From Bacteroidales bacterium (GTDB lineage: Bacteria > Bacteroidota > Bacteroidia > Bacteroidales > UBA932), in NCBI GenBank assembly GCA_017480345.1, contig JAFVAU010000002.1, forward strand, positions 1-64,000: a stretch of 64,000 nt of DNA, read 5' to 3'. The position numbers and the translations under genes were made by a program. The notes below the pieces were generated by a model. That model was not told the origin of the DNA. It did not search any database and saw nothing but the letters and a program-made list of their open reading frames with translations. Positions within the stretch are counted from its first letter, which is position 1. Every line of letters starts with the position of its first letter. Positions 1 through 64,000 of this stretch are shown here, piece after piece.

Positions 1-82
1 TAAGCGTCTCGCGCTCTTTGATGGCCTCTATGGCCACCTTCGCCTTAAACTTGGCGTCGTACTTCTTTCTGCTTTGCTTCAT
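1..82 (-). CDS. IS3-type transposase OrfA, N-terminal fragment (runs off window)
   Basis: Twenty-seven codons read leftward from an ATG at 80-82 and leave the window. The peptide begins MKQSRKKYDAKFKAKVA, the usual start of the helix-turn-helix OrfA of IS3-family elements (KY-x-x-F-K-x-K-V-A-x-E-A-I-K pattern). OrfA would recognise the element ends, and OrfB, fused by programmed frameshifting, would hold the DDE catalytic domain; neither is visible here. A stable hairpin lies directly upstream of the start. Family assignment is good; subgroup and element length cannot be given. Confidence 0.8.
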   Translation of the reverse strand, partial: MKQSRKKYDAKFKAKVAIEAIKERETL

Positions 83-115
83 GGTGCTAAGTTACTACTT
101 TTTAACTTAGGCACC
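83..115 (-). repeat. Hairpin abutting the orfA start codon
   Basis: GGTGCTAAGTTA (83-94) pairs with TAACTTAGGCACC (103-115), with one bulged base and an 8-base loop. It ends exactly at the orfA ATG, so in mRNA it would cover the ribosome entry site. Hairpins at this place in insertion sequences are known to limit transposase translation from external transcripts; that role here is inference. The hairpin lies inside or at the edge of the element, whose terminal inverted repeat I could not define. Confidence 0.6.
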
Positions 116-220
116 TGTCTTAAATTGCGATAGTATTATAGAGATGTCCAAGGCCAAGATGGCCACCAGAACGGCTACCGGAATAAGGGCGACGAGGATT
201 CTTTTTCTACTGCTAACCAT
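107..220 (-). CDS. Short hydrophobic peptide, probably a gene cut by the IS element
   Basis: A 37-codon ORF from ATG (218-220) to TAA (107-109), with a basic start (MVSSRKRILVALIPVAVL) followed by a hydrophobic stretch long enough for one membrane pass. A good promoter box lies four bases upstream. The last codons and the stop fall in sequence that also forms the IS hairpin, so the original gene probably continued leftward and was truncated by the insertion. I do not recognise a family. Confidence 0.4.
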   Translation of the reverse strand: MVSSRKRILVALIPVAVLVAILALDISIILSQFKTGA

Positions 221-224
221 GTGG

Positions 225-232
225 CAAAGATA
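225..232 (-). promoter_or_regulatory. Bacteroidetes -7 box (TATCTTTG) for the 37-codon ORF
   Basis: TATCTTTG on the minus strand matches TANNTTTG. It ends four bases before the ATG at 220, implying a nearly leaderless transcript. I see no good -33 TTTG partner. Confidence 0.5.
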
Positions 233-341
233 CAATTAAAATGTAATAATTGTACGGGAAAGCATGGAAACAGTTCCGGTGAAAGGAATGATAGATACCT
301 CCCTGCCTGTCAGATAAGCGTGAGCCGGTGCCCCGTGGCGT

Positions 342-1664
342 CTATTCGGTGCAGTTCTCCACAATGTAGGTCATCTTCATCCCGTTGTATTCAAAGCAGG
401 GGACGTCTCCGCTGCCGCAGATGGGGGCGGAGCCCTGGGCCCGGTTGTCCTTCAGGACGGTTTCCGTGACGCCCTGCATCATGCCGAACACGGCGTACTG
501 GAAGTTATATTCGCCGATGAGGCTGCCGGTCTGGAGGGTGCGGACACCATCGGCCTGGATGGTTGAGAGAGAGGTGTTCCCGCTCACGATGCCGTAGCGC
601 TCGCTTCCGGCCAGGCCTCCGGCCACCACCTGGCCCTTCCCGTTGTCTCCGCAGATGGAGATGCGGCCCTTGGCGGTGCTGTTCTTGATGTAGGTGGAGC
701 CGCCCTGCAGGCCGCCGATGTAGGAGGTTTGCTCCCCCTCGGCATCCTTTCTGTCGTACTGCACCTCAATCTCCACATCGGCCGTGCAGCCGTCCGTCTG
801 GCTGTAAGACTCTCCGGCCAGGCCGCCCGTGAAGAGCATGCCGCCCGCCTTCCCGGCCGATTTCACCGCTATTTTTCCATCGGCCCGGCAACCTCGGATG
901 TCTCCGTCCCAAACGCCGGCAATGAGACCGGCGACGCTGATGTAGGTCTGGGCCTCCCGGTCAATTTCCACGCGGGTTTGCAGGCCTTTCACGCAGATGC
1001 CTTCCAAGATGCTGTGACGGCCCCTATCCTGCCTCATCATGCCGGAGACGGTGCCCACATACAAGACTGCACCTTTTACGTCGATGACGGGCTTTTCGAT
1101 GACCAGGTCATGTACCTCGCCGTTGGCGATGGCACCAAACAGGCCGCACTGGTAGAAGGGATGCTCCCCTTCAATCCGGAGCCCTTTGATGGCATGCCCG
1201 TTGCCGTCCAGGCGGCCCTTGAAGGCATGGACCCACCATTCGGCATCGGCATATTCATAATCGGGCTCATACTGGCCGATGGGCTGCCACTGCCCCAGGG
1301 AAGACAGGTCTATGTCATTGTCCAGGACATACCAGCCGTGCAAATCCTTGCGTACGGCATCCAACTCCTGTGCCGTGCGGATATGGACGGGCTCCGCCCA
1401 GCGGGCATACAGGGTCATGGACTCCTTGACGGACATCCATTCCACCGGCGGCTTCATGAATTCCGGAGTTTTGGCGCCAAAGAGCCATTCCTCCGTGCAT
1501 CCGGGATCTTTGTACCAGCCCGCAAAACGGTAGCCGGCGCGCTCCGGAATGGGCTTCTGGGCAAGGGCCATTTCCTTGTCTTTTTCAATGGTGACAGCCT
1601 GAGGAGCCTTTTCGTTGGTATTGTAGTTAAGATTGAATTGGACAGTGACTTCTGTATTGTTCAT
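342..1664 (-). CDS. InlB B-repeat and GLUG-motif protein without a signal peptide
   Basis: 440 residues. Residues about 5-90 match a Listeria-Bacteroides (InlB B) repeat: PIPERAGYRFAGWYKDPGC followed by a TLYARW ending. From about residue 95 the protein follows the GLUG/adhesin pattern (DIDLSSLGQWQPIG, FKGRLDGNGHAIKGL, GLFGAIANGEVHDLVIE) with several Gly-rich beta-helix-like repeats to the C terminus. Such proteins are normally exported surface or adhesin proteins, but this one starts MNNTEVTVQFN and shows neither signal peptide nor lipobox, and no type IX sorting domain at the end. The start has a TATCTTTG box 23 bases upstream, so it is probably right. Function unknown. Confidence 0.75.
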   Translation of the reverse strand: MNNTEVTVQFNLNYNTNEKAPQAVTIEKDKEMALAQKPIPERAGYRFAGWYKDPGCTEEWLFGAKTPEFMKPPVEWMSVKESMTLYARWAEPVHIRTAQELDAVRKDLHGWYVLDNDIDLSSLGQWQPIGQYEPDYEYADAEWWVHAFKGRLDGNGHAIKGLRIEGEHPFYQCGLFGAIANGEVHDLVIEKPVIDVKGAVLYVGTVSGMMRQDRGRHSILEGICVKGLQTRVEIDREAQTYISVAGLIAGVWDGDIRGCRADGKIAVKSAGKAGGMLFTGGLAGESYSQTDGCTADVEIEVQYDRKDAEGEQTSYIGGLQGGSTYIKNSTAKGRISICGDNGKGQVVAGGLAGSERYGIVSGNTSLSTIQADGVRTLQTGSLIGEYNFQYAVFGMMQGVTETVLKDNRAQGSAPICGSGDVPCFEYNGMKMTYIVENCTE

Positions 1665-1687
1665 AGTGGTTTGGGTTTAATCGTAGA

Positions 1688-1695
1688 CAAAGATA
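1688..1695 (-). promoter_or_regulatory. -7 box for the InlB/GLUG gene
   Basis: TATCTTTG on the minus strand, 23 bases upstream of the ATG at 1664; it implies a short leader of 15-20 bases. Confidence 0.5.
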
Positions 1696-1712
1696 ATAAA
1701 TATGGCGGAGAT

Positions 1713-2021
1713 TTAAAACCACTCCACCCCATTCAGGTCCAGCGGGTTTCCGGGGAGGTTCCACCCCGGTGAGAAGATGAAGGTGTAGTCCCTGAGTTCC
1801 CGGGGTATCCGGTTCAGGAAGGCCAGTTTGGGCTCTCCGTAGTCTCCGGAACTGCCGTAGAGGGTCATAGTCTTGTGCTCGTCGTCCTTGCGGTACCAGC
1901 CGCCGCCATGTATTTTTACATAGCCCTGGACCAGCTCTTTGTGCTGGCCCACCATGCCGTAGACGAAGGTGCCCACAAGCGGTTTCTTGGGGTCAGAGAC
2001 CAGGATGAATTTGGGATGCAT
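1713..2021 (-). CDS. Uncharacterised 102-residue protein
   Basis: An ORF of 102 codons rich in aromatic and charged residues (LVGTFVYGMVGQHKELVQ, HGGGWYRKDDEHKTMTLYG), with no signal peptide or membrane segment. I do not recognise the family. It lies on the same strand between the Hc1-like gene (68 bases upstream) and the GLUG gene (48 bases downstream, which has its own promoter box). No promoter box is visible directly upstream, so it may be read through from the Hc1-like gene. Confidence 0.55.
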   Translation of the reverse strand: MHPKFILVSDPKKPLVGTFVYGMVGQHKELVQGYVKIHGGGWYRKDDEHKTMTLYGSSGDYGEPKLAFLNRIPRELRDYTFIFSPGWNLPGNPLDLNGVEWF

Positions 2022-2089
2022 GGACTGCCATTTCCGAAAATGCCGCCATCCGGGAAGGACAGCGGCACTTCAATTTAGCGTAAAGGCTA

Positions 2090-2242
2090 TTAGATGCTGG
2101 CTTTACGATATTCCTTACCAATCTTCTCGAGGGCGAGGGTAGCCTTGCGGACACGGGCGCGGGCGGCCTTGTTGTCTACCTTATCGATGTCTTTTTCGAT
2201 AGCAGCGATCTGCTCTTTGATTTGGGCAATGAGTTTTTCCAT
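2090..2242 (-). CDS. Hc1-like histone H1 family small DNA-binding protein
   Basis: 50 residues from MEKLIAQIKEQIAAIEKD to the C terminus. The frame is open further upstream, but the ATG at 2240-2242 fits Bacteroidetes Hc1-like proteins, which have an acidic/amphipathic N-terminal helix followed by a basic ARARVRKATLALEKIGKEYRK segment. Expected role: nucleoid-associated binding of DNA through the Lys/Arg-rich C-terminal half. The gene has its own promoter box about 63 bases upstream and runs divergently from the M19 dipeptidase gene, so the two promoters share one intergenic stretch. Confidence 0.8.
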   Translation of the reverse strand: MEKLIAQIKEQIAAIEKDIDKVDNKAARARVRKATLALEKIGKEYRKASI

Positions 2243-2304
2243 TGTACTGTTTGTTAAAGGGTTAAAAATTATTGTTACAAAAAATTGTTTCTTGCTTCGA
2301 AGGT

Positions 2305-2312
2305 CAAAGATA
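2305..2312 (-). promoter_or_regulatory. -7 box for the Hc1-like gene
   Basis: TATCTTTG on the minus strand, 62 bases upstream of the ATG at 2242. It is divergent from the box at 2365-2372. Confidence 0.55.
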
Positions 2313-2364
2313 GTAAAAAAAACTGATTGTAGATACTTTGAGACCAAAATTTCTCGACAAATTG

Positions 2365-2372
2365 TATCTTTG
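2365..2372 (+). promoter_or_regulatory. -7 box for the dipeptidase gene
   Basis: TATCTTTG ending four bases before the ATG at 2377, with a TTTG at 2337-2340 whose 24-base spacing is longer than the usual 19-21. Transcription would start at or very near the start codon. Confidence 0.55.
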
Positions 2373-2376
2373 TAGT

Positions 2377-3825
2377 ATGAAACGTGCCATTTTTATCGTG
2401 TTTTTCCTCCTGTCGGCCATAGTTTTACCGGCGCAGGAGTTGCATTATCCGGCATCTGTCAAGGCTCTTTTCGAGCGTACGGATGCCCAGATCGGCCCGG
2501 ATGCTTCGCCCCGGCCCCTCATTGCCGTGCCGCAAAGTTCGGCCTCCCTGGTCAAAAAGGTCCAGCGGATGGGCGCATCGGCCGTCATCATCCCTCCCAC
2601 CTGGGACGGCGCCGCCTTGAATGAGATGGCGGCGGCATGGGATGGCGTTGCCCTGGAGGACGGCTGGGTAAAGGAAAAAGATGCCTTCAGCGTCCTTCTT
2701 TATAAGGCTGTGGCCGACAGGAACATCCCCCATACGGGGACATCGACCCTTTCTCAGGAGATTGACAGGGGGCTGATGCGCTGCGACGGCGCCCTTCCTT
2801 CGCTGGAGGCCCTTTGCAAAAAGGCGCAGGTGTACAAGAAGGCCAAGGCCCTCATGGACGGCATCCTCACCATGGACGCCCACGGAGACCTCCCTTGCTG
2901 CTATGACGAAGGCGCCCGGCTGGGACTTCGACAGACCAACCAGATCAGCCTCCAGAAGATGCGGGAGGGGCATCTTGGAAGCCGCGTGCTCATCAGCTAC
3001 CTGGGCCAGAAAGGGCTGGACGAGGAATCCTCCCGCCAGGCTTTTGCCCGTTGCGACGGCACCCTGGACGAGATTCTGGCCGATATTGAAAGGAATAAGG
3101 AATGGTGCGGGCTGGCCCGTACGGAGGCCGATGTCCTCCGCCTCAAGGCCCAGGGCAAAAAAGCCTTCTTTCTGGGGATAGAGAACGGCTACGGCATTGG
3201 CAACGATCTCCGCAACGTGGAGCATTACGCCAAACGGGGAGTGGTCTATATCACCCTCAGCCACATGTACGACAACGCCATCTGCCACTCCTCCACCCAT
3301 AGTGCAGACACCACCCTGGGCCTCACGCCCTTCGGCCGGGAGGTGGTAGCGGAAATGAACCGCTTGGGCATCATGGTGGACGTTTCCCATACCAGCAGCG
3401 GCACGTTCTGGGACTGCATTAAGTACAGCAAGGCCCCCATCATTTGCTCCCATTCGGGTGCCAAGGCCATCTTCCGGCACGACCGCAACATCACGGACGA
3501 GCAGCTCCGCGCCCTGGCCCGGAAGGACGGACTGGTGATGGTGTACATTGTGCCGGACTATATGGTCACGGACTATTCCAAGGTGAGCATTGACGACATG
3601 ATGGAGCATCTGCTCCATTGTATAAAAGTGGCGGGAATAGACCATGTGGGCATTTCCTGCGACTTTGACGGCGGCGGTGGCGGCTGGGGTCTCAACGGAG
3701 ACAACGACGTTATCAACGTGACCGTCCGGATTCTGGAGGCCGGTTTCAGCGATGAAGACATTGCCAAAATCTGGTCCGGCAACTTCTTCCGCGTGCTGAA
3801 CAAGGTGCAGGCCCTGGCGGATTAA
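2377..3825 (+). CDS. Exported membrane dipeptidase (peptidase M19) with a remnant N-terminal C26-like domain
   Basis: 482 residues from MKRAIFIVFFLLSAIVLPAQ, a signal peptide. Residues about 20-145 resemble part of a class I glutamine amidotransferase/C26 domain (RPLIAVPQ, GTSTLSQEIDRGLM), a fusion found in Bacteroidetes dipeptidases, but it is too short to be whole. From about residue 165 it is a renal-dipeptidase-type zinc enzyme: TMDAHGDLP (metal His/Asp), GIENGYGIG (metal Glu), LSHMYDN, VDVSHTS and ICSHSGAKA, then GISCDFDGGGG near the end. It should cleave dipeptides in the periplasm. An upstream in-frame extension to 2338 is not needed. It is monocistronic; the downstream gltS remnant is convergent. 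Confidence 0.88.
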   Translation: MKRAIFIVFFLLSAIVLPAQELHYPASVKALFERTDAQIGPDASPRPLIAVPQSSASLVKKVQRMGASAVIIPPTWDGAALNEMAAAWDGVALEDGWVKEKDAFSVLLYKAVADRNIPHTGTSTLSQEIDRGLMRCDGALPSLEALCKKAQVYKKAKALMDGILTMDAHGDLPCCYDEGARLGLRQTNQISLQKMREGHLGSRVLISYLGQKGLDEESSRQAFARCDGTLDEILADIERNKEWCGLARTEADVLRLKAQGKKAFFLGIENGYGIGNDLRNVEHYAKRGVVYITLSHMYDNAICHSSTHSADTTLGLTPFGREVVAEMNRLGIMVDVSHTSSGTFWDCIKYSKAPIICSHSGAKAIFRHDRNITDEQLRALARKDGLVMVYIVPDYMVTDYSKVSIDDMMEHLLHCIKVAGIDHVGISCDFDGGGGGWGLNGDNDVINVTVRILEAGFSDEDIAKIWSGNFFRVLNKVQALAD

Positions 3826-4062
3826 ATCAAATTCAGGAACAGGGTAATCACGCCCGTATTGATAAGGTCCACGAACATGGCCCCGATGATGGGGACGATG
3901 ATGAAGGGCTTGACCGTGCTGTGGTACTTGTAGCAGACGGCGCTCATGTTGGCCGCCGGAAACCGGGGCCGGGATACAGAAGCGCTTGAGAGCCGGAATC
4001 TTCCGGGTGAGAAAAAGACCCAGGAGCAGGGCGATAACCCCTACTCCTGCGGTCATATACAT
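3822..4062 (-). pseudogene. gltS: Sodium/glutamate symporter remnant, internal deletion and frameshift
   Basis: Read leftward from about 4062, the first roughly 35 codons give a typical GltS start (first membrane helix, then KIPALKRFCIPAPVSGG). At about 3950 the frame shifts and the GltS C terminus follows directly: AANMSAVCYKYHSTVKPF, IVPIIGAMFVDLINTG, stop at 3822. Full GltS is about 400 residues, so most of the membrane domain is missing. Both ends are well preserved, which suggests a recent deletion. It was the last gene of the cydAB operon (cydB ends at 4077). A TTG at 4078-4080 could be an alternative start. Its stop overlaps the dipeptidase stop by a few bases, convergently. Confidence 0.8.
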
Positions 4063-4076
4063 GTCTATGCTTACCG

Positions 4077-5216
4077 TCAATACTTGTTCCCTTCTCCCGT
4101 GATTTCTTCAGAAGTGATTTTCTTGCGGTCCATGGCATGCCAGGCATAGGCAATATAGGCCACCACGAAGGGAATCAGGAGCGATACCCAGGACATCACC
4201 TGCAGGGTGAAGTAGCTGGAGGAGCTGTTGCGGATGGTGAGGGAGCTCTGGAGGTCCGTGCAGGACGGGTAGTAGGCCGTGCCGTTGAAGCCGGCCAAGA
4301 AGAATACGCTCATCACCACCAGCACGGTGCCGGGCATGGCGAACCAGATGCCCTTGCGGGACTGGCTGAAGGCGCCCAGGTACAGGCTGTAGAGCACAAG
4401 CACGATGCCTGCGAGCAGCATCACCAGCACGGCCGGCATCTCCAACAGGTTGTGCAGGTACTTGTAGGGCTCCATGGAAACCACGCCCTGGGCATCAACG
4501 GCGAAGCCCTGGCGGAAGAGCAGGATGGCCGTCCAGCTCAGGAAGAAAAGCAGGAAGGGGCCGACAGACAGCTTGATGCAGCGGCGCATCTGGGCCTCGA
4601 TTTCCTTGTCCTCTATGTTGTTGAGGACATACAGGGCGCCCAGGATGGCTGCCAGGAATACCAGGGTACAGCCCAACAGCACGGCGTGGTACTGTCCCAG
4701 GGCTTCCAGCCCGTGCCAGCTGCTGCCCCAGGTGCTGATGACCGGGGCGGAAGGGTTGGCGATGGCCAGTTTGTCCACGGTGAAAGGGGAGCCGGTGAAG
4801 AAGGTTCCTACGGCGGTTCCCACCAGGAAGGGAGCCAGGATGCCGTTGACCATGAGGGCGATGCGGAAGCCCTTTACGCCCAGCAGGTTGCCCTTCTTGT
4901 TCTGGAACTCGTAGGCCACGGCCTGGAACACGAAAGTAATCAGAAGCAGCACCCATACCCAGTAGGCACCGCCGAAGCTGGTGCTGTAGAACAGCGGGAA
5001 GGAGGCGAAGAAGGCTCCTCCGAAGGTGACCAGCGTGGTGAAGGTGAGTTCCCACTTGCGGCCGGTGGAGTTGAGGATCATCCGTTTCTGCGTGTCGCTG
5101 AGCACCTTGTTTCCCAGATGCAGGTTGGCGCCTTGTACGAACATGAGGGCCACCAGCAGACCGCCCAGCAGGGCGATGAGCACCCACCAATAGTTTTGCA
5201 GGAATTCGTATGTCAT
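4077..5216 (-). CDS. cydB: Cytochrome bd ubiquinol oxidase subunit II
   Basis: 379 residues with nine or so hydrophobic segments. The N terminus MTYEFLQNYWWVLIALLGGL and the GG-rich second helix (LVALMFVQGANLH) are typical of CydB. It partners CydA in a membrane-bound quinol oxidase that reduces O2 to water without pumping protons and lets anaerobic Bacteroidetes scavenge traces of oxygen. Three bases separate it from cydA, so the two are translated together. The length is normal for Bacteroidetes. Confidence 0.95.
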   Translation of the reverse strand: MTYEFLQNYWWVLIALLGGLLVALMFVQGANLHLGNKVLSDTQKRMILNSTGRKWELTFTTLVTFGGAFFASFPLFYSTSFGGAYWVWVLLLITFVFQAVAYEFQNKKGNLLGVKGFRIALMVNGILAPFLVGTAVGTFFTGSPFTVDKLAIANPSAPVISTWGSSWHGLEALGQYHAVLLGCTLVFLAAILGALYVLNNIEDKEIEAQMRRCIKLSVGPFLLFFLSWTAILLFRQGFAVDAQGVVSMEPYKYLHNLLEMPAVLVMLLAGIVLVLYSLYLGAFSQSRKGIWFAMPGTVLVVMSVFFLAGFNGTAYYPSCTDLQSSLTIRNSSSSYFTLQVMSWVSLLIPFVVAYIAYAWHAMDRKKITSEEITGEGNKY

Positions 5217-5219
5217 GGC

Positions 5220-6713
5220 TTAGCGGTTTTCAGGTTCAACTTCGGGACCCTTGCCGATGGCGCGGATCATGATGCGGATTTCGATGGCCAGGAAGAGGGC
5301 GAAGACGGCCAGGAACACGAAGAAGGTGGTCTTGACGGCGCCGGCGCTCAGGCTGGAGATGGCCACGTTCACCGGCAGCAGCCCCTGGATGGTCCAGGGC
5401 TGGCGGCCCACCTCGGCCACTATCCAGCCGCTCTGGCCGCAGATGTACACCAGCGGGATGCAGGCGATGGCCGTCCAGAGCAGCCATTTCCACTGCCCCA
5501 GCTTGTCTTTCCAGAGGGCATAGAGACACAGGAGCAGCACCAGGGCCAACAGCATGCCCAGGCCCACCATGAGGCGGAAGGCCCAGAACACCACGCCCAC
5601 CGGGGGAACCACGTCTTCCGGCTTTTCCAGATGGCCGTAGCCCATGTATTGGACGTTGGCATCCAGGACGGCGCGGGCTTCGGCGGCGGCTTCGGGATCG
5701 CTGTCCTTGAACTCCCGGTAGGTGGCCAGGGCGTCCAGGGCCGTGCGGCCCATGGCCATCTTATCGGCCACGGAAGGGATTACGTTGCCCTCCTTGTCCG
5801 TATAACCGCGGAGGATGTCGTTGATGCCGGGCACATAGCCGTTCCAGTCATGGGTGGCCAGCAGGGAGAGCATGTGCGGCACCTTGATGCCGGGCACGAT
5901 GGTGAAGGCTGCACCCTCGCCGCCGTCTTCAAGGCCTTCGGCCGCCGCCAGTTTCATGGGCTGGAATTCGGCCGCATGGATGCCGGAAGCGTCTCCGGAG
6001 AGCATCACGGCGCCGGAGCCCACCAGGCCCACGACGGCGCCCACCAGCATGCTCTTGCGGGCAAACTCCACATGGCGTTTCTTCAGCAGGTACCAGGCAC
6101 TCACGCCCACCACGAAGATGGCGCCGGTGACCCAGCCGCTGGTGACGGAATGGAAGAACTTGGACACGGCCACGGGATTGGTGACCACTTCCCAGAAGGC
6201 TGCTGCCGATGCCATCTCGCTGCGCACCGTGTCGGGATTGAACGTGGTGCCCACGGGATTCTGCATCCATCCGTTGGCCACCAGGATCCAGTAGGCCGAT
6301 ATGGTGGCGCCGATGCCGGTGAGCCAGGTGGAGGCCAGGTGGAACTTGGGCGAGACCTTCTCCCATCCAAAGAACATGACGGCGAAGAAGGTGGCTTCCA
6401 TGAAGAAGGCCAGGATGCCTTCGATGGCCAGCGGAGCGCCGAACATGTCTCCCACGAACCAGGAGTAGTTGCTCCAGTTGGTGCCGAACTCGAACTCCAG
6501 GATGATGCCCGTGGCGATACCCACGGCGAAGTTGATGGCGAAGAGCTTGATCCAGAACTGGGCGGCTTTCTTCCAGAACGGGTCTTTCTTCACCACATAG
6601 AGGGTTTCCATCACCGCCATCACCAGGGCCAGGCCCAGGGTGAGCGGTACGAACAGCCAGTGATAGGCGGCTGTCATGGCGAATTGGATTCGCGACCAGA
6701 TGACGACATCCAT
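5220..6713 (-). CDS. cydA: Cytochrome bd ubiquinol oxidase subunit I
   Basis: 497 residues. Visible family marks: His18 in AYHWLFVPLTLG (heme d/b595 side), His near residue 186 in KFFHSVTSGW (heme b558 ligand), and the GWIVAEVGRQPW signature near residue 430. The quinol-binding Q-loop is between about residues 260 and 350. Residues from 5220 end in an acidic tail. It follows the DUF4492 gene by four bases and precedes cydB by three, so the set is one operon. Confidence 0.96.
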   Translation of the reverse strand: MDVVIWSRIQFAMTAAYHWLFVPLTLGLALVMAVMETLYVVKKDPFWKKAAQFWIKLFAINFAVGIATGIILEFEFGTNWSNYSWFVGDMFGAPLAIEGILAFFMEATFFAVMFFGWEKVSPKFHLASTWLTGIGATISAYWILVANGWMQNPVGTTFNPDTVRSEMASAAAFWEVVTNPVAVSKFFHSVTSGWVTGAIFVVGVSAWYLLKKRHVEFARKSMLVGAVVGLVGSGAVMLSGDASGIHAAEFQPMKLAAAEGLEDGGEGAAFTIVPGIKVPHMLSLLATHDWNGYVPGINDILRGYTDKEGNVIPSVADKMAMGRTALDALATYREFKDSDPEAAAEARAVLDANVQYMGYGHLEKPEDVVPPVGVVFWAFRLMVGLGMLLALVLLLCLYALWKDKLGQWKWLLWTAIACIPLVYICGQSGWIVAEVGRQPWTIQGLLPVNVAISSLSAGAVKTTFFVFLAVFALFLAIEIRIMIRAIGKGPEVEPENR

Positions 6714-6717
6714 AGTT

Positions 6718-6966
6718 TTATTGGTTTAGTAGTTTAAGTGTATCGGTATGATGGGGTTGTGTAAGCCGTTCTCCCACCTTCTCGCTTTTCTGCTCTTCCG
6801 TGAGGCCGCTCATGGCCGGTTTGAAGAAAAAAACGCGCAGGATGGCGAAGAGGATGATGAGTTTGAGGATGATGAGCCAGACAAGCGGTTTTCCCCAGGT
6901 CATGTTGCGGAAACCGTCCCGGTAAAGGTCGATGAAGAAAGAGAATATGCCGGGGCGTCTTGTCAT
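6718..6966 (-). CDS. DUF4492 family membrane protein
   Basis: 82 residues: FSFFIDLYRDGFRNMTWGK, then a single hydrophobic segment (LVWLIILKLIILFAILRVFFF) and a charged tail. DUF4492 proteins are known as the gene directly before cydA in Bacteroidetes; by analogy with the small CydX/CydH subunits it may be an accessory piece of the bd oxidase, but that is inference. The ATG overlaps the stop of the CoA-transferase gene by four bases, and four bases separate its stop from cydA. Confidence 0.85.
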   Translation of the reverse strand: MTRRPGIFSFFIDLYRDGFRNMTWGKPLVWLIILKLIILFAILRVFFFKPAMSGLTEEQKSEKVGERLTQPHHTDTLKLLNQ

Positions 6967-8234
6967 GGCCGATAGCGTTCAAAGGCCGCCCGCTCCAGGG
7001 CCTCCCGGTCTTCCGGATGGGCGATGGAAATGAGCAGCCGGGCCCTTTCCTGCAAGGATTTGCCGTACAGGTTCACGGCTCCGTATTCGGTGACCACCCA
7101 CTGGACATCGGCCCTGGGGGTGACCACGCCGGCTCCCGGCCTCAGCTGGGGTACAATCTTGGGATGCCCCTTGCTGCTGCGGGAAGCCAGGGCGATGATG
7201 GCCTTGCCGCCTTCCGAGAGCTTGGCCCCTCTCACGAAATCCAGCTGGCCGCCGGTTCCGGAATAGATGGCCGGGCCGATGGAATCGGCACACACCTGCC
7301 CGCTGAGATCTATCTCGATGGCGGAGTTCACGGACACCACCCGGGGATTGCGGGCAATCACGCGGGGGTCGTTGGTGTAGGCGATGTCCCGCATCTGCAC
7401 CGCCGGGTTCCGGTGGATGAAATCGTACACTTTCTGCGAGCCCAGCAGGAAGGAGGCCACCGTCTTTCCCCGGTCGATGGCCTTGCAGGAGTTGTCTATG
7501 ATGCCCTCCCGGATGAGCTCCAGCGCCCCGTCGGAGAACATTTCCGTATGCAGGCCCAGGTGCCGGTGGTCCTTCAGGGAGGCGCAGACGGCGTTGGGCA
7601 GGCCGCCGATGCCCATCTGCAGGCAGGCCCCGTCGGGAATGAGCTGGGCGCAGTATCGGCCGATGGTCATGTCCGTAGGGGAGGGCTCTACATATTCCTT
7701 GGTATATAGGGGCCGATGGTCCCGCACCAGGGCGGTGAAACGCCCGATGGGAACCAGGTCTCCGTAGGCGAAGGGAACGTTGGGGTTCACCACGGCGATG
7801 CGCTCCCGGGCCACTTCCAGGGCCGCTAAGGAACAGTCTATCGACGTGCCTAAGGACACCATGCCGTCCACGGGCTCCGATACCTGCACCATGGCCACGT
7901 CGCAGGGGAGGGCATGGGTGCGGTATAGGAGCTGGGACTCGAAGAGGTTGGTGGGGATGTAGTCCGCCACGCCTTCCTGCACGCTGGGACGGAGGTTGGG
8001 GCCCACGAAGAAGCCCTGGTCATAGAACGCCTCGCGGAATTCCCTGGAACCGTAGGGCGCCGGGCCTTCCGTATGGAAATGGTGGAAATGCACGTCCCGG
8101 AGCTCTCCCGCCCGCTCGCACAGGGCCTCGATGAGGATGTGCGGCACGCTGGCTATACTGCTCAGGTGGATGTGGTCCCCGCTCCGTACGGCCTGTACGG
8201 CTTCCCGGGCGCTGATGAAGGTCTCCTTGCTCAT
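6963..8234 (-). CDS. Acetyl-CoA hydrolase/transferase family CoA-transferase
   Basis: 423 residues of the family I CoA-transferase type that includes acetate and 4-hydroxybutyrate CoA-transferases. The N-terminal half has SGDHIHLSSIASVPHILIEAL, and the C-terminal half carries QMGIGGLPNAV, the catalytic Glu in LHTEMFSDG, YSGTGGQLDF and VVTEYGAVNLYGKS. It would swap CoA between acetyl-CoA and a short-chain acid during fermentation; the actual acid cannot be told from sequence. Four-base overlaps on both sides (mazG upstream, DUF4492 downstream) place it firmly in the mazG-cydAB operon, an unusual link between a CoA-transferase and a bd oxidase. Confidence 0.88.
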   Translation of the reverse strand: MSKETFISAREAVQAVRSGDHIHLSSIASVPHILIEALCERAGELRDVHFHHFHTEGPAPYGSREFREAFYDQGFFVGPNLRPSVQEGVADYIPTNLFESQLLYRTHALPCDVAMVQVSEPVDGMVSLGTSIDCSLAALEVARERIAVVNPNVPFAYGDLVPIGRFTALVRDHRPLYTKEYVEPSPTDMTIGRYCAQLIPDGACLQMGIGGLPNAVCASLKDHRHLGLHTEMFSDGALELIREGIIDNSCKAIDRGKTVASFLLGSQKVYDFIHRNPAVQMRDIAYTNDPRVIARNPRVVSVNSAIEIDLSGQVCADSIGPAIYSGTGGQLDFVRGAKLSEGGKAIIALASRSSKGHPKIVPQLRPGAGVVTPRADVQWVVTEYGAVNLYGKSLQERARLLISIAHPEDREALERAAFERYRP

Positions 8235-9037
8235 TTTCCCCCGTTTTTGTTGCCGAGTTTTTTGGCCTCATTCCAGAGGGCGTCCATATCGGCCAGCGTC
8301 ATGTCCTTGAGCTGGCGGCCCTGGCGGAGGGTCTCAGTTTCTATGTAGTTGAAGCGGGAGCGGAACTTCTCGCAAGTGCGGTTCAGGGCGGCTTCCGGAT
8401 CCACGTCGTACAGGCGGGCAGCGTTGATGACGGAAAACAGCAGGTCTCCGAATTCTCCCTTCAACTGATCCGGGTCTCCGGTGGCACTGGCCTCGGTGAC
8501 TTCCCCCACCTCTTCCTGCACCTTGGCCCAGACGTCCTCCTTCTTCTCCCAGTCAAAGCCGCAGCCCCGGGCTTTCTCCTGCATGGAAAGGGCCTTGAGG
8601 ATGGCCGGCATGGCCTTGGGGATGCCTCCCATCACGCTTTTGTTGCCGTCCTTCTCCTTGGCTTTCACCAGTTCCCAGGTATCGGCAATCTCTTTGGCCG
8701 ATGTTTTCTTCCCGGCCTCCGGCCCAAAGACGTGCGGATGGCGGAAGACCATCTTGTCGCACACCCTGTTCATGCTGTCCGCTATGTCAAAGGCGCCTTC
8801 CTCCTCTCCAATCTTGGCGTAGAAAACCATGTGATACAGCAGGTCCCCTATCTCCTTGGCCGTGCCCTGGCGGTTCCCCTCCAGGATGGTGTCGCTGAGT
8901 TCGTACACTTCCTCCTCCGTCATGGGACGGATGGTATCCATGGTCTGGGCGGCGTTCCAAGGGCATTTTTCCCTGAGGGCGTCCATGATATCCAGCAGGC
9001 GTTCGAAGGCCTTCAATTTCTCTTCTTTTGTATGCAT
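8231..9037 (-). CDS. mazG: Nucleoside triphosphate pyrophosphohydrolase MazG
   Basis: 268 residues from MHTKEEKLKAFERLLDIM; the ATG at 9035-9037 sits next to a promoter box, so the longer open frame upstream is not used. Two MazG modules are visible: CPWNAAQTMDTI with EEVYELSDTI and EIGDLLYHMVFYA in the first half, and EEVGEVTEA with EFGDLLFSVINAAR in the second (metal-binding E/D positions). It hydrolyses NTPs to NMP and PPi, cleaning the nucleotide pool. First gene of the operon leading to cydAB. Confidence 0.93.
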   Translation of the reverse strand: MHTKEEKLKAFERLLDIMDALREKCPWNAAQTMDTIRPMTEEEVYELSDTILEGNRQGTAKEIGDLLYHMVFYAKIGEEEGAFDIADSMNRVCDKMVFRHPHVFGPEAGKKTSAKEIADTWELVKAKEKDGNKSVMGGIPKAMPAILKALSMQEKARGCGFDWEKKEDVWAKVQEEVGEVTEASATGDPDQLKGEFGDLLFSVINAARLYDVDPEAALNRTCEKFRSRFNYIETETLRQGRQLKDMTLADMDALWNEAKKLGNKNGGK

Positions 9038-9042
9038 GGACG

Positions 9043-9050
9043 CAAAGTTA
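9043..9050 (-). promoter_or_regulatory. -7 box for the mazG-cydAB operon
   Basis: TAACTTTG on the minus strand, five bases before the mazG ATG, so the transcript would be leaderless or nearly so. Confidence 0.55.
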
Positions 9051-9159
9051 CAACAAAAATCTTGCGAAAAACCGTAAGAAACACACAAAAAGCATGTAAA
9101 ACAACACAACTTTTTTTACGATGCAAGGCATTTTCATTTGGAAAGATTATGTTTGCGCT

Positions 9160-10047
9160 ATGAGTACATGTGTCCATCTGCATACGCCGGCCCTTGAATC
9201 AGGCGTAATCTTTCAGACAAGGAAAGACTATTGCGTGGCTTTGGCCCATATGGCCATGGCCGCTGCGGAATCCGGAATGGAAATACTGGCGTATGCCCTT
9301 ATGTCAAACCATTTTCATTTTATATTGAAGGGAACCTGCTGGCAGTTGTTCTTCCAGACGTTCATCCGGCGTTTCGCTCTTTACCTGGCCCGGCATGGGA
9401 ATCCGGGTGTGTTGAATGGGATGGAAGCGGGAGCTACATCCATTACCTCCCGGGAGCAGTTCCGGACAGAGGTGGCCTATGTAGTACGCAATCCGTTTGT
9501 TGTGCGGGAAGATATCCATCCCTTTGTGAACATTCAGACATCGGCTTTCCTGTATTTCAACCCTTTGTTGCCTTATCTGCAAAACAGGTCGGTGAAAGGA
9601 ATGAGCATCCGTCAGAAACAGACCATCACCATGTCCAAGGACATCGGCCTGCCGGATACGTTGACGATGATAGATGACATGCCGCATCCCGCCAGTTTTG
9701 TCAATTACAAACTGGTGGAGTCTTTGTTTGAATCGCCCCGTCAGTTTGCTTATTACGTGATGAAGAATGTAGAAGTGCAGGTGGAGGTGGCTCGCAGGCT
9801 GGGGGAGAAACCCGTTTTCCCGGACGAGGATCTGCTGCCGATATGCCTGAAACTGCTGAGGGAGGCGTTTGGTACGTGCAAGTACGCAGAGGTGACAGAG
9901 GCGCAGCGCCTGTCTGTGGCATCCAGACTGAAATACGATTATAATGCATCCAACAAGCAGTTGGCCCGCCTGCTGCGGGTCCCGCTTTCGACAGTGGACG
10001 CCATGTTCCCCTTATCTTCCCAGGTTCGGCAACAAAAACGGGGGTAA
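9160..10047 (+). CDS. REP-associated tyrosine transposase (RAYT, Y1 HUH superfamily)
   Basis: 295 residues from the ATG at 9160, which sits four bases after a TATGTTTG box; an upstream ATG at 9121 adds 13 codons. The HUH motif is MSNHFHFIL near residue 52, preceded by ILAYAL as in other RAYTs, and a Tyr in the helix VAYVVRNPF near residue 112 is the likely nucleophile. The C-terminal half (about residues 200-290) ends in a helix-turn-helix-like segment (NASNKQLARLLRVPLSTVDAMF). RAYTs are single-copy enzymes thought to spread REP palindromes. The last seven codons and the stop are formed by the first repeat of a palindromic pair just downstream. Both flanking genes are housekeeping genes. Confidence 0.85.
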   Translation: MSTCVHLHTPALESGVIFQTRKDYCVALAHMAMAAAESGMEILAYALMSNHFHFILKGTCWQLFFQTFIRRFALYLARHGNPGVLNGMEAGATSITSREQFRTEVAYVVRNPFVVREDIHPFVNIQTSAFLYFNPLLPYLQNRSVKGMSIRQKQTITMSKDIGLPDTLTMIDDMPHPASFVNYKLVESLFESPRQFAYYVMKNVEVQVEVARRLGEKPVFPDEDLLPICLKLLREAFGTCKYAEVTEAQRLSVASRLKYDYNASNKQLARLLRVPLSTVDAMFPLSSQVRQQKRG

Positions 10048-10112
10048 AATGTAGCCGAAACCGGAAGTTGGCCAGTTCGGTAACAAAAACAGGGGTAAAA
10101 TGTAGCCGAGCC
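10024..10112. repeat. Paired REP-like palindromic repeats at the RAYT 3' end
   Basis: Two copies of a 38-39 bp unit, 10024-10062 and 10075-10112, start 51 bp apart. Each begins GTTCGG[C/T]AACAAAAAC and ends GTAGCCGA, so TTCGGC at the left pairs with GCCGAA at the right; between lies a G-run followed by TAAAATGTA. The RAYT stop codon (10045-10047) lies in the first unit. The second unit differs at about five positions. I found no third copy in the window. Confidence 0.75.
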
Positions 10113-10119
10113 GTGGGAA

Positions 10120-10150
10120 TTGCAGGATAGGGGGAAAATTCGTATCTTTG
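10120..10150 (+). promoter_or_regulatory. Promoter of prfA
   Basis: TTG at 10120-10122, a 20-base spacer and TATCTTTG at 10143-10150 fit the Bacteroidetes -33/-7 pattern. The prfA ATG is 21 bases further on. Confidence 0.6.
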
Positions 10151-10171
10151 CAGGCTAAAACACAATTTGCT

Positions 10172-11269
10172 ATGGCAGAGAATACGCTGTTGGAGAAGGT
10201 GCTGAGCCTTCAGGATAAATACAAGAAGCTGGAAGAGCAGCTTGCAGACCCCGCTGTGATAGCGGACATGAAGAAGTTTGTCCAGCTGAACAAGGACTAC
10301 AAGGAGCTGCAGCCCATCATTGCCGCCGGCCTGGAATACAAGAGGCTGGTGGACGAACTGGCGCAGGCCAAGGACATCCTCATCAACGAGAAGGACGACG
10401 ACCTCAAGGACATGGCCAAGGAGGAAATCGCTCAGATTGAGCCCAAACTGCCCGACATGGAGCAGAACATCAAGCTCCTGCTGATTCCGGCCGATCCGGA
10501 CGACAGCAAGAACGCCATGGTGGAAATCCGCGGCGGCACCGGCGGCGACGAGGCCGCCATCTTTGCCGGAGACCTCTTCCGCATGTATCAGCACTTTGCG
10601 GAGCGCCGCGGCTGGAAGCTGGAAATCACAGACCAGGCTCCCGGCACCTCCGGCGGCTTCAAGCAGATTGTGTTCAAGCTCTCCAGCAGCCAGGACGGCG
10701 TATACGGTGTCATGAAATACGAATCCGGCGTACACCGCGTGCAGCGCGTTCCCCAGACGGAAACCCAGGGCCGCATCCAGACATCGGCCGCTTCCGTAGC
10801 CGTGTTCCCCGAAGCCGGAGAATTTGACATCGAGCTCAATCCGGCCGATATCCGCAAGGACCTTTTCTGCGCGTCCGGCCCCGGCGGCCAGGGTGTGAAC
10901 ACCACCTACAGCGCCGTCCGTCTTACCCACATTCCTTCCGGCATTGTGGTGCAGTGCCAGGAAGAGCGTTCCCAGCTCAAGAACCTGGACCGCGCCATGG
11001 AAGAGCTCCGTACCCGTCTGTACAATATGGAGCACCAGAAGTACTTAGACGGCATTGCCGCCAAGCGCAAGACCATGGTGAGCACCGGTGACAGATCGGC
11101 CAAAATCCGCACCTACAACTATCCGCAGGGCCGCGTCACAGACCACCGCATTGGCTGGAGCATGTACAACCTGCCCGTGTTCATGGACGGAGACATCCAG
11201 GAGTGCATAGACCAGCTGCAGATTGCAGAAAACGCCGAAAGGCTCAAAGAAGCAGGGGAGGAGGCATAA
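10172..11269 (+). CDS. prfA: Peptide chain release factor 1
   Basis: 365 residues from [19 protein letters not shown]. The GGQ motif ([17 protein letters not shown]) that triggers peptidyl-tRNA hydrolysis is near residue 234, and the stop-codon reading tripeptide is of the PxT type ([14 protein letters not shown]), which marks RF1 (UAA/UAG) rather than RF2. Length is normal. An earlier in-frame codon at 10148 falls inside the promoter box and is not a start. queF follows after one base. Confidence 0.96.
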
Positions 11270-11270
11270 T

Positions 11271-11726
11271 ATGGCACGCAATCCCGAGAAACTGAAGGCG
11301 CTGGGCCGCCACACCGAGTACAGCCAGAACTACGCCCCCGAGGTGCTGGAAACCTTTGAGAACCAGCATCCGGACAACGACTACTGGGTCCGTTTCAACT
11401 GCCCTGAATTCACCACGCTGTGCCCCATCACCGGCCAGCCGGACTTTGCGGAAATCCGCATCAGCTACGTGCCGGACGTGAAGATGGTGGAATCCAAGTC
11501 CCTGAAACTGTATCTGTTCAGTTTCCGCAGCCACGGAGACTTCCATGAGGACTGCGTGAACATCATCATGAAGGACCTCATCAAGCTGATGGATCCCAAA
11601 TACATTGAGGTGACGGGCCTCTTCACGCCCCGCGGAGGCATCTCCATCTACCCCTACGCCAATTACGGCCGTCCCGGCACCAAGTGGGAACAGCTGGCCT
11701 GGGAGAGGCTTGCCAAGCACGAGTAA
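11271..11726 (+). CDS. queF: NADPH-dependent 7-cyano-7-deazaguanine reductase
   Basis: 151 residues of the short unimodular QueF type. The active-site Cys is in [16 protein letters not shown] and the substrate-pocket [13 protein letters not shown] and HGDFHED segments follow in the expected order. It reduces preQ0 to preQ1 in queuosine synthesis. It starts one base after the prfA stop, so the two are probably cotranscribed. The convergent fabF ends four bases away. The rest of the queuosine pathway is not in the window. Confidence 0.95.
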
Positions 11727-11729
11727 TCC

Positions 11730-12986
11730 TTAGCCCTTATACGGCCGGAAGGCCACGCAGGCGTTGTGCCCTCCGAAACCGAAGGAATTGGAGAGGCCCA
11801 GGGTGAGGTTTGTCTTCACGGCCACGTTGGGGGTGTAGTCCAGGTCGCATTCCGGGTCCGGGGTGTCCAGGTTGATGGTGGGCGGGCAAATCCCTTCCTT
11901 GAGGGCCATTACGGTGGCCACGGCCTCCGCCGCGCCGGCTGCGCCGAACATGTGGCCGGTCATGGACTTGGTGGAGGAGATGTGGGCCTTGTACGCGTAA
12001 TCTCCCAGGGCCACCTTGCAGGCGATGGTTTCCGCAATGTCGTTGAGGTGGGTGCCCGTTCCGTGGGCGTTGATGTAGAGATTGTCCTTGGAAGGGTCGA
12101 AGCCGGCTTCCGTGAGGGCGTCCTTGATGGACTGGGCCTGGGTGCTGCCGTCCGGACGGGGCGCGGTGGCGTGGAAAGCGTCGCAGGTGTTGCCGTAGCC
12201 CACCATTTCACCGTAAATGGTGGCTCCACGTTCCAGGGCATGATCCAGGGATTCCAGCACCAGCACGGCGGCGCCGTCACCCATCACGAAACCTTGGCGG
12301 TTGGCGTTGAAGGGGAGGGATGCGTATTTGGGATCCGTGGCGCGGGTAAGGGCCTTGGCGTTATAGAAACCGGCAATGCCCAGGGGAATGGACACATGCT
12401 CGCTGCCGCCGGCGATGATGGCATCTGCATAGCCGTGACGGATGGCGCGGAAGGCCTCGCCAATGCAGTGGGAGGACGTGGCGCAGGCTGTCACGATATC
12501 CAGGCAGGGGCCCTCTGCATGGTGCTTGATGGCAATGTGCCCGGCCGCGATGTTGGAAATCATGGTGGCTATGAAAAGCGGGGAAATCCACTTTCCGGAG
12601 GGGTCTTCAATCATTTTCTGGGTCTCTCGGTACTGCACCTCGAAACCGCCGATGCCGGAACCCACATACACGCCCAGGCGGTAGGGGTCTATGTTGGCGT
12701 TTTCTCCCTCCGACGCCAGCCCCGCCTGCTGCATGGCCTGCCAGGCCGATGCCATGGCGTACAGTGTAAAGTTATCCTGTTTGCGGATGAAGGGTTTATC
12801 CATGCCGAAGCGCTCCGGGTCAAAGTCCTGTACTTTTCCGGCAAAGGTGACGGGCATGTCTTTGAAGGCCTCTACGTAATCAATTCCGCAGACGCCGTTG
12901 ATGAGGTTGTTCCAGAAAGTATCTACGTCCGAGCCCAAAGAGGACACGACGCCCATACCGGTAACGACTACTCGCTTAGGATCCAT
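11730..12986 (-). CDS. fabF: Beta-ketoacyl-ACP synthase II
   Basis: 418 residues. The Cys-His-His triad is visible: Cys in TACATSSH near residue 167, His in INAHGTGTHLND near residue 307, and His in STKSMTGHMFGAAGAAE near residue 344. It condenses malonyl-ACP with acyl-ACP in fatty-acid elongation. The gene stands alone, with a promoter box upstream and no acpP next to it, unlike many bacteria. Confidence 0.96.
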   Translation of the reverse strand: MDPKRVVVTGMGVVSSLGSDVDTFWNNLINGVCGIDYVEAFKDMPVTFAGKVQDFDPERFGMDKPFIRKQDNFTLYAMASAWQAMQQAGLASEGENANIDPYRLGVYVGSGIGGFEVQYRETQKMIEDPSGKWISPLFIATMISNIAAGHIAIKHHAEGPCLDIVTACATSSHCIGEAFRAIRHGYADAIIAGGSEHVSIPLGIAGFYNAKALTRATDPKYASLPFNANRQGFVMGDGAAVLVLESLDHALERGATIYGEMVGYGNTCDAFHATAPRPDGSTQAQSIKDALTEAGFDPSKDNLYINAHGTGTHLNDIAETIACKVALGDYAYKAHISSTKSMTGHMFGAAGAAEAVATVMALKEGICPPTINLDTPDPECDLDYTPNVAVKTNLTLGLSNSFGFGGHNACVAFRPYKG

Positions 12987-13016
12987 ATATTATTTTTCAA
13001 ATTTCAATTTAGCCCG

Positions 13017-13024
13017 CAAAATTA
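13017..13024 (-). promoter_or_regulatory. -7 box for fabF
   Basis: TAATTTTG on the minus strand, 30 bases upstream of the fabF ATG. The stretch between fabF and murQ (12987-13100) is AT-rich and would hold both divergent promoters. Confidence 0.45.
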
Positions 13025-13100
13025 GTTATTTTCAATGACTTTACAAAAATTGGCATATCCGGATATTTTTAACTAACTTCGCATACTTATTCGTTTGAAA

Positions 13101-13907
13101 ATGAAAACCACAGAACAGAGTTCGCATTTCGAGCACCTGGACGCCATGTCCACCCGGGAAATCCTGGAGGGCATCAATGAGGAGGACCGGCTGGTCCCCG
13201 TGGCAGTGGCCCAGGCCATTCCGGCCATCGAAAAGCTGGTGGACGGGATTGTGGAGCGGGTCCCCAGGGGAGGCCGCGTTTTCTATACCGGTGCCGGCAC
13301 TTCGGGCCGGTTGGGCATCGTGGATGCCTCCGAGATACCTCCCACCTACGGAGTCCTGGACACGTTCATTGGCATCATGGCCGGTGGAGACAGCGCCATC
13401 CGCAATGCCGTGGAAGGGGCGGAAGACGACGCCGTGCAGGGCTGGAAAGACCTTCAGAAATTCAACCTGACTGTTAACGACGTGCTGGTGGGCATCACCG
13501 CTTCCGGCGGAGCCCCCTATGTGGTGGGTGCCATCAAGAAGGCCCGCGAGGCCGGCATGCTCACCGGAGCCATCACCAACAACGAAGACAGCGCCGTGGC
13601 CCGAGAGGCAGAAATTGCCATGGTGGCCAAGGTGGGGCCGGAATTCGTGACGGGCTCCACCCGCATGAAGTCGGGAACATCGGCCAAACTCATCCTGAAC
13701 ATGATTTCCACCGCATCCATGATTCGGCTGGGCCATGTGAAGGGCAACAAGATGGTGGACATGCAGCTCACCAACAAGAAGCTGGTGGACCGCGGAACCC
13801 GCATGATCATGGAAGGAACGGGCATCCAGGACTATGAGGAGGCCAAGAAACTCCTTCTTCAGTACGGGCAGGTCCGGGCCGCCGTGGACGCCTATTTGAA
13901 AAAGTAA
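13101..13907 (+). CDS. murQ: N-acetylmuramic acid 6-phosphate etherase
   Basis: 268 residues from MKTTEQSSHFEHLDAMSTRE. SIS-domain features: FYTGAGTSGRLGIVDASE near residue 60 (sugar-phosphate loop) and catalytic Glu residues in the IPPTYG region and SAIRNAVEGAEDDA. It cleaves the lactyl ether of MurNAc-6-P to GlcNAc-6-P and lactate in cell-wall recycling. The upstream TAACTTCG is only an approximate -7 box. The DUF4293 gene follows after five bases. Confidence 0.95.
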   Translation: MKTTEQSSHFEHLDAMSTREILEGINEEDRLVPVAVAQAIPAIEKLVDGIVERVPRGGRVFYTGAGTSGRLGIVDASEIPPTYGVLDTFIGIMAGGDSAIRNAVEGAEDDAVQGWKDLQKFNLTVNDVLVGITASGGAPYVVGAIKKAREAGMLTGAITNNEDSAVAREAEIAMVAKVGPEFVTGSTRMKSGTSAKLILNMISTASMIRLGHVKGNKMVDMQLTNKKLVDRGTRMIMEGTGIQDYEEAKKLLLQYGQVRAAVDAYLKK

Positions 13908-13912
13908 GAATT

Positions 13913-14347
13913 ATGTGGCAAAGAATCCAAACCCTTTACCTGCTGATATCGGCCGGGCTGGCGGTAGCCCTCTGCCTGAGTCCCGCCTATAGGCTGGCAA
14001 GTCCGGAAGGGCTTGTACAGGTGTCTTACTGGCAGCTCCAGAGCCCGTATTTCGGGATTCTGCTGGGCATTGTGGCCTTCCTCATTGTGCTGGCCCTGGT
14101 GGTGTACAAATCCCGCATCCTGCAGATGCGCTTAGCGGTGCTCTCCGGCATCATGGCCCTGGGCATGCAGCTCTGGCTGGCCTGGATGTACTTCACCTTT
14201 GAGGGCCCCGTATTCCATTGGACGGCCATTTTCCCGCTGGTCATCTGCATCTGCAACCTGCTGGCGGCCCGGGGAGATTTTCAGGACCAGTTGGTGGTGG
14301 AAAGCGCCTACCGGGTAAGGGAACGCCGTAAACGCAAACGTAAATAA
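13913..14347 (+). CDS. DUF4293 family four-helix membrane protein
   Basis: 144 residues with four hydrophobic segments; begins MWQRIQTLYLLISAGLAVAL, the family's signature start, and ends in a strongly basic tail (RVRERRKRKRK). DUF4293 is confined to Bacteroidetes and has no known function. It belongs to the run murQ - DUF4293 - nucleotidyltransferase - CPBP - DivIC, with spacings of 1-10 bases. Confidence 0.85.
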   Translation: MWQRIQTLYLLISAGLAVALCLSPAYRLASPEGLVQVSYWQLQSPYFGILLGIVAFLIVLALVVYKSRILQMRLAVLSGIMALGMQLWLAWMYFTFEGPVFHWTAIFPLVICICNLLAARGDFQDQLVVESAYRVRERRKRKRK

Positions 14348-14357
14348 AACAGATACT

Positions 14358-15290
14358 ATGAAACCTACACTTCTTGTACTGGCTGCCGGTATGGGCAGCC
14401 GTTATGGCGGACTCAAGCAGATGGACGGCCTGGGCCCCCACGGAGAAACCATCATCGACTATTCCATCCACGACGCGGTGGAGGCCGGCTTCGGCAAGGT
14501 GGTCTACATTGTCCGCGAGTCTTTCAAAGAGCAGATGGAGCAGGCTGTGAAAGAGAAATATGCCGGCGTGAAAACCGTTGACGGAGAGCCCCTGCAGTTT
14601 GTTTTCGTGACCCAGGAGCTGGACAAGATTCCCGCCCCCTTCACGGTTCCCGAGGAGCGTGTGAAGCCCTGGGGTACGGCCCACGCCGTGCTCATGGGCG
14701 CTTCCGTGATTAACGAGCCCTTCGCCGTCATTAACGGAGACGATTTCTACGGCAAGGAGTCCTTCAAAATTCTGGGAGACTGGTGCCGGAAGCATGCAGA
14801 CACCAAGGGCCGGTACTGCATCGTGGGCTTTGAGCTGGAGAATACCCTGAGCGAGAACGGCAGCGTGTCCCGCGGCATCTGCTCCTACGACGCCAAGGGC
14901 AACCTGACGGACATTGCGGAGCATCTGGAGATTGCCCGCGAGGCCGACGGCAAGGTGTACGGCAACAACTCCGTGAACGGAGAAAACCACGTGGAACTGG
15001 ATGCCAAGGCCCTCTGCTCCATGAACATGTGGGGATTCACCCCGGATTACTTTGAGAAGAGCGCGGAGATTTTCAAGACTTTCCTGAAGGAGCACATCAC
15101 CGAGCCCAAGAAAGAATACTACATCCCTTACGCCGTAGACGTAATTGTGAAGGGCGGCGAAGGCTCCTGCGAGGTGCTTTCCACGCCTTCCCACTGGTTT
15201 GGCGTCACCTACAAGGAAGACCGTCCGGGTGTGGTGGCCAAGTTTGCGGAGCTCGTAGAAAAAGGTATTTATCCCAGCCCCCTTTATTGA
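14358..15290 (+). CDS. Sugar nucleotidyltransferase (NTP_transferase family)
   Basis: 310 residues. The nucleotide-binding loop LAAGMGSRYGGLKQMDGLG at the N terminus, GTAHAVLMG and the metal Asp in FAVINGDDFYG (near residue 130) are those of glucose-1-phosphate uridylyl/thymidylyl-type enzymes. It should transfer a nucleotide to a sugar-1-phosphate; the sugar and base cannot be told. The C-terminal part (SMNMWGFTPDYF, SHWFGVTYKEDRPGV) matches a Bacteroidetes subgroup usually annotated simply as nucleotidyltransferase. The CPBP gene starts one base later. Confidence 0.85.
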   Translation: MKPTLLVLAAGMGSRYGGLKQMDGLGPHGETIIDYSIHDAVEAGFGKVVYIVRESFKEQMEQAVKEKYAGVKTVDGEPLQFVFVTQELDKIPAPFTVPEERVKPWGTAHAVLMGASVINEPFAVINGDDFYGKESFKILGDWCRKHADTKGRYCIVGFELENTLSENGSVSRGICSYDAKGNLTDIAEHLEIAREADGKVYGNNSVNGENHVELDAKALCSMNMWGFTPDYFEKSAEIFKTFLKEHITEPKKEYYIPYAVDVIVKGGEGSCEVLSTPSHWFGVTYKEDRPGVVAKFAELVEKGIYPSPLY

Positions 15291-15291
15291 T

Positions 15292-16227
15292 ATGCCCCCT
15301 GTTTTTTTGAAAAAAGGCCGCAAGGTCAGCAATTACGACCTTTATGCCAATCACGCCTGGTATGTGCCGGGCGTGAAGGGCATGTTTGTCCTGCTGGGCT
15401 GGTTCCTGGTAGGTAACCTGCTGGGCAGCCTGGTGGAAGTGATAGCCATGGCTTTCCTGCCGGCGGAGCTTGTCCAGAAGTACGCCATGCTGGTGGTGTA
15501 CCCGCTGTCTTTCCTGCCGCCCATGGTGTATGCCGCCCAGAAGAGCCAGCGCAACAGCCTGTTTGAGACCGGCTACAAGCTCAGCAGCAGCCACTGGGGT
15601 CCCTTCAAGGCCTGGCAGGTGGTGCTCATCACCATCGGCCTGTCGTTTGCCACCATGATATCGGCCGATCTGCCCAATTACTGGAACTACAAGCTCACCA
15701 CGGCCACGCCGGCCATGAAGAGCTTCTACGACACCATTGTGGAACTGCTGAAGCAGATGACCGGCGGCCCGTGGTGGAGCTCCTTCCTCCTTACGGCCAT
15801 CTTTGCGCCCATTTTTGAGGAATGGCTGTGCCGGGGCATGGTGCTTCGCGGCCTCCTTACCAAGATGAAGCCCGCCTGGGCCATCGTGGTTTCGGCCCTT
15901 TTCTTCGCCCTCATCCACATGAATCCCTGGCAGGCCCTCAATGCCTTTATCATCGGCCTGGTGATGGGCTATGTGTATTACAAGACGGGAAGCCTTTGGC
16001 TCACCATGCTCATCCACTTTGTGAACAACGGAACGGCGGTGGTCCTGAGCCAGATTCCTTCCCTGCAGGATGTGGACTTCTGGATTGACATAATGCCCCA
16101 GACCACGTACGCGGTGGTGTATGTGCTGGGCGTAGTGCTGCTGGTGGCCTGCCTGATGGCTTTCCGCCGCATCCCGCTGGAGCAGGAGAGAGGCAATATA
16201 GACACGGTAACGCTTAACGTGGACTGA
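15292..16227 (+). CDS. CPBP family intramembrane metalloprotease
   Basis: 311 residues with about eight hydrophobic segments. The CPBP (CAAX protease/bacteriocin-processing) core is in order: FEEWLCRGMVLRGL near residue 181 (EExxxR), ALFFALIHMN near residue 203, and LIHFVNNG near residue 241. It is a glutamate-type intramembrane protease with unknown substrate here. It sits directly ahead of the DivIC/FtsB gene (one base). Confidence 0.88.
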   Translation: MPPVFLKKGRKVSNYDLYANHAWYVPGVKGMFVLLGWFLVGNLLGSLVEVIAMAFLPAELVQKYAMLVVYPLSFLPPMVYAAQKSQRNSLFETGYKLSSSHWGPFKAWQVVLITIGLSFATMISADLPNYWNYKLTTATPAMKSFYDTIVELLKQMTGGPWWSSFLLTAIFAPIFEEWLCRGMVLRGLLTKMKPAWAIVVSALFFALIHMNPWQALNAFIIGLVMGYVYYKTGSLWLTMLIHFVNNGTAVVLSQIPSLQDVDFWIDIMPQTTYAVVYVLGVVLLVACLMAFRRIPLEQERGNIDTVTLNVD

Positions 16228-16228
16228 T

Positions 16229-16543
16229 ATGGAAGAGAAAAAGGACAGATGGGCCGCGCTCAAGAAAAGTGACCACAATTACCTGGTCCCTTTTGTGATT
16301 ATCTCCACCACGCTGGTGGCCTTGTGGCTGCTGTTCTTCGCCCATAACAGCGTCCTTTCTTGGATAGGGGCCACCATGGAGGAGAAGTCGCAGGAGGCGG
16401 AAATGGCCCGCCTGAAGGCGGAAATCCAGGAAATGGACCAGGAGATAGACCGGCTCCGGAACAACACGGATACGCTGGAGGCCTTTGCCCGGGAGCAGTA
16501 TTACTTCTCCGCTCCGGGAGAGGACGTATACATCTTGGAATAG
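16229..16543 (+). CDS. Septum formation initiator, FtsB/DivIC family
   Basis: 104 residues: short basic N terminus, one membrane segment (LVPFVIISTTLVALWLLFFA), then a coiled coil (about residues 48-85, EAEMARLKAEIQEMDQEID) and a conserved short tail (REQYYFSAPGEDVYILE). This is the bitopic FtsB/DivIC layout; it should sit in the divisome with FtsL and FtsQ. The last 43 bases overlap convergently with the 3' end of folP on the other strand. Confidence 0.88.
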   Translation: MEEKKDRWAALKKSDHNYLVPFVIISTTLVALWLLFFAHNSVLSWIGATMEEKSQEAEMARLKAEIQEMDQEIDRLRNNTDTLEAFAREQYYFSAPGEDVYILE

Positions 16544-17445
16544 AGCCGGGCGGTCCGGACGGCGGGAACTACGTCGTGCACCCGGAGCCAGGTGGCGCCT
16601 CTTTCCAGCGCAGCCATGTTCAGAACTTGAGTTGCGGGCATCGCTTCTTCGGGAGTGATGCCCAAAACTTTATAAATCATGCTCTTGCGGGACAGGCCCG
16701 CCAATATGGGCCGATGGAAGGCCTGCGAGATTTCATCCAGCCTCCGCAGCAATTCGTAGTTCTGTTCCACCGTCTTGGCAAAGCCGAAGCCCGGGTCCAG
16801 GATCCACTCCCGGATGCCGGCATCGGCCGCCCTCTTCCCGAAATCCCGGAAGTAGCGTATCACCGCGTCCACCACATCGTCGTAGTCCGTAAGGCTCTGC
16901 ATGGTTTCCGGCGTCCCGCGCATGTGCATGGCCACATAGGGGAGTCCCAGCCGTCCCACCGTCTCCAGCATCCGTGAATCCATCCCGCCGGCCGATATGT
17001 CATTCACCACAAACGGGCCGACGGTCTCAAACGCCCTCCGGACAATCTCCGCCCGGTAAGTGTCGATGGAAATAGGAGGAAACTCCCTTCCGGGGGACTC
17101 CGGTCGCTTTGCGACCTCCGGCCCCTCCCACTGTCCGGCTCGTCCGCTTCGCGAACGGCCAGCCAGCGGGCCCCTCCCCCTACCCTCGTCCGGGGGTGGA
17201 CAAGCCCCCGGAAGGGAGTTCCCTCCTATCTCCGTCAGGACGGGCTCCAGGCGGGACCATTCTTCTTCCAGGGAGGGCTGCGGGGCGCCCGGGCGGGTGC
17301 TGCAGGCCCCCAGGTCCACCACATCGGCCCCGTCGGCCCACATCTGACGGATGCGGGAGAGGGCGTCGGCCCTGGATACCTGGCTGCCGGCGTAGAACGA
17401 GTCCGGCGTCAGGTTCAGGATTCCCATGATGTGGATGCTTTGCAT
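16501..17445 (-). CDS. folP: Dihydropteroate synthase with an in-frame palindromic-element insertion
   Basis: 314 residues from MQSIHIMGILNLTPDSFYAG; the open frame upstream is not used. DHPS marks: NLTPDSF (metal/pterin Asn), DLGACSTRPGA, ISIDTYRAEI, VVNDISAGG, and the C-terminal KSMIYKVLG and RVHD. Between EEEWSRLEPVLTEIGG and SIDTYRAE, where normal enzymes have about ten residues, lie about 50 Pro/Gly/Arg-rich residues (about 73-124) encoded by the element at 17072-17229. The insert stays in frame and has no stop. The enzyme joins pABA to dihydropterin pyrophosphate and is normally essential, so it presumably tolerates this loop. It is downstream of the DoxX-like gene (14 bases). Confidence 0.93.
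   Translation of the reverse strand: MQSIHIMGILNLTPDSFYAGSQVSRADALSRIRQMWADGADVVDLGACSTRPGAPQPSLEEEWSRLEPVLTEIGGNSLPGACPPPDEGRGRGPLAGRSRSGRAGQWEGPEVAKRPESPGREFPPISIDTYRAEIVRRAFETVGPFVVNDISAGGMDSRMLETVGRLGLPYVAMHMRGTPETMQSLTDYDDVVDAVIRYFRDFGKRAADAGIREWILDPGFGFAKTVEQNYELLRRLDEISQAFHRPILAGLSRKSMIYKVLGITPEEAMPATQVLNMAALERGATWLRVHDVVPAVRTARLYSKMYTSSPGAEK
17072..17229. repeat. Palindromic insertion element inside folP
   Basis: Arms 17072-17096 and 17205-17229 are 25-base inverted repeats with one mismatch, beginning ATAGGAGG and ending CCGGGGG. The 108-base centre holds a smaller hairpin, GGTCGC-TTT-GCGACC (17107-17121), and GGGAGGGGCC-type runs read on the minus strand. The GTCGC...GCGAC core recurs in the elements at 28199-28317 and 58246-58411. 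No ORF of its own. Confidence 0.85.
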
Positions 17446-17459
17446 GGCTGGAGAGTTGA

Positions 17460-18518
17460 TTACAGCAGGAGCAAAATGGCCAGGAGCCCTACGCAGAAGC
17501 CTTGGGCGGTGAGGCGGCGACGGGTGACGTGGCGGGTGGAAAGGGCCAGCGGGTCTTCGGCGATGTCTTCCCGGAGGGAATCCGGCACATGCGGGGCGCT
17601 CCACTTGTGAATCACCTCCCCGTCATAAAAATAGGAGCCGCCACCGTTGGAACGGTTCAGGGTGATAAGCGTCTTGTAGTCAGAGAAATAAGGAGCCACA
17701 TCGGCCGGCAGGGCCAGGGCTTCCACCTCTTCCCTACTGGCCGATACCAGCAGCAGCGGAAGAGCCTCCGTCCCCTGAAGCAGGCGGTGGTGCTCCGTCA
17801 CGCGGGCCCAATCGGCCTTGGAGACATCATAGACGGAGATAACCACCACCTTGTCCCGGGCGGCCAGTTCATCTTGATATGTGCCCTCCGCGTCAAAGAA
17901 ACTCAGAATGGGGGCGCGGCGGAAATCCTCTTCCTCGGCATTCTCGTCCAGGGAGGCGAAGAGCTGGGAGCCCCAGTTAAAAGGCGTGAAATCCACGATG
18001 GGAAGGTGGGAATTGCAATAGACGGCGCCCAAAATGACCGCGGCAAAGGCTACGCCGGCCGCCACGTTCTTGTGCACCCGCGGCGTACCGAACTCCTTGA
18101 AGGGAGTGAAAGCCACCACAGCCAGCACAATGAGCACCACGTTCTTCCAGAAACTCTGGGCATGGCTCAGATGCACCGCCTGCCCGAAGCAGCCGCAATC
18201 CATGGGCGGGTTGAAAATCCACAGCAGGAGGGTTACCACGGTGAAAACGCCCAGCATGGCATAGGCCACGATGGCCGACAGCTTCCGGAACACCCCGGTA
18301 ATGAGGCCGATACCCACGGCGCACTCCGTCATGGCCAGAGCCACACCCACGGCCTTGGCTGCCCCCGTGAGAAAAGCCAGGTGGAAGAATTTGAAATACT
18401 CCTGAACGATGAGCATAGTGCCCACCGGGTCTACCAGTTTGAGCAGCCCCGAAATCAGGAACACCACCCCCAGGACACCGGCGGTGTGCCGGCGGAAAGT
18501 CTGATAGGAAGGCTTCAT
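17460..18518 (-). CDS. DoxX-like / BT_3928-family membrane protein
   Basis: 352 residues. The first half has four membrane segments of DoxX/MauE type (GVLGVVFLISGLLKLVDPVG, then the conserved NPPMDCGCFGQAV Cys pair). The second half is a soluble domain of about 150 residues, then a last hydrophobic segment at the C terminus (GFCVGLLAILLLL). Such proteins are common next to tmk or tpiA in Bacteroidetes; DoxX/MauE proteins are linked to disulphide or quinone redox, but the role here is not known. It overlaps tmk by four bases. Confidence 0.78.
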   Translation of the reverse strand: MKPSYQTFRRHTAGVLGVVFLISGLLKLVDPVGTMLIVQEYFKFFHLAFLTGAAKAVGVALAMTECAVGIGLITGVFRKLSAIVAYAMLGVFTVVTLLLWIFNPPMDCGCFGQAVHLSHAQSFWKNVVLIVLAVVAFTPFKEFGTPRVHKNVAAGVAFAAVILGAVYCNSHLPIVDFTPFNWGSQLFASLDENAEEEDFRRAPILSFFDAEGTYQDELAARDKVVVISVYDVSKADWARVTEHHRLLQGTEALPLLLVSASREEVEALALPADVAPYFSDYKTLITLNRSNGGGSYFYDGEVIHKWSAPHVPDSLREDIAEDPLALSTRHVTRRRLTAQGFCVGLLAILLLL

Positions 18519-19195
18519 GCAAGGAAAGGGTCTACGGCGGCTTTCACCTTCTGGAAAATGGCCTCCGGAGGCAGCATCTGACCCCAGGCGTCCGAGCAGT
18601 CTATGCGGCGGAACTTGGGATCCCGCTCCGTCTGGGCCACATACATCTCCCGCACCGTCTTCTGGAAGGAGATGGAAGCCTCATGAATGTCCTGGGCGCC
18701 GGAAAGGTACTCCCGGTCCTCCCCTGCCCGCTGGTGCGTAAGGCTCTGCTCCACAAAGCCGATGGGAACGTCCAGAAAGAGATTCAGGTCCGGTACAGGA
18801 AGCTGGAAGTCTCCGTACTCCGTGTTGAAAATCCAGTCCCGGAGCTGCTGACGCTCCTGATCCCCGGCCAACTTGGCGCACTGGTAGGCAATGTTGGAAT
18901 ACACGTAGCGGTCCAGCAGGACGGTTTTCCCCTCCCGGAGCGCCTTCTTCATGAGAGGCGCCGCCCCGTGACGGTCTTCCGCAAACAGGAGGGCCACCAA
19001 CTGGGGGTGCACGGCGTCATTGGAGCCAAAATCCCCCCGCAGGAAACGGGAAATGAGGTCTCCGTAGACAGGGGCGTCATAACGGGGGAAATGGATGTAT
19101 TCCAAAGCCCCCTGGCGCTGAATCAGATATTCTTTGAGCCGCTTGACCTGGGTGGATTTGCCCGCCCCGTCAAGTCCTTCGAGTACAATGAGCAT
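18515..19195 (-). CDS. tmk: Thymidylate kinase
   Basis: 226 residues. P-loop LEGLDGAGKSTQVKRL at the N terminus, the DRY motif in VLLDRYVYSNIAYQ near residue 98, and PDLNLFLDVPIG near residue 136. It phosphorylates dTMP to dTDP. It has its own promoter and leads the operon tmk - DoxX-like - folP. Confidence 0.94.
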   Translation of the reverse strand: MLIVLEGLDGAGKSTQVKRLKEYLIQRQGALEYIHFPRYDAPVYGDLISRFLRGDFGSNDAVHPQLVALLFAEDRHGAAPLMKKALREGKTVLLDRYVYSNIAYQCAKLAGDQERQQLRDWIFNTEYGDFQLPVPDLNLFLDVPIGFVEQSLTHQRAGEDREYLSGAQDIHEASISFQKTVREMYVAQTERDPKFRRIDCSDAWGQMLPPEAIFQKVKAAVDPFLA

Positions 19196-19213
19196 AGTTA
19201 GTGTTAAAGTTTA

Positions 19214-19221
19214 CAAAGATA
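19214..19221 (-). promoter_or_regulatory. -7 box for the tmk operon
   Basis: TATCTTTG on the minus strand, 18 bases upstream of the tmk ATG. Confidence 0.6.
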
Positions 19222-19238
19222 CAAAAAATAGTTGTATC

Positions 19239-20249
19239 TTATTCGCTGCGGCGCGGCGAATAGGCCGTGTTGTTCCGGAGTTTCTCCTCACTCACGGTAG
19301 GGACCACGGGCCGGATGGTGCCGTCGGGGTTGTAGTACAGGTAGTCCACGCAGACGGAACGGTGGAAGCCCGCCGCCCCCGGCACGTCGCCGAAGTTGTG
19401 CAGTCCCAGGTCTCCGGTGTGGTAGAACAGCAGCCAGTCGGCTCCGAACTGCACAATACTGTGGTGATTTGTGCCGCTGCTCACCGGCCCCAGGATAACG
19501 CCCTTGTACTCATAGGGCCCCAGGGGATTATCGGCCATGGCGTAAACAATCTCCGGCTGGTGGCCCGTGAAGGGGCTGTTGCTGTAGGAGAGGTAGTACT
19601 TTCCTTTGTATTTGTGTACCCAGGAGGCCTCGAAGAACTCCACCAGACCCTCGATGATGTGTACCTCGCCGTCGTAGGAAATCATGTCCTCGTTCAGCTT
19701 GATGCAGCAGCAGGTGTTCTGCCCCACGAACATGTAGGCCTGGCCGTCATCGTCAATGAAGACGCAGGGGTCTATGAAGTCGCGGTCGCAGATAACGCCG
19801 GGGGAGTCGATGGAAAGGAGCGGATGCCCCAGCGGGTCTTCGAAGGGGCCCCACGGATGGTCCGACACCGCCACGCCGATATGCCGGGTGTCGGTAGGGA
19901 AGTAGAAATAGTATTTCCCGTTCCGGTAGGCGCAGTCGGGCGCCCAGGCGGCGCGGGTGGCCCAGGTGGTCTGCTCGAAGGGCCGGAAAATCACGCCCCG
20001 GTCTTCAAAGGTCTTCAGATCGGCCGTGACGTAGCAGTGATAGTCATCCATGTCGAAGCCCTGCGCCCCGTCCCGGTCGTGGCTGGGATAGAGGTACAGC
20101 GAGTCTCCGAACACCCGGGCCGATGGATCGGCCGAATACATGTGCGTGATGACGGGATTGCCGCCCAGTTCATGGTGCTGCGCCCGGCCGCAGGAAAGCA
20201 GGGCAAAAAGGAAGGGCAAAAGCCCGAGGAGCATGGTTTTATTTATCAT
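19239..20249 (-). CDS. Glycoside hydrolase family 43 lipoprotein
   Basis: 336 residues with a lipoprotein signal (LPFLFALLSCGR, Cys20). The five-bladed propeller signature is present: Asp base in YSADPSARVFG, WAPDCAYRNGKYYFYFP, pKa-tuning Asp in DRDFIDPCVFIDDDG, and acid Glu in FFEASWVHKYKGKYYLSYS. GH43 enzymes remove arabinose or xylose (sometimes galactose) from plant glycans; subfamily cannot be fixed by eye. It would act at the cell surface or in the periplasm. No susC/susD pair is nearby. It lies between tmk and the Fic gene without tight spacing. Confidence 0.88.
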   Translation of the reverse strand: MINKTMLLGLLPFLFALLSCGRAQHHELGGNPVITHMYSADPSARVFGDSLYLYPSHDRDGAQGFDMDDYHCYVTADLKTFEDRGVIFRPFEQTTWATRAAWAPDCAYRNGKYYFYFPTDTRHIGVAVSDHPWGPFEDPLGHPLLSIDSPGVICDRDFIDPCVFIDDDGQAYMFVGQNTCCCIKLNEDMISYDGEVHIIEGLVEFFEASWVHKYKGKYYLSYSNSPFTGHQPEIVYAMADNPLGPYEYKGVILGPVSSGTNHHSIVQFGADWLLFYHTGDLGLHNFGDVPGAAGFHRSVCVDYLYYNPDGTIRPVVPTVSEEKLRNNTAYSPRRSE

Positions 20250-20277
20250 GGTACCCTGTCACCTTTGTTCCGCGAAA

Positions 20278-21312
20278 TCAGAAATAGGTCTGAACGGCGA
20301 AGTCGAACTGGTCGATGAATATCTTCTTGAAAGCGGAAATGTTGTTTTGCTCGTAGAAAATAAGCATAGCCTTCTTGTAGTCCACTGAGTCAACCGTACG
20401 GAAGGATATCGGGCAGTACTTGTTTGCAATCAGGATGGCGTTGCTGGTGATGCGGGCAGTGCGCTTGTTGCCGTCAGAGAAAGCCTGTATGTAGGACAGG
20501 AGTACCAGGGCCAGCAGGGCTTTTTCGAAAACGTTTTTCTTTCCGTTGATCAGACGGCAGCTGTCTTCAAGGGCTTCGCGGATTTGGTATTCGTTGTCCA
20601 AAGGATAGTAGTTGGTGCCGATGATGCCTACACGGCGTTTACGGATGCCCTTATCCACATTCAATTCCTTGGTGAGCAGCGCGTGGAGTTCCTCTATACG
20701 CCAGATGGAGAGTTCCTTAAGGTATTCAGGATCGGCCAGAACGAAATCGAGCGCGTCCTTATGGTTAAGGAGCATGACGGCTTCTTCCTTTGTCTTGCCG
20801 GAAGCGGTCTGCTTCTCCTTCAGGAGTTTCTCGGTCTCCAGGAGGGAATAAGTATTGCCTTCAATCTGGGATGACTTCCAACTGAGGTCAATGCCCAGGC
20901 GCTCCATCTCCTTGCGGTATTCATTGGCGGTGATACCCTCCAGGTTGCGGGTGAACTGGGCCTGCAGGGCATCAAGACGTTCTTTCTCTTCGGCCGAGAA
21001 TAGGTCCACTTTGGGGAGAATGTCGTTGATAAGGTCGAAGTTGAAGTTGGTCTGGATTTCGCGTTCATCTGTCTCTTTCTGGAAGTAGGTGTCGATGTTC
21101 AGTTCCATCGTCACATGGGCCTGCGGGGACACGTTATAGCGCGTGGCGCGACCCTGGCCGGAGACAATGATAGAGCCGGCCTCCACCAACGAGGCAAGGA
21201 TTCGCTTGACGGTGGCGGGGCTTTCCGAAAGGTTCATGCCGGTCTCTATCTCACTTCTGGAGGAGCCTGGATGGTAGTGCAAGAACTGGAGTATTTCGTT
21301 TTCTCTGGTCAT
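20278..21312 (-). CDS. Fic-family protein with winged-helix N terminus; catalytic His replaced by Gln
   Basis: 344 residues. An N-terminal HTH (about residues 1-60, EILQFLHYHPGSSRSEIETG) is followed by a linker, the class II-type inhibitory motif KSSQIEGNTYS near residue 148 and the Fic core. The active loop reads YIQAFSDGNKRTAR: where AMP-transferring Fic proteins have His (HxFxxGN[G/K]R), the codon at 20485-20487 is CAG (Gln276). The rest of the loop is intact. Without His the protein may be inactive for AMPylation or use other chemistry, or act mainly as a DNA-binding regulator. Repeated CGGCTCAAAT words overlap its promoter, consistent with autoregulation. Gene and flanks are less GC-rich than neighbours, suggesting transfer. 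Confidence 0.85.
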   Translation of the reverse strand: MTRENEILQFLHYHPGSSRSEIETGMNLSESPATVKRILASLVEAGSIIVSGQGRATRYNVSPQAHVTMELNIDTYFQKETDEREIQTNFNFDLINDILPKVDLFSAEEKERLDALQAQFTRNLEGITANEYRKEMERLGIDLSWKSSQIEGNTYSLLETEKLLKEKQTASGKTKEEAVMLLNHKDALDFVLADPEYLKELSIWRIEELHALLTKELNVDKGIRKRRVGIIGTNYYPLDNEYQIREALEDSCRLINGKKNVFEKALLALVLLSYIQAFSDGNKRTARITSNAILIANKYCPISFRTVDSVDYKKAMLIFYEQNNISAFKKIFIDQFDFAVQTYF

Positions 21313-21327
21313 GGTCCTTTTTATTTA

Positions 21328-21408
21328 CGGCTCAAATTTACAAAAAATACGGCTCAAATTCCAAAATTTTGAGCCGATAATCACTTTTTTGAACGGTTAT
21401 TTGAGCCG
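21328..21408. promoter_or_regulatory. Four CGGCTCAAAT operator-like words over the Fic promoter
   Basis: CGGCTCAAAT at 21328-21337 and 21350-21359, and the reverse form at 21367-21376 (TTTTGAGCCG, one change) and 21399-21408 (ATTTGAGCCG). The minus-strand -7 box TAAATTTG (21333-21340) overlaps the first word. Binding by the HTH of the Fic protein is inference. Confidence 0.6.
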
Positions 21409-21508
21409 AATTGCGGGCCGGAAAAATCCATATTTCGATAGCTAGAAGAAGTAAAATAGAACAATCTCCCCTTCTGGACTCGTCTCAAAGATGAGAGTAC
21501 GCTTATAT

Positions 21509-21646
21509 TTATCCGCCGAGTTCGGCAAAACCAGCTTTAAGTTTGTCTACAACATCGTCAACGGTGTGGCCGGCAATCTTCATCATTCGGAGTTTGGGAT
21601 TGTCGCCGAACAATTGTTTGACATCCGTCATGTCAACGGTAATCAT
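21509..21646 (-). CDS. Small ORF of unknown origin, 45 residues
   Basis: From ATG (21644-21646) to TAA (21509-21511): MITVDMTDVKQLFGDNPK at the start and VDDVVDKLKAGFAELGG at the end. The composition looks protein-like (amphipathic helices, Gly-Gly end) and GC is below the window average. It may be a short protein or the tail of a lost gene. No family recognised and no clear promoter. It and the operator array account for the 457 bases between the Fic and GH29 genes; the rest (21409-21508, 21647-21769) shows nothing I can name. Confidence 0.35.
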   Translation of the reverse strand: MITVDMTDVKQLFGDNPKLRMMKIAGHTVDDVVDKLKAGFAELGG

Positions 21647-21769
21647 GCTTGCCTTGGCCAATAGGGGCTGGATGCCTGACCACCGACAAAATGAAGGGTT
21701 CGCTTATTCTTTGAATACTCCTGAAAAGCGCTGATGTTTTGCCTCCGCTGAAATAGCGTATTTTTGTTA

Positions 21770-23158
21770 TTATCGGGCATATACCCCAATTTCGGCGATG
21801 GCGAGCTCTCCGTCCCATCGGGTGAATTTCAGACGGACGGCATCGGCCGGACGCTGGGGGAAGCGGAGGATATGGACGCGGCCGATGACCTCTTCCTGGG
21901 CCCGGACGGGAGTCCAGATGCCGTCTTGCCGCAGTTCCAGCTGCCACTTTTTCACGACATCGGCCTTTTTCTCCGTCATGACAACCATGCCCACCGGCGT
22001 ATCTTCAGGGAGTGTCACGCTCCACCATGGCTCCCTCACCATGGGGCTGGATACCCAGCAGGAGGAGAAATCGTCGTCATTGGCGAAGTCCATGAGCATC
22101 ATGTCGTCGGACCAGGAGGAATCGCAGGGCCTGCCGATGGCAAGGTTCACCTCCGTGATGGGGGCGGGCGCCTTCGGAACATCCACCATGTGGCCGGTAT
22201 TCTTCCAAATTTGGCCGATGCGCGCCATCGCTGCTACGGCGTTTTCGTCAATGAGCCCGTCCCGGTTGGGCGCAGCATTGAGAATGTAGGTGCAGTAGGC
22301 CTGATTATAGGGAATGATGTTCTCCCGGACGATGGCCTCCACGTCCTTGAGCGGAGCGGAGGGGAATTCCTCTTTCCAGAACCAGGTGCGCTGGAGAGGG
22401 TAGCAGGCCATGGCGGGAAGGCTGTTGGTCTCCGGTGAAATTTTTTGCCCTGCGCCCTGCTCGTAACAGCGGATGTCCGAATAGAAGAGGGCCTCCTGCG
22501 GGTACTTGGCGCCATTGAGGTCCATCACCAGGCAATTGGGCTGCAGGGACTTGACATAGTTGTAGATTTCCGGAAAGGGAATGTCCTGATAGGAAATGCG
22601 TCCCCAGGGGGCGTCCCAGCCGTCGAACATCAGGGTGTTCACCGGACCGTATTCCGTGAGGAGCTCGCGAAGCTGTTCCTTGATGAAGGCAATCTTCTCC
22701 GGCGTGAACGGCAGGGTGGGCCTGATGCCGTGGTGGGTGTCCAGGATGGAGAAGTGATACATGATTTGCATCCTCTCTTTCCGGAGGGATTGGACCAGTT
22801 CCTTCAGGACATCCCGCCTCAGCGGCGAGTTCATTACACTGTAATCCGTTGTGGCCGTATCCCATAGGCAGAAGCCGGCATGGTGCTTCACGGAAATGCA
22901 GATGAATTTGGCTCCGGCGCTCTTCGCCACCGCCACCCACTGGTCCGTATCCAGCCTCACCGGGTTGAACACCTCCGGGGCGAGCTGCGGGTCCGTCCAG
23001 TCGGCCTCTTGGAAGGTGGGCAGGCCGAAGTGAACGAACATTCCGAAGCGGAAGTCCACAAATTCCTGCTGGAGGGCGTGCAAGCTTTTTTGTTGTGCGG
23101 GAGCCTTCAGGCTCCCTGCCAGCAGGGTCAAAACTACTATCAGGGTAAATCGTTTCAT
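21770..23158 (-). CDS. Exported GH29-type alpha-L-fucosidase
   Basis: 462 residues from MKRFTLIVVLTLLAGSLKAPA, a signal peptide. GH29 fold marks: FRFGMFVHFGLPTF, AKSAGAKFICISVKHHAGFCLWDTATTDY (paired His), and the likely nucleophile Asp in NTLMFDGWDAP near residue 187. The C-terminal 120 residues form a beta-sandwich that resembles an F5/8-type carbohydrate-binding module. It should release fucose from host or dietary glycans. An upstream in-frame extension to 23503 crosses rimP on the other strand and is not real. The upstream TATCTTTA (23201-23208) is a weaker -7 box. Confidence 0.87.
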   Translation of the reverse strand: MKRFTLIVVLTLLAGSLKAPAQQKSLHALQQEFVDFRFGMFVHFGLPTFQEADWTDPQLAPEVFNPVRLDTDQWVAVAKSAGAKFICISVKHHAGFCLWDTATTDYSVMNSPLRRDVLKELVQSLRKERMQIMYHFSILDTHHGIRPTLPFTPEKIAFIKEQLRELLTEYGPVNTLMFDGWDAPWGRISYQDIPFPEIYNYVKSLQPNCLVMDLNGAKYPQEALFYSDIRCYEQGAGQKISPETNSLPAMACYPLQRTWFWKEEFPSAPLKDVEAIVRENIIPYNQAYCTYILNAAPNRDGLIDENAVAAMARIGQIWKNTGHMVDVPKAPAPITEVNLAIGRPCDSSWSDDMMLMDFANDDDFSSCWVSSPMVREPWWSVTLPEDTPVGMVVMTEKKADVVKKWQLELRQDGIWTPVRAQEEVIGRVHILRFPQRPADAVRLKFTRWDGELAIAEIGVYAR

Positions 23159-23227
23159 TTTCTTTCTCTGTTTTATTCTGCTAAGATAGTTGTTTTCTCT
23201 TAAAGATACCCACGGGCTATCCCGGAA

Positions 23228-23259
23228 TTTGCATTTCCGGATAATTCTTCGTAAATTTG
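23228..23259 (+). promoter_or_regulatory. Promoter of rimP-nusA-infB
   Basis: TTTG at 23228-23231, a 20-base spacer and TAAATTTG at 23252-23259: a full match to the Bacteroidetes primary-sigma consensus. The leader of about 80 bases to the rimP ATG contains a small palindrome. Confidence 0.65.
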
Positions 23260-23309
23260 CACCCGTGAACGAGATAGAGGACGGCGGTCCCCTATCTTTT
23301 TTTATGAAA

Positions 23310-23334
23310 GATGCCCGGTCGGGCCGGGCATGAC
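23310..23334. repeat. Short REP-type palindrome in the rimP leader
   Basis: GATGCCCGG and CCGGGCATGAC form the arms around a short G/C centre. The same unit recurs at 34923-34948 and, with T/A in place of G/C next to the arms, in infB at 25438-25465 on the other strand. It ends 11 bases before the rimP ATG, so it would fold in the mRNA leader. Confidence 0.7.
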
Positions 23335-23345
23335 AGAAAAGGACT

Positions 23346-23759
23346 ATGAACAAAGAAAAGATCATTGAGGCCATCGGGCCGGCGGTGAAAGAGCGGGGCT
23401 GCTTCCTGGTGGAGGTGAGCGTGAGCGCAGACAATGACATCGAGATTGTCATCGAGAAGGAGGAGGGAATTGTGGACTGGGAAGACTGCGCCGCCATCGA
23501 CAAGGTGATGCACGGGCTCTTTGACCAGGACGTGGAAGATTATGCCCTTACGGTGTCATCGGCCGGGCTGGACCGTCCTTTCAAGGTGATGAAACAATTC
23601 CAGAAGGCCATCGGCACCAAGGTGGATGTCTGGATGAAGGGGGGAAAGAAGGTGAAGGGCGTGCTTGTGGCCGCCACGGAAGAAGACGTCACGGTGGATG
23701 AAAGCGTAATCCCGTTTTCACAAATCAATTCCGTCCGGCCCATCATTGAATTTAAATAA
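23346..23759 (+). CDS. rimP: Ribosome maturation factor
   Basis: 137 residues, shorter than the E. coli form. The alpha/beta N-terminal domain (VEVSVSADNDIEIVIEKEEG, WEDCAAIDKVM) with YALTVSSAGLDRPFK is the RimP signature; the C-terminal Sm-like domain is short (GVLVAATEEDVTVDE). It helps assemble the 30S subunit. Start of the conserved rimP-nusA-infB operon; nusA begins 12 bases on. Confidence 0.93.
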   Translation: MNKEKIIEAIGPAVKERGCFLVEVSVSADNDIEIVIEKEEGIVDWEDCAAIDKVMHGLFDQDVEDYALTVSSAGLDRPFKVMKQFQKAIGTKVDVWMKGGKKVKGVLVAATEEDVTVDESVIPFSQINSVRPIIEFK

Positions 23760-23771
23760 TACAAACATAAA

Positions 23772-25040
23772 ATGGCAAAAGAAAAAGAGAAAGAAATCAC
23801 CTTGATTGACGCTTTCAAGGATTTCAAGGAAGAAAAGAGCATCGACCGTCCCGTGATGCTGGGCGTTCTGAAGGATGTGTTCCTCACCCAGCTGGCCAAG
23901 ACCTACGGCAGCGCGGACAATTTCGACGTCATCATCAACGTGGACAAGGGGGACTGCGAGATTTACCAGAACTTCGAGGTAGTGGAAGAGGTGGAGGACC
24001 CTGTGACCCAGATTACCCTGGACGAGATCAAGGCCGAGACCGGTGACGATGACTACGAGATCGGAGACACCTTCGCCCGCAAGCTCTCCCTGGCTTCCTT
24101 CGGCCGCCGCGGTATCCTGAACATCCGTCAGAACCTGCAGGGCCGTATCATGGACATTGAGAAGGCCAATGTGTTCAAGAAATACTCCGAGCGCGTGGGT
24201 GACATCTTCACCGGCGAGGTATACCAGACCTGGAAGAACGAGGTGCTCATCCTGGACGAGGACGGCAACGAGCTCCGCATGCCCCGCAGCGAGCAAATCC
24301 CCGGCGAGCGTTTCAAGAAGAGCGATTCCGTGCGCGCCATCATCAAGAGCGTGGAGATGAAGAACAACACCACGCCTTACATTGTGCTGTCCCGCACCTC
24401 CGAGAGCTTCCTGGAGAAACTCTTCGAGATGGAAGTGCCGGAAATCTACGACGGCCTCATCACCGTGAAGAAGGTGGTCCGCATCCCCGGCGAGCGCGCC
24501 AAGGTGGCCGTGGAATCCTATGACGACCGCATCGACCCCATCGGCGCCTGCATCGGCGTCAAGGGTTCCCGCATCATGGGCATTGTCCGCGAACTCCGCA
24601 ACGAGAACATCGACGTAATCCAGTGGAGCAGCAACCCGCAGCTCATGATCCAGCGCGCCCTCAATCCGGCTCGCATCTCCCGCATAGACCTGGGCACCAG
24701 CCCCGAGGACAAGATCAAGGTATACATGCATGCCGATGAGGTGAAGAAGGGTATCGGCAAGGGTGGCGTGAACATCAAACTGGCCGGCATGCTGGTGGGC
24801 CGCGAGATTGAGGTCTGGCGTGAAATCCAGCAGAACGAGCAGGAAGAGGACGACGTGCTCCTGAGCGAGTTCACGGATGTCATCGATCCTTGGGTGATTG
24901 AGCGCCTGCAGTCTATCGGCTGCGACACCGCCCGCAGCGTCATGGCCCTGTCTCCGGCCGATATCGCCTCCCGCGCCGACCTGGAAGACGAGACCGTGGA
25001 AGAGGTGCTCCGCATCCTGCACGAAGAGTTTGAGGATTAA
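23772..25040 (+). CDS. nusA: Transcription termination/antitermination factor NusA
   Basis: 422 residues: N-terminal RNAP-binding domain (about 1-130), S1 domain (about 140-210, VGDIFTGEVYQ), KH1 and KH2 (about 215-360, with GACIGVKGSRIMGIVREL and GKGGVNIKLAGMLVG) and a C-terminal helix-hairpin-helix-like segment (ERLQSIGCDTARSVMAL). Only one C-terminal acidic repeat is present, as usual for Bacteroidetes. Confidence 0.95.
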   Translation: MAKEKEKEITLIDAFKDFKEEKSIDRPVMLGVLKDVFLTQLAKTYGSADNFDVIINVDKGDCEIYQNFEVVEEVEDPVTQITLDEIKAETGDDDYEIGDTFARKLSLASFGRRGILNIRQNLQGRIMDIEKANVFKKYSERVGDIFTGEVYQTWKNEVLILDEDGNELRMPRSEQIPGERFKKSDSVRAIIKSVEMKNNTTPYIVLSRTSESFLEKLFEMEVPEIYDGLITVKKVVRIPGERAKVAVESYDDRIDPIGACIGVKGSRIMGIVRELRNENIDVIQWSSNPQLMIQRALNPARISRIDLGTSPEDKIKVYMHADEVKKGIGKGGVNIKLAGMLVGREIEVWREIQQNEQEEDDVLLSEFTDVIDPWVIERLQSIGCDTARSVMALSPADIASRADLEDETVEEVLRILHEEFED

Positions 25041-25065
25041 TTTTAGAAAGAAAAGGGGTTAATAT

Positions 25066-27768
25066 ATGGCAGAAGTAAGACTATCGAAACTGATCAAACA
25101 ATTCAACATCGGGCTTGACACCCTGGTGGACTTCCTCAATTCCCAAGGCGCCGCCATCGAGGACGCCAATCCGAACATCAAGATTTCGGACGAGTTCCTG
25201 CCGGAACTGTACAAGAAGTTCGGCAAGGACTTGGAGCTCAAGGAACAGGCCGAAAAGGTGGACGTGAAGCTTACGGAAATCCTGGACAAGGCTTCCAAGA
25301 AGCAGGACGACGAGACGGAGGAGGACGAGCCCGAGCGCGTGACCGTGATCAAGAGCAACAACCTCTCCCGTACGGTGACGCCCGAGCCGGAACCCGAGCC
25401 GGAACCGGAGCCCGTGGTTGAGCCGGAACCTGAACCCGTCATTCCCGGCCCCGACCGGGAATCTCCTGAGATGGCCGATCAGGTCGGCCATGACGAGGAG
25501 CCAGAACCGGAGCCAGAACCGGAGCCTGAACCGGAACCCGAGCCCCAGCCGGAGCCCGAGGTGCCTTCCACCCCGACCCCAGTGGAAGAACCTGCTGCCG
25601 CTCCCGGCCCCGAGGCTGCCGCTCCCTTCAAGGTGCTTGGCAAGATTGATCTCTCCCAGTTTGACCCCAAGAAGGGCAAGAAGCGTGAGCGCATCAAGGC
25701 CGCCGGCTCCCAGAAAGTGGACGTGACCAAGGTCCAGGCCGAGAAAGCCCCCAAGAAAAACGACAACAAGCGTAAGGACAACGCCGCCCAGCCCTCCGGA
25801 AAGGGCCGCAAGAAGGGTGACCGCTTCAAGCCTGCCATGACGGAAGCCGAGCAGGAGGAGATGCAGAAGGAGATCCAGAAGCAGGTTAAGGAGACGTACG
25901 CCCGCATGAACGAGAGCACCAAGAACAACTTCGGCGCCAAGCACCGCAAGGAGAAGCGTGAGATAGCCGCCATCCGCTCCCAGGAGGAGATGGAGGCCGC
26001 AGCAGCGGAGAACAAGGTGCTCAAGGTAACGGAATTCGTAACCGTAAACGACCTGGCCACCCTGATGAACAATACCCCCGTGGTGAAGGTTATCGGCGCC
26101 TGCATGTCCCTGGGTATGATGGTGTCCATCAATCAGCGTCTGGATGCCGAAACCCTGGTGCTGGTGGCCGAGGAATTCGGTTACAAGGTGGAATTCGTGA
26201 CCGCCGAACTCACGGAAGAGATTCAGCAGCAGGAACCCGACCGGGAAGAAGACCTGGTGGAGCGTCCTCCGGTGATTACCGTGATGGGCCACGTGGACCA
26301 TGGTAAGACCTCCCTGCTGGACAACATCCGCAATTCCCACGTGATTGCCGGTGAGGCCGGCGGCATTACCCAGCACATTGGCGCCTACAGCGTCACGCTG
26401 GACAGCGGCCGACACATCACCTTCCTGGATACCCCGGGTCACGAGGCATTCACCGCCATGCGTGCCCGCGGTGCCCAGATGACGGACCTGGCCATCATCA
26501 TCGTGGCGGCTGATGACGCAGTCATGCCCCAGACCAAGGAAGCCATCGCCCATGCACAGGCCGCCGGCGTTCCCATGGTCTTCGCCATCAACAAGATTGA
26601 TAAACCGGGCGCCAATGCCGATACCATCCGCCGTCAGCTCTCCGAGATGAACATCCTGGTGGAAGACTGGGGCGGCAAATACCAGTGCCAGGAAATATCG
26701 GCCAAGAAGGGCATCAATGTGGACAAGCTGCTGGAGAAGGTGCTCTTTGAAACGGACCTGCTGGAGCTCAAGGCCAATCCCAACAAGCTGGGTAGCGGCG
26801 CCGTTATTGAAAGCTCCCTGGACAAGGGCCGCGGTTATCTGGCCACGGTGCTGGTGCAGGACGGCACGGTGAATGTGGGCGACGTAATCATCTCCGGAAG
26901 CTACTACGGCCGAGTGAAAGCCATGTACAACGAGCGTGGCCAGAAGGTGGAAAGCGCCGGACCTTCCACGCCGGTGTCCCTGCTGGGCCTGAACGGAGCC
27001 CCCGCCGCCGGTGAGAAGTTCAACATCATGGCCGATGAAAAAGAGGCCAAGAGCATTGCCCAGCGCCGTGAGCAGCTCATCCGCATCCAGGGCATCAAGA
27101 CGCAGAAGCACCTCACCCTGGAAGAGATCGGCCGCCGTATCGCCATTGGCAACTTCAAGGAGCTCAACGTGATTGTGAAGGGCGACGTGGACGGCTCTGT
27201 GGAAGCCCTGTCCGACTCCCTTATAAAGCTCTCCACCGAAGAGGTGCGCGTGAATGTGATTCACAAGGCCGTGGGTGCCATCAGCGAGTCTGACGTGCTG
27301 CTGGCCGAAGCCTCCGACGCCGTGATCATCGGCTTCCAGGTGCGTCCCAGCGCCGAAGCCCGCCGCGCCGCCGAGAAGGAGGGCATCGAAATCCGCCTCT
27401 ACTCCGTGATTTACGACTGTATCAACGAGGTGAAGGAAGGTATCGAGGGCATGCTGGAGCCGGAGAAGAAGGAAGAAGTGACCGCCACGGCCGAGGTGAA
27501 GCAGACCTTCAAGATTTCCAAGGTGGGCACCATCGCGGGCTGCCTGGTGAAGGAAGGAAAACTCACCGCCAAGGCCGATGTCCGCCTCATCCGGGACGGC
27601 ATCGTGGTGTACACCGGTTCCCTGTCTTCCCTCCAGAGGGGCAAGGACCAGGCCAAGGAAGTGCCTGCCGGCATGGAATGCGGCTGCGGACTGGAGCGTT
27701 ACAACGACATCCACCCCGGAGACATCATCGAAGCCTTCCAGATTGTGGAAATCAAACGGAGCTTATAA
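25066..27768 (+). CDS. infB: Translation initiation factor IF-2
   Basis: 900 residues. The N-terminal IF2 domain ([21 protein letters not shown]) is followed by a long linker of Glu-Pro repeats (about residues 105-185). A 57-bp palindromic element inserts 19 codons (about 125-143, starting [12 protein letters not shown]) in that linker without shifting frame. The G domain starts with [14 protein letters not shown] near residue 408, then DTPGHEAF and NKIDKP; the C-terminal domains ([20 protein letters not shown]) complete it. It brings fMet-tRNA to the 30S subunit. The last six bases overlap the convergent WbqC-family gene. Confidence 0.96.
25438..25494. repeat. 57-bp palindromic element inside infB
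   Basis: The outer ends GTCAT and ATGAC are inverted. Two hairpins lie side by side: ATTCCCGG/CCGGGAAT (25441-25462) and ATGGCCGA-TCAG-GTCGGCCAT (25471-25491). The length is exactly 19 codons. The first hairpin belongs to the same unit as those at 23310 and 34923. Confidence 0.8.
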
Positions 27769-28524
27769 AGCTTTAAGCCATAGGATGCTGTCTGGGCCTT
27801 CATTGAAAAGGAGGTCCAGACAGCTCATTTTAGGGGTGAAGCCGCCCATCCGGTCCCGGAAAACCTGGTAATAGGGCTTGTCCAGGCCCATGTCCGGGAG
27901 GATGCTGTCGGCCTTCTTGGGATGGAGGGTGTAGCGGAAGTCATCGGCCGGGCCCTCGCCCGGAGCCGCGAATTCGGTGGTAGGGGAGAGCTCGCAGGCG
28001 ATGCCGGTCTTCTCCAGGAGGAAAAGGATGGTGGAAAGATTCAGCTCCCAAAGCGTCCGGGGCCGCGCATCCAGCAGGGCAAAAACCTCGTCCCGGTAGT
28101 ACTCATAATAGGCCGATGTCTCATAGGCCGTGTCCAGCGCCCGCCGCGTCCGCACCACCCACGGGGTGGAATAGTCCACCAGGATGGAACATATATTCAA
28201 GGGGGAAGTGCCACTTTCTGGAACATTTGCCCGTACAGAGCCACCCCGAAAATTAGAAATTTCCGGGGACCCCGGTGTGTCGCGAAGCGACGTGGAAGAA
28301 AGTGGCACTTCCCCCTTAAGGGAATGTTTTACCGGCACCTGGAGCATTTGGACGCCGTCTCCCGCCAGGATGTAGCAGCGGTTGCGGTAACTCTGCTTCT
28401 GGTAGTTCTCGCAGGCTTCCAGGAACACGTGGGACGGCAAAACCCTGTCCGGGGACAGGGTCATATCTCTGGCCAGGAGCGACAGATAGCTCACCGGCGG
28501 AAAGTATGCGGTGGAGAGCAGCAC
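27763..28524 (-). CDS. WbqC-family protein with an in-frame palindromic insertion
   Basis: 253 residues starting with GTG at 28522-28524, directly after the lpxA stop (TAGTG overlap). WbqC-like marks are [60 protein letters not shown] and the [14 protein letters not shown] segment. WbqC proteins occur in O-antigen loci with an uncertain biosynthetic role. Between the VPVKHSLK and LVDYSTPW segments sit about 40 residues (70-109) from the element at 28199-28317. The gene closes the lpx operon and overlaps infB convergently. Confidence 0.83.
28199..28317. repeat. Palindromic insertion element inside the WbqC-family gene
   Basis: Perfect 21-base arms at 28199-28219 and 28297-28317, starting AAGGGGGAAGTGCC and ending ACTTTCT. 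The 77-base centre holds the GTCGC-GAA-GCGAC hairpin (28279-28291) and CCCCGAAAATT...AATTTCCGGGG pairing. No stop in the gene's frame. Confidence 0.87.
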
Positions 28525-29321
28525 TAACGGTTGGGACGCGGCTTGGGAATGATGCCCCGCTGGGACTCCCGGATGAAATTCAGGATGGTGTCCCGCTCTT
28601 CGGTGGCCGGGAAGTTGGCCTCGATATACTCTACGGCCTGGCTCACGTTCATTCCCTGGAAATAGAGGGCCTCGTAAATGTCCTTGATGCGGTTCACCTG
28701 TTCTTCACTGAAGCCGCGGCGCAGCAGGCCCACGCGGTTCACTCCTTCGAACACAAGAGGCTCGCGGCCGGCCAGCACATACGGCGGCACGTCTTTGGTG
28801 AGGCGGGAGCAGGCGGCCACGAAGGCGTGTGTTCCCACTTTGGTGAACTGGTGGGAGCCGGACTTTCCACCCATGACACCCCAGTCATGGATGTCCGTCT
28901 CTCCGGCCAGTCCGGTATAGCTTACGATAATGCAGTGATTGCCAATCTGGCAGTCGTGGGCAATGTGGGCGTAGGACATGATGAGCGTATCGCTTCCCAC
29001 GCGGGTTACGCCCTTTCCGCTGGCTTGCGTACCCCGGTTGATGGTGGCGCACTCGCGGATGTTCACCCGGTCTCCAATCTCCACCCAGCTCTCTTCTCCC
29101 TCGAATTTGAGGTCCTGCGGGATGGCACCCACCACGGCGCCCGGAAAAACGGTGCAGTTCTTTCCCATTTTTACGTGGTTCAGGACGGTGGCTCCGTTCA
29201 TGATGTGGCAACCGTCTCCAATCTCCACATTCTCATCAATGTAGGCGAAGGGGCCCACGACAACGTTGTCTCCCAGTTTGGCTCCGGGATTTACGCAGGC
29301 AAGGGGATGAATCTGATTCAT
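28524..29321 (-). CDS. lpxA: UDP-N-acetylglucosamine acyltransferase
   Basis: 265 residues of left-handed beta-helix hexapeptide repeats (for example VVGPFAYIDENVEIGDGC), with the catalytic His in SYAHIAHDCQIGNHC near residue 120 and a C-terminal helical domain. It adds the first acyl chain in lipid A synthesis. It follows lpxC by 11 bases. Confidence 0.95.
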   Translation of the reverse strand: MNQIHPLACVNPGAKLGDNVVVGPFAYIDENVEIGDGCHIMNGATVLNHVKMGKNCTVFPGAVVGAIPQDLKFEGEESWVEIGDRVNIRECATINRGTQASGKGVTRVGSDTLIMSYAHIAHDCQIGNHCIIVSYTGLAGETDIHDWGVMGGKSGSHQFTKVGTHAFVAACSRLTKDVPPYVLAGREPLVFEGVNRVGLLRRGFSEEQVNRIKDIYEALYFQGMNVSQAVEYIEANFPATEERDTILNFIRESQRGIIPKPRPNR

Positions 29322-29332
29322 AGTTTAGCAGG

Positions 29333-30244
29333 TTATTTTAGCAGGGCTCTGAGGGCCTTTGCGGCTTTTGTATTGATGGAGTGCCCCGGCTTGTAGGCTG
29401 TGATGCGGGCATTGAGGTATCCGCCGGCCAACCGGAGGTCTCCCAGCAGGTCCAGCAGTTTGTGTCGGCCGCACTCGTCGGGGAAGTGAAGTTGCAGGTT
29501 GTTCAGGTAGCCTTCGTCCGTGATGCGCAGGTCCGGCAGGTTGAACAGGTAGGTGATGGAACTCAGCTGCTCTTCCGTTACGGGGTGTTCCACAATCACG
29601 ATGGCGTTGTCCACGTCTCCTCCCTTGATGAGGTTGTTGCGGAACAGGTACTCGATTTCATGGAAGAACACGAAGGTGCGGCAGATACCAATCTCGCTGG
29701 CGTAATCTACGTTCTGGTCCCAATGGGCGCTCTGGATGCCCAGGATCTTGGAATTGAAATCCACGGTGATATCGGCCGATGGGGCGGCTGCCGGTTCTAT
29801 CCGGACCCAGGAACCCGTTTTGTCGTCCCGGATTTCCAGGGATTCGGGGATGTCGATGTATTTTCTGGGAACGCCCTGGTCCTGGATGCCGTCTTTCTTG
29901 ATGGCTTCAATGTAGAAGCGGGCGCTTCCGTCCAGGATGGGCACTTCTATATTGTCCAATTCAACGATGGCATTGTCAATCCCCAGGCCCGTGAAGGCGC
30001 TCATCAGGTGCTCGATGGTGACCACCACGGCCTCATTGTGGGAGATGGTGGTGCTGCGGGCCGTGTTGGAGACATTCTCCGCGATGGCTGCGATGACAGG
30101 CTTGGAACGGAGGTCTGTGCGGCGGAATACGATGCCCGTATCGGCCGGGGCCGGCATTACCTTCATGTGCGAATAGGTGCCGGTGTGGAGGCCTTTTCCT
30201 TGGAAATAGCAGGCCTTTTTGAGGGTATGCTGATTTTTTGTCAT
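29333..30244 (-). CDS. lpxC: UDP-3-O-acyl-GlcNAc deacetylase, not fused to FabZ
   Basis: 303 residues. Zn and catalytic residues are visible: His in [16 protein letters not shown] near residue 79, and [17 protein letters not shown] near residue 263 (HKxxD). In most Bacteroidetes this gene encodes an LpxC-FabZ fusion of about 460 residues; here the protein ends at ALRALLK and lpxA starts 11 bases on, so no dehydratase domain is present. It performs the committed step of lipid A synthesis. Four-base overlap with lpxD. Confidence 0.94.
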
Positions 30245-31233
30245 TCTTGGGCTGCGCGTTTAAACAGGGCGTAGGCTTTCAGGTACTGTTTGGCGTCGAA
30301 AGCAGGATAACCCATGATTACTTGTCCTTCCTTGCGGACATTTCCGCTGATTCCGCTTTGGGCCAGGATGGTGGTATGGTCCGCAATCTTGAGATGGCCG
30401 GCGATGCCCACCTGCCCTGCCAGGATGCAGTATTTGCCCACCTCCGTGGAACCGGCGATGCCCGTCTGGGCCGCCATCACGGTGTGGTCTCCAATGACCA
30501 CGTTGTGGGCAATCATGCAGAGATTGTCTATCCGGACTCCGTTCCCGATGATGGTGGATTCCATCTGGGCGCGGTCTATGGTGGTATTGGAGCCTATTTC
30601 CACGTCGTTGCCGATTATTACGTTCCCCAGGTGCTCTATCTTCTCCCAGCTTCCGTCCTCCCGGGGGGCATTGCCAAAACCGTCGTCTCCGATAATGCAA
30701 CCGGAGTGGAGGATTACGTTATCTCCAATAATCATGCCCGGGAAAATGCGGACCCCGGGATACAGGATGCAATTCTTGCCAATCACGGTGCCGTCTCCGA
30801 TGGTCACGTTCTCATGGATGACGGTATTGTCTCCGATCCGGACCTTCCGGCCCACATAGGAGAAGGCTCCCAGATAGACATTCTTGCCAAAATGGGTGGA
30901 GAAGGGGAACCAGCGGGCCCTCAGGCTCCGATGCCATCCTGTCTTTTTCTTCTGGGCCGATGCATATTTGAGGAGCTCCGCCACGGCGGTGTAGGAATTC
31001 TCTACCCGCACCAAGGTGGGTTTGACGGGCTGTTTGGGCTCGAAATCCTTGTTCACGATAAGGATGGAAGCCTCACTGGTATACACGTAGGGCTCATATT
31101 TGGGGTTGGCATAGAAGCTGAGCGTTCCCGGTTTGCCATGTTCAATCTTGGCAAACTTGGTGGCGCGTGCATTCTGGTCACCCTCTACGGTGCCCTTCAG
31201 CAGCTGGGCAAGAAACTTGGCGGTAAACTCCAT
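30241..31233 (-). CDS. lpxD: UDP-3-O-(3-hydroxyacyl)glucosamine N-acyltransferase
   Basis: 330 residues: an N-terminal uridine-binding domain (about 1-95, [18 protein letters not shown]) and hexapeptide-repeat beta-helix with the catalytic His in [15 protein letters not shown] near residue 245, then a C-terminal helix. It adds the N-linked acyl chain of lipid A. It starts one base after the gpmI stop. Confidence 0.94.
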
Positions 31234-32754
31234 TTAGATAAGCGGCTCTGCCGTCATGGCGGCGGGTTGCGGGATTCCCATCAGTTTGAGGATGGTGGGA
31301 GCCACATTGCAGAGGGCTCCGTCTTTTACGGTCTTCACCTCATCCCCGGCATTGATGACCACGAACTGGACCGTGTTCAGGGAATGGGCGGTATTGGGCG
31401 TTCCGTCGGCATTTACGGCGAAGTCTGCGTTGCCGTGGTCTGCCGTCAGAAGGATTACATAGTCCTGGGCGATGGCTTCTTCCACCACCTTGCCCACCAG
31501 ACGGTCTATGCAGGTGACGGCCTGGGTGATGGAGGTGTACACGCCGGTATGGCCCACCATGTCTCCGTTGGCGAAGTTGAGGATGATCATGTCCTGCTTG
31601 CCGCCGCGGATTTGAGCGATGAGCTTTTCGGCCACTTCGGGGGCGCTCATCTGGGGCAGGAGGTCGTAGGTGGGAACCTTGGGGGAGTTCACCAGGATGC
31701 GGTCCTCGTTCTCGAAGACCGTCTCACGGCCACCGTTGAAGAAGAAGGTGACGTGGGCGTATTTCTCTGTTTCCGCAATGCGCAGCTGGTGTTTGCCGGC
31801 CTTGGAAACGGTTTCTCCCAGGGTGTCCTGCACCAGCTCCTTGTCAAAGAGGATGTGCACGCCCTTGAAGGAGGCGTCGTAAGGAGTGAGGCAGCAGTAG
31901 TACAGGGGAAGGGTGTGCATGCCTTCCTCGGGCATGTCCTGCTGGGTGAGGACGGAAGTGAGTTCGCGGGCGCGGTCGTTGCGGAAGTTGTAGAAGATGA
32001 TGGCATCCCCTTCCTCGATGGTGGCCACGGGCTTTCCGTTCTCCGTAATCACGATGGGTTTGATGAATTCGTCGGTGACATCGGCGTCATAGCTGGCCTG
32101 GATGCCTTCCTGGGCGCTTTCAAATGCGGCACCTTTACCTTCAACCAACAGGTCGTAGGCCTCTTTCACGCGGCCCCAGCGCTTGTCACGGTCCATGGCA
32201 TAAAAGCGGCCGCAGACAGAGGCCACCTTACCGGTGGTCTGGGCCATCTTCTCTTCCAGTTCCTTCACGAAGCCCAGTCCGCTGCGAGGGTCCGTATCGC
32301 GGCCGTCCATGAAGGCGTGGACATACACTTTGTCCAGTCCTTCCTCCTTGGCTACGCGCAGGAATTCATACACATGGTCCAGAGAGCTGTGCACGCCGCC
32401 GTGGGAGGTAAGACCCATCAGGTGTAGTTTCTTCCCGGATTTCTTCACATAGTCGTAGGCGGCCTTGATTTCTGCATTTTCCAGGAGCTTGTGGTCCCGG
32501 CAGGCCATATTGATCTTTACCAGATCCTGGTAAACCACACGGCCGGCACCCAGGTTCATGTGTCCCACCTCGGAATTGCCCATCTGGCCGTCCGGAAGGC
32601 CTACATATTCCCCGCAGGCCTGCAGGTGTCCGAAAGGATATTTGGCGCGGAGGGCGTCGATATGGGGGGTTCCCTGGGTCCAGATGACGTTGGAGTAGTC
32701 GTGATTGCCTTCGCCCCAACCGTCCAGGATCATAAGTAAAACTTTGCGATTCAT
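31234..32754 (-). CDS. gpmI: 2,3-bisphosphoglycerate-independent phosphoglycerate mutase
   Basis: 506 residues. Alkaline-phosphatase-fold marks: [10 protein letters not shown], the Ser nucleophile in [17 protein letters not shown] near residue 61, [10 protein letters not shown], and the C-terminal metal site TADHGNAD. It interconverts 3- and 2-phosphoglycerate with Mn. It has its own promoter and leads the operon gpmI-lpxD-lpxC-lpxA-WbqC. Confidence 0.95.
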
Positions 32755-32789
32755 GTATATTTTTCTGTTTTATTATCTATAAAAGTTTG

Positions 32790-32797
32790 CAAAGTTA
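32790..32797 (-). promoter_or_regulatory. -7 box for the gpmI-lpx operon
   Basis: TAACTTTG on the minus strand, 35 bases upstream of the gpmI ATG and overlapping the 3' end of tilS. Confidence 0.55.
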
Positions 32798-33862
32798 AGC
32801 AATTTTACTCGAAATCCGAAAAATCCGTCGAGTGCTTGCCGTCACTTTTACGCTCTCGTCAATGCAGTACCCGGCAACGGCCAGTACATGATGGGGGTCA
32901 GAGGCCGCTTTAAAGAGGGGAATGCCCCCCTTTTCGCCAGCCGGTATGTGGTGGTCTGTGAACCAGTCCTGCATCTTCTTCCGTCCGGGCGCGCCCAGCG
33001 GCTTGATCCAGTCTCCGCTCTCCCATTTTCCTTCCACCAATTCTCCCGCCTTGTCCGCATCCAGGATGAGCATCCCCTGCGGCTGCTTCACCGCCTGTGT
33101 CCCGTCCCATGGTTCTTCGGAGAGGATGGCGACTGTCCGGGGGCAAAAATACCCCTTTTCGCTCCCGTTATGTTTCTTTTTGTCATTTGGGGGGCAAATT
33201 GCCCTGTTTTCGCCCCCGGCAAGCTCTTCGGCAAAGCGTTCCATGTCCCGGTTCAGGGTTTGCACGAAACGGGGGTTGATTTCCCGGAACACGGGAAAAA
33301 CCAGGTTGCGGAGCTTGTTCCGCTTGAAGTCATTCTCCGCATTGGTGCGGTCTTCCCTCCAGGAGAGCCCCTGCTCCCGGGCAAAAGCCTCGATCTCCTC
33401 CCGCGTCATGCCCAGCAAGGGCCGATGCAGGGGAACGTCGGCATACTCCGGGTCGGGGATAAAGCCATAGGCCTTCATGCCGGTGAGGCCCCTCAGGCCG
33501 GTTCCGCGGAGGAGGTTCAGCAGCAGCGTTTCCGCGTTGTCGTTGGCATTGTGCGCCACCGCCACGCCTTCATAGCCGTTTTCCCGGCAAAGCTGCCCGA
33601 ACCAATGGTAGCGCAGCCGGCGGGCCGCCATCTCCACGCTGATTCCATTGGCCGACGCAAACGCTTGCGTATCAAAGCGTTTGAAATGGATGGGAATCCC
33701 GTACTTCCGGGCCCAGTCCGTCACAAAAGCTTCGTCAGCGTCGCTCTCCGCACCCCGGAGCCCGAAATTGCAGTGGGCAATGGCAAAAGGCCCGCCATCC
33801 AAGCGGACCTTTTGAGCCAGGCACATGGAGTCGATGCCTCCGCTGACAGCCACCAGCAACAT
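32795..33862 (-). CDS. tilS: tRNA(Ile)-lysidine synthase with an inserted palindromic segment
   Basis: 355 residues. The PP-loop ATP-binding motif VAVSGGIDSMCL begins almost at the N terminus, and HCNFGLRG, VAHNANDNAETLLLNLLRGTGLRGL and RPLLGMTREEIEAFA follow as in TilS. It makes lysidine at tRNA-Ile C34, an essential step. Residues about 215-242 (Cys/Lys-rich, around ICPPNDKKKHNGSEKGYFC) come from the element at 33138-33219 and are not typical of the family. The C-terminal domain is short. Its ATG follows the upstream gene's stop by one base. Confidence 0.9.
   Translation of the reverse strand: MLLVAVSGGIDSMCLAQKVRLDGGPFAIAHCNFGLRGAESDADEAFVTDWARKYGIPIHFKRFDTQAFASANGISVEMAARRLRYHWFGQLCRENGYEGVAVAHNANDNAETLLLNLLRGTGLRGLTGMKAYGFIPDPEYADVPLHRPLLGMTREEIEAFAREQGLSWREDRTNAENDFKRNKLRNLVFPVFREINPRFVQTLNRDMERFAEELAGGENRAICPPNDKKKHNGSEKGYFCPRTVAILSEEPWDGTQAVKQPQGMLILDADKAGELVEGKWESGDWIKPLGAPGRKKMQDWFTDHHIPAGEKGGIPLFKAASDPHHVLAVAGYCIDESVKVTASTRRIFRISSKIA
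33138..33219. repeat. Palindromic insertion inside tilS
   Basis: Outer arms CCGGGGGC (33138-33145) and GCCCCCGG (33212-33219) continue imperfectly inward (CAAAAATACCCC against the complement of GGGCAAATTGCCC). The 82 bases are in frame for tilS. It lacks the GTCGC hairpin of the larger elements, so it may be a different type. Confidence 0.6.
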
Positions 33863-33863
33863 C

Positions 33864-34904
33864 TCAGTGCTTGCGGATGATGGTGTAAGTGAAGCCGAAT
33901 TCCAGGTATTCCCGGAACTGGACGCCCTTGGAGTCCACCGTGCCGTCCTTGTCCTTGTCCCGCACCATCACGCGCGGATCATAGATGAGGTTGGTGGTGA
34001 GGTTGAGGGCGAAGTATTTGGCAATCTTCCAGACAATCTTGTTGTCCCAGGTGAAACGGGGCTCAACCTTGGGCGTAAGATAGTTGTAGAACATGGTCAC
34101 CTGCGTGTCGTAGGAGAAGACGTCGTTGATGACCCAGCCCATGTCCAGTTTTATCTTGGCGCCGAATTCCGTGCGGAAACTCCTGTAGTCCGTGGTGCTG
34201 CCGTCCTTGAGGTCCATACCATAGGTCTTGCGCAGTTCCGGAATGGTGACAAACACACCACCACCGGAGATAGGCGCCACGTCGAGCTTGAACCACGGGG
34301 CGGGCGTCCACTTGGCACCGATACCGATATTCAGGTAGGCCGGGGCGAAGAAACCGGACTTGAGCGTACGGGCCTCCAGCCAGTCTTTCACGGAAGGCTC
34401 GATCACGTTTCCGTCCGCATCCGTCTGGGTGGCGGGGGTTCCGTAGGCGTAGTTGTTATGGAACTGAGTCTTGAAGTCGAAGCTGGCGGAGTAGGCCAGG
34501 TTCTTGATGAAGGAATCATAGCTCCAGGTGGACTCCAGATAGATGCGGTCCTTGTTTTTCTGGAGGATGGGCTTGTCGGCGCTGTACAGGAAACCGTAGT
34601 CCAGCTGGGCACGGTTGGTTCCCTTGATTTTTTCTTTGGCGTATGAGGCCGTAACGTCCACGTTTCCGGCCAGGGATACGTTGTTGTAACCGCCGGCCAC
34701 CCACTGGCTCAGATAAGTCTGGCCGAAGTTCAGGTTCACGATGGCGGTATGGGTCCAGTAGGTGGGTTTCTCCACCTTCTCGGGCGTATCTTCGGCGGCG
34801 GCCAGGGCGGCGGCGGCCTCCTGTGCTGCCGTCTGGGTGTTCTGGGCCAGGGCCGACAGTACGGTGGCAGCCAGCAGCGCAGTGGATACAAATAATTTCT
34901 TCAT
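33864..34904 (-). CDS. DUF3078 outer-membrane beta-barrel protein
   Basis: 346 residues with a signal peptide (MKKLFVSTALLAATVLSALAQ) and an Ala/Glu-rich linker. The DUF3078 pattern is clear: YWTHTAIVNLNFGQTYLSQWVAGGYNN at about residues 48-75, followed by alternating aromatic beta-strands and a typical last strand (YLEFGFTYTIIRKH). Bacteroidetes-specific; function unknown. tilS follows at once. Confidence 0.85.
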   Translation of the reverse strand: MKKLFVSTALLAATVLSALAQNTQTAAQEAAAALAAAEDTPEKVEKPTYWTHTAIVNLNFGQTYLSQWVAGGYNNVSLAGNVDVTASYAKEKIKGTNRAQLDYGFLYSADKPILQKNKDRIYLESTWSYDSFIKNLAYSASFDFKTQFHNNYAYGTPATQTDADGNVIEPSVKDWLEARTLKSGFFAPAYLNIGIGAKWTPAPWFKLDVAPISGGGVFVTIPELRKTYGMDLKDGSTTDYRSFRTEFGAKIKLDMGWVINDVFSYDTQVTMFYNYLTPKVEPRFTWDNKIVWKIAKYFALNLTTNLIYDPRVMVRDKDKDGTVDSKGVQFREYLEFGFTYTIIRKH

Positions 34905-34922
34905 CTTCTTTAGGGTAGTTTA

Positions 34923-34948
34923 GATGCCCGGTCAGGGCCGGGCATGAC
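34923..34948. repeat. Short REP-type palindrome between proS and the DUF3078 gene
   Basis: GATGCCCGGTCAGGGCCGGG followed by CATGAC; arms GATGCCCGG and CCGGGCATGAC. It is nearly identical to 23310-23334. It starts two bases after the proS stop codon on the opposite reading and could serve as a 3' hairpin for proS mRNA. Confidence 0.7.
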
Positions 34949-34950
34949 AG

Positions 34951-36429
34951 TTAATAGGAACGGGCGAAGAGGACTCTCTGGTGGGAGGGTTTGCCGGTAT
35001 AGATGCACTTGCCCTCTTCCATGCAGACGGCGCTGTCCACGGGGATGCAGCGGATAGTGGCCTTGGTCTCTTCCTGAATCTTGGCCTCCGTCTCGGCGGT
35101 GCCGTCCCAGTGGCAGAGGAGGAAGCCTCCCTTCTCGATTTCTTCCTTGAATTCCTCCCAGGTGTCCACCTTGCGGATGGAAGCGTCGCGGAACGCGAGG
35201 GCCTTGTTGTAAATGCTCTTCTGGATATCGTCCAGCAGGCCGATAATCCTGTCTTCCAGGCCCTCGATGGGTTCGGAAATCTTTTCCAGGGTATCCCGGC
35301 GGGCCACCTCCACGGTGCCGTTCTGCAGGTCCCGGGGACCCATGGCCAGGCGCACGGGAACGCCCTTGAGCTCCCACTCGGCAAACTTGAAGCCGGGGCG
35401 CAGGGTGTCGCGGTCGTCAATTTCAACGCTGTGGCCCTTGGCTTCCAGCGCTTTCTTTACCTCATGCATCTTGTCCAGCACGGCGTTGTGCTCTTCCTCG
35501 CTCTTGTAAATGGGGACCATCACCACTTGGATGGGGGCCAGGGCTGGAGGAAGCACCAAGCCGTTGTCGTCTCCGTGGGCCATGATGAGGGCGCCCATCA
35601 GACGGGTGCTCACGCCCCAGGAAGTGGCCCAGACATAGTCCTGCTTGCCTTCGTTGTTGGTGAACTGGACATCGAAGCTCTTGGCGAAGTTCTGGCCCAG
35701 GAAGTGGGAAGTGCCGGCCTGCAGGGCCTTTCCGTCCTGCATCAGGGCCTCGATGGTCATGGTGTCCAGGGCGCCGGCGAAACGCTCTCCGGGGCTCTTG
35801 TGGCCCACCACTACGGGCAGGGCCATCACCTCACGGGCGAAGCGGGCATACACGTTCACCATTTGCTCCTTGCGGGCTTCGGCCTCCTGGGCGGTGGCAT
35901 GGGCGGTATGGCCCTCCTGCCACAGGAATTCCGCCGTTCTGAGGAACAGGCGGGTTCTCATCTCCCAGCGGACCACGTTGCACCACTGGTTGCACAGGAT
36001 GGGGAGGTCTCTCCAGGAGTGGACCCAGTTCTTGTAGGTGTTCCAGATAATGGTTTCGGATGTGGGGCGGACGATGAGCTCCTCTTCCAGTTTGGCCTCC
36101 GGGTCCACCACTATTCCATTGCCGTCGGGGGCGTTCATCAGGCGGTGATGGGTGACCACGGCGCACTCCTTGGCAAAGCCGGCCACATGCTCGGCCTCAC
36201 GGCTGAAGAAAGACTTGGGGATGAACAGGGGGAAATAGGCGTTCTTTACGCCGGTTTCCTTGAACATCCCGTCCAGGATGCCCTGCATTTTTTCCCAGAT
36301 GGCATAGCCATAGGGTTTGATGACCATACAGCCGCGAACGGCGCTCTGTTCTGCCAAATCGGCCTTGACCACCAGGTCGTTATACCACTGGGAGTAGTTT
36401 TCTTCCCGCTTGGTTACCTCTTTTGCCAT
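34951..36429 (-). CDS. proS: Prolyl-tRNA synthetase, eukaryote/archaea-like type
   Basis: 492 residues. Class II motifs: motif 2 [26 protein letters not shown], and motif 3 region [27 protein letters not shown]. It lacks the editing insertion of the bacterial long type and has the C-terminal zinc/Tyr-ending domain (VLFARSY) of the short type. It charges tRNA-Pro. The leader to its promoter box is about 100 bases. Confidence 0.95.
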
Positions 36430-36538
36430 AATCTTTTATTTGCTTTTTTTTGTTTTTGTGCTTAATATTGCTGCCGCAAAAAGGAATTGCAGGTACAGAA
36501 ATTGCAATATCCTTCGGATAAGCCGGCATTTTCCGGCA

Positions 36539-36546
36539 CAAAGATA
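36539..36546 (-). promoter_or_regulatory. -7 box for proS
   Basis: TATCTTTG on the minus strand, 109 bases upstream of the proS ATG; a GCCGG/CCGGC mini-hairpin lies just downstream in the leader. Confidence 0.5.
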
Positions 36547-36562
36547 CTTATTTTTATTGGAT

Positions 36563-36571
36563 AAAGGAGGT
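36563..36571 (+). promoter_or_regulatory. Unusually strong Shine-Dalgarno sequence
   Basis: AAAGGAGGT lies seven bases before the ATG at 36579. Most genes in this window have no such site, as is usual in Bacteroidetes. Confidence 0.7.
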
Positions 36572-36578
36572 AAAGACT

Positions 36579-37739
36579 ATGAAAAAGACATTCTTGGCAT
36601 ACGCCGCTGTGCTGCTTGCCACCCTTTCATGCTCTACCACGAGCCGGCTTCAAACACAAGCCTTCGACGACGGAATCTACACGAATCCGGCCGTGAAGGT
36701 GGCCCAGGCTCCTGCTCCCACCAGTGAAGAACTGGACAACCTGCTTGCAGACAGCAAGTCATCCGGGGCCTATATCCTCAGCGCCGGAGATACCCTGGTG
36801 GTCCCCAGCGGAAAAAAGCTTAAGTTTTCCAACTCAGATACCATCATTACCGTCTGGGATACTCCTTCCTGGGCCTGGGATTACTCCTGGGCATACAGGC
36901 CTTGGTATCTGAGGGATTACTATGCCTGGAACTATTATGCATGGGATCCTTTCTTTGAGCCCTGGTATTATGACAGTTGGTATTACCGGTCTTGGTCTTA
37001 CGGCCCCTGGCATTACGACCCTTGGTTCTGGAGCCCGTTCAACTATAGCTATTATGGCTACTATGGCCCCTGGTACCGTTATCGTTACTATGACGCTTGG
37101 TACTGGAACCGTCACTTCCATCCCGGATACTATGTATATTGGGGAGGCGGTCCCACCGTGCATCGCAGCCAGGCCGCCCGCCTGGGCCATCGGGAGGGTA
37201 ACTTCAGCGCCCGCGGTGCCGCATCCCGCAGCACCCTGTCCCGCACCCGCGGAGGCAGCGCTTCCCGCGCCACGTCTTCCCGTGCCGTCACGTCCGGCTC
37301 CCGCAGCGGCTCCGTAACCCGTGCGGCCGGTACCACCCGCAGCTCTTCGGTATCGCGTGCTTCTTCCACCAGAAGTTCCGGCGCCGTGCGCTCCGCTTCC
37401 GGAAGCTCCACCCGTTCTGCCAGCGGCACCTACCGCTCTTCCGGCAGCAGCTCCACCCGTTCTTCCAGCGGTACGTACCGCTCTTCCGGCAGCGGCTCCG
37501 TCCGTTCTTCCGGCGGTTCCTACCGTTCCTCCGGCAGTAGCTCCGTCCGCTCTTCCGGTGCCAATGTGCGTTCCTCTTCGGGCGCTTCCGGTTACCGTTC
37601 CTCCGGCAGCAGTTCCACCCGTTCTTCCGGCAGTTATTCCGGCGGTGGCTCCACCCGTTCCTCGGGCGGCTATTCCGGTGGCGGTTATTCCGGTGGCGGT
37701 GGCGGCTCTTCCCGTTCTTCCGGCGGCGGACGCCGATAA
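36579..37739 (+). CDS. Low-complexity lipoprotein: Trp/Tyr-rich then Ser/Arg/Gly-rich
   Basis: 386 residues. A lipoprotein signal ends at VLLATLSCSTTS (Cys18). Residues about 30-85 form a short ordinary domain (GAYILSAGDTLVVPSGKK). Residues about 92-195 are very rich in Trp, Tyr, Pro and Asp (for example WYYDSWYYRSWSYGPWHYD). From about 200 to the end the chain is almost only Ser, Arg, Gly and Thr, with a repeated TYRSSGSSS-like unit, and ends RSSGGGRR. It may be a surface structural or adhesive protein; I do not recognise a named family. The C-terminal repeats are GC-rich in DNA. Nineteen bases separate it from the porin gene. Confidence 0.8.
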   Translation: MKKTFLAYAAVLLATLSCSTTSRLQTQAFDDGIYTNPAVKVAQAPAPTSEELDNLLADSKSSGAYILSAGDTLVVPSGKKLKFSNSDTIITVWDTPSWAWDYSWAYRPWYLRDYYAWNYYAWDPFFEPWYYDSWYYRSWSYGPWHYDPWFWSPFNYSYYGYYGPWYRYRYYDAWYWNRHFHPGYYVYWGGGPTVHRSQAARLGHREGNFSARGAASRSTLSRTRGGSASRATSSRAVTSGSRSGSVTRAAGTTRSSSVSRASSTRSSGAVRSASGSSTRSASGTYRSSGSSSTRSSSGTYRSSGSGSVRSSGGSYRSSGSSSVRSSGANVRSSSGASGYRSSGSSSTRSSGSYSGGGSTRSSGGYSGGGYSGGGGGSSRSSGGGRR

Positions 37740-37758
37740 GTTTTAAACGCTGAACAAG

Positions 37759-39438
37759 ATGAAAAAGATCATATCCTTTGCTTTGGGCCTGACGGTAGCG
37801 CTGGGCGCATCGGCCCAAACCTGGCAGGACGCCCTGCTCTTCTCTGAGAACAACTACATGGGCACGGCCCGTAGCGTGGGAATGGGCAATGCCCTTACCG
37901 CCATCGGCGGAGACCCGGGCTCCCTGGTGTTCAATCCGGCGGGATCGGCCGTGTCCGGTTACTCCCAGTTTGTCATCACCCCCGGTGTCACCTTCTCGTT
38001 CGCCGGTTCCCAGGCTTCTCCCACCATGGATTCTCCGCTCATGGGAGACCGCGTGAACTCCACCTACGCACGCTTCAAGCTGCCCAACGTGGGTTTCATC
38101 CTCAATTTTGACACGGGCCAGCGCAGCGGGCTCAAGCGGCATTCCTTCGGGGTGGTGTTCCATTCCACCAACAACTATACGGGTCGCTTCAATTCCGCCG
38201 GTGTAAACGATGACAATTCCTACGCGGCTTCCCTGGCCTCATCGGCCGATGGATTCTCCTCCCAGGTGCTGGGAACGGAAGACTGGTTCTACAGCGGAGA
38301 CCCTACCCGGATGCCCGCCTGGGTGGACATGACGGGCTACCGCGCGGGCCTGTTCAACTCCGTGGACGGCCGTGACGGCGCCTATGTGGCCGTGACGGAA
38401 ATCATGGATGGCGCCGGCAACTTCCAGTTGGCCGCCCCCGTATACCAGCGATACGGCCAGCAGTCCTATGGCGGCAAGCATGACGCCGTCATCAACTATG
38501 CTTTCAACTTCAACGACAAGTTCTATATCGGAGCTAACCTGGGCATCACCACGCTGAGCTACGCTCTTTCCGAGTACTGGTCGGAAGCCCCCGAGAACGC
38601 GGAGGATTTCCCCGCCATCCAGTATTCCGACGGCACCTCGTCCCGTTTCGAGTCCCTTCGGATGAACCGGGCCTACCGCCTGAGCGGAAGCGGCGTGTAC
38701 TTCAAGCTGGGTGCCCTGTGGCGCCCTGTTGCCGGCCTTCGCCTGGCGGCCGCCGTCCAGACGCCCACCATGCTCAATATGACCGAGCGGTATGGCTACA
38801 GCGCAGAGGTGAAGATGGACGGCCGATATTCCGGACGCGCTTCCAGCGCGGAGGACGAGTGGATTTATGCCCTCCGGACTCCCTGGATTTTCAACTTGGG
38901 CGCCGCTTACACCGTTGGCAACGTGGGCCTCGTGAGTGTGGACTATGAACTGAGCAACATGGGTAGCTCCCGTTTCCGCAGCCGTGGCAACGGCGGTTAT
39001 GCAGAAGGCTCCTTCGGAGATGTGAACCTGGATATCCGCGACATCCTGGGCGTAAGCCACCAGCTTCGCGTGGGTGCAGAGGTTAAGGTGACGCCGGAAC
39101 TGTCCCTGCGGGCCGGCTACAACCTCATTACCGGTGCCCAGCGCAACAACCTGGACAACAACTTCAATCCCATTGCCCTTAGCACGCAGGACCGTCTGAA
39201 CCAGCTCAGGCACAGCGCCTCCGCAGGTGTGGGCTATTCCTTCGGCCATCTTTACATTGATGCCGCCGTGCGGGCCCGCTTCGTGCCCAATGAGTATGTG
39301 ATTCCTTATAATTACTATACCACTCCGGCCGGCTCCGCCTTCTACAACAAGCAGGTGGACACCAATGTGCTCACGCCCGAGGTCCTTATCAAGACCACGC
39401 TGCTGGATGCCCTGGTAACCCTGGGTTGGCGGTTCTAA
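37759..39438 (+). CDS. OmpP1/FadL-like outer-membrane transport protein
   Basis: 559 residues with a signal peptide (MKKIISFALGLTVALGASAQ). The FadL-type N terminus is visible: TARSVGMGNALTAIGGDPGSLVFNPAG (hatch), followed by many beta-strands and a final aromatic strand (LLDALVTLGWRF). Bacteroidetes members are predicted hydrophobic-compound channels; the ligand is unknown. It may be cotranscribed with the preceding lipoprotein. Confidence 0.85.
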   Translation: MKKIISFALGLTVALGASAQTWQDALLFSENNYMGTARSVGMGNALTAIGGDPGSLVFNPAGSAVSGYSQFVITPGVTFSFAGSQASPTMDSPLMGDRVNSTYARFKLPNVGFILNFDTGQRSGLKRHSFGVVFHSTNNYTGRFNSAGVNDDNSYAASLASSADGFSSQVLGTEDWFYSGDPTRMPAWVDMTGYRAGLFNSVDGRDGAYVAVTEIMDGAGNFQLAAPVYQRYGQQSYGGKHDAVINYAFNFNDKFYIGANLGITTLSYALSEYWSEAPENAEDFPAIQYSDGTSSRFESLRMNRAYRLSGSGVYFKLGALWRPVAGLRLAAAVQTPTMLNMTERYGYSAEVKMDGRYSGRASSAEDEWIYALRTPWIFNLGAAYTVGNVGLVSVDYELSNMGSSRFRSRGNGGYAEGSFGDVNLDIRDILGVSHQLRVGAEVKVTPELSLRAGYNLITGAQRNNLDNNFNPIALSTQDRLNQLRHSASAGVGYSFGHLYIDAAVRARFVPNEYVIPYNYYTTPAGSAFYNKQVDTNVLTPEVLIKTTLLDALVTLGWRF

Positions 39439-39448
39439 GCTTTATTTC

Positions 39449-39490
39449 CTGCCATTTTGTCAGCAAACGCAGGCTGGCACGAAGTTCGAT
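39449..39490 (+). promoter_or_regulatory. Palindrome plus sigma-54-like element upstream of dnaK
   Basis: CTGCCA-TTT-TGTCAG (39449-39463) is an inverted repeat with one mismatch. Twelve bases on, TGGCACGAAGTTCGAT (39475-39490) resembles the -24/-12 consensus TGGCAC-N4-TTGCA, although the -12 GC is not exact. The dnaK ATG is 65 bases further on. No CIRCE element and no good TANNTTTG box is present. A heat-shock role is inference. Confidence 0.4.
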
Positions 39491-39555
39491 AAATTCCAAG
39501 GCGTCGTCCATTACGGGCGGCGCTTTATTGTTGAACAAATTTAAAGAATAATATT

Positions 39556-41448
<1,893 letters not shown>

Positions 41449-41470
41449 GCTTATGGTAATTTGTTTAGAG

Positions 41471-41507
41471 AGGAGGTTAACTCAAGGTGAGTTGACCTCC
41501 TTTTTTT
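41471..41507 (+). terminator. Rho-independent terminator of dnaK
   Basis: GGAGGTTAACTC pairs with GAGTTGACCTCC (one wobble) around a five-base loop, followed by a run of eight T. Confidence 0.88.
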
Positions 41508-41528
41508 TCAATTCCCTCCGGCATCCCC

Positions 41529-43070
41529 CTATCGTATTTCCCACTTCTTCAGGCGCCGGGTGGCGGTGGAGAAGGAGGCGCCAATCTTGTAAACTTTGCG
41601 CTTTCCGGCACTGAAGGGCCAGTCGTAGGCTTTGTCGGAAATCTGGTCCAGCGCGTTTTGCGGGTCCTGATCTCTTTTTAGTTCAATGATGTAGACGAAT
41701 TCCGGGGTCTGAATCAGCACGTCGATTCGGCCGTTGGACGTGTGGCGTTCTACATCCACCTGCTGCCCCATCAACTTGAGCATCACATACATCGTGTTCT
41801 GGAAGTACATCTCCGCCTTGCCCTGGATTTGGTAGTCCATGTCGGCAAAAAAGGCGCTGAAACGGCGCATCAGCATTTCCGCGTTTCCGCTTTGGATATC
41901 TGAGACAAACTTGTCCACAGACAAATCAGAGTTATGGCCGCTTACGGGGGCGAATATTTTGGAAAGAGCCTCCAGGAATCCGTCTTCCACCTCCTTGTTG
42001 GGATACCCCAACGTGTATTTCTCGGTAGTGGGATTGTATCCCTTTATGGTTAAATAGCCCGTTTGGTACAACAGGGTTATGGCGTCCGGCTTTAGTGCAT
42101 TGACACCCGTAAGTTCCTGCTCGGAGGCGGAATAGGTGGAAACTTCCTCCAAACAGTAATTGCCTGCTGCAAGATACTTGACAAGGAATGTGGGAGTCCC
42201 GGTGTTATACCAATATTTGCGGAATTCCTGACAGTCAAAAGTATTCAGCAAACTGAACGGGTTGTAAATCCCTTCAGACGTGTGATGGAAATGATAACCG
42301 TCATACATCAAGGCCAGTTTTCGATAGCATTCGGCCTCAGACATGCCGTTCTTTTTTGCCAGTTCCCGGACACTTTCTGCGAACAGGGTCCGTAACTCAT
42401 GCCCGGAAATGCCGCAGATGTGGGCGAAGCGGACGTCCATGGATATGTCTTTGAGGTTGTTAAGGCCACTGAAAACACTCAGCTGTCCAACTTTGCTGAC
42501 CCCTGTCAGAAAACCGAATTTGACAAAATCGTCCTTGGCCTTCAGTACGCTGTAGAAACCCTGAAGTTGCGTCTTGAAGAATTCCGCCAGTTCCGGCTTG
42601 TCCAGATTGTCCACGATGGGTTTATCGTATTCATCGATGAGGACAACGACAGGGAGACCGGTTTTTTCAAATGCGGCATCGATTACCATCCTGAACCGGG
42701 AGGCTGGCGTTCCTGCTTTTTCCGTCACTCCGTACCGTTTCTCCATGGGGAGCAGTTGCGTGTCAAGGGCATCCTCAAGCGCTTCCGGGCTAGCGTAAGA
42801 CTGTCCGGTGAGGTCGAAGCGAAGCACCGGATACTGAACCCACTCTTTTTCAAGCTCAGAGATGGCCAGGCCTTCGAAAAGGTCTTTTCGGCCACAGAAA
42901 TACGCTTCCATGGCAGAGACCAGCAGGCTCTTCCCGAAGCGGCGCGGACGGCTTAGGAAAAAATAACGGCCAGTGTGCGCAAGCTGATATACGAAAGTGC
43001 TTTTATCCACGTAAACATACCCCTCCTTCCGGAGGGATTCGAAGCTTTGTATGCCAATCGGGTATTTCAT
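41529..43070 (-). CDS. AAA-ATPase-like / PD-(D/E)XK nuclease family protein (PF09820 type)
   Basis: 513 residues. It begins YPIGIQSFESLRKEGYVYVDKS, the family's signature; Walker A is RPRRFGKSLLVSAM near residue 42, and Walker B VVVLIDEYDKPI near residue 146. The C-terminal PD-(D/E)XK domain shows GRIDVLIQT and YIIELKRD near residues 445-465. Such proteins are abundant and multi-copy in gut Bacteroidetes; function is unproven (defence or mobile-element roles have been suggested). GC content is lower than in neighbours, suggesting transfer. Its -7 box touches the start codon. Confidence 0.88.
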   Translation of the reverse strand: MKYPIGIQSFESLRKEGYVYVDKSTFVYQLAHTGRYFFLSRPRRFGKSLLVSAMEAYFCGRKDLFEGLAISELEKEWVQYPVLRFDLTGQSYASPEALEDALDTQLLPMEKRYGVTEKAGTPASRFRMVIDAAFEKTGLPVVVLIDEYDKPIVDNLDKPELAEFFKTQLQGFYSVLKAKDDFVKFGFLTGVSKVGQLSVFSGLNNLKDISMDVRFAHICGISGHELRTLFAESVRELAKKNGMSEAECYRKLALMYDGYHFHHTSEGIYNPFSLLNTFDCQEFRKYWYNTGTPTFLVKYLAAGNYCLEEVSTYSASEQELTGVNALKPDAITLLYQTGYLTIKGYNPTTEKYTLGYPNKEVEDGFLEALSKIFAPVSGHNSDLSVDKFVSDIQSGNAEMLMRRFSAFFADMDYQIQGKAEMYFQNTMYVMLKLMGQQVDVERHTSNGRIDVLIQTPEFVYIIELKRDQDPQNALDQISDKAYDWPFSAGKRKVYKIGASFSTATRRLKKWEIR

Positions 43071-43074
43071 GGCT

Positions 43075-43082
43075 CAAATATA
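43075..43082 (-). promoter_or_regulatory. -7 box for the AAA/PD-(D/E)XK gene
   Basis: TATATTTG on the minus strand, four bases before the ATG at 43070; near-leaderless. Confidence 0.5.
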
Positions 43083-43152
43083 AATAATTGTTCTGTGCAA
43101 TCCAAAACTTTTTCGGCAGAGCTCCTCATGTCATGTAATCCGGATCCGAAAC

Positions 43153-43191
43153 AAAAGAAGAGGAGCCCGGATCAAGGGCTCCTCTTCTTTT
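43153..43191. terminator. Bidirectional terminator after fba
   Basis: AAAAGAAGAGGAGCCC pairs perfectly with GGGCTCCTCTTCTTTT around a seven-base loop. The A-run and T-run at the two ends allow function on either strand; fba ends 17 bases away. Confidence 0.85.
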
Positions 43192-43208
43192 AAGGGATTC
43201 TGTATGAG

Positions 43209-44210
43209 CTACTCGGCCTTGCCGTTGGAGCCCAGCACATTCACAATCTTGTGCATGTAGAGCTTCTTCATCTCGTCACGGGCGGGACCCAGGTATTTAC
43301 GAGGATCGAACTCACCGGGCTTCTCGTTGAAGACCTTGCGGACGGCGGCGGTCATGGCCAGACGGCTGTCGGAGTCGATGTTGATCTTGCACACGGCGCT
43401 CTTGGAGGCCTCGCGGAGCTGCTCCTCGGGGATACCCACTGCATCGGGCAGTTTGCCGCCGTTGGCGTTGATGATGTCTACATACTCCTGAGGAACGGAG
43501 CTGGAGCCGTGGAGAACGATGGGGAAGCCGGGGAGCTTCTTCTCAATCTCGTGGAGAACGTCGAAGGCCAGCGGCGGAGGAACCAGACGGCCGGTCTTGG
43601 GGTCACGGGTGCACTGTTCGGGTTTGAACTTGTAAGCACCATGGCTGGTACCCACGGAGATGGCGAGGGAGTCGCAACCGGTACGCTTGGCGAAGTCAAT
43701 CACCTCTTCCGGACGGGTGTAGTGGGATTCCTCGGCGGAAACCTCATCTTCCACACCGGCCAGGACGCCCAGTTCAGCCTCTACGGTAACGTCGTACTGG
43801 TGGGCATAATCGGCCACTTTCTTGGAGAGGGCGATGTTTTCCTCGTAAGGGAGGGCGGAGGCGTCAATCATCACGGAGCTGAAACCCATGTCCACGCAGC
43901 TCTTGCACAGCTCGAAGCTGTCACCGTGGTCCAGGTGGAGGCAAATCTGGGGATGCTCCCAGCCCAGTTCCTTGGCGTAAGCCACAGCACCTTCTGCCAT
44001 GTAGCGCAGGAGGGTCTGGTTGGCATAGTTACGGGCACCCTTGGAAACCTGGAGGATCACCGGGCTCTTGGTCTCGGCGGCAGCCTGGATGATGGCCTGG
44101 AGCTGCTCCATGTTGTTGAAATTGAAAGCGGGGATGGCGTAACCGCCGGCAACGGCCTTCTTGAACATCTCACGGGTGTTCACAAGACCCAATTCTTTGT
44201 AAGAAACCAT
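43209..44210 (-). CDS. fba: Class II fructose-bisphosphate aldolase
   Basis: 333 residues from MVSYKELGLVNTREMFKKA; a seven-codon extension to 44231 lies in the leader and is unlikely. Zn-site and catalytic marks: LHLDHGDSFE near residue 96, VEAELGVLAGVEDEV near residue 145, ISVGTSHGAYK and IVLHGSSSVP. It splits fructose-1,6-bisphosphate in glycolysis. Confidence 0.95.
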   Translation of the reverse strand: MVSYKELGLVNTREMFKKAVAGGYAIPAFNFNNMEQLQAIIQAAAETKSPVILQVSKGARNYANQTLLRYMAEGAVAYAKELGWEHPQICLHLDHGDSFELCKSCVDMGFSSVMIDASALPYEENIALSKKVADYAHQYDVTVEAELGVLAGVEDEVSAEESHYTRPEEVIDFAKRTGCDSLAISVGTSHGAYKFKPEQCTRDPKTGRLVPPPLAFDVLHEIEKKLPGFPIVLHGSSSVPQEYVDIINANGGKLPDAVGIPEEQLREASKSAVCKINIDSDSRLAMTAAVRKVFNEKPGEFDPRKYLGPARDEMKKLYMHKIVNVLGSNGKAE

Positions 44211-44246
44211 AGTTTTATCTAAATTGATCAATTGTTTTTCGATTCA

Positions 44247-44254
44247 CAAAGGTA
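44247..44254 (-). promoter_or_regulatory. -7 box for fba
   Basis: TACCTTTG on the minus strand, 36 bases upstream of the fba ATG. Confidence 0.5.
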
Positions 44255-44286
44255 ATCATTTTTTCTAAAAAAAGGAAAATAGTGTT

Positions 44287-45069
44287 TTATGCCTTTTCAA
44301 AAGAGGATAGGCGCTTCATCACCCGGAAGACCAGCCAGTCGGGGAAATGGCGGAAAAGGGGGATGGAGAGGTGGTTAATAAGGCCCGGCATGCAGGTCTT
44401 TTTGTGCTTGAACATGCGCCTCAGGGCCTTGGCGGCCAGTTTTTCGGGCGGCAGGCTCACCCCAAGGCGCACGGCCAGTCGGCGGAGATGGGGAGCCAGG
44501 CCGTACAGACCGGTGTCCACGGCGCCCGGGGTTACCACGGTCACGCTCACGCCCTTGGGCTTCATCTCGTACCAGATGGACTTGGAGAAGCTGTAGATAT
44601 AGGTCTTGGTGGCAATATAGGTCTGGATGCCGGGGAATTCCATCCATTTGCAGAGGGAGGACATGTTGAGGATGTAGCCTTTCCCCCTTTGGCACATATC
44701 GGCCCCGAAGAGGCGGCAGAGGCTGGTGAGGGTTACCACATGGAGCATCACCATGCTTTCCACCTTCTCGGGCGGGGTTTCGTAGAGGGGATTGAAAAAG
44801 AAGAAGCCGGCGTTGTTGATGAGGATATCTATGGTGAGACCTTGATCGGCCGCAAAATCATAGACCTCCCGGGCTGCCTCCTGCCGGGCAAGGTCGCAGA
44901 AGAAGGGGTAGGTCTTCACTCCGAAGGATTGGCTTATCTTTTGGGCCGATTCTTCCAGCTCCCGCTGCTGGTTGGAAACCAGCAGGAGGTCGCAGGCATA
45001 GTCCCTCGCCAGAATCGTTGCATATTGGAGGCCGATTCCGCTGCTTGCCCCCGTCACCAGTGCCGTCAT
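44287..45069 (-). CDS. Short-chain dehydrogenase, candidate hydroxysteroid dehydrogenase
   Basis: 260 residues from MTALVTGASSGIGLQYA; the frame open further upstream is not used. Rossmann motif TGASSGIG, NNAG in DILINNAGFFFF, catalytic Ser in NMSSLCKW and the Tyr/Lys pair in TYIATKTYIYSF. The C-terminal part (LINHLSIPLFRHFPDWLVFRVM) is of the membrane-associated SDR type. Together with the two reductase genes directly upstream it matches the three-gene bile-acid/steroid cluster of gut Bacteroidales, where the SDR is a 3-beta-hydroxysteroid dehydrogenase; substrate is inferred from context only. Four-base overlap with the OYE gene. Confidence 0.85.
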   Translation of the reverse strand: MTALVTGASSGIGLQYATILARDYACDLLLVSNQQRELEESAQKISQSFGVKTYPFFCDLARQEAAREVYDFAADQGLTIDILINNAGFFFFNPLYETPPEKVESMVMLHVVTLTSLCRLFGADMCQRGKGYILNMSSLCKWMEFPGIQTYIATKTYIYSFSKSIWYEMKPKGVSVTVVTPGAVDTGLYGLAPHLRRLAVRLGVSLPPEKLAAKALRRMFKHKKTCMPGLINHLSIPLFRHFPDWLVFRVMKRLSSFEKA

Positions 45070-46316
45070 ACGTCCATCCTTTTGGCATTGTCGGCCTCGG
45101 CGGCCTCGATTTCCTTCCGCAGGGCGCAGGGCATATCGGCCACGCAATGGTGGCATTTCATTTCCAGGGTGTACATCCTTCCTACGCAGTAATTGGACCG
45201 CCGGCAGGCCGAGCGGTAATCCGGCCCCGCTTCCTTCATCTTGGCCACGAAGGCAGGGTCGTGCACCAGCACATGGGCCATCTGGATGAGCTCGAAGCCT
45301 TCGGAGAGGACGGTCTCGCAATTGGCCCGGCTCTGGATGCCGCCCACATAGATGAGGGGCAGCGAGAGGGCCTTCCGGAAGCGTTTGGCGCTTTCCAGGA
45401 AGTAGAGTTCCCGGTACGGGACGGTGGGAATCAGGGCCCTTCCGGCTACGGCCAGGCCGGCCTTGAGCCACCAGAATTTCCAGGGATTCATGTAATGGGC
45501 CAGGGTTTTGAGGGGCATGGCGCCGCCCAGGATCACCATGGGGGCCTTGCTCACGAAGCCGGCGCTGAGGACGATGCCGTGCACGCCGTGGCGCTCGATG
45601 GCCTGGGCCACCTTAATGCAGTCTTCTTCCTGAAGGCCGCCCTTGAAGCCGTCGAACATGTTGGTTTTCACCACCACGGCCATGTCTTTGCCGGCGTGGG
45701 CCATGACCTCGGAGAGCACCTCGTTCATCATGCGCATGCGGTTTTCCAGACTGCCGCCGTATTCGTCCTTGCGGTGGTTGGTGTAGGGGGAGAGGAACTG
45801 GGAGATGAGGTAACCGTGGCCGGCATGGATTTCCACGCAGTCGAATCCGCACTCCCGGCAGAAGTCCACGGCCTCTCCGAAATGCTTGACAATCAGCTTT
45901 ATTTCGTCTTTCCTGAGGCCCCTCGCGATGGTGGGGGAGTAGAGGTTGATGCCTGTGGACGCCCCCACGGGCATGCGGTAGCCGCAGGTGTAGAAATGGG
46001 TCATGTTGCCGCAGTGGCCCAGCTGGATGGAGGCCTTGGCGCCCTGGGCATGAATGGCGTCCGTGAGGTCCTTCAGGGCGGGTTTGATTTCCTCCCTTAT
46101 GTAGAGCTGCCCGTCAAAAGAGACGCCGCTTTGGTCCACGGCGCAGTAGGCCACGGTGGTCATGCCTATCCCTCCTTTGGCCACGCTCACATGGTAGTCT
46201 TTAAGCATGGCGCCGGGCTTGTTTCCGGGACACATGTTCTCGAACGCGGCGCTCCGGATGGTACGGTTGCGAAGCTCCACAGGACCCAGCTCAAATGGCG
46301 TAAACAGCTCAGACAT
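45066..46316 (-). CDS. Old-yellow-enzyme-type flavin reductase, candidate 3-oxo-delta4-steroid 5-beta-reductase
   Basis: 416 residues. FMN-barrel marks: LFTPFELGPVELRNRTIRSA, HAGHGYLISQFLSPYTNHR followed by DEYGGSLENR. Near the C terminus a Cys cluster (ACRRSNYCVGRM, MKCHHC, MPC) resembles the Fe-S site of 2,4-dienoyl-CoA-reductase-type members, but the FAD/NAD domain of the long BaiCD/BaiH form is absent. In gut Bacteroidales a short OYE of this sort beside a 5-alpha-reductase acts as steroid 5-beta-reductase (established for the family; here inferred). Three bases separate it from the upstream 5-alpha-reductase-like gene. Confidence 0.85.
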   Translation of the reverse strand: MSELFTPFELGPVELRNRTIRSAAFENMCPGNKPGAMLKDYHVSVAKGGIGMTTVAYCAVDQSGVSFDGQLYIREEIKPALKDLTDAIHAQGAKASIQLGHCGNMTHFYTCGYRMPVGASTGINLYSPTIARGLRKDEIKLIVKHFGEAVDFCRECGFDCVEIHAGHGYLISQFLSPYTNHRKDEYGGSLENRMRMMNEVLSEVMAHAGKDMAVVVKTNMFDGFKGGLQEEDCIKVAQAIERHGVHGIVLSAGFVSKAPMVILGGAMPLKTLAHYMNPWKFWWLKAGLAVAGRALIPTVPYRELYFLESAKRFRKALSLPLIYVGGIQSRANCETVLSEGFELIQMAHVLVHDPAFVAKMKEAGPDYRSACRRSNYCVGRMYTLEMKCHHCVADMPCALRKEIEAAEADNAKRMDV

Positions 46317-46319
46317 AAA

Positions 46320-47084
46320 TCAGTAGATATGCGGAAAAATCCTTTTCAGGCGGGTTTTGTCAAACTGGTCCGGAAATTCTTCCTGGTATTTGTGGTAGAT
46401 GGAATTGGAACGGGGAACCAGGTTGGCGCAGGTGAACCAGAAGAACACCAGGCCGGCGCCGCTCCAGGTGAGGATGGCCCAGCCCAGCCATTCCACTATT
46501 TCGCCAAAATAGTTGGCGGAGGTGACGTAGTCGTACAAGCCTCCCTGGGGAAGGTAGTGGCGGGTGTCGCCGGGCTCACGCAGGTTCCGGACAATCTCGT
46601 CGGAGGAGCGGTTGATGTACATTCCCGCCAGGAAGACCACCGTTCCGGCTATGAAGGCCGGGCTTGTTATCCAGGAAGGGTCATAGTATGCCTTCTGCGG
46701 AGCCAGGCGGAAGAGCCAGTATCCCTGGATGTAACCGTTGATCAGGTTGAACGTCACGCTCATGAGGACAATGCTCACGGGCATCCTGGAGTTGCCTGTC
46801 ATGCGGAGGGGAAACACAAAGGTCCGGTGCACGTAGTGCAGGGCGAAGAGCAGGTAGAACAGCAGGTAGGGGAGGGACAGGCGCTGAGCGCAGCCGGCCC
46901 AGAAGTACGTCACCACCAGCAGGACGGGCATTTCCATGAGCATCCAGCCCCATCGGCCCGGAAGGGTGGGCCCCCATTTGGCCGATATCATCTTTCCATA
47001 TCCCGCATCGATGAAGTAGAGGGCCGCGAACACCACGGCCCCCAGCACGGTCATCGTCAAGAGAACATAGTCAAATTGTTCCAT
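46320..47084 (-). CDS. Steroid 5-alpha-reductase family membrane protein
   Basis: 254 residues from MEQFDYVLLTMTVLGAVVF, with about six membrane segments. The C-terminal domain has the 3-oxo-5-alpha-steroid 4-dehydrogenase signature: GGLYDYVTSANYFGEIVEW, TCANLVPRSNSIYHKY and the end RLKRIFPHIY (NADPH-binding region). It should reduce the delta-4 double bond of a 3-oxo-steroid to the 5-alpha form. It begins 16 bases after trpS, so transcription probably comes through trpS. Other members act on other enones, so the substrate is inference. Confidence 0.87.
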   Translation of the reverse strand: MEQFDYVLLTMTVLGAVVFAALYFIDAGYGKMISAKWGPTLPGRWGWMLMEMPVLLVVTYFWAGCAQRLSLPYLLFYLLFALHYVHRTFVFPLRMTGNSRMPVSIVLMSVTFNLINGYIQGYWLFRLAPQKAYYDPSWITSPAFIAGTVVFLAGMYINRSSDEIVRNLREPGDTRHYLPQGGLYDYVTSANYFGEIVEWLGWAILTWSGAGLVFFWFTCANLVPRSNSIYHKYQEEFPDQFDKTRLKRIFPHIY

Positions 47085-47100
47085 ACGATGACGACAAGTT

Positions 47101-48222
<1,122 letters not shown>

Positions 48223-48240
48223 TCAGTTCAAATTGGAGCG

Positions 48241-48248
48241 CAAAGATA
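48241..48248 (-). promoter_or_regulatory. -7 box for trpS and probably the steroid cassette
   Basis: TATCTTTG on the minus strand, just after the gmk stop and 24 bases before the trpS ATG. I see no other clear promoter between trpS and the three cassette genes. Confidence 0.55.
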
Positions 48249-48254
48249 CAAAAA

Positions 48255-48836
48255 TTACCAGGTTTCCGTAAGTCCCAGTAAGAAAGATGCTACCATTTTA
48301 TCGGCCTCCTCAAAAGCCGTCTGGAGGTTGTCGTTCACCAGGATGCGGTCGAACTGGGGGGCGTAGGTCATTTCCTCGGCGGCCTTGTTCACCCGCACGT
48401 CTATGACCTCCGGGCTGTCCGTGCCGCGGGCCACCAGCCTCCGGCGGAGCTCCTCCACGGACGGGGCCTGGATGAAGACGGAAAGCGCCGCGTCTCCAAA
48501 GTACTTCTTGAGCGACACGCCGCCCTTCACGTCCACATCAAAGATGATGACGTGGCCCTTGGCCCAGATGCGGTTCACCTCGCTCTTGAGGGTGCCGTAA
48601 AAGCGGTCCGGGTACACCTCTTCAAACTCCACGAACTTGTTGTCGGCCACCAGGGCGCGGAAGGTCTCCGCGTTGTAAAACAGGTATTCCACGCCGTCCT
48701 GCTCCGTTCCGCGGGGCGGGCGGGAAGTGGCCGATACAGAGAATTCAACGTCTTTGCGGGTTTCAAGGATGTGACCCACGATGGTGCTTTTTCCGGAGCC
48801 CGAAGGGGCGGAGAAGATGAGTACTTTACCAGGCAT
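48255..48836 (-). CDS. gmk: Guanylate kinase
   Basis: 193 residues. P-loop FSAPSGSGKSTIV at the N terminus, SATSRPPRGTEQDGVEY (GMP binding) and DVDVKGGVSLKK. It phosphorylates GMP to GDP. Three bases after nadD, so cotranscribed with it. Confidence 0.95.
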   Translation of the reverse strand: MPGKVLIFSAPSGSGKSTIVGHILETRKDVEFSVSATSRPPRGTEQDGVEYLFYNAETFRALVADNKFVEFEEVYPDRFYGTLKSEVNRIWAKGHVIIFDVDVKGGVSLKKYFGDAALSVFIQAPSVEELRRRLVARGTDSPEVIDVRVNKAAEEMTYAPQFDRILVNDNLQTAFEEADKMVASFLLGLTETW

Positions 48837-48839
48837 ATA

Positions 48840-49397
48840 TTACATTAACCAATTAGACATGTCTTTCCCCTGCGCCGCGTGGTGGCGGATCTGCGTGGAA
48901 GAAATATTCACCAGGGGGGCTTTCAGGAGGGTTATCTTGTAGGTAGGGTCTTCCTTGAGCAGGCGGGCGCGGTCGTGGCCGCGGTGATAGCCTTTGCGGG
49001 GGAAAACCACCACCCCGTAATCCTTCAGGATGCGCTCGTGGAAGAGCCAGCCCTGGAAACCGGCCAGATTGTCGGCCCCTATTACCAGGGTGAAGTTGTT
49101 CTCCGGCTCCATCTTTTGGAGGGCGTCCAGGGTGCGGATGGTGTACTGGGGCGGCGTCATTTTGAGCTCGATGTCCAGCACTTTCACTTTCAGCTGCGGA
49201 TAGCGGGCTACGGCCTTCACGGCGGCGTCAAAGCGCTCCTGGCCGGCGGGCAGGGTGTGGGTTTGTTTGAAGGGGTTCTGCGGGGTTACAATCAGGTATA
49301 CCCAGTCAAACCCGCCTTGATGGGTGAGATATTCCATGATGGCCAGGTGCCCCTTGTGCAAGGGGTTGAAGGAGCCGCTGTATACCGCAATCTTCAT
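48840..49397 (-). CDS. nadD: Nicotinate-nucleotide adenylyltransferase
   Basis: 185 residues from MKIAVYSGSFNPLHKGHLAI (the H-x-G-H nucleotide site); the closing motif is VNISSTQIRHH. It makes deamido-NAD from NaMN and ATP. A longer frame upstream is excluded by the promoter box at 49405. First gene of nadD-gmk. Confidence 0.94.
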   Translation of the reverse strand: MKIAVYSGSFNPLHKGHLAIMEYLTHQGGFDWVYLIVTPQNPFKQTHTLPAGQERFDAAVKAVARYPQLKVKVLDIELKMTPPQYTIRTLDALQKMEPENNFTLVIGADNLAGFQGWLFHERILKDYGVVVFPRKGYHRGHDRARLLKEDPTYKITLLKAPLVNISSTQIRHHAAQGKDMSNWLM

Positions 49398-49404
49398 ACA
49401 AGCA

Positions 49405-49412
49405 CAAATATA
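49405..49412 (-). promoter_or_regulatory. -7 box for nadD-gmk
   Basis: TATATTTG on the minus strand, seven bases before the nadD ATG. Confidence 0.5.
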
Positions 49413-49426
49413 AGCATATTTTTCCG

Positions 49427-49434
49427 TATCTTTG
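49427..49434 (+). promoter_or_regulatory. -7 box for the TonB receptor gene
   Basis: TATCTTTG, 22 bases before the ATG at 49457, divergent from the nadD box. The gap between the two genes is only 59 bases and cannot hold a cobalamin riboswitch. Confidence 0.55.
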
Positions 49435-49456
49435 CAGCGCTTTATAACTGAAAACA

Positions 49457-51241
49457 ATGCTTCTTTCTTTTATCTTATCGGCATCGCTGCTGGGGGCAGC
49501 CGTGCCGGACAGCCTGGAGGCCTCCAAAGTAGTGGCCGACCGCGGGCTGGTGGTGTCCCGGACGGACACCGTTCAAGTGAATCCCTTGCAAGACGTCTCT
49601 TCCACCCTCCTGCAGCTTCCGGGCTTGTATGTGGGGGACTACGGCTCGCTTGCCGGGCTCAAATCCGTGAGCCTCAGGGGCCTGGGCAGCGCCCACACAG
49701 CCATTTATGTAGACGGCGTACGGGTGGGGAACATCCAGAGCGGTCAGGCAGACCTGGGCATGCTGGACTTCCCGTCCCTGGGCTCCGTAGTGGCCGATTA
49801 CGCCCAGAACAGCCTCCATTTCCTCACCGTGCGCCCGGTGTTCCGGGGCCGTCCGGTGGCCGGCGAAGTGCGTCTGGAAGCCGGTTCCTTCGGGACTTGG
49901 CAGCCTTATGGCCGGCTAAGTTTCAAGCTGGGAGAGCGCTGGACCCTCTCCGCCAACGCCGGCGGGGTTGTTACCAAGGGCAATTTTCCCCTGGAAGACG
50001 GCAGCCTGCGGGCCAACAATGACATGAAACAGCTCCGCGCCGGAGTGGACCTCTTCGGCCTACTGGATGGCGGAGATTTCCACGCCAAGGCCTATTACAA
50101 CGGAGCCCACAGGGGCACCCCGGGCAGCCTTTCCTGGCCCTCCACGGACCGTCAGAAAGACCGCAACGCCTTTGGGCAGTTCCTCCTGAGGAAGGCCTTC
50201 GGAGATGTCTACACCCTGCATTTGAGCGGAAAAACCTCCTTTGACCGTTTGCAGTACCTGAGCGAGTGGGGCAACGACCTCTATGAACAGACGGAAGTGC
50301 AGATCAACTCCGTGCACAAGTTCCGTATCAAGCCCTGGTGGGAGGTCTCCCTCACGGCCGATGCCGGGCTGGACGGCCTCTCTTCCACGCAGTACAACGG
50401 GGCCCGCGTGAGCGCTCTGGGAGCGGTGGCCACGGCTTTCCGTTTTGCCCGTTTCCAGGCCGATGCCGCCTTGGAATATGCCGCCGTCAAGGATGTCCAC
50501 GGCGCCTATTGGGGCAGCCTCTCGCCTTCGCTGGACCTGCGTCTGAAACTGGTGGAAGGCTTGGACGTGGTGGTCTTTGGCCGCCGCGCCTACCGCACCC
50601 CCACCTTCAACGAGCTCTACTATCCCGGTTACGGCAATCCGGCCTTGAAGCCGGAGGATGCCTGGCTGGCCGATGCCGGCCTGGACTTCTGCCGCAAGCT
50701 GGGTGCCTGGACGCTGAAAGCCCGGGCCGACGGCTATTACAACTTCCTCACCAACAAGATTATATCGGCCCCTTCGGTGGGAGATCCCAATGTCTGGCTG
50801 CCCTTCAACGTGGGCAAGGTGCAGGCTTTTGGCGCCGACGTGATGGCCGGCTTCGACTTTGCCAAAGGCAACTGGATGGCTTCTATCACGGGCCGATACG
50901 GCTGGCAGAAGGCCATTGACAAGACCCCGGACAGCTATACTTTTGACCAGCAGATTCCCTACGTGGCCCGCCACACCGCCTTCCTGCAGGGAAGCCTGGC
51001 CTACCGGGGCTGGACCCTGGGCGCCCGGTGGAACCTGAGGGCCGGCCGCGTGGACGCCTCGGGAAATATGCCGGACTGGAACACTCTGGACGTGAACTTC
51101 CACAAGGATTTCCCCATCGGAAGCACCTTGCTGGGGGTGTTTGTATCGGCCCGGAATCTGCTGAACAAACGCTATGACATTGTTTCCGGCTATCCCATGC
51201 CCGGCCGCAACTTCACCGGCGGCGCCAGTTTCCGCTTCTGA
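49457..51241 (+). CDS. TonB-dependent outer-membrane receptor, BtuB-like
   Basis: 594 residues with a short signal peptide (LLSFILSASLLGAAV). The plug domain spans about residues 45-150 (LLQLPGLYVGDYGSLAGL, SLRGLGSAHTAIYVDGVRV), then a barrel closing with GRNFTGGASFRF. There is no N-terminal carboxypeptidase-like extension as in SusC proteins. The BtuB-like size and the binding-protein gene that overlaps its stop (TGATG) suggest a vitamin B12 or similar chelate as ligand, but a heme or siderophore is also possible. Confidence 0.85.
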   Translation: MLLSFILSASLLGAAVPDSLEASKVVADRGLVVSRTDTVQVNPLQDVSSTLLQLPGLYVGDYGSLAGLKSVSLRGLGSAHTAIYVDGVRVGNIQSGQADLGMLDFPSLGSVVADYAQNSLHFLTVRPVFRGRPVAGEVRLEAGSFGTWQPYGRLSFKLGERWTLSANAGGVVTKGNFPLEDGSLRANNDMKQLRAGVDLFGLLDGGDFHAKAYYNGAHRGTPGSLSWPSTDRQKDRNAFGQFLLRKAFGDVYTLHLSGKTSFDRLQYLSEWGNDLYEQTEVQINSVHKFRIKPWWEVSLTADAGLDGLSSTQYNGARVSALGAVATAFRFARFQADAALEYAAVKDVHGAYWGSLSPSLDLRLKLVEGLDVVVFGRRAYRTPTFNELYYPGYGNPALKPEDAWLADAGLDFCRKLGAWTLKARADGYYNFLTNKIISAPSVGDPNVWLPFNVGKVQAFGADVMAGFDFAKGNWMASITGRYGWQKAIDKTPDSYTFDQQIPYVARHTAFLQGSLAYRGWTLGARWNLRAGRVDASGNMPDWNTLDVNFHKDFPIGSTLLGVFVSARNLLNKRYDIVSGYPMPGRNFTGGASFRF

Positions 51242-52236
51242 TGCGCCGTAGCCTTTTATATCTGCTGCCGCTGCTCCTTCTGGCCTGTCATCGGCCGGAA
51301 GGGGGGAGCCGGCAGATGGAATACGCCGCCTGGTTCTCCGTTCTGGAAGACAGCAGCGTGGTGGTGCTCCGGCCTTCCGGCGGGGCGGATACGCTTCGGG
51401 GGCCTTTTCGTCGGATGGTCTGCATGTCCAGCTCCTATGTGGGCTTTTTGGAAGCCATCGGGGCCGATTCCACGGTGGTGGCGGTCTCGGGCCTGGATTT
51501 CATAGGGAACGCCCTGGTGCGGGAATGGGCCGTGGATGTGGGCTACGATGCCGCCCTGGATTACGAGGGCATCCTCCGGGTGAAGCCGGACCTTTTCCTG
51601 ACGTACAGCGTCTCATCGGCCGAGCCGCCGTATCTGGGGAAGCTTCGGGAACTGGGGGTGCGCTGCGTGGTGCTGAGTGAGCATCTGGAAAGCCATCCGC
51701 TGGCCCGGGCGGAATATGTGAAGCTCTTCGGTGCCCTCACCGGGCGCATCGCTGAGGCCGATTCCGTCTTTTCCGCCGTGCGGGAGCGCTACCTTTCGCT
51801 CCGGCGGGCATCGGCCCCTCACAAGGTGCTCATCAACATCCCTTATTCGGGCGAGTGGTACATCCCCGGCGGAGACAATTACATGACGCGGCTCATCCGC
51901 GATGCCGGGGGAGAGCTCCTGGGTGCCCGGCCGGGGCGGCAGGAGAGCTCCATCATCGGCCTGGAAACCGCCTTCTCCTATGCCCGGGAGGCCGATTTTT
52001 GGCTCCATCCCGGCTGGTGCCGCACGCGGGAACAGCTCCGCCGCGTGCATCCGCTCTTCTCCGAGTTTCCCGTTCTGCAGAAAGAGGTCTGGAACAATAC
52101 TTTACAGACCACCCCCGGCGGCGGCAACCGCTTCTGGGAAACCGGCCCCGTACGCCCGGACCTCATCCTGGAAGATTTGGTCCACATCTTCGAAAAAGCG
52201 CCCTTCCAGCCCCATTATTACCTTAAGGTAGAATAG
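51241..52236 (+). CDS. Periplasmic binding lipoprotein of the BtuF/FhuD type
   Basis: 331 residues with a lipoprotein signal (YLLPLLLLACHRP, Cys16). The bilobed helical-backbone fold is suggested by RMVCMSSSYVGFLEAIGADSTVV, LRVKPDLFLTYSVSS, VLSEHLESHPLARAEYVKLFG and the long central helix. It would deliver the ligand taken up by the upstream receptor to an inner-membrane ABC transporter, which is not encoded next to it. Translationally coupled to the receptor gene. Seven ATCGGCC/GGCCGAT words occur in this one gene. Confidence 0.85.
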   Translation: MRRSLLYLLPLLLLACHRPEGGSRQMEYAAWFSVLEDSSVVVLRPSGGADTLRGPFRRMVCMSSSYVGFLEAIGADSTVVAVSGLDFIGNALVREWAVDVGYDAALDYEGILRVKPDLFLTYSVSSAEPPYLGKLRELGVRCVVLSEHLESHPLARAEYVKLFGALTGRIAEADSVFSAVRERYLSLRRASAPHKVLINIPYSGEWYIPGGDNYMTRLIRDAGGELLGARPGRQESSIIGLETAFSYAREADFWLHPGWCRTREQLRRVHPLFSEFPVLQKEVWNNTLQTTPGGGNRFWETGPVRPDLILEDLVHIFEKAPFQPHYYLKVE

Positions 52237-52253
52237 TTTTATAAAAAAATTAT

Positions 52254-52261
52254 TAACTTTG
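52254..52261 (+). promoter_or_regulatory. -7 box for the TonB-C lipoprotein
   Basis: TAACTTTG, 42 bases before the ATG at 52304. Confidence 0.55.
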
Positions 52262-52303
52262 CGGCCGAAAACAGAGAACTGTTTACTTTTAATTTATAGT
52301 ATC

Positions 52304-52891
52304 ATGCGTAAAGTTTATGTACTTATGGCTGCTTGCGCTCTCCTGATGGTGAGCTGCAAGAACACCGGCAGCAAGAAGGCCGCCCAGCAGGCCGAACCCA
52401 CCGCCGAAGAGATGGTGGCCGCCGCCAACGAAAACCTGAACAACACCATCGAGGCCATCGAGGCCGCCGAGGAAATGGATGCCCGCGAGGCTATCGAGAA
52501 GCTGGGCGCCGCCCAGGCCCAGAGCCTTCTGGAGTCCGTTGAGGAGACCCTGAAGAAGAACCCCGATGCCGCTATTCCTTTCACCCTGGTAGAGAGCAAG
52601 CCCACCTTCGAAGGTGGCGATGCCAACGACTTCAGCAAGTGGGTGAACGAGAACATCCAGTATCCCCAGGCCGCCATTGACGAGAACATCTCCGGTAAGG
52701 TGATCCTCCAGTTCACCGTGAACAAGGAAGGTGAAGTGAAGGACGTGAAGGTTCTCCGTGGCGTGAACGAACTTCTGGACAACGAGGCCGTGCGCGTAGT
52801 TTCCGCTTCTCCCAAGTGGGAGGCCGGCAGCCAGAACGGTGTTCCCGTGGCTGTGAACTACACCTTCCCCGTAGTTTTCCGTCTCAACTAA
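52304..52891 (+). CDS. Lipoprotein with TonB C-terminal domain
   Basis: 195 residues from MRKVYVLMAACALLMVSCK (lipobox, Cys18). An Ala/Glu-rich helical stretch (about residues 30-80) leads to a TonB-C domain (about 105-195): FEGGDANDFSKWVNENIQYP, GKVILQFTVNKEGEVKDVKV, LDNEAVRVVSASPKWEAG. Unlike TonB it has no transmembrane anchor but a lipid anchor, so it probably sits on a membrane facing the periplasm. Such proteins are common in Bacteroidetes; whether they couple energy is not known. Confidence 0.87.
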   Translation: MRKVYVLMAACALLMVSCKNTGSKKAAQQAEPTAEEMVAAANENLNNTIEAIEAAEEMDAREAIEKLGAAQAQSLLESVEETLKKNPDAAIPFTLVESKPTFEGGDANDFSKWVNENIQYPQAAIDENISGKVILQFTVNKEGEVKDVKVLRGVNELLDNEAVRVVSASPKWEAGSQNGVPVAVNYTFPVVFRLN

Positions 52892-52909
52892 TGGGTTGAA
52901 AGATACAAA

Positions 52910-52943
52910 AAAACCGGGACGTCCCATCGGGCGCCCCGGTTTT
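52910..52943. terminator. Bidirectional terminator between convergent genes
   Basis: AAAACCGGG (52910-52918) pairs with CCCGGTTTT (52935-52943) with A- and T-runs outside, between the TonB-C lipoprotein and the convergent sugar-isomerase gene. Confidence 0.75.
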
Positions 52944-52959
52944 CTTTATGTGCGGCAGC

Positions 52960-53841
52960 CTACTTGGCGTAGGTGGCCTTCACGAAGGGTGCATCCAGGA
53001 GGTAGTCTGCGCTCTCGCGGAAGCTGCGGCGGATGTCCTCGTAGCTGTAGCGTTCAATCTCCACCACGAAGTTCTCCAGCCCGGCCACATCGGCATTCTT
53101 GAAGATGGCGTCGAAGCCCACCATGCCGCTTTGGCCCACTTCCCATTCATCCTTGATGTGAAGCATCTTGAACCGGCCCGGATAACGCTTGAAATAATCT
53201 ACCGGCGAGGCCTTCCCAATCACGGCCCAGTACACATCCATCTGGAAGAAGACCAGCGAGGGATCCGTGTGCTGGAGGAGGTAGTCGTACATGACCTCTC
53301 CCTCCACCTTCTCGAACTCGTAGGCGTGGTTGTGGTAGCCGTACTTGAGGCCGGCCGCCTGGCAGCGGCGGCCCACCTCGTTCAGGTAATCGCAATAGAC
53401 CTGAAGGTGATGCAGGTTCTTCTGGAGGCCCATCCAGGGCGTCACCAGATACTCCATGCCGGCTTTCACGTGGTCTTCGATGCACTTGTCCCACCAGGCC
53501 AGGGCGGCGGTGAGGTCCTCGCTGGCAAGTTCCTCCTCGGACAGGCCGCGGCTCACGTGGGCGCTCAGGACCTTCATTCCGGCCGCCTCCACCTTCTGCT
53601 TGAACACCTCGGGCTGGTCTCCGTAGATGAGTCCGTCGCCATAGCTGGCGGTTTCCACGGCCGTATAGCCCATATCGGCCATCTCCTTCAGGATATCGGC
53701 ATAATTGTCATGATTCAGAATGCTGCGGGCCGAATACATCTGCACGCAAAGATCCTTTTTCACAGACGCCGGTTCCCCGGAAGAGCAGGACGGAAGGAAG
53801 GCCATGAGGGCGAGTGCAAGGAATAAAATGCTTCTTCTCAT
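52960..53841 (-). CDS. Xylose-isomerase-like TIM-barrel lipoprotein (sugar isomerase/epimerase family)
   Basis: 293 residues with a lipoprotein signal (ALALMAFLPSCSSG, Cys19). AP-endonuclease-2/xylose-isomerase-like barrel marks: CVQMYSARSILNHDNY, MGYTAVETASYGDGL, YGYHNHAYEFEK (metal His/Glu) and FQMDVYWAVIGK. In the 3-keto-glycoside pathway described for gut Bacteroidetes, a protein of this fold works with the DUF1080 enzyme on keto-sugars; its exact reaction here is unknown. Last gene of the four-gene operon; four bases after the DUF1080 gene. Confidence 0.85.
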   Translation of the reverse strand: MRRSILFLALALMAFLPSCSSGEPASVKKDLCVQMYSARSILNHDNYADILKEMADMGYTAVETASYGDGLIYGDQPEVFKQKVEAAGMKVLSAHVSRGLSEEELASEDLTAALAWWDKCIEDHVKAGMEYLVTPWMGLQKNLHHLQVYCDYLNEVGRRCQAAGLKYGYHNHAYEFEKVEGEVMYDYLLQHTDPSLVFFQMDVYWAVIGKASPVDYFKRYPGRFKMLHIKDEWEVGQSGMVGFDAIFKNADVAGLENFVVEIERYSYEDIRRSFRESADYLLDAPFVKATYAK

Positions 53842-53845
53842 GCGC

Positions 53846-54691
53846 TTAGTCCATCACTTTGATGCGGATGTTGCGGTACCACACATCGTCACCGTGGTCC
53901 TGCAGGCCGATATAGCCCTCGTGGTTCTCTCCGCCGCAGTTGTTCAGGAGCTCGAAGGCGAGGGGCCAGTCCTTCTGGGAGAACTTGGAGGCCTGGAGCA
54001 TGTCGGTCCACTGCTGGGTCCACAGATGGTATTCCAGCACCTTCACATCGTTCTGGAAGTGCACCACGGTGCCCTTGTAGACCAGGATCTTCACCTTGTT
54101 CCACTCACCGTAAGGGTTCTGGTTCTGCGGAACGGCGGGAATCATGTCGTACAGGGAGGCGGACTGGCGGTTGCCGTCCACACCCAGCAGGGCGTCCGGA
54201 TGGTTGGCATTGTCCAGCACCTGGTACTCGGGAGCGGAGATGTAGATGGGCTCGTAACGCTCGTTGCCGTTCTCGTCCTTGGTGGTCACTTCCTTGGCCA
54301 GGTAGAAGATACCGGAATTGCCGCCCTTGGAAATCTTCCATTCCATCTCCAGGGTGAAATTCTTGAACTGGTGGGCGAAGATGACGTCTCCGCCTTCGCC
54401 GGTCTGGCCTTCGCCGCTGCCGGTGCCGCTGAACTTGAGGGCGCCTTCGTCCATGCTCCAGCGCTGGGGAAGGGCTTCCTTTCCGTAGCCGCGCCAACCG
54501 TTGGTGGAGCTGCCGTCAAAAAGGACGATATAGCCGTCTTCATCTACAGGGAAGGTGGAAAGGTCCACCTGGGCGGCCTCCACTACCTTGTACTCGGGAA
54601 CGGCGCCGTTTTTCTTGTTTCCTTGGTTGCCACAGGAAAGGGCGGTAACCATCATTGCAGCCATGGCTGTCAGTGCTAAGATTTTTTTCAT
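53846..54691 (-). CDS. DUF1080 (3-keto-glycoside hydrolase/lyase) lipoprotein
   Basis: 281 residues with a lipoprotein signal (AAMMVTALSCGNQ, Cys20). The DUF1080 jelly-roll signature is clear: GYIVLFDGSSTNGWRGYG, FKNFTLEMEWKISKGGNSGIFY, YEPIYISAPEYQVLDN and GGENHEGYIGLQDHGDDVWYR. DUF1080 proteins cleave glycosides already oxidised at C3, by elimination or hydrolysis. The two Gfo/Idh oxidoreductases upstream are the natural source of such substrates. Confidence 0.9.
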   Translation of the reverse strand: MKKILALTAMAAMMVTALSCGNQGNKKNGAVPEYKVVEAAQVDLSTFPVDEDGYIVLFDGSSTNGWRGYGKEALPQRWSMDEGALKFSGTGSGEGQTGEGGDVIFAHQFKNFTLEMEWKISKGGNSGIFYLAKEVTTKDENGNERYEPIYISAPEYQVLDNANHPDALLGVDGNRQSASLYDMIPAVPQNQNPYGEWNKVKILVYKGTVVHFQNDVKVLEYHLWTQQWTDMLQASKFSQKDWPLAFELLNNCGGENHEGYIGLQDHGDDVWYRNIRIKVMD

Positions 54692-54709
54692 ATCGTTTGT
54701 GTGTTGAGA

Positions 54710-56188
54710 TTACGGAAGTTCGGGGAGCGTCCAGCCCTTGCGGAAGACGGGCTTGATGAGCTCTCTGGCAAACTGGTTGGCATCTACCGGATCGGTATAG
54801 ACATTCTGGAAGGTGGGATGGCCGTCCGTGATGGAGAATCCGTCATGGATCATGGTGCGGATGGTGGCACCCTCGGGGATGTTGGTAAAGCGCATGTTCT
54901 CGCCGTCCCATTCCAGTTCCTGATTCAGGCCCTGCAGACGCACGGCCACAACGCCCATGGCCACCATCTCGTTGAAGGGGCCGGCCTCGGCGAAGTCGGA
55001 GGCGCTGGGGGTGCGGAACTCCGGGTCTTCCTTGCAGGCGCGGATCCAGTCCTGCTGGTGGTTCAGCTTGATTTCGCGGTGGATGTGCGGAACCTCGGGA
55101 TTGCGGCCCGACAGGAGGTACGGGTTCACACCATAGCAGCCACAGATGAGGGTGTCCTTGGTTCCGTAGAAGATGACGGCTCCGCCGTTGTCATTCAGGT
55201 TCTTGCCGGCGGGCAGACCTTCGGGGCGGTCCGGGAGGATGCCGCCGTCGGTCCAGGTTACCGTAACCTCGGGCATGGCCACCTTGGGCATGTTGTCACG
55301 GGCGGGGAATACGAAGCGCACCTTCTCGGCCTGCGGGCAGGATTCCGTGAGAAGGGCGGTGGAGCTGCCCTGTACCTTGGTGGGATAGCCCAGCTTCAGG
55401 GCCTTGAACACGGGATGCAGGATGTGGCAGGCCATGTCTCCCAGCGCGCCGGTACCGAAGTCCCACCAGCCGCGGAAGTTCCACGGGGTGTAGATGGAGT
55501 GGTAGGGCCGATAGGGGGCCGGTCCCAGGAACAGATCCCAGTCCAGGGTCTTGGGAACCTTCTCCGCCTTGGTGGGACGCTCCAGGCCCTGGGGCCAGAT
55601 GGGACGGTCCGTGAAGGCTTCCACGCGGGTCACTTCACCAATCTCACCGTTCCAGATCCAGTCGCAGATCTTGCGGACACCTTCTCCGGAAGCGCCCTGG
55701 TTGCCCATCTGGGTGGCCACTTTGTACTTGGCGGCCAGCTTGGTGAGCAGGCGGGACTCATAGACGGTGCGGGTGAGGGGCTTCTCGCAGTAGACATGCT
55801 TGCCGGCCTGGATGGCGGCGGCGGCAATGATGGCGTGGGTGTGGTCTGCGGTGGCCACCATCACGGCATCGGCCTCGGGCAGGAGTTCGTCAAACATGAC
55901 CCTCCAGTCCTTGTAACGCTTGGCCTGGGGATAACGCTCGAACACGTGGGCGGCGTATTTCCAGTCCACGTCGCACAGGCCGATGATATCCTCGGTCTCC
56001 AGTTCTCTGAGCACACCGGCACCTCGGCCGCCGATACCTACGCCCAGGATTTTGAGCTTTCTTCCCAGCGGGGCGGGAGCGGTCTTCTTGCCTTCTTTGG
56101 CGAAGAGTTGGCCGGGCATGACAGAGAGCCCAACGGCAGCGGCGGTTCCTGCTTTGAGGAACGATCTTCTTGACATTTCTTTACTCAT
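54710..56188 (-). CDS. Tat-exported Gfo/Idh/MocA oxidoreductase, candidate glycoside 3-dehydrogenase
   Basis: 492 residues. Twin-arginine signal MSRRSFLKAGTAAAVGL at the N terminus (start could also be the second Met). NAD-binding GVGIGGRGAGVL near residue 50 and the EKPLTRT motif (ADHTHAIIAAAAIQAGKHVY before it) define the family. Export of a folded, cofactor-loaded enzyme through Tat is typical of this subgroup. Proposed role: oxidation of a glycoside C3 hydroxyl in the periplasm (inference from operon). Thirteen bases after the first oxidoreductase. Confidence 0.9.
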   Translation of the reverse strand: MSKEMSRRSFLKAGTAAAVGLSVMPGQLFAKEGKKTAPAPLGRKLKILGVGIGGRGAGVLRELETEDIIGLCDVDWKYAAHVFERYPQAKRYKDWRVMFDELLPEADAVMVATADHTHAIIAAAAIQAGKHVYCEKPLTRTVYESRLLTKLAAKYKVATQMGNQGASGEGVRKICDWIWNGEIGEVTRVEAFTDRPIWPQGLERPTKAEKVPKTLDWDLFLGPAPYRPYHSIYTPWNFRGWWDFGTGALGDMACHILHPVFKALKLGYPTKVQGSSTALLTESCPQAEKVRFVFPARDNMPKVAMPEVTVTWTDGGILPDRPEGLPAGKNLNDNGGAVIFYGTKDTLICGCYGVNPYLLSGRNPEVPHIHREIKLNHQQDWIRACKEDPEFRTPSASDFAEAGPFNEMVAMGVVAVRLQGLNQELEWDGENMRFTNIPEGATIRTMIHDGFSITDGHPTFQNVYTDPVDANQFARELIKPVFRKGWTLPELP

Positions 56189-56201
56189 ATCAGTGTTTTG
56201 T

Positions 56202-57281
56202 TTAGTGGTTTAGTCTTTTCTTCAAAAGGCCGTAGCCGTCTGTCATCTGGCGGCGGCGTTCCCGGATCTGCACCAGTTCCTCATCCGTTCCTTTAACCGG
56301 CATTTCGTGCAAGCCGGCATCCTCAAGCATCTTCCAGGCCACTTCCGAGGCCTCTGCCGCATCCCTGAATTCCGGCATGGAAGGGTCCCTGCGGCCGGAA
56401 AGGATACTCCCTGCCATCTGGCTGCACAGCTCGGGCAGGTTCTTCTCTCCGAAGGGCTTGTCCAGGATTACCGTGCTGTCCGTTCCTCTCATTTCCACAT
56501 GGGCCGTCTTGAAATCGTGGGTCAGGTGGATGACCCCGCGGGTGCCGATGAGGTCCACGTACGCGTGATGGGTCTGGTCCTTGGAAAGCTGTCCGTACAC
56601 GAAGCCCTGCGTAATGTCAAAGACCACGCCGTTTTCAAACGTCCCGTGGCTGTTAATCCACCAGGGGTCTTTGTAGTCCCACATCCGGATGCCCTGTGCG
56701 TTCCAGGTCTTATAGGGGGCGCCGGCATACCAGCGTGCAATGTCCACATAGTGCATGCCGCAGTCGTGGAAGCAGGGGCCCTCGTACTCGTGCCCTTCTC
56801 CCGGCGCCAGGCCCGGGGTCATGTGGCAGATGCGCACGATGGCCAGCTCTCCAATCTGTCCGGACTCCACGAAGGCCTTCATCTCCCGGTGGTACCAGGA
56901 ATTCCTGAGGTACAGGTTCACGGCCGAAAACTGGGGCACGGAGGCCGACAGGGCCACCAATTCCTTCTCCTGCCCGGCAGAAATGCCTATGGGTTTTTCG
57001 GAAATAACATGCTTGCCGGCGGCAAAACAGCGTTCAATCTGCTCTTTGCGGGAATCGGCCAGGGCGCAGAGGATGACCAGCTGAATCTCAGGGTCTGCGT
57101 AAATCTGTTCGGGATTGTCCGTTACCAGGGCCTCCGGGGCATTCTGGCGCGCCCATTCCCTTTGGGCGGAGGAGGCATCGCAAATCATCTTCAGCTCCAG
57201 GTCTTCATTGTCAAGAATGGCGTTCCTGTAAAACGCTCCCATCCTGCCGTATCCAATGATTGCTGTCTTGATGCCTGTCAT
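56202..57281 (-). CDS. Cytoplasmic Gfo/Idh/MocA oxidoreductase
   Basis: 359 residues, no signal peptide. NAD site TAIIGYGRMGAFYRNAIL, catalytic-site EKPIGISAGQEKELV near residue 97, and HDCGMHYVDIARWYAG near residue 175. First gene of the operon, with a promoter box upstream. Being cytoplasmic, it may reduce or oxidise imported 3-keto-sugars, the complement of the Tat-exported paralogue; substrate unknown. Confidence 0.9.
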   Translation of the reverse strand: MTGIKTAIIGYGRMGAFYRNAILDNEDLELKMICDASSAQREWARQNAPEALVTDNPEQIYADPEIQLVILCALADSRKEQIERCFAAGKHVISEKPIGISAGQEKELVALSASVPQFSAVNLYLRNSWYHREMKAFVESGQIGELAIVRICHMTPGLAPGEGHEYEGPCFHDCGMHYVDIARWYAGAPYKTWNAQGIRMWDYKDPWWINSHGTFENGVVFDITQGFVYGQLSKDQTHHAYVDLIGTRGVIHLTHDFKTAHVEMRGTDSTVILDKPFGEKNLPELCSQMAGSILSGRRDPSMPEFRDAAEASEVAWKMLEDAGLHEMPVKGTDEELVQIRERRRQMTDGYGLLKKRLNH

Positions 57282-57308
57282 TTTTGTTATTCCTATGTGG
57301 ATTTCCTA

Positions 57309-57316
57309 CAAATATA
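57309..57316 (-). promoter_or_regulatory. -7 box for the 3-keto-glycoside operon
   Basis: TATATTTG on the minus strand, 27 bases before the ATG at 57281. Confidence 0.5.
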
Positions 57317-57333
57317 GGAAAAAACTGCCGGAA

Positions 57334-58227
57334 TTAAAACAATTTTCCCGTGTTGAATTTACTGGCCAGTCCCTGCAGTTCATCTGTGGTGGCCGGCCTG
57401 TTCAGGGCTTCTTTCTTCTCTTTCTGGAACTTAGCCTTCAAATTGGCGAACTGCCGCTTGGTGTCTAAGGTGAAGTCTCCGCCCTCGATCCAGGCAAAAT
57501 AGGAAGGCTCCGTCTCCCACACTTCCCGGGCCGTCTTTCCCTTGTGCTTGCCGAAGCTCACGACGGGCTCTCCGCCCTCTCCCATGAGCAGCCTTCCGGC
57601 ATAATCCACCGTGCGGGGCCTTCCGGCCACGGTGGAAAGGAAGGAAACGTCGTTCTTGAGTTTGTCCGGATACATGTCCAGCTGGCCCTTGAGCACCTCG
57701 TAGGTGGCCACGGTGTCCGCCTCGGCGGTATGGGCGTTCTCAAAGTCCTCCCCGCCGCAGTAGAAGCGGTAGGCGGCCTTGAGGTTGCGCGGCTCCATGT
57801 AATGGTAGATGTTCTGCACGTCCACCATCAGCTTGGCGTGGAGGTCTATGTCAATGTCCTTGTGCAGGTACAGGCGCACCCGCTCAATTTCCTCGGCCAG
57901 CATGGGAAGGTCGAACTTGGCGGAGTTGAAGCCCGCCAGGTCTGCATCTGCGAGCCAATCCACCACCTCGTCCACGCTGTCGCAGAAGCGGGGGCATCCG
58001 GCCAGGTCCTCGTCCTTGATTCCATTGACGGCCGATGCCTGCGGCGCAATGGGATACTGCCGCTGGGCCACGTAGTCCCAGGGCTTGAACCGCCAAGTCT
58101 TGATGCGCGTCTCCCCTCCGGGAAACACCTTCACAAAACTCAGCTCACAAATACAGTCAGTGGCAATATTCAATCCCGTGCTCTCAATATCAAAGAACAG
58201 CAACGGTCTCTCTAAATTCAGTTCCAT
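57334..58227 (-). CDS. DnaQ-like 3'-5' exonuclease with an extra C-terminal module
   Basis: 297 residues from MELNLERPLLFFDIESTGLN (six codons shorter than the open frame). DEDDh residues: FFDIESTG, GFNSAKFDLP near residue 104 and HTAEADTVATYE near residue 168. After the nuclease domain a small module begins at VVSFGKHKGKTAREV near residue 228 (DUF3820-like) and ends in a Lys-rich tail. It probably trims DNA or RNA ends; not the PolIII epsilon subunit itself as it lies outside dnaE context. A 166-bp palindromic element separates it from dnaN. Confidence 0.87.
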   Translation of the reverse strand: MELNLERPLLFFDIESTGLNIATDCICELSFVKVFPGGETRIKTWRFKPWDYVAQRQYPIAPQASAVNGIKDEDLAGCPRFCDSVDEVVDWLADADLAGFNSAKFDLPMLAEEIERVRLYLHKDIDIDLHAKLMVDVQNIYHYMEPRNLKAAYRFYCGGEDFENAHTAEADTVATYEVLKGQLDMYPDKLKNDVSFLSTVAGRPRTVDYAGRLLMGEGGEPVVSFGKHKGKTAREVWETEPSYFAWIEGGDFTLDTKRQFANLKAKFQKEKKEALNRPATTDELQGLASKFNTGKLF

Positions 58228-58245
58228 AACAAAAGATACTAGCAT

Positions 58246-58411
58246 GAATCAGGGTGTCTCTTTCTGAACCCATGGCCACCCTCGGCCGTGCCCCTTTAGG
58301 GCAAATGTCCCTTGGGGGACAATAGGGGGACAAAATTCTCCCGGCAGGGAGGGGCCCATCGAAGATGGGAGGGGTCGCGGAGCGACGGTTCAGAAAGAGA
58401 CACCCTGATTC
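58246..58411. repeat. Intergenic palindromic element between the exonuclease gene and dnaN
   Basis: Perfect 25-base arms at 58246-58270 and 58387-58411, starting GAATCAGGGTGTC and ending CTGAACC. The 116-base centre has CCCTTTAGGG, GTCCCTTGGGGGAC, GGGAGGGGCCCATCGAAG and the GTCGC-GGA-GCGAC hairpin (58376-58388) shared with the elements in folP and the WbqC gene. It fills nearly all of the 191-base gap, eight bases short of the dnaN stop, so the dnaN transcript would fold it as a very long hairpin. Confidence 0.88.
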
Positions 58412-58418
58412 TGCGATT

Positions 58419-59540
58419 CTATTGGATCATGATAGGCATAAGGATTCCGCATACCTTTTCGGTATCGGCCTCTTCCTCCGCAGGGAGGATGAGCGCGGCG
58501 CGGCGGGCATCGGCAAACTTGATGGTGAGGCCGTTGCAGCTCATGTTGGAGAGGATTTCCGTGAGGAAAGTGGATTTGAAGCCAATGGTGAGCTCGTCTC
58601 CGGCGTAGTTGCAGGAAATCTTCTCATAGGCGGCCAGGGCGAAGCCCAGGTCCTGGGCCGATATCTCCAGCTGTCCTTCCTTGAGGGTGAACTTGATGTG
58701 GTTGGAGGCCTTGTTGGCGCACACGGCCACACGCTTCACCGTGTTCAGGAGGAGCTGACGGTCTATCTGCAGCACGTTGGAGTTGTTCATGGGGATGACA
58801 TCCCGGTACTTGGGATACTTGCCCACCACCAGCCGGCATACCATGGCGGTACTGCCGAAGGTGAACTGGGCGGTGGAGCTGTCAAAGGCAATCTCCACGT
58901 TCTCCACCTCCTTGCCGATGATGGAACGCAGCACGGCGGCCGGTTTCTTGTGCAGGATGAAGGAAGCCTTCTCCGTGGCCTTCACATCTCCCGTGGTGTA
59001 GCAGATGAGCTTGTGGGAGTCGGAGGCCACCAGCGTGGTGCTCTCCAGGTCTATGTCAAAGAAGATACCGTTCATGGCGGGACGGATCTCGTCGTCGGCG
59101 GTGGCATAAATGGTGCCCTGGATGCCGTCCACCAGGCTTTCGGCCGGGAAAGTAACCTTGAGGGCATCCTCTCCGGTGGTCTTGATTTCCGGGTAATCAT
59201 CGGCCGGGAAATAGGGGAGGACGGAGTTACCGCTGGCCCAGCTGCACTCGAAGGAGGCGTCGGATACGGTCTTGACGCGGAGCGGCTGGTCCGGGAGTTC
59301 CTTCAGCAGGTCCGTCATGTGACGGGCGGGAACGGCCACGGAGCCTTCCTCGTCACAGCTGTCCACCTCCACGGCGGTGCGCAGGGTGAGCTCGGAGTCC
59401 GAGGCGGTGATTTCCAACTTGCCGTCCTTGAGTACAAAGAGGAAGTTCTCCAGGATGGGCAGCGGAGACTTGGACGGAATGGCCTTGGATACATCCATGA
59501 GGGCCTTCAGGAGATTGGTGCTGGAAATGGTCAGATTCAT
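58419..59540 (-). CDS. dnaN: DNA polymerase III sliding clamp (beta subunit)
   Basis: 373 residues from MNLTISSTNLLKALMDVSKA; a 17-codon upstream extension overlaps the promoter and is not used. Three clamp domains of about 120 residues each; the end (CGILMPIMIQ) corresponds to the conserved M-P-x-R/Q C terminus near the peptide-binding pocket. It tethers PolIII to DNA. Not next to dnaA in this window. Confidence 0.95.
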   Translation of the reverse strand: MNLTISSTNLLKALMDVSKAIPSKSPLPILENFLFVLKDGKLEITASDSELTLRTAVEVDSCDEEGSVAVPARHMTDLLKELPDQPLRVKTVSDASFECSWASGNSVLPYFPADDYPEIKTTGEDALKVTFPAESLVDGIQGTIYATADDEIRPAMNGIFFDIDLESTTLVASDSHKLICYTTGDVKATEKASFILHKKPAAVLRSIIGKEVENVEIAFDSSTAQFTFGSTAMVCRLVVGKYPKYRDVIPMNNSNVLQIDRQLLLNTVKRVAVCANKASNHIKFTLKEGQLEISAQDLGFALAAYEKISCNYAGDELTIGFKSTFLTEILSNMSCNGLTIKFADARRAALILPAEEEADTEKVCGILMPIMIQ

Positions 59541-59568
59541 ATAGCGTTCTTTTTGTTTTCTTAGCTTA

Positions 59569-59576
59569 CAAATATA
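59569..59576 (-). promoter_or_regulatory. -7 box for dnaN
   Basis: TATATTTG on the minus strand, 28 bases before the dnaN ATG. Confidence 0.5.
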
Positions 59577-59645
59577 AACATTTTCTTCCAAATGGCATAA
59601 GTTTTGATTTTTAATTGCCCGGAAAAAAGTTAATACAATATAGTG

Positions 59646-61097
59646 ATGAAAAACATGACAACTGTACTATTATCTATCCTGGCCGGCGGTCTCACCGCAT
59701 TTGGCGTGGTGAAGGCCACTGCCCCCCAGCCGGTCTCCGAGCCCACTACGGTGGTGACGGACGCTGCCGGCAATACTGTAGAATATCGCACTGTCAATTT
59801 GGCAGACTCGGATTATCCGGACTTCACCTATGCCGCAGAGACGGCCGTGGAGTCCGTCGTTTATGTGGAGGTGACGGTCCAGAGCCAGTCCCGCTCCATC
59901 GACCCCTTCGAGTTCTTCTTCGGTTTTGGTAACGGCTACGGCTTCGGCCAGCCCCGCGAGCAGCGCGGCAGCGGCTCCGGCGTCATCATCCGCCCCGACG
60001 GCTACATCGTGACCAACAACCACGTGGTGGCCGGCGCCACCAGCATCCAGGTCACCCTCAATAACAACCAGCAGTATGAAGCCACGGTGGTGGGCACGGA
60101 CCCCGCCACGGACGTGGCCATCATCAAGGTGGATGCTACGGGCCTTCCCGCCATCGCCCTGGGCAACTCTGACGCCCTGCGTCTGGGTGAGTGGGTGCTT
60201 GCCATCGGCTCCCCGCTGGGCGCCCAGCTGCGTTCCACCATCACCGCCGGCATCGTGAGCGCCAAGGGCCGCAGCATGCCGGACAACTCCGGAGAATTCA
60301 AGATCGAGTCCTTCATCCAGACGGATGCGGCCGTGAACCCCGGCAACTCCGGCGGCGCCCTGGTGAACAAGAAGGGTGAACTGGTGGGCATCAACACCGC
60401 CATCGTGAGCCAGACGGGCTCCTATACCGGCTATTCCTTCGCCGTCCCCGTGAACATTGTCAAGCGTGTGGCCGAAGACCTCATGGACTTCGGTTCCGTG
60501 AAGCGCGCCGTCCTGGGAATCACCATGGGCAACGTGGACAAAAAGTTTGCCGACGAAATGAAACTTTCCGCCGTGTCCGGCGTATATATTAACGAGGTTT
60601 TGAAGGGAAGTGCCGCCGACAAGGCCGGCCTTCAGAAGAACGACGTCATCGTGGCCATTGACGGCCAGAAGATTACGGACGCTTCCTCTGTGCAGGCCCG
60701 CGTAAGCAGTTACCATCCCGGAGACAAGGCCACCATCACCTATATCCGTGACGGGAAGCAGCAGGAAGCCCAGGTGGTCTTCCAGGCCAGTTCCCAGACC
60801 AACGGGGCAACCAGCCTGGATGGAGCCGTCTCCTTCTACGGAGCCAGCCTGAAAGCGGCCGATCCGGAAACCCTCAAAGCACTGGGCCTCAAGGGCGGTG
60901 TGGAGATTGTTTCCCTCGGAAGCGGCAAGATGGCCGAGGCCGGAGCCAAGGCCGGAAGCATCATCACTTTCGTGAATGACTCCGCCGTTTCAAAACCCGA
61001 AGAAGTCGTAGCCAAGGCCAAGAAGGCCACCCGCGCCATCTACCTGGAAGGTGTGGACAAGAACGGAAGGTCCTTCTACTTTGGTTTCGGCAAGTAA
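59646..61097 (+). CDS. Periplasmic serine protease/chaperone of the HtrA (DegP/DegQ) family
   Basis: 483 residues from MKNMTTVLLSILAGGLTAFG, a signal or anchor segment (the GTG one codon earlier is less likely). Triad: His in IVTNNHVVAGA near residue 122, Asp in TDVAIIKVD near residue 152 and Ser in NPGNSGGALVN near residue 235. PDZ1 spans about 285-375 (LGITMG to FQAS) and a shorter PDZ2 about 395-480. It degrades or refolds damaged envelope proteins. A hairpin separates it from rpoD. Confidence 0.93.
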   Translation: MKNMTTVLLSILAGGLTAFGVVKATAPQPVSEPTTVVTDAAGNTVEYRTVNLADSDYPDFTYAAETAVESVVYVEVTVQSQSRSIDPFEFFFGFGNGYGFGQPREQRGSGSGVIIRPDGYIVTNNHVVAGATSIQVTLNNNQQYEATVVGTDPATDVAIIKVDATGLPAIALGNSDALRLGEWVLAIGSPLGAQLRSTITAGIVSAKGRSMPDNSGEFKIESFIQTDAAVNPGNSGGALVNKKGELVGINTAIVSQTGSYTGYSFAVPVNIVKRVAEDLMDFGSVKRAVLGITMGNVDKKFADEMKLSAVSGVYINEVLKGSAADKAGLQKNDVIVAIDGQKITDASSVQARVSSYHPGDKATITYIRDGKQQEAQVVFQASSQTNGATSLDGAVSFYGASLKAADPETLKALGLKGGVEIVSLGSGKMAEAGAKAGSIITFVNDSAVSKPEEVVAKAKKATRAIYLEGVDKNGRSFYFGFGK

Positions 61098-61119
61098 GGA
61101 ATTGCCGTCCATCCCATAG

Positions 61120-61155
61120 TTTCGGTCAGTTCCTTACAAAAGGAGCTGACCGAAA
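61120..61155 (+). terminator. Hairpin between htrA and rpoD
   Basis: TTTCGGTCAGTTCCTT pairs with AAGGAGCTGACCGAAA (one wobble) around a five-base loop. Only a weak T-stretch follows (TTATT), and rpoD starts 13 bases on, so it may terminate the htrA transcript or attenuate readthrough into rpoD. Confidence 0.6.
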
Positions 61156-61168
61156 TTATTGTATATAA

Positions 61169-62029
61169 ATGAGACAACTTAAAATTACCAAGTCCATCAC
61201 CAACCGCGAAAGCGCGTCGCTGGACAAGTACCTGCAGGAGATTGGCCGCGAGGAGCTCGTGACCCCGGACGAAGAAGTGGAACTGGCCCAGCGGATCCGC
61301 AAAGGAGACCAGGAAGCCCTGGAAAAACTCACCCGCGCGAACCTTCGCTTCGTGGTTTCCGTGGCCAAGCAGTACCAGAACCAGGGCCTGAGCCTTCCGG
61401 ACCTCATCAACGAAGGCAACCTGGGCCTCATCAAGGCCGCCGAGAAGTTTGACGAGACCCGCGGCTTCAAATTCATCTCCTACGCCGTGTGGTGGATCCG
61501 TCAGAGCATCCTCCAGGCCCTGGCCGAACAAAGCCGTATCGTCCGCCTGCCCCTGAACCAGGTGGGCTCCCTGAATAAAATCAACAAGGCCCTCACCCGC
61601 TTTGAGCAGGAGAACGAGCGCCAGCCTACGAACGAGGAACTCTCCGAGATGATAGACGTTCCCAAGGACAAGATTTCCGACACCCTGCGTGTGGGCAGCC
61701 GCCACGTGAGCGTGGACGCTCCCTTCGTGGAAGGGGAGGACAACAGCCTCTTAGACGTACTTCCCAACGACGATTCCCCGTCCGCAGACAGGGGCCTCGT
61801 GAACGAAAGCCTGAATACGGAAATCGAGCGTGCCCTGAGCACCCTCACAGACCGTGAAAGGGAAATCGTGAAGTCCTTCTTCGGCATCGGCTGCCAGGAA
61901 ATGACCCTGGAAGAGATTGGAGAGCGCTTCGGTCTCACGCGCGAGCGTGTGCGCCAGATTAAGGAGAAGGCCATCCGCCGTCTCAAGATGCCCTCCCGTT
62001 CCAAACTCCTTAAAGGCTATCTGGGATGA
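61169..62029 (+). CDS. rpoD: Primary RNA polymerase sigma factor (Bacteroidetes sigma-70 type)
   Basis: 286 residues, the short Bacteroidetes form without region 1.1. Region 1.2 (about 15-45), region 2 with [19 protein letters not shown] and [17 protein letters not shown] (about 75-115), region 3 (about 130-200) and region 4 with [14 protein letters not shown] and [19 protein letters not shown] (about 215-270). It reads the TTTG/TANNTTTG promoters listed here. No clear -7 box precedes it. argS overlaps its end by four bases. Confidence 0.95.
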
Positions 62030-63756
62030 CGGCCGAGGCATTTATCCAGCAAAAGGCCGCCCTGGCGGTCCAGGCCCTCTACAAGGCCGATGTTCCCGCC
62101 GACTCCCTGCAGGTCTCTGTAACCCGCAAGGAGTTCGAGGGGGACTATACCCTGGTCACCTTCCCGCTGCTGAAAATCTCCCACGCCGCCCCCGATGCCA
62201 CCGGCAACGCCATCGGCCAGTGGCTGGTGGACAACGTCCCGGAGATCAGCGCCTTCAATTCCGTGAAGGGTTTCCTGAACCTTTCCTTCTCTCCCGTCTA
62301 TTGGAACGAGAGCCTGCAGGCCGTTGCGGCCGATGAGAACTTCGGCCAACTTCCGGGCACCGGCAGGCGCATCATGGTGGAGTTTTCCTCCCCCAATACC
62401 AACAAGCCCCTCCATCTGGGCCATATCCGCAACAACCTGCTGGGAGACAGCGTGTCCCGCATCCTGAAAGCCTGCGGCAACGAGGTCATCAAGAGCACCA
62501 TCGTGAACGACCGCGGCGTGCATATCTGCAAGAGCATGTACGCCTGGGAGAAGTGCTTTGACGGCGCCACGCCCGAGAGCACCGGCAAGAAGGGGGACCA
62601 CCTGGTGGGAGACTGCTACGTGGCCTACGCCAAGATGGAGAAGGAGCACCCGGAAATCATTGACGAGGTGCACAAGATGCTGGTGGACTGGGAAGCCGGA
62701 GACCCGCACGTGCGCGAGCTCTGGGCCATGATGAACGGCTGGGTATATAAGGGCTTCGACGAGACTTACAAGGCTCTGGGCATCACCTTCGACCAGGTGG
62801 ACCACGAGAGTGAGACCTACCTCCTGGGCAAGGAACTGGTGCAGAAAGGCCTGGAAATGGGCGTCTTCGTGAAAGAGGCCGACGGCTCCGTCTGGTGCGA
62901 CCTCACCGCCGACGGCCTGGACCGCAAGCTGGTCCTCCGCGGAGACGGCACTTCCGTGTATATCACGCAGGACCTGGGCACCGCCGAGCGCCGCTTCAAC
63001 ACCTACAAGCTGGATTCCCACGTATATGTGGTGGGAAATGAGCAGGACTATCACTTCCAGGTGCTCAAGCTTATCCTGGCCAAGCTGGGCTTCGACTGGG
63101 CCAGCCAGATCTACCACCTCTCCTACGGCATGGTGGAGCTGCCGGAAGGCAAGATGAAGTCCCGCGAAGGGACGGTGGTGGATGCCGACGACCTCATCGA
63201 GAGCATGTACCAGGAGGCCAGGAAGACCTCCGAGGAAAGCGGCAAGCTGGAAGACCTCCCGGATGAGGAGAAGGAGCGGCTGTATCACATGATCGGCCTG
63301 GGGGCCCTGAAGTATTTCATCATCAAGGTGGATCCCAAGAAGACCATGCTCTTCAACCCCAAGGAATCCATAGACTTCAACGGCAACACCGGCCCCTTCA
63401 TCCAGTACACGCACGCCCGTATCTGCTCCATCCTCCGCAAGGCACAGGTGCCCTTCGGCCCGGAAAGCATCCTGGCCGATGCCCGGCCTTCTGCGAAGGA
63501 AATCCGCCTCACAAAGCTGCTGAGCCTCTATCCCGGCAAGGTGGCCGAAGCCGGCGCCGCCCTGAGCCCCGCCGTCATCGCCAACTACGCCTACGAGCTG
63601 GCCAAGGAGTTCAACCAGTACTACCACGACACGCCCATCCTCAAGGAAGAGAATGAGGCTGTGCTCTGCTACAGGCTGGAGCTCATCGCCACCCTGGCCC
63701 GTACCCTCAGGAGCGCCATGGGCCTTCTGGGTATCGAACTTCCGGAAAGGATGTAA
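62026..63756 (+). CDS. argS: Arginyl-tRNA synthetase
   Basis: 576 residues. N-terminal tRNA-binding domain (about 1-110), HIGH motif [12 protein letters not shown] near residue 126, [16 protein letters not shown] near residue 383 (KMSKS equivalent) and a DALR anticodon domain at the end ([32 protein letters not shown]). Translationally coupled to rpoD, and the ABC transporter start overlaps its stop (TAATG). Confidence 0.95.
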
Positions 63757-64000
63757 TGAAGGATTTTCTGAAGCTGATGAGGCAGTACGCCTCGCCCTAC
63801 AAGGGCCATCTGGCGGGCGCCGTGGTGCTCAATATCCTGAGCGCCGTGTTCAACATTTTCTCCTTCGCCGTGCTGGTTCCGTTGCTGGACATCCTTTTCA
63901 AGGTGGACAAGACGGTGTATGAATTCATCCCCTGGGACACCAAGATGGATTTCCAGGAGAAGCTGTTCAACAACCTGTACTATTACGTATCGGCCTTTAC
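63756..64000 (+). CDS. ABC exporter, membrane-domain start (runs off window)
   Basis: The first 81 residues of an ABC transporter fusion protein: DFLKLMRQYASPYKGHLAGAV, a first membrane helix (VLNILSAVFNIFSFAVLVPLL) and a periplasmic loop ending in the second helix. This layout is typical of MsbA-like lipid or multidrug exporters in Bacteroidetes; the ATPase domain lies outside. Overlaps the argS stop by one base. Confidence 0.8.
   Translation, partial: MKDFLKLMRQYASPYKGHLAGAVVLNILSAVFNIFSFAVLVPLLDILFKVDKTVYEFIPWDTKMDFQEKLFNNLYYYVSAF

Follow-up and report, generated by a model that had tools for sequence, protein, structure and literature searches.

Origin of the Palindromes in a Bacteroidales Contig

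Why does a long palindrome lie inside the folP gene of a gut Bacteroidales bacterium, and does it belong to a family? The window, a stretch of 64,000 nucleotides on contig C31 of a 2.2 Mb genome, had been credited in an initial annotation with three elements, each with inverted-repeat arms and an internal GTCGC-NNN-GCGAC hairpin. All three were found. The first (17072..17229, plus strand) is a long element in folP, a gene on the minus strand; it has a third, longer core type and contains the hairpin GTCGC-TTT-GCGAC (17103..17115, plus strand). The second (28199..28317, minus strand) lies in a WbqC-family gene, contains GTCGC-TTC-GCGAC (28279..28291, minus strand), and is of the type F1L, that is, an F1 element with 39 extra nucleotides within the core. 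The third (58246..58411, minus strand) is intergenic and of F2 type with additional core sequence, and its hairpin is GTCGC-TCC-GCGAC (58374..58386, minus strand). The arms are fully paired in the WbqC-family element (21/21) and in the intergenic element (25/25 nt); those of the folP element are imperfect, with a 32-nt arm pair that is 91% complementary. Both coding insertions keep the reading frame and contain no stop codon, as had been claimed.

The comparison of host genes with those of relatives, which the annotation had proposed, revealed relatives without the insert for both genes. In WbqC, the F1-type insert is present in G000 and G027 and absent from 28 of 30 loci, one of which (L062) has an unrelated longer insert. 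The WbqC site of the nearest relative, G250, has an 80-nt F1 with one compensated arm change. Among 30 folP loci, a long insert was found in G000 and, in related form, in G036 and G037, and an F2-like insert in one locus (L110); the remaining loci mostly have a short linker, G250 has a deletion remnant, and the site lies outside the coverage of L090.

Smaller palindromes had also been listed in infB and tilS. Those in infB (25437..25495, plus strand; the host gene matches the IF-2 family) are present and in frame, but they are of another, known kind: a head-to-head pair of CGTC-tagged REP-like hairpins, a different family in the same habitat. The hairpins were read by eye, and their traits were compared by eye with those given in excerpts of PMC3733652. 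In tilS, a search for perfect arms (9 nt or longer, loops of up to 60 nt) found a single short palindrome (33658-33683).

A Genome-Wide Family with Conserved Cores

The predicted further copies exist. The 13-mer GTCGC-NNN-GCGAC occurs 26 times in the whole genome, three times in the window, versus four occurrences of a reversed control pattern. Each of the 26 hairpins sits within, or abuts, an inverted repeat that spans 74-166 bp and whose arms measure 18-30 nt, and the arm sequences are indeed unlike from copy to copy; two of the 26 elements (L022 and L024) are identical, flanks included. Some elements lie between genes; others are placed in frame where conserved proteins have variable loops. 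Host genes with a recognised family number 14. The name IleS interprets a match to the class I tRNA synthetases. L007 and L010 had no NCBIfam match and L023 had only weak ones; the labels MT, A2M, and YfhO, respectively, are provisional.

Two core families, F1 and F2, are dominant. A basic F1 unit measures 78 nt, or 26 codons, and consists of a 20-nt arm, a 38-nt core, and a 20-nt complementary arm. The core, which folds into a small three-way junction, has no stop codon in any of the six frames; much of its conservation is conditioned by the search patterns, less so in the sets retrieved with the 13-14 nt hairpin or through the flanks. The core peptides predicted from the sequence in host proteins are SASLRDPVRANAP and GAFARTGSRSDAE. 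F2 is longer than F1 and has further covarying hairpins. In the genome collection, 102 of 103 F1 matches carry the title Bacteroidales or Bacteroidia, and one carries Fibrobacter. The same protein loops are occupied by different palindromic repeats in different species. Repeats of the CGTC type are separate residents of loops that hold F1 or F2. A phage vehicle was considered and rejected, the F1 core having no match in viral_contigs. A literature search of partial coverage did not find such Bacteroidales elements described.

Paired Changes of the Arms

Among 131 F1 units, there are 126 distinct 20-nt arms. Arm identity between elements is about 0.51, with a weak consensus only. Nevertheless, Watson-Crick pairing of the arms in the 131 units is 0.903 within elements, versus 0.487 between elements. 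In a set of 45 F1 units, 98.2% of the cells are paired (77.0% in shuffles), the covariation score is 0.607 (0.180 when shuffled; reached by none of 500 shuffles), and all 20 arm pairs show two-sided change. The initial annotation had offered arm covariation or distinct subfamilies; both hold, the former in these 20 of 20 arm pairs and the latter in the core types. The pairing extends at least 3 bp past base pair 20 in 29 of 99 units, versus 1.5 expected. Self-palindromy of single arms was dropped, since its excess is only slight (3.3 versus 2.9 in shuffles, sd 0.9).

Arm Replacement and Core Inversion at Orthologous Sites

How do the elements change at a given site? I compared 133 orthologous F1 pairs in 24 site clusters, all between species. 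Arm changes are mostly two-sided: per 20 arm pairs, there are, for example, 3.1 two-sided and 1.3 one-sided changes at a flank identity of 85-90% (n = 18), and 6.7 and 1.6, respectively, at 65-75% (n = 44). Inverted cores were seen in 59 of the 133 pairs and in 15 of the 24 clusters. In MetG, G000 and two relatives have flanks that are 86-87% identical and arms identical at 19-20 of 20 positions, and the core is identical over the 29 nt compared but inverted. Between G000 and G250, whose MetG flanks are 93.7% identical, both arms are replaced (8/20 alike); this replacement is a jump and not a drift, and it counts against the template-switching reading preferred below. Inversion, genome-specific cores, and the occupation of the same loops by different repeats had gone unmentioned in the annotation.

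Where flanks are at least 85% identical (n = 24), the core lies at exactly the same place in 16 pairs, nine of them core-inverted and five arm-changed. The element has the same orientation as the gene in 31 cases and the opposite one in 22 (n = 53). The frame is clear on both sides in 64 units; it agrees in 53, and in 52 of these the left core edge coincides with a codon boundary. The other 11 are frame-discordant, and three of them (L016, L017, and L324) lie in, or are orthologous to, genes that end just past the insert. The reading phase of the core is kept, left and right offsets each being multiples of three in 139 of 140 pairs. The offsets are unequal or one-sided in 94 of 140 orthologous pairs (41 on one side only, 53 other); thus, simple in-place conversion is insufficient.

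TyrA has a net gain of 78 nt relative to three relatives (87 versus 9 nt). At the RsmH site, a single arm (22/22 nt) is present in the sister G207, G250 keeps degenerate F1 remains, and the loop is missing from more remote relatives. As to target site duplication, no clean pre-insertion site was found at close range, where relatives show remnants or other repeats. Core variants are genome-specific, while arms vary from site to site: of 122 cores at orthologous sites, 111 match the majority type in their own genome and one matches the partner's.

Probable Template Switching between the Arms

Matching arms that vary from copy to copy around a near-constant, flippable centre suggest that, time and again, one arm serves as the template for the other. 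From the sequence comparisons, it is probable that the elements resemble rickettsial palindromic elements (RPEs), reside in tolerant protein loops, and undergo template switching between the arms, which keeps the pairing and flips the core. During replication, the polymerase would switch template between the two arms and copy one onto the other, so that pairing may be regained while the sequence drifts. The copying might at times continue into host codons, the switch would also invert the core, and deletions between the arms would leave core-less palindromes. Arm homogenisation and spacer inversion, the two signatures of template switching in excerpts of PMC8604942 and PMC8794818, are the same two as those found here, although the yeast spacer inversions excerpted from PMC8604942 have spacers of 2-5 nt, shorter than the 38-nt F1 core.

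The conserved, genome-specific core falls outside what arm homogenisation explains. A separate process would keep it uniform in each genome, and ectopic conversion, re-insertion, and a co-evolving core-reading protein are candidates. An inverted target duplication, in which a native arm is joined by a copy made at insertion, was suggested by WbqC, folP, and RsmH, but the native arm is not always on the same side of the core, and sites with a single arm in relatives can be what a deletion left behind; the idea is conceivable but not needed.

It is conceivable, albeit doubtful, that the element is a self-renewing mobile hairpin with no fixed arms, in which replication rewrites the palindrome over host codons and a genome-specific core-reading system holds the core. 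If so, the core would be a parasite of template switching, basic enzymes would keep gaining invertible, non-native peptides, and the core-reading system would spread or homogenise the core among sites.

Alternative Explanations

Is the fold itself selected? A functional structured RNA or single-stranded DNA, with arms paired by compensatory substitutions and a core that binds a ligand or protein, would account for the conserved F1 core with covarying helices and for the P4 hairpin of F2, whose outer two bases and inner pair are complementary in 39 of 39 parsed units (of 40). It would also suit the MiaB-type genes, where cores are vertically kept and P3 hairpins are site-specific, and the genome-specific cores, as with a co-evolving factor. 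Yet the elements occur in both gene orientations and the core flips at a given site; therefore, a single mRNA structure cannot be the selected thing. Arm pairing extends into host codons, no Rfam match at the gathering threshold was found in the window, and relaxing the thresholds at four loci brought up 11 weak matches (best E 0.031), none of them near its gathering score. This explanation is unlikely.

Each lineage might instead have received its own insertions into the same tolerant loops, with arms made anew, the loops being hot spots, the orientation random, and the masters genome-specific. The near 50:50 orientation, the match of cores to their own genome, the unlike offsets of most distant pairs, the quite different repeats of the same loops across species, and the single arm in G207 RsmH all agree with this. 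It is nonetheless rather improbable, given that close pairs keep the exact position with arms the same or partly changed, and that an intact F1 or F1L is shared by G000 and G250 at 7 of 17 sites, the arms being almost the same at several of these. Sites with a single arm can result from deletion, as the degenerate G250 element and the loopless distant relatives indicate for RsmH.

Intragenic invertons, in which a site-specific recombinase flips the core as a phase switch, are very improbable. Core inversion between short inverted repeats is frequent (between species only), and invertons are common in gut Bacteroidales according to excerpted reports. However, the arms, where the site of the enzyme would be expected, share only a weak consensus, the host genes are basic housekeeping genes, and a core open in all six frames gives a full-length protein in either orientation.

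REPIN-like mobility through a RAYT (Y1 transposase), the possible mover that the annotation had placed in the window, can practically be dismissed: RAYT-type genes occur in 78 of 101 genomes, but the difference between F1-positive (10/10) and F1-negative (68/91) genomes is small, the Y1_Tnp (PF01797) matches of this genome are on C4, C8, and C10 and none is on C31, no F1/F2 motif occurs in nine scanned RAYT loci, each of about 3 kb and the three of this genome among them (the gene itself was read in L290 only), and in four of six loci with inverted repeats listed, other hairpins flank the Y1 match on both sides.

Significance

The family is a natural experiment on the survival of DNA palindromes in bacterial coding sequences, with more than 100 homologous hairpins whose centres are fixed and whose arms are free, and template switching becomes measurable from comparative data. 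It cautions that perfect covariation need not imply selection at the RNA level. Housekeeping proteins tolerate repeated, invertible in-frame inserts, and the genome-specific core points to some putative core-related factor.

Comparison with Known Systems

CGTC- and GTAG-tagged REPs are, in excerpts of PMC3733652, short palindromes that occur within ORFs too, Bacteroidetes included, and F1 and F2 share these features. The same excerpts give the CGTC REPs no linked transposase and define them by a terminal CGTC/TGTC/CCTC tag and an 8-9 bp stem starting with AT. By reading, F1 and F2 lack this tag and stem, which the infB hairpins have, and the F1 arm is at least 20 nt long and unlike in nearly every copy. 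In contrast to REPINs, the F1/F2 motif is not beside the RAYT gene in the nine loci scanned. Unlike in MITEs, terminal inverted repeats are not common to the F1 copies. As in invertons, DNA between inverted repeats inverts in F1, seen between species only.

Perfect inverted repeats are kept in the coding DNA of nematomorph mitochondria, with template switching considered as a cause (excerpts of PMC6649704); those palindromes apparently have no shared mobile core, unlike F1, and are mitochondrial and not bacterial. Template switching is described as homogenising arms and inverting spacers in coding DNA (PMC8604942) and as creating and keeping up stems (PMC8794818). In the excerpts of both papers, it is a mutation mechanism and not an element family, and it is not shown for repeats whose core is conserved.

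RPEs are palindromic, roughly 100-150 bp in length, of several families, and inserted in frame into numerous unrelated, conserved genes (excerpts of PMC10969869 and PMC6649704). Compared by description only, F1 and F2 are likewise palindromic and in frame in unrelated genes. They differ in that F1 arms stay paired while their sequence changes, two-sided changes exceeding one-sided ones, whereas repeat identity, and with it pairing, is reportedly lost over time in RPEs (excerpts of PMC6649704, citing Claverie and Ogata 2003); moreover, the F1 core inverts, the cores are genome-specific, and the host belongs to another phylum. The parallel drawn in the initial annotation was apt: as a multi-copy palindromic family in frame in conserved genes, the elements appear, by analogy, to have their nearest known kind in the rickettsial RPEs.

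Element Families and Host Genes

The 2.22-Mb host genome (46 contigs) has 26 matches to the GTCGC-NNN-GCGAC hairpin and four to the reversed pattern in a whole-genome pattern count. All 26 hairpins lie within or abut an inverted repeat whose arms measure 18-30 nt. When the elements were oriented by this hairpin, two main core families were distinguished. The 78-nt F1 unit consists of an arm, TCCGC-GTCGC-TTC-GCGAC-CC-TGTA-CGGG-CAAAT-GCTCC, and the other arm. F2 is longer: after an arm with an AAACC end and the same GTCGC hairpin come CCCTCCC and a variable hairpin, followed by GGGCCCCTCCCTCTTA, a hairpin of GCC-GAGGGT-GGC, and, last, the complementary arm. The copies in the WbqC family gene (28199..28317) and ileS are F1 with 39 extra nucleotides (F1L), and the folP copy (17072..17229) is longer and forms a separate type. 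Two 119-bp F2 elements, on contigs C29 and C40, are identical even in their near flanks, reflecting either a duplication or an assembly overlap.

By my own sorting based on open frames, 17 of the 26 elements lie inside genes, and the other nine are outside genes or uncertain. Of these hosts, 14 match a protein family (folP, WbqC, a class I tRNA synthetase which I read as IleS, RibF, a MiaB-type radical SAM enzyme, MetG, TyrA, FabD, RsmH, UvrA, an MFS transporter, AtpB, RnfG, and DnaX), and three are unnamed. In TyrA, the element is a net addition of 78 nt relative to three relatives, or 26 codons, the size of an F1 unit.

The F1 core was found in 10 of the 101 genomes of the genus sample (two mismatches permitted), and F2 in 42 (exact pattern; control 0 among the matches listed). 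Across 84,980 species genomes, 103 stretches match the F1 pattern, 102 of them titled Bacteroidales or Bacteroidia; most of the named samples are of ruminant origin. The remaining stretch is in a Fibrobacter-titled contig (CAMHDS01), which is perhaps misplaced; its flanks resemble a Bacteroidales gene (about 73-76% to the locus L010 and relatives). No match to the F1 pattern was found in the viral contigs searched.

Reading Frame

Among 113 F1 units with sufficient flank, 64 have a clear frame (49 do not), and it agrees on both sides in 53. In 52 of these 53, the core's left edge falls at a codon boundary (30/31 on the gene's own strand and 22/22 on the opposite strand). Since the F1 core is free of stops in all six frames, keeping to one phase in each orientation amounts to a preference, which perhaps favours the milder peptide.

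Uniform Cores and Divergent Arms

It was claimed in the initial annotation that the arms differ while the core stays, and this holds widely: the 131 F1 units have 126 distinct arms, and arm pairing is 0.903 within elements versus 0.487 between elements. In an alignment of 45 F1 units selected from 65, 98.2% of cells are paired versus 77.0% in shuffles, and two-sided changes occur somewhere at all 20 arm pairs and at the adjoining GC/GC pair. The small core helices are almost invariant there and hence uninformative in either direction on covariation. The arms share a weak consensus, roughly CGGAAG...CCCTTTCC. Pairing drops between base pairs 19 and 25, and extends at least 3 bp past base pair 20 in 29 of 99 well-paired units (1.5 expected). 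F2's last hairpin has complementary bases at its two outer positions in every one of the 39 units parsed (of 40), with many base combinations.

Core identity is 0.991 within genomes versus 0.957 between genomes, a result reached by none of 300 label shuffles, while arms have no genome effect (0.519 versus 0.507). In 61 orthologous pairs from genomes with different majority cores, 111 of 122 cores match the type of the genome they lie in, one matches the partner's and 10 match neither; these represent 58 distinct elements, of which 52 match the genome they lie in. In the host genome, 12 labelled F1 units are identical, and a further one, at L293, differs by one mismatch. F2 units are likewise alike in letters not fixed by the pattern (7/7, 5/5, and 3/3 in three genomes, among the matches listed).

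Orthologous Sites

When flanks were compared, 133 pairs of orthologous sites emerged, grouped into 24 clusters. Over five identity bins, two-sided arm changes per 20 pairs range from 1.8 to 6.7 versus 1.2 to 1.9 for one-sided changes, and the 29-nt core has a mean identity of 96-100%, partly conditioned by the search patterns. The core is inverted in 59 of the 133 pairs, and 15 clusters contain both orientations. With flanks of at least 85% (24 pairs), the core position is exactly equal in 16, nine of which are inverted. On each side, the offset is a multiple of three for 139 of 140 pairs. Both offsets are zero in 30 pairs, 11 pairs have equal and 5 have opposite offsets, 41 are offset on one side only, and 53 are unequal in some other way. 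In the pair of loci L266 and L276, codons by the left arm appear to have been overwritten with the complement of the right flank, the length being unchanged.

At 17 sites compared with the nearest relative (Reindeer_2_mag_152), it has seven intact F1/F1L (two inverted), one F2 (RibF), two remnants (folP and RsmH), one core-less palindrome, five CGTC/TGTC-type repeats, and one other insert. Thus, the loops are used repeatedly, and their elements are variously retained, degraded, or replaced. The UvrA loop repeats this pattern: among 30 loci, F1 is present in three including the host genome (inverted in one), several have F2 or shortened F2-like palindromes, some have other palindromes, and many have short linkers.

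Other repeats were also observed. The UvrA loop of two species (L141 and L142) has clusters of GTGGACCAGGTCCA palindromes, like hairpins near the RAYT match of L295. In relatives (L176, L171, L153, L201, L401, and others), the loops of IleS, MiaB-type, and other genes that are shared with these elements contain the in-frame repeat TGTCATTCTGAGCGAAGCGAAGAATCT (peptide CHSERSEES), which in the host genome adjoins the F2 element in RibF. At the FabD-type site of the nearest relative, a degenerate extra tandem copy lies next to an intact F1.

Comparison with Known Elements

Template switching between the arms of an inverted repeat has two published marks, arm homogenisation and spacer inversion (PMC8604942), and is also described as able to maintain paired stems (PMC8794818). 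Both marks are found together here, in place and in frame. Template switching is most likely behind them; it would keep F1 and F2 paired and invert the core.

Pairs of similar hairpins (e.g. CTCGTTC..GAACGAG) lie on both sides of four RAYT-type matches, RAYT being the Y1 transposase suggested as a mover (L290, L294, L295, and L296); they differ at each locus and do not resemble F1/F2. In infB (25437-25495), a head-to-head pair of CGTC-tagged REP-like hairpins lies in frame. REPs are reported in ORFs as well, and CGTC REPs without a linked transposase (PMC3733652).

I assign F1 and F2 to the in-frame palindromic elements, as a new variant among them. The closest known kind is the rickettsial palindromic elements, to which the initial annotation had already likened them; these too are described as palindromic, in frame, and of multiple families (PMC10969869), but are reported to lose repeat identity (PMC6649704).
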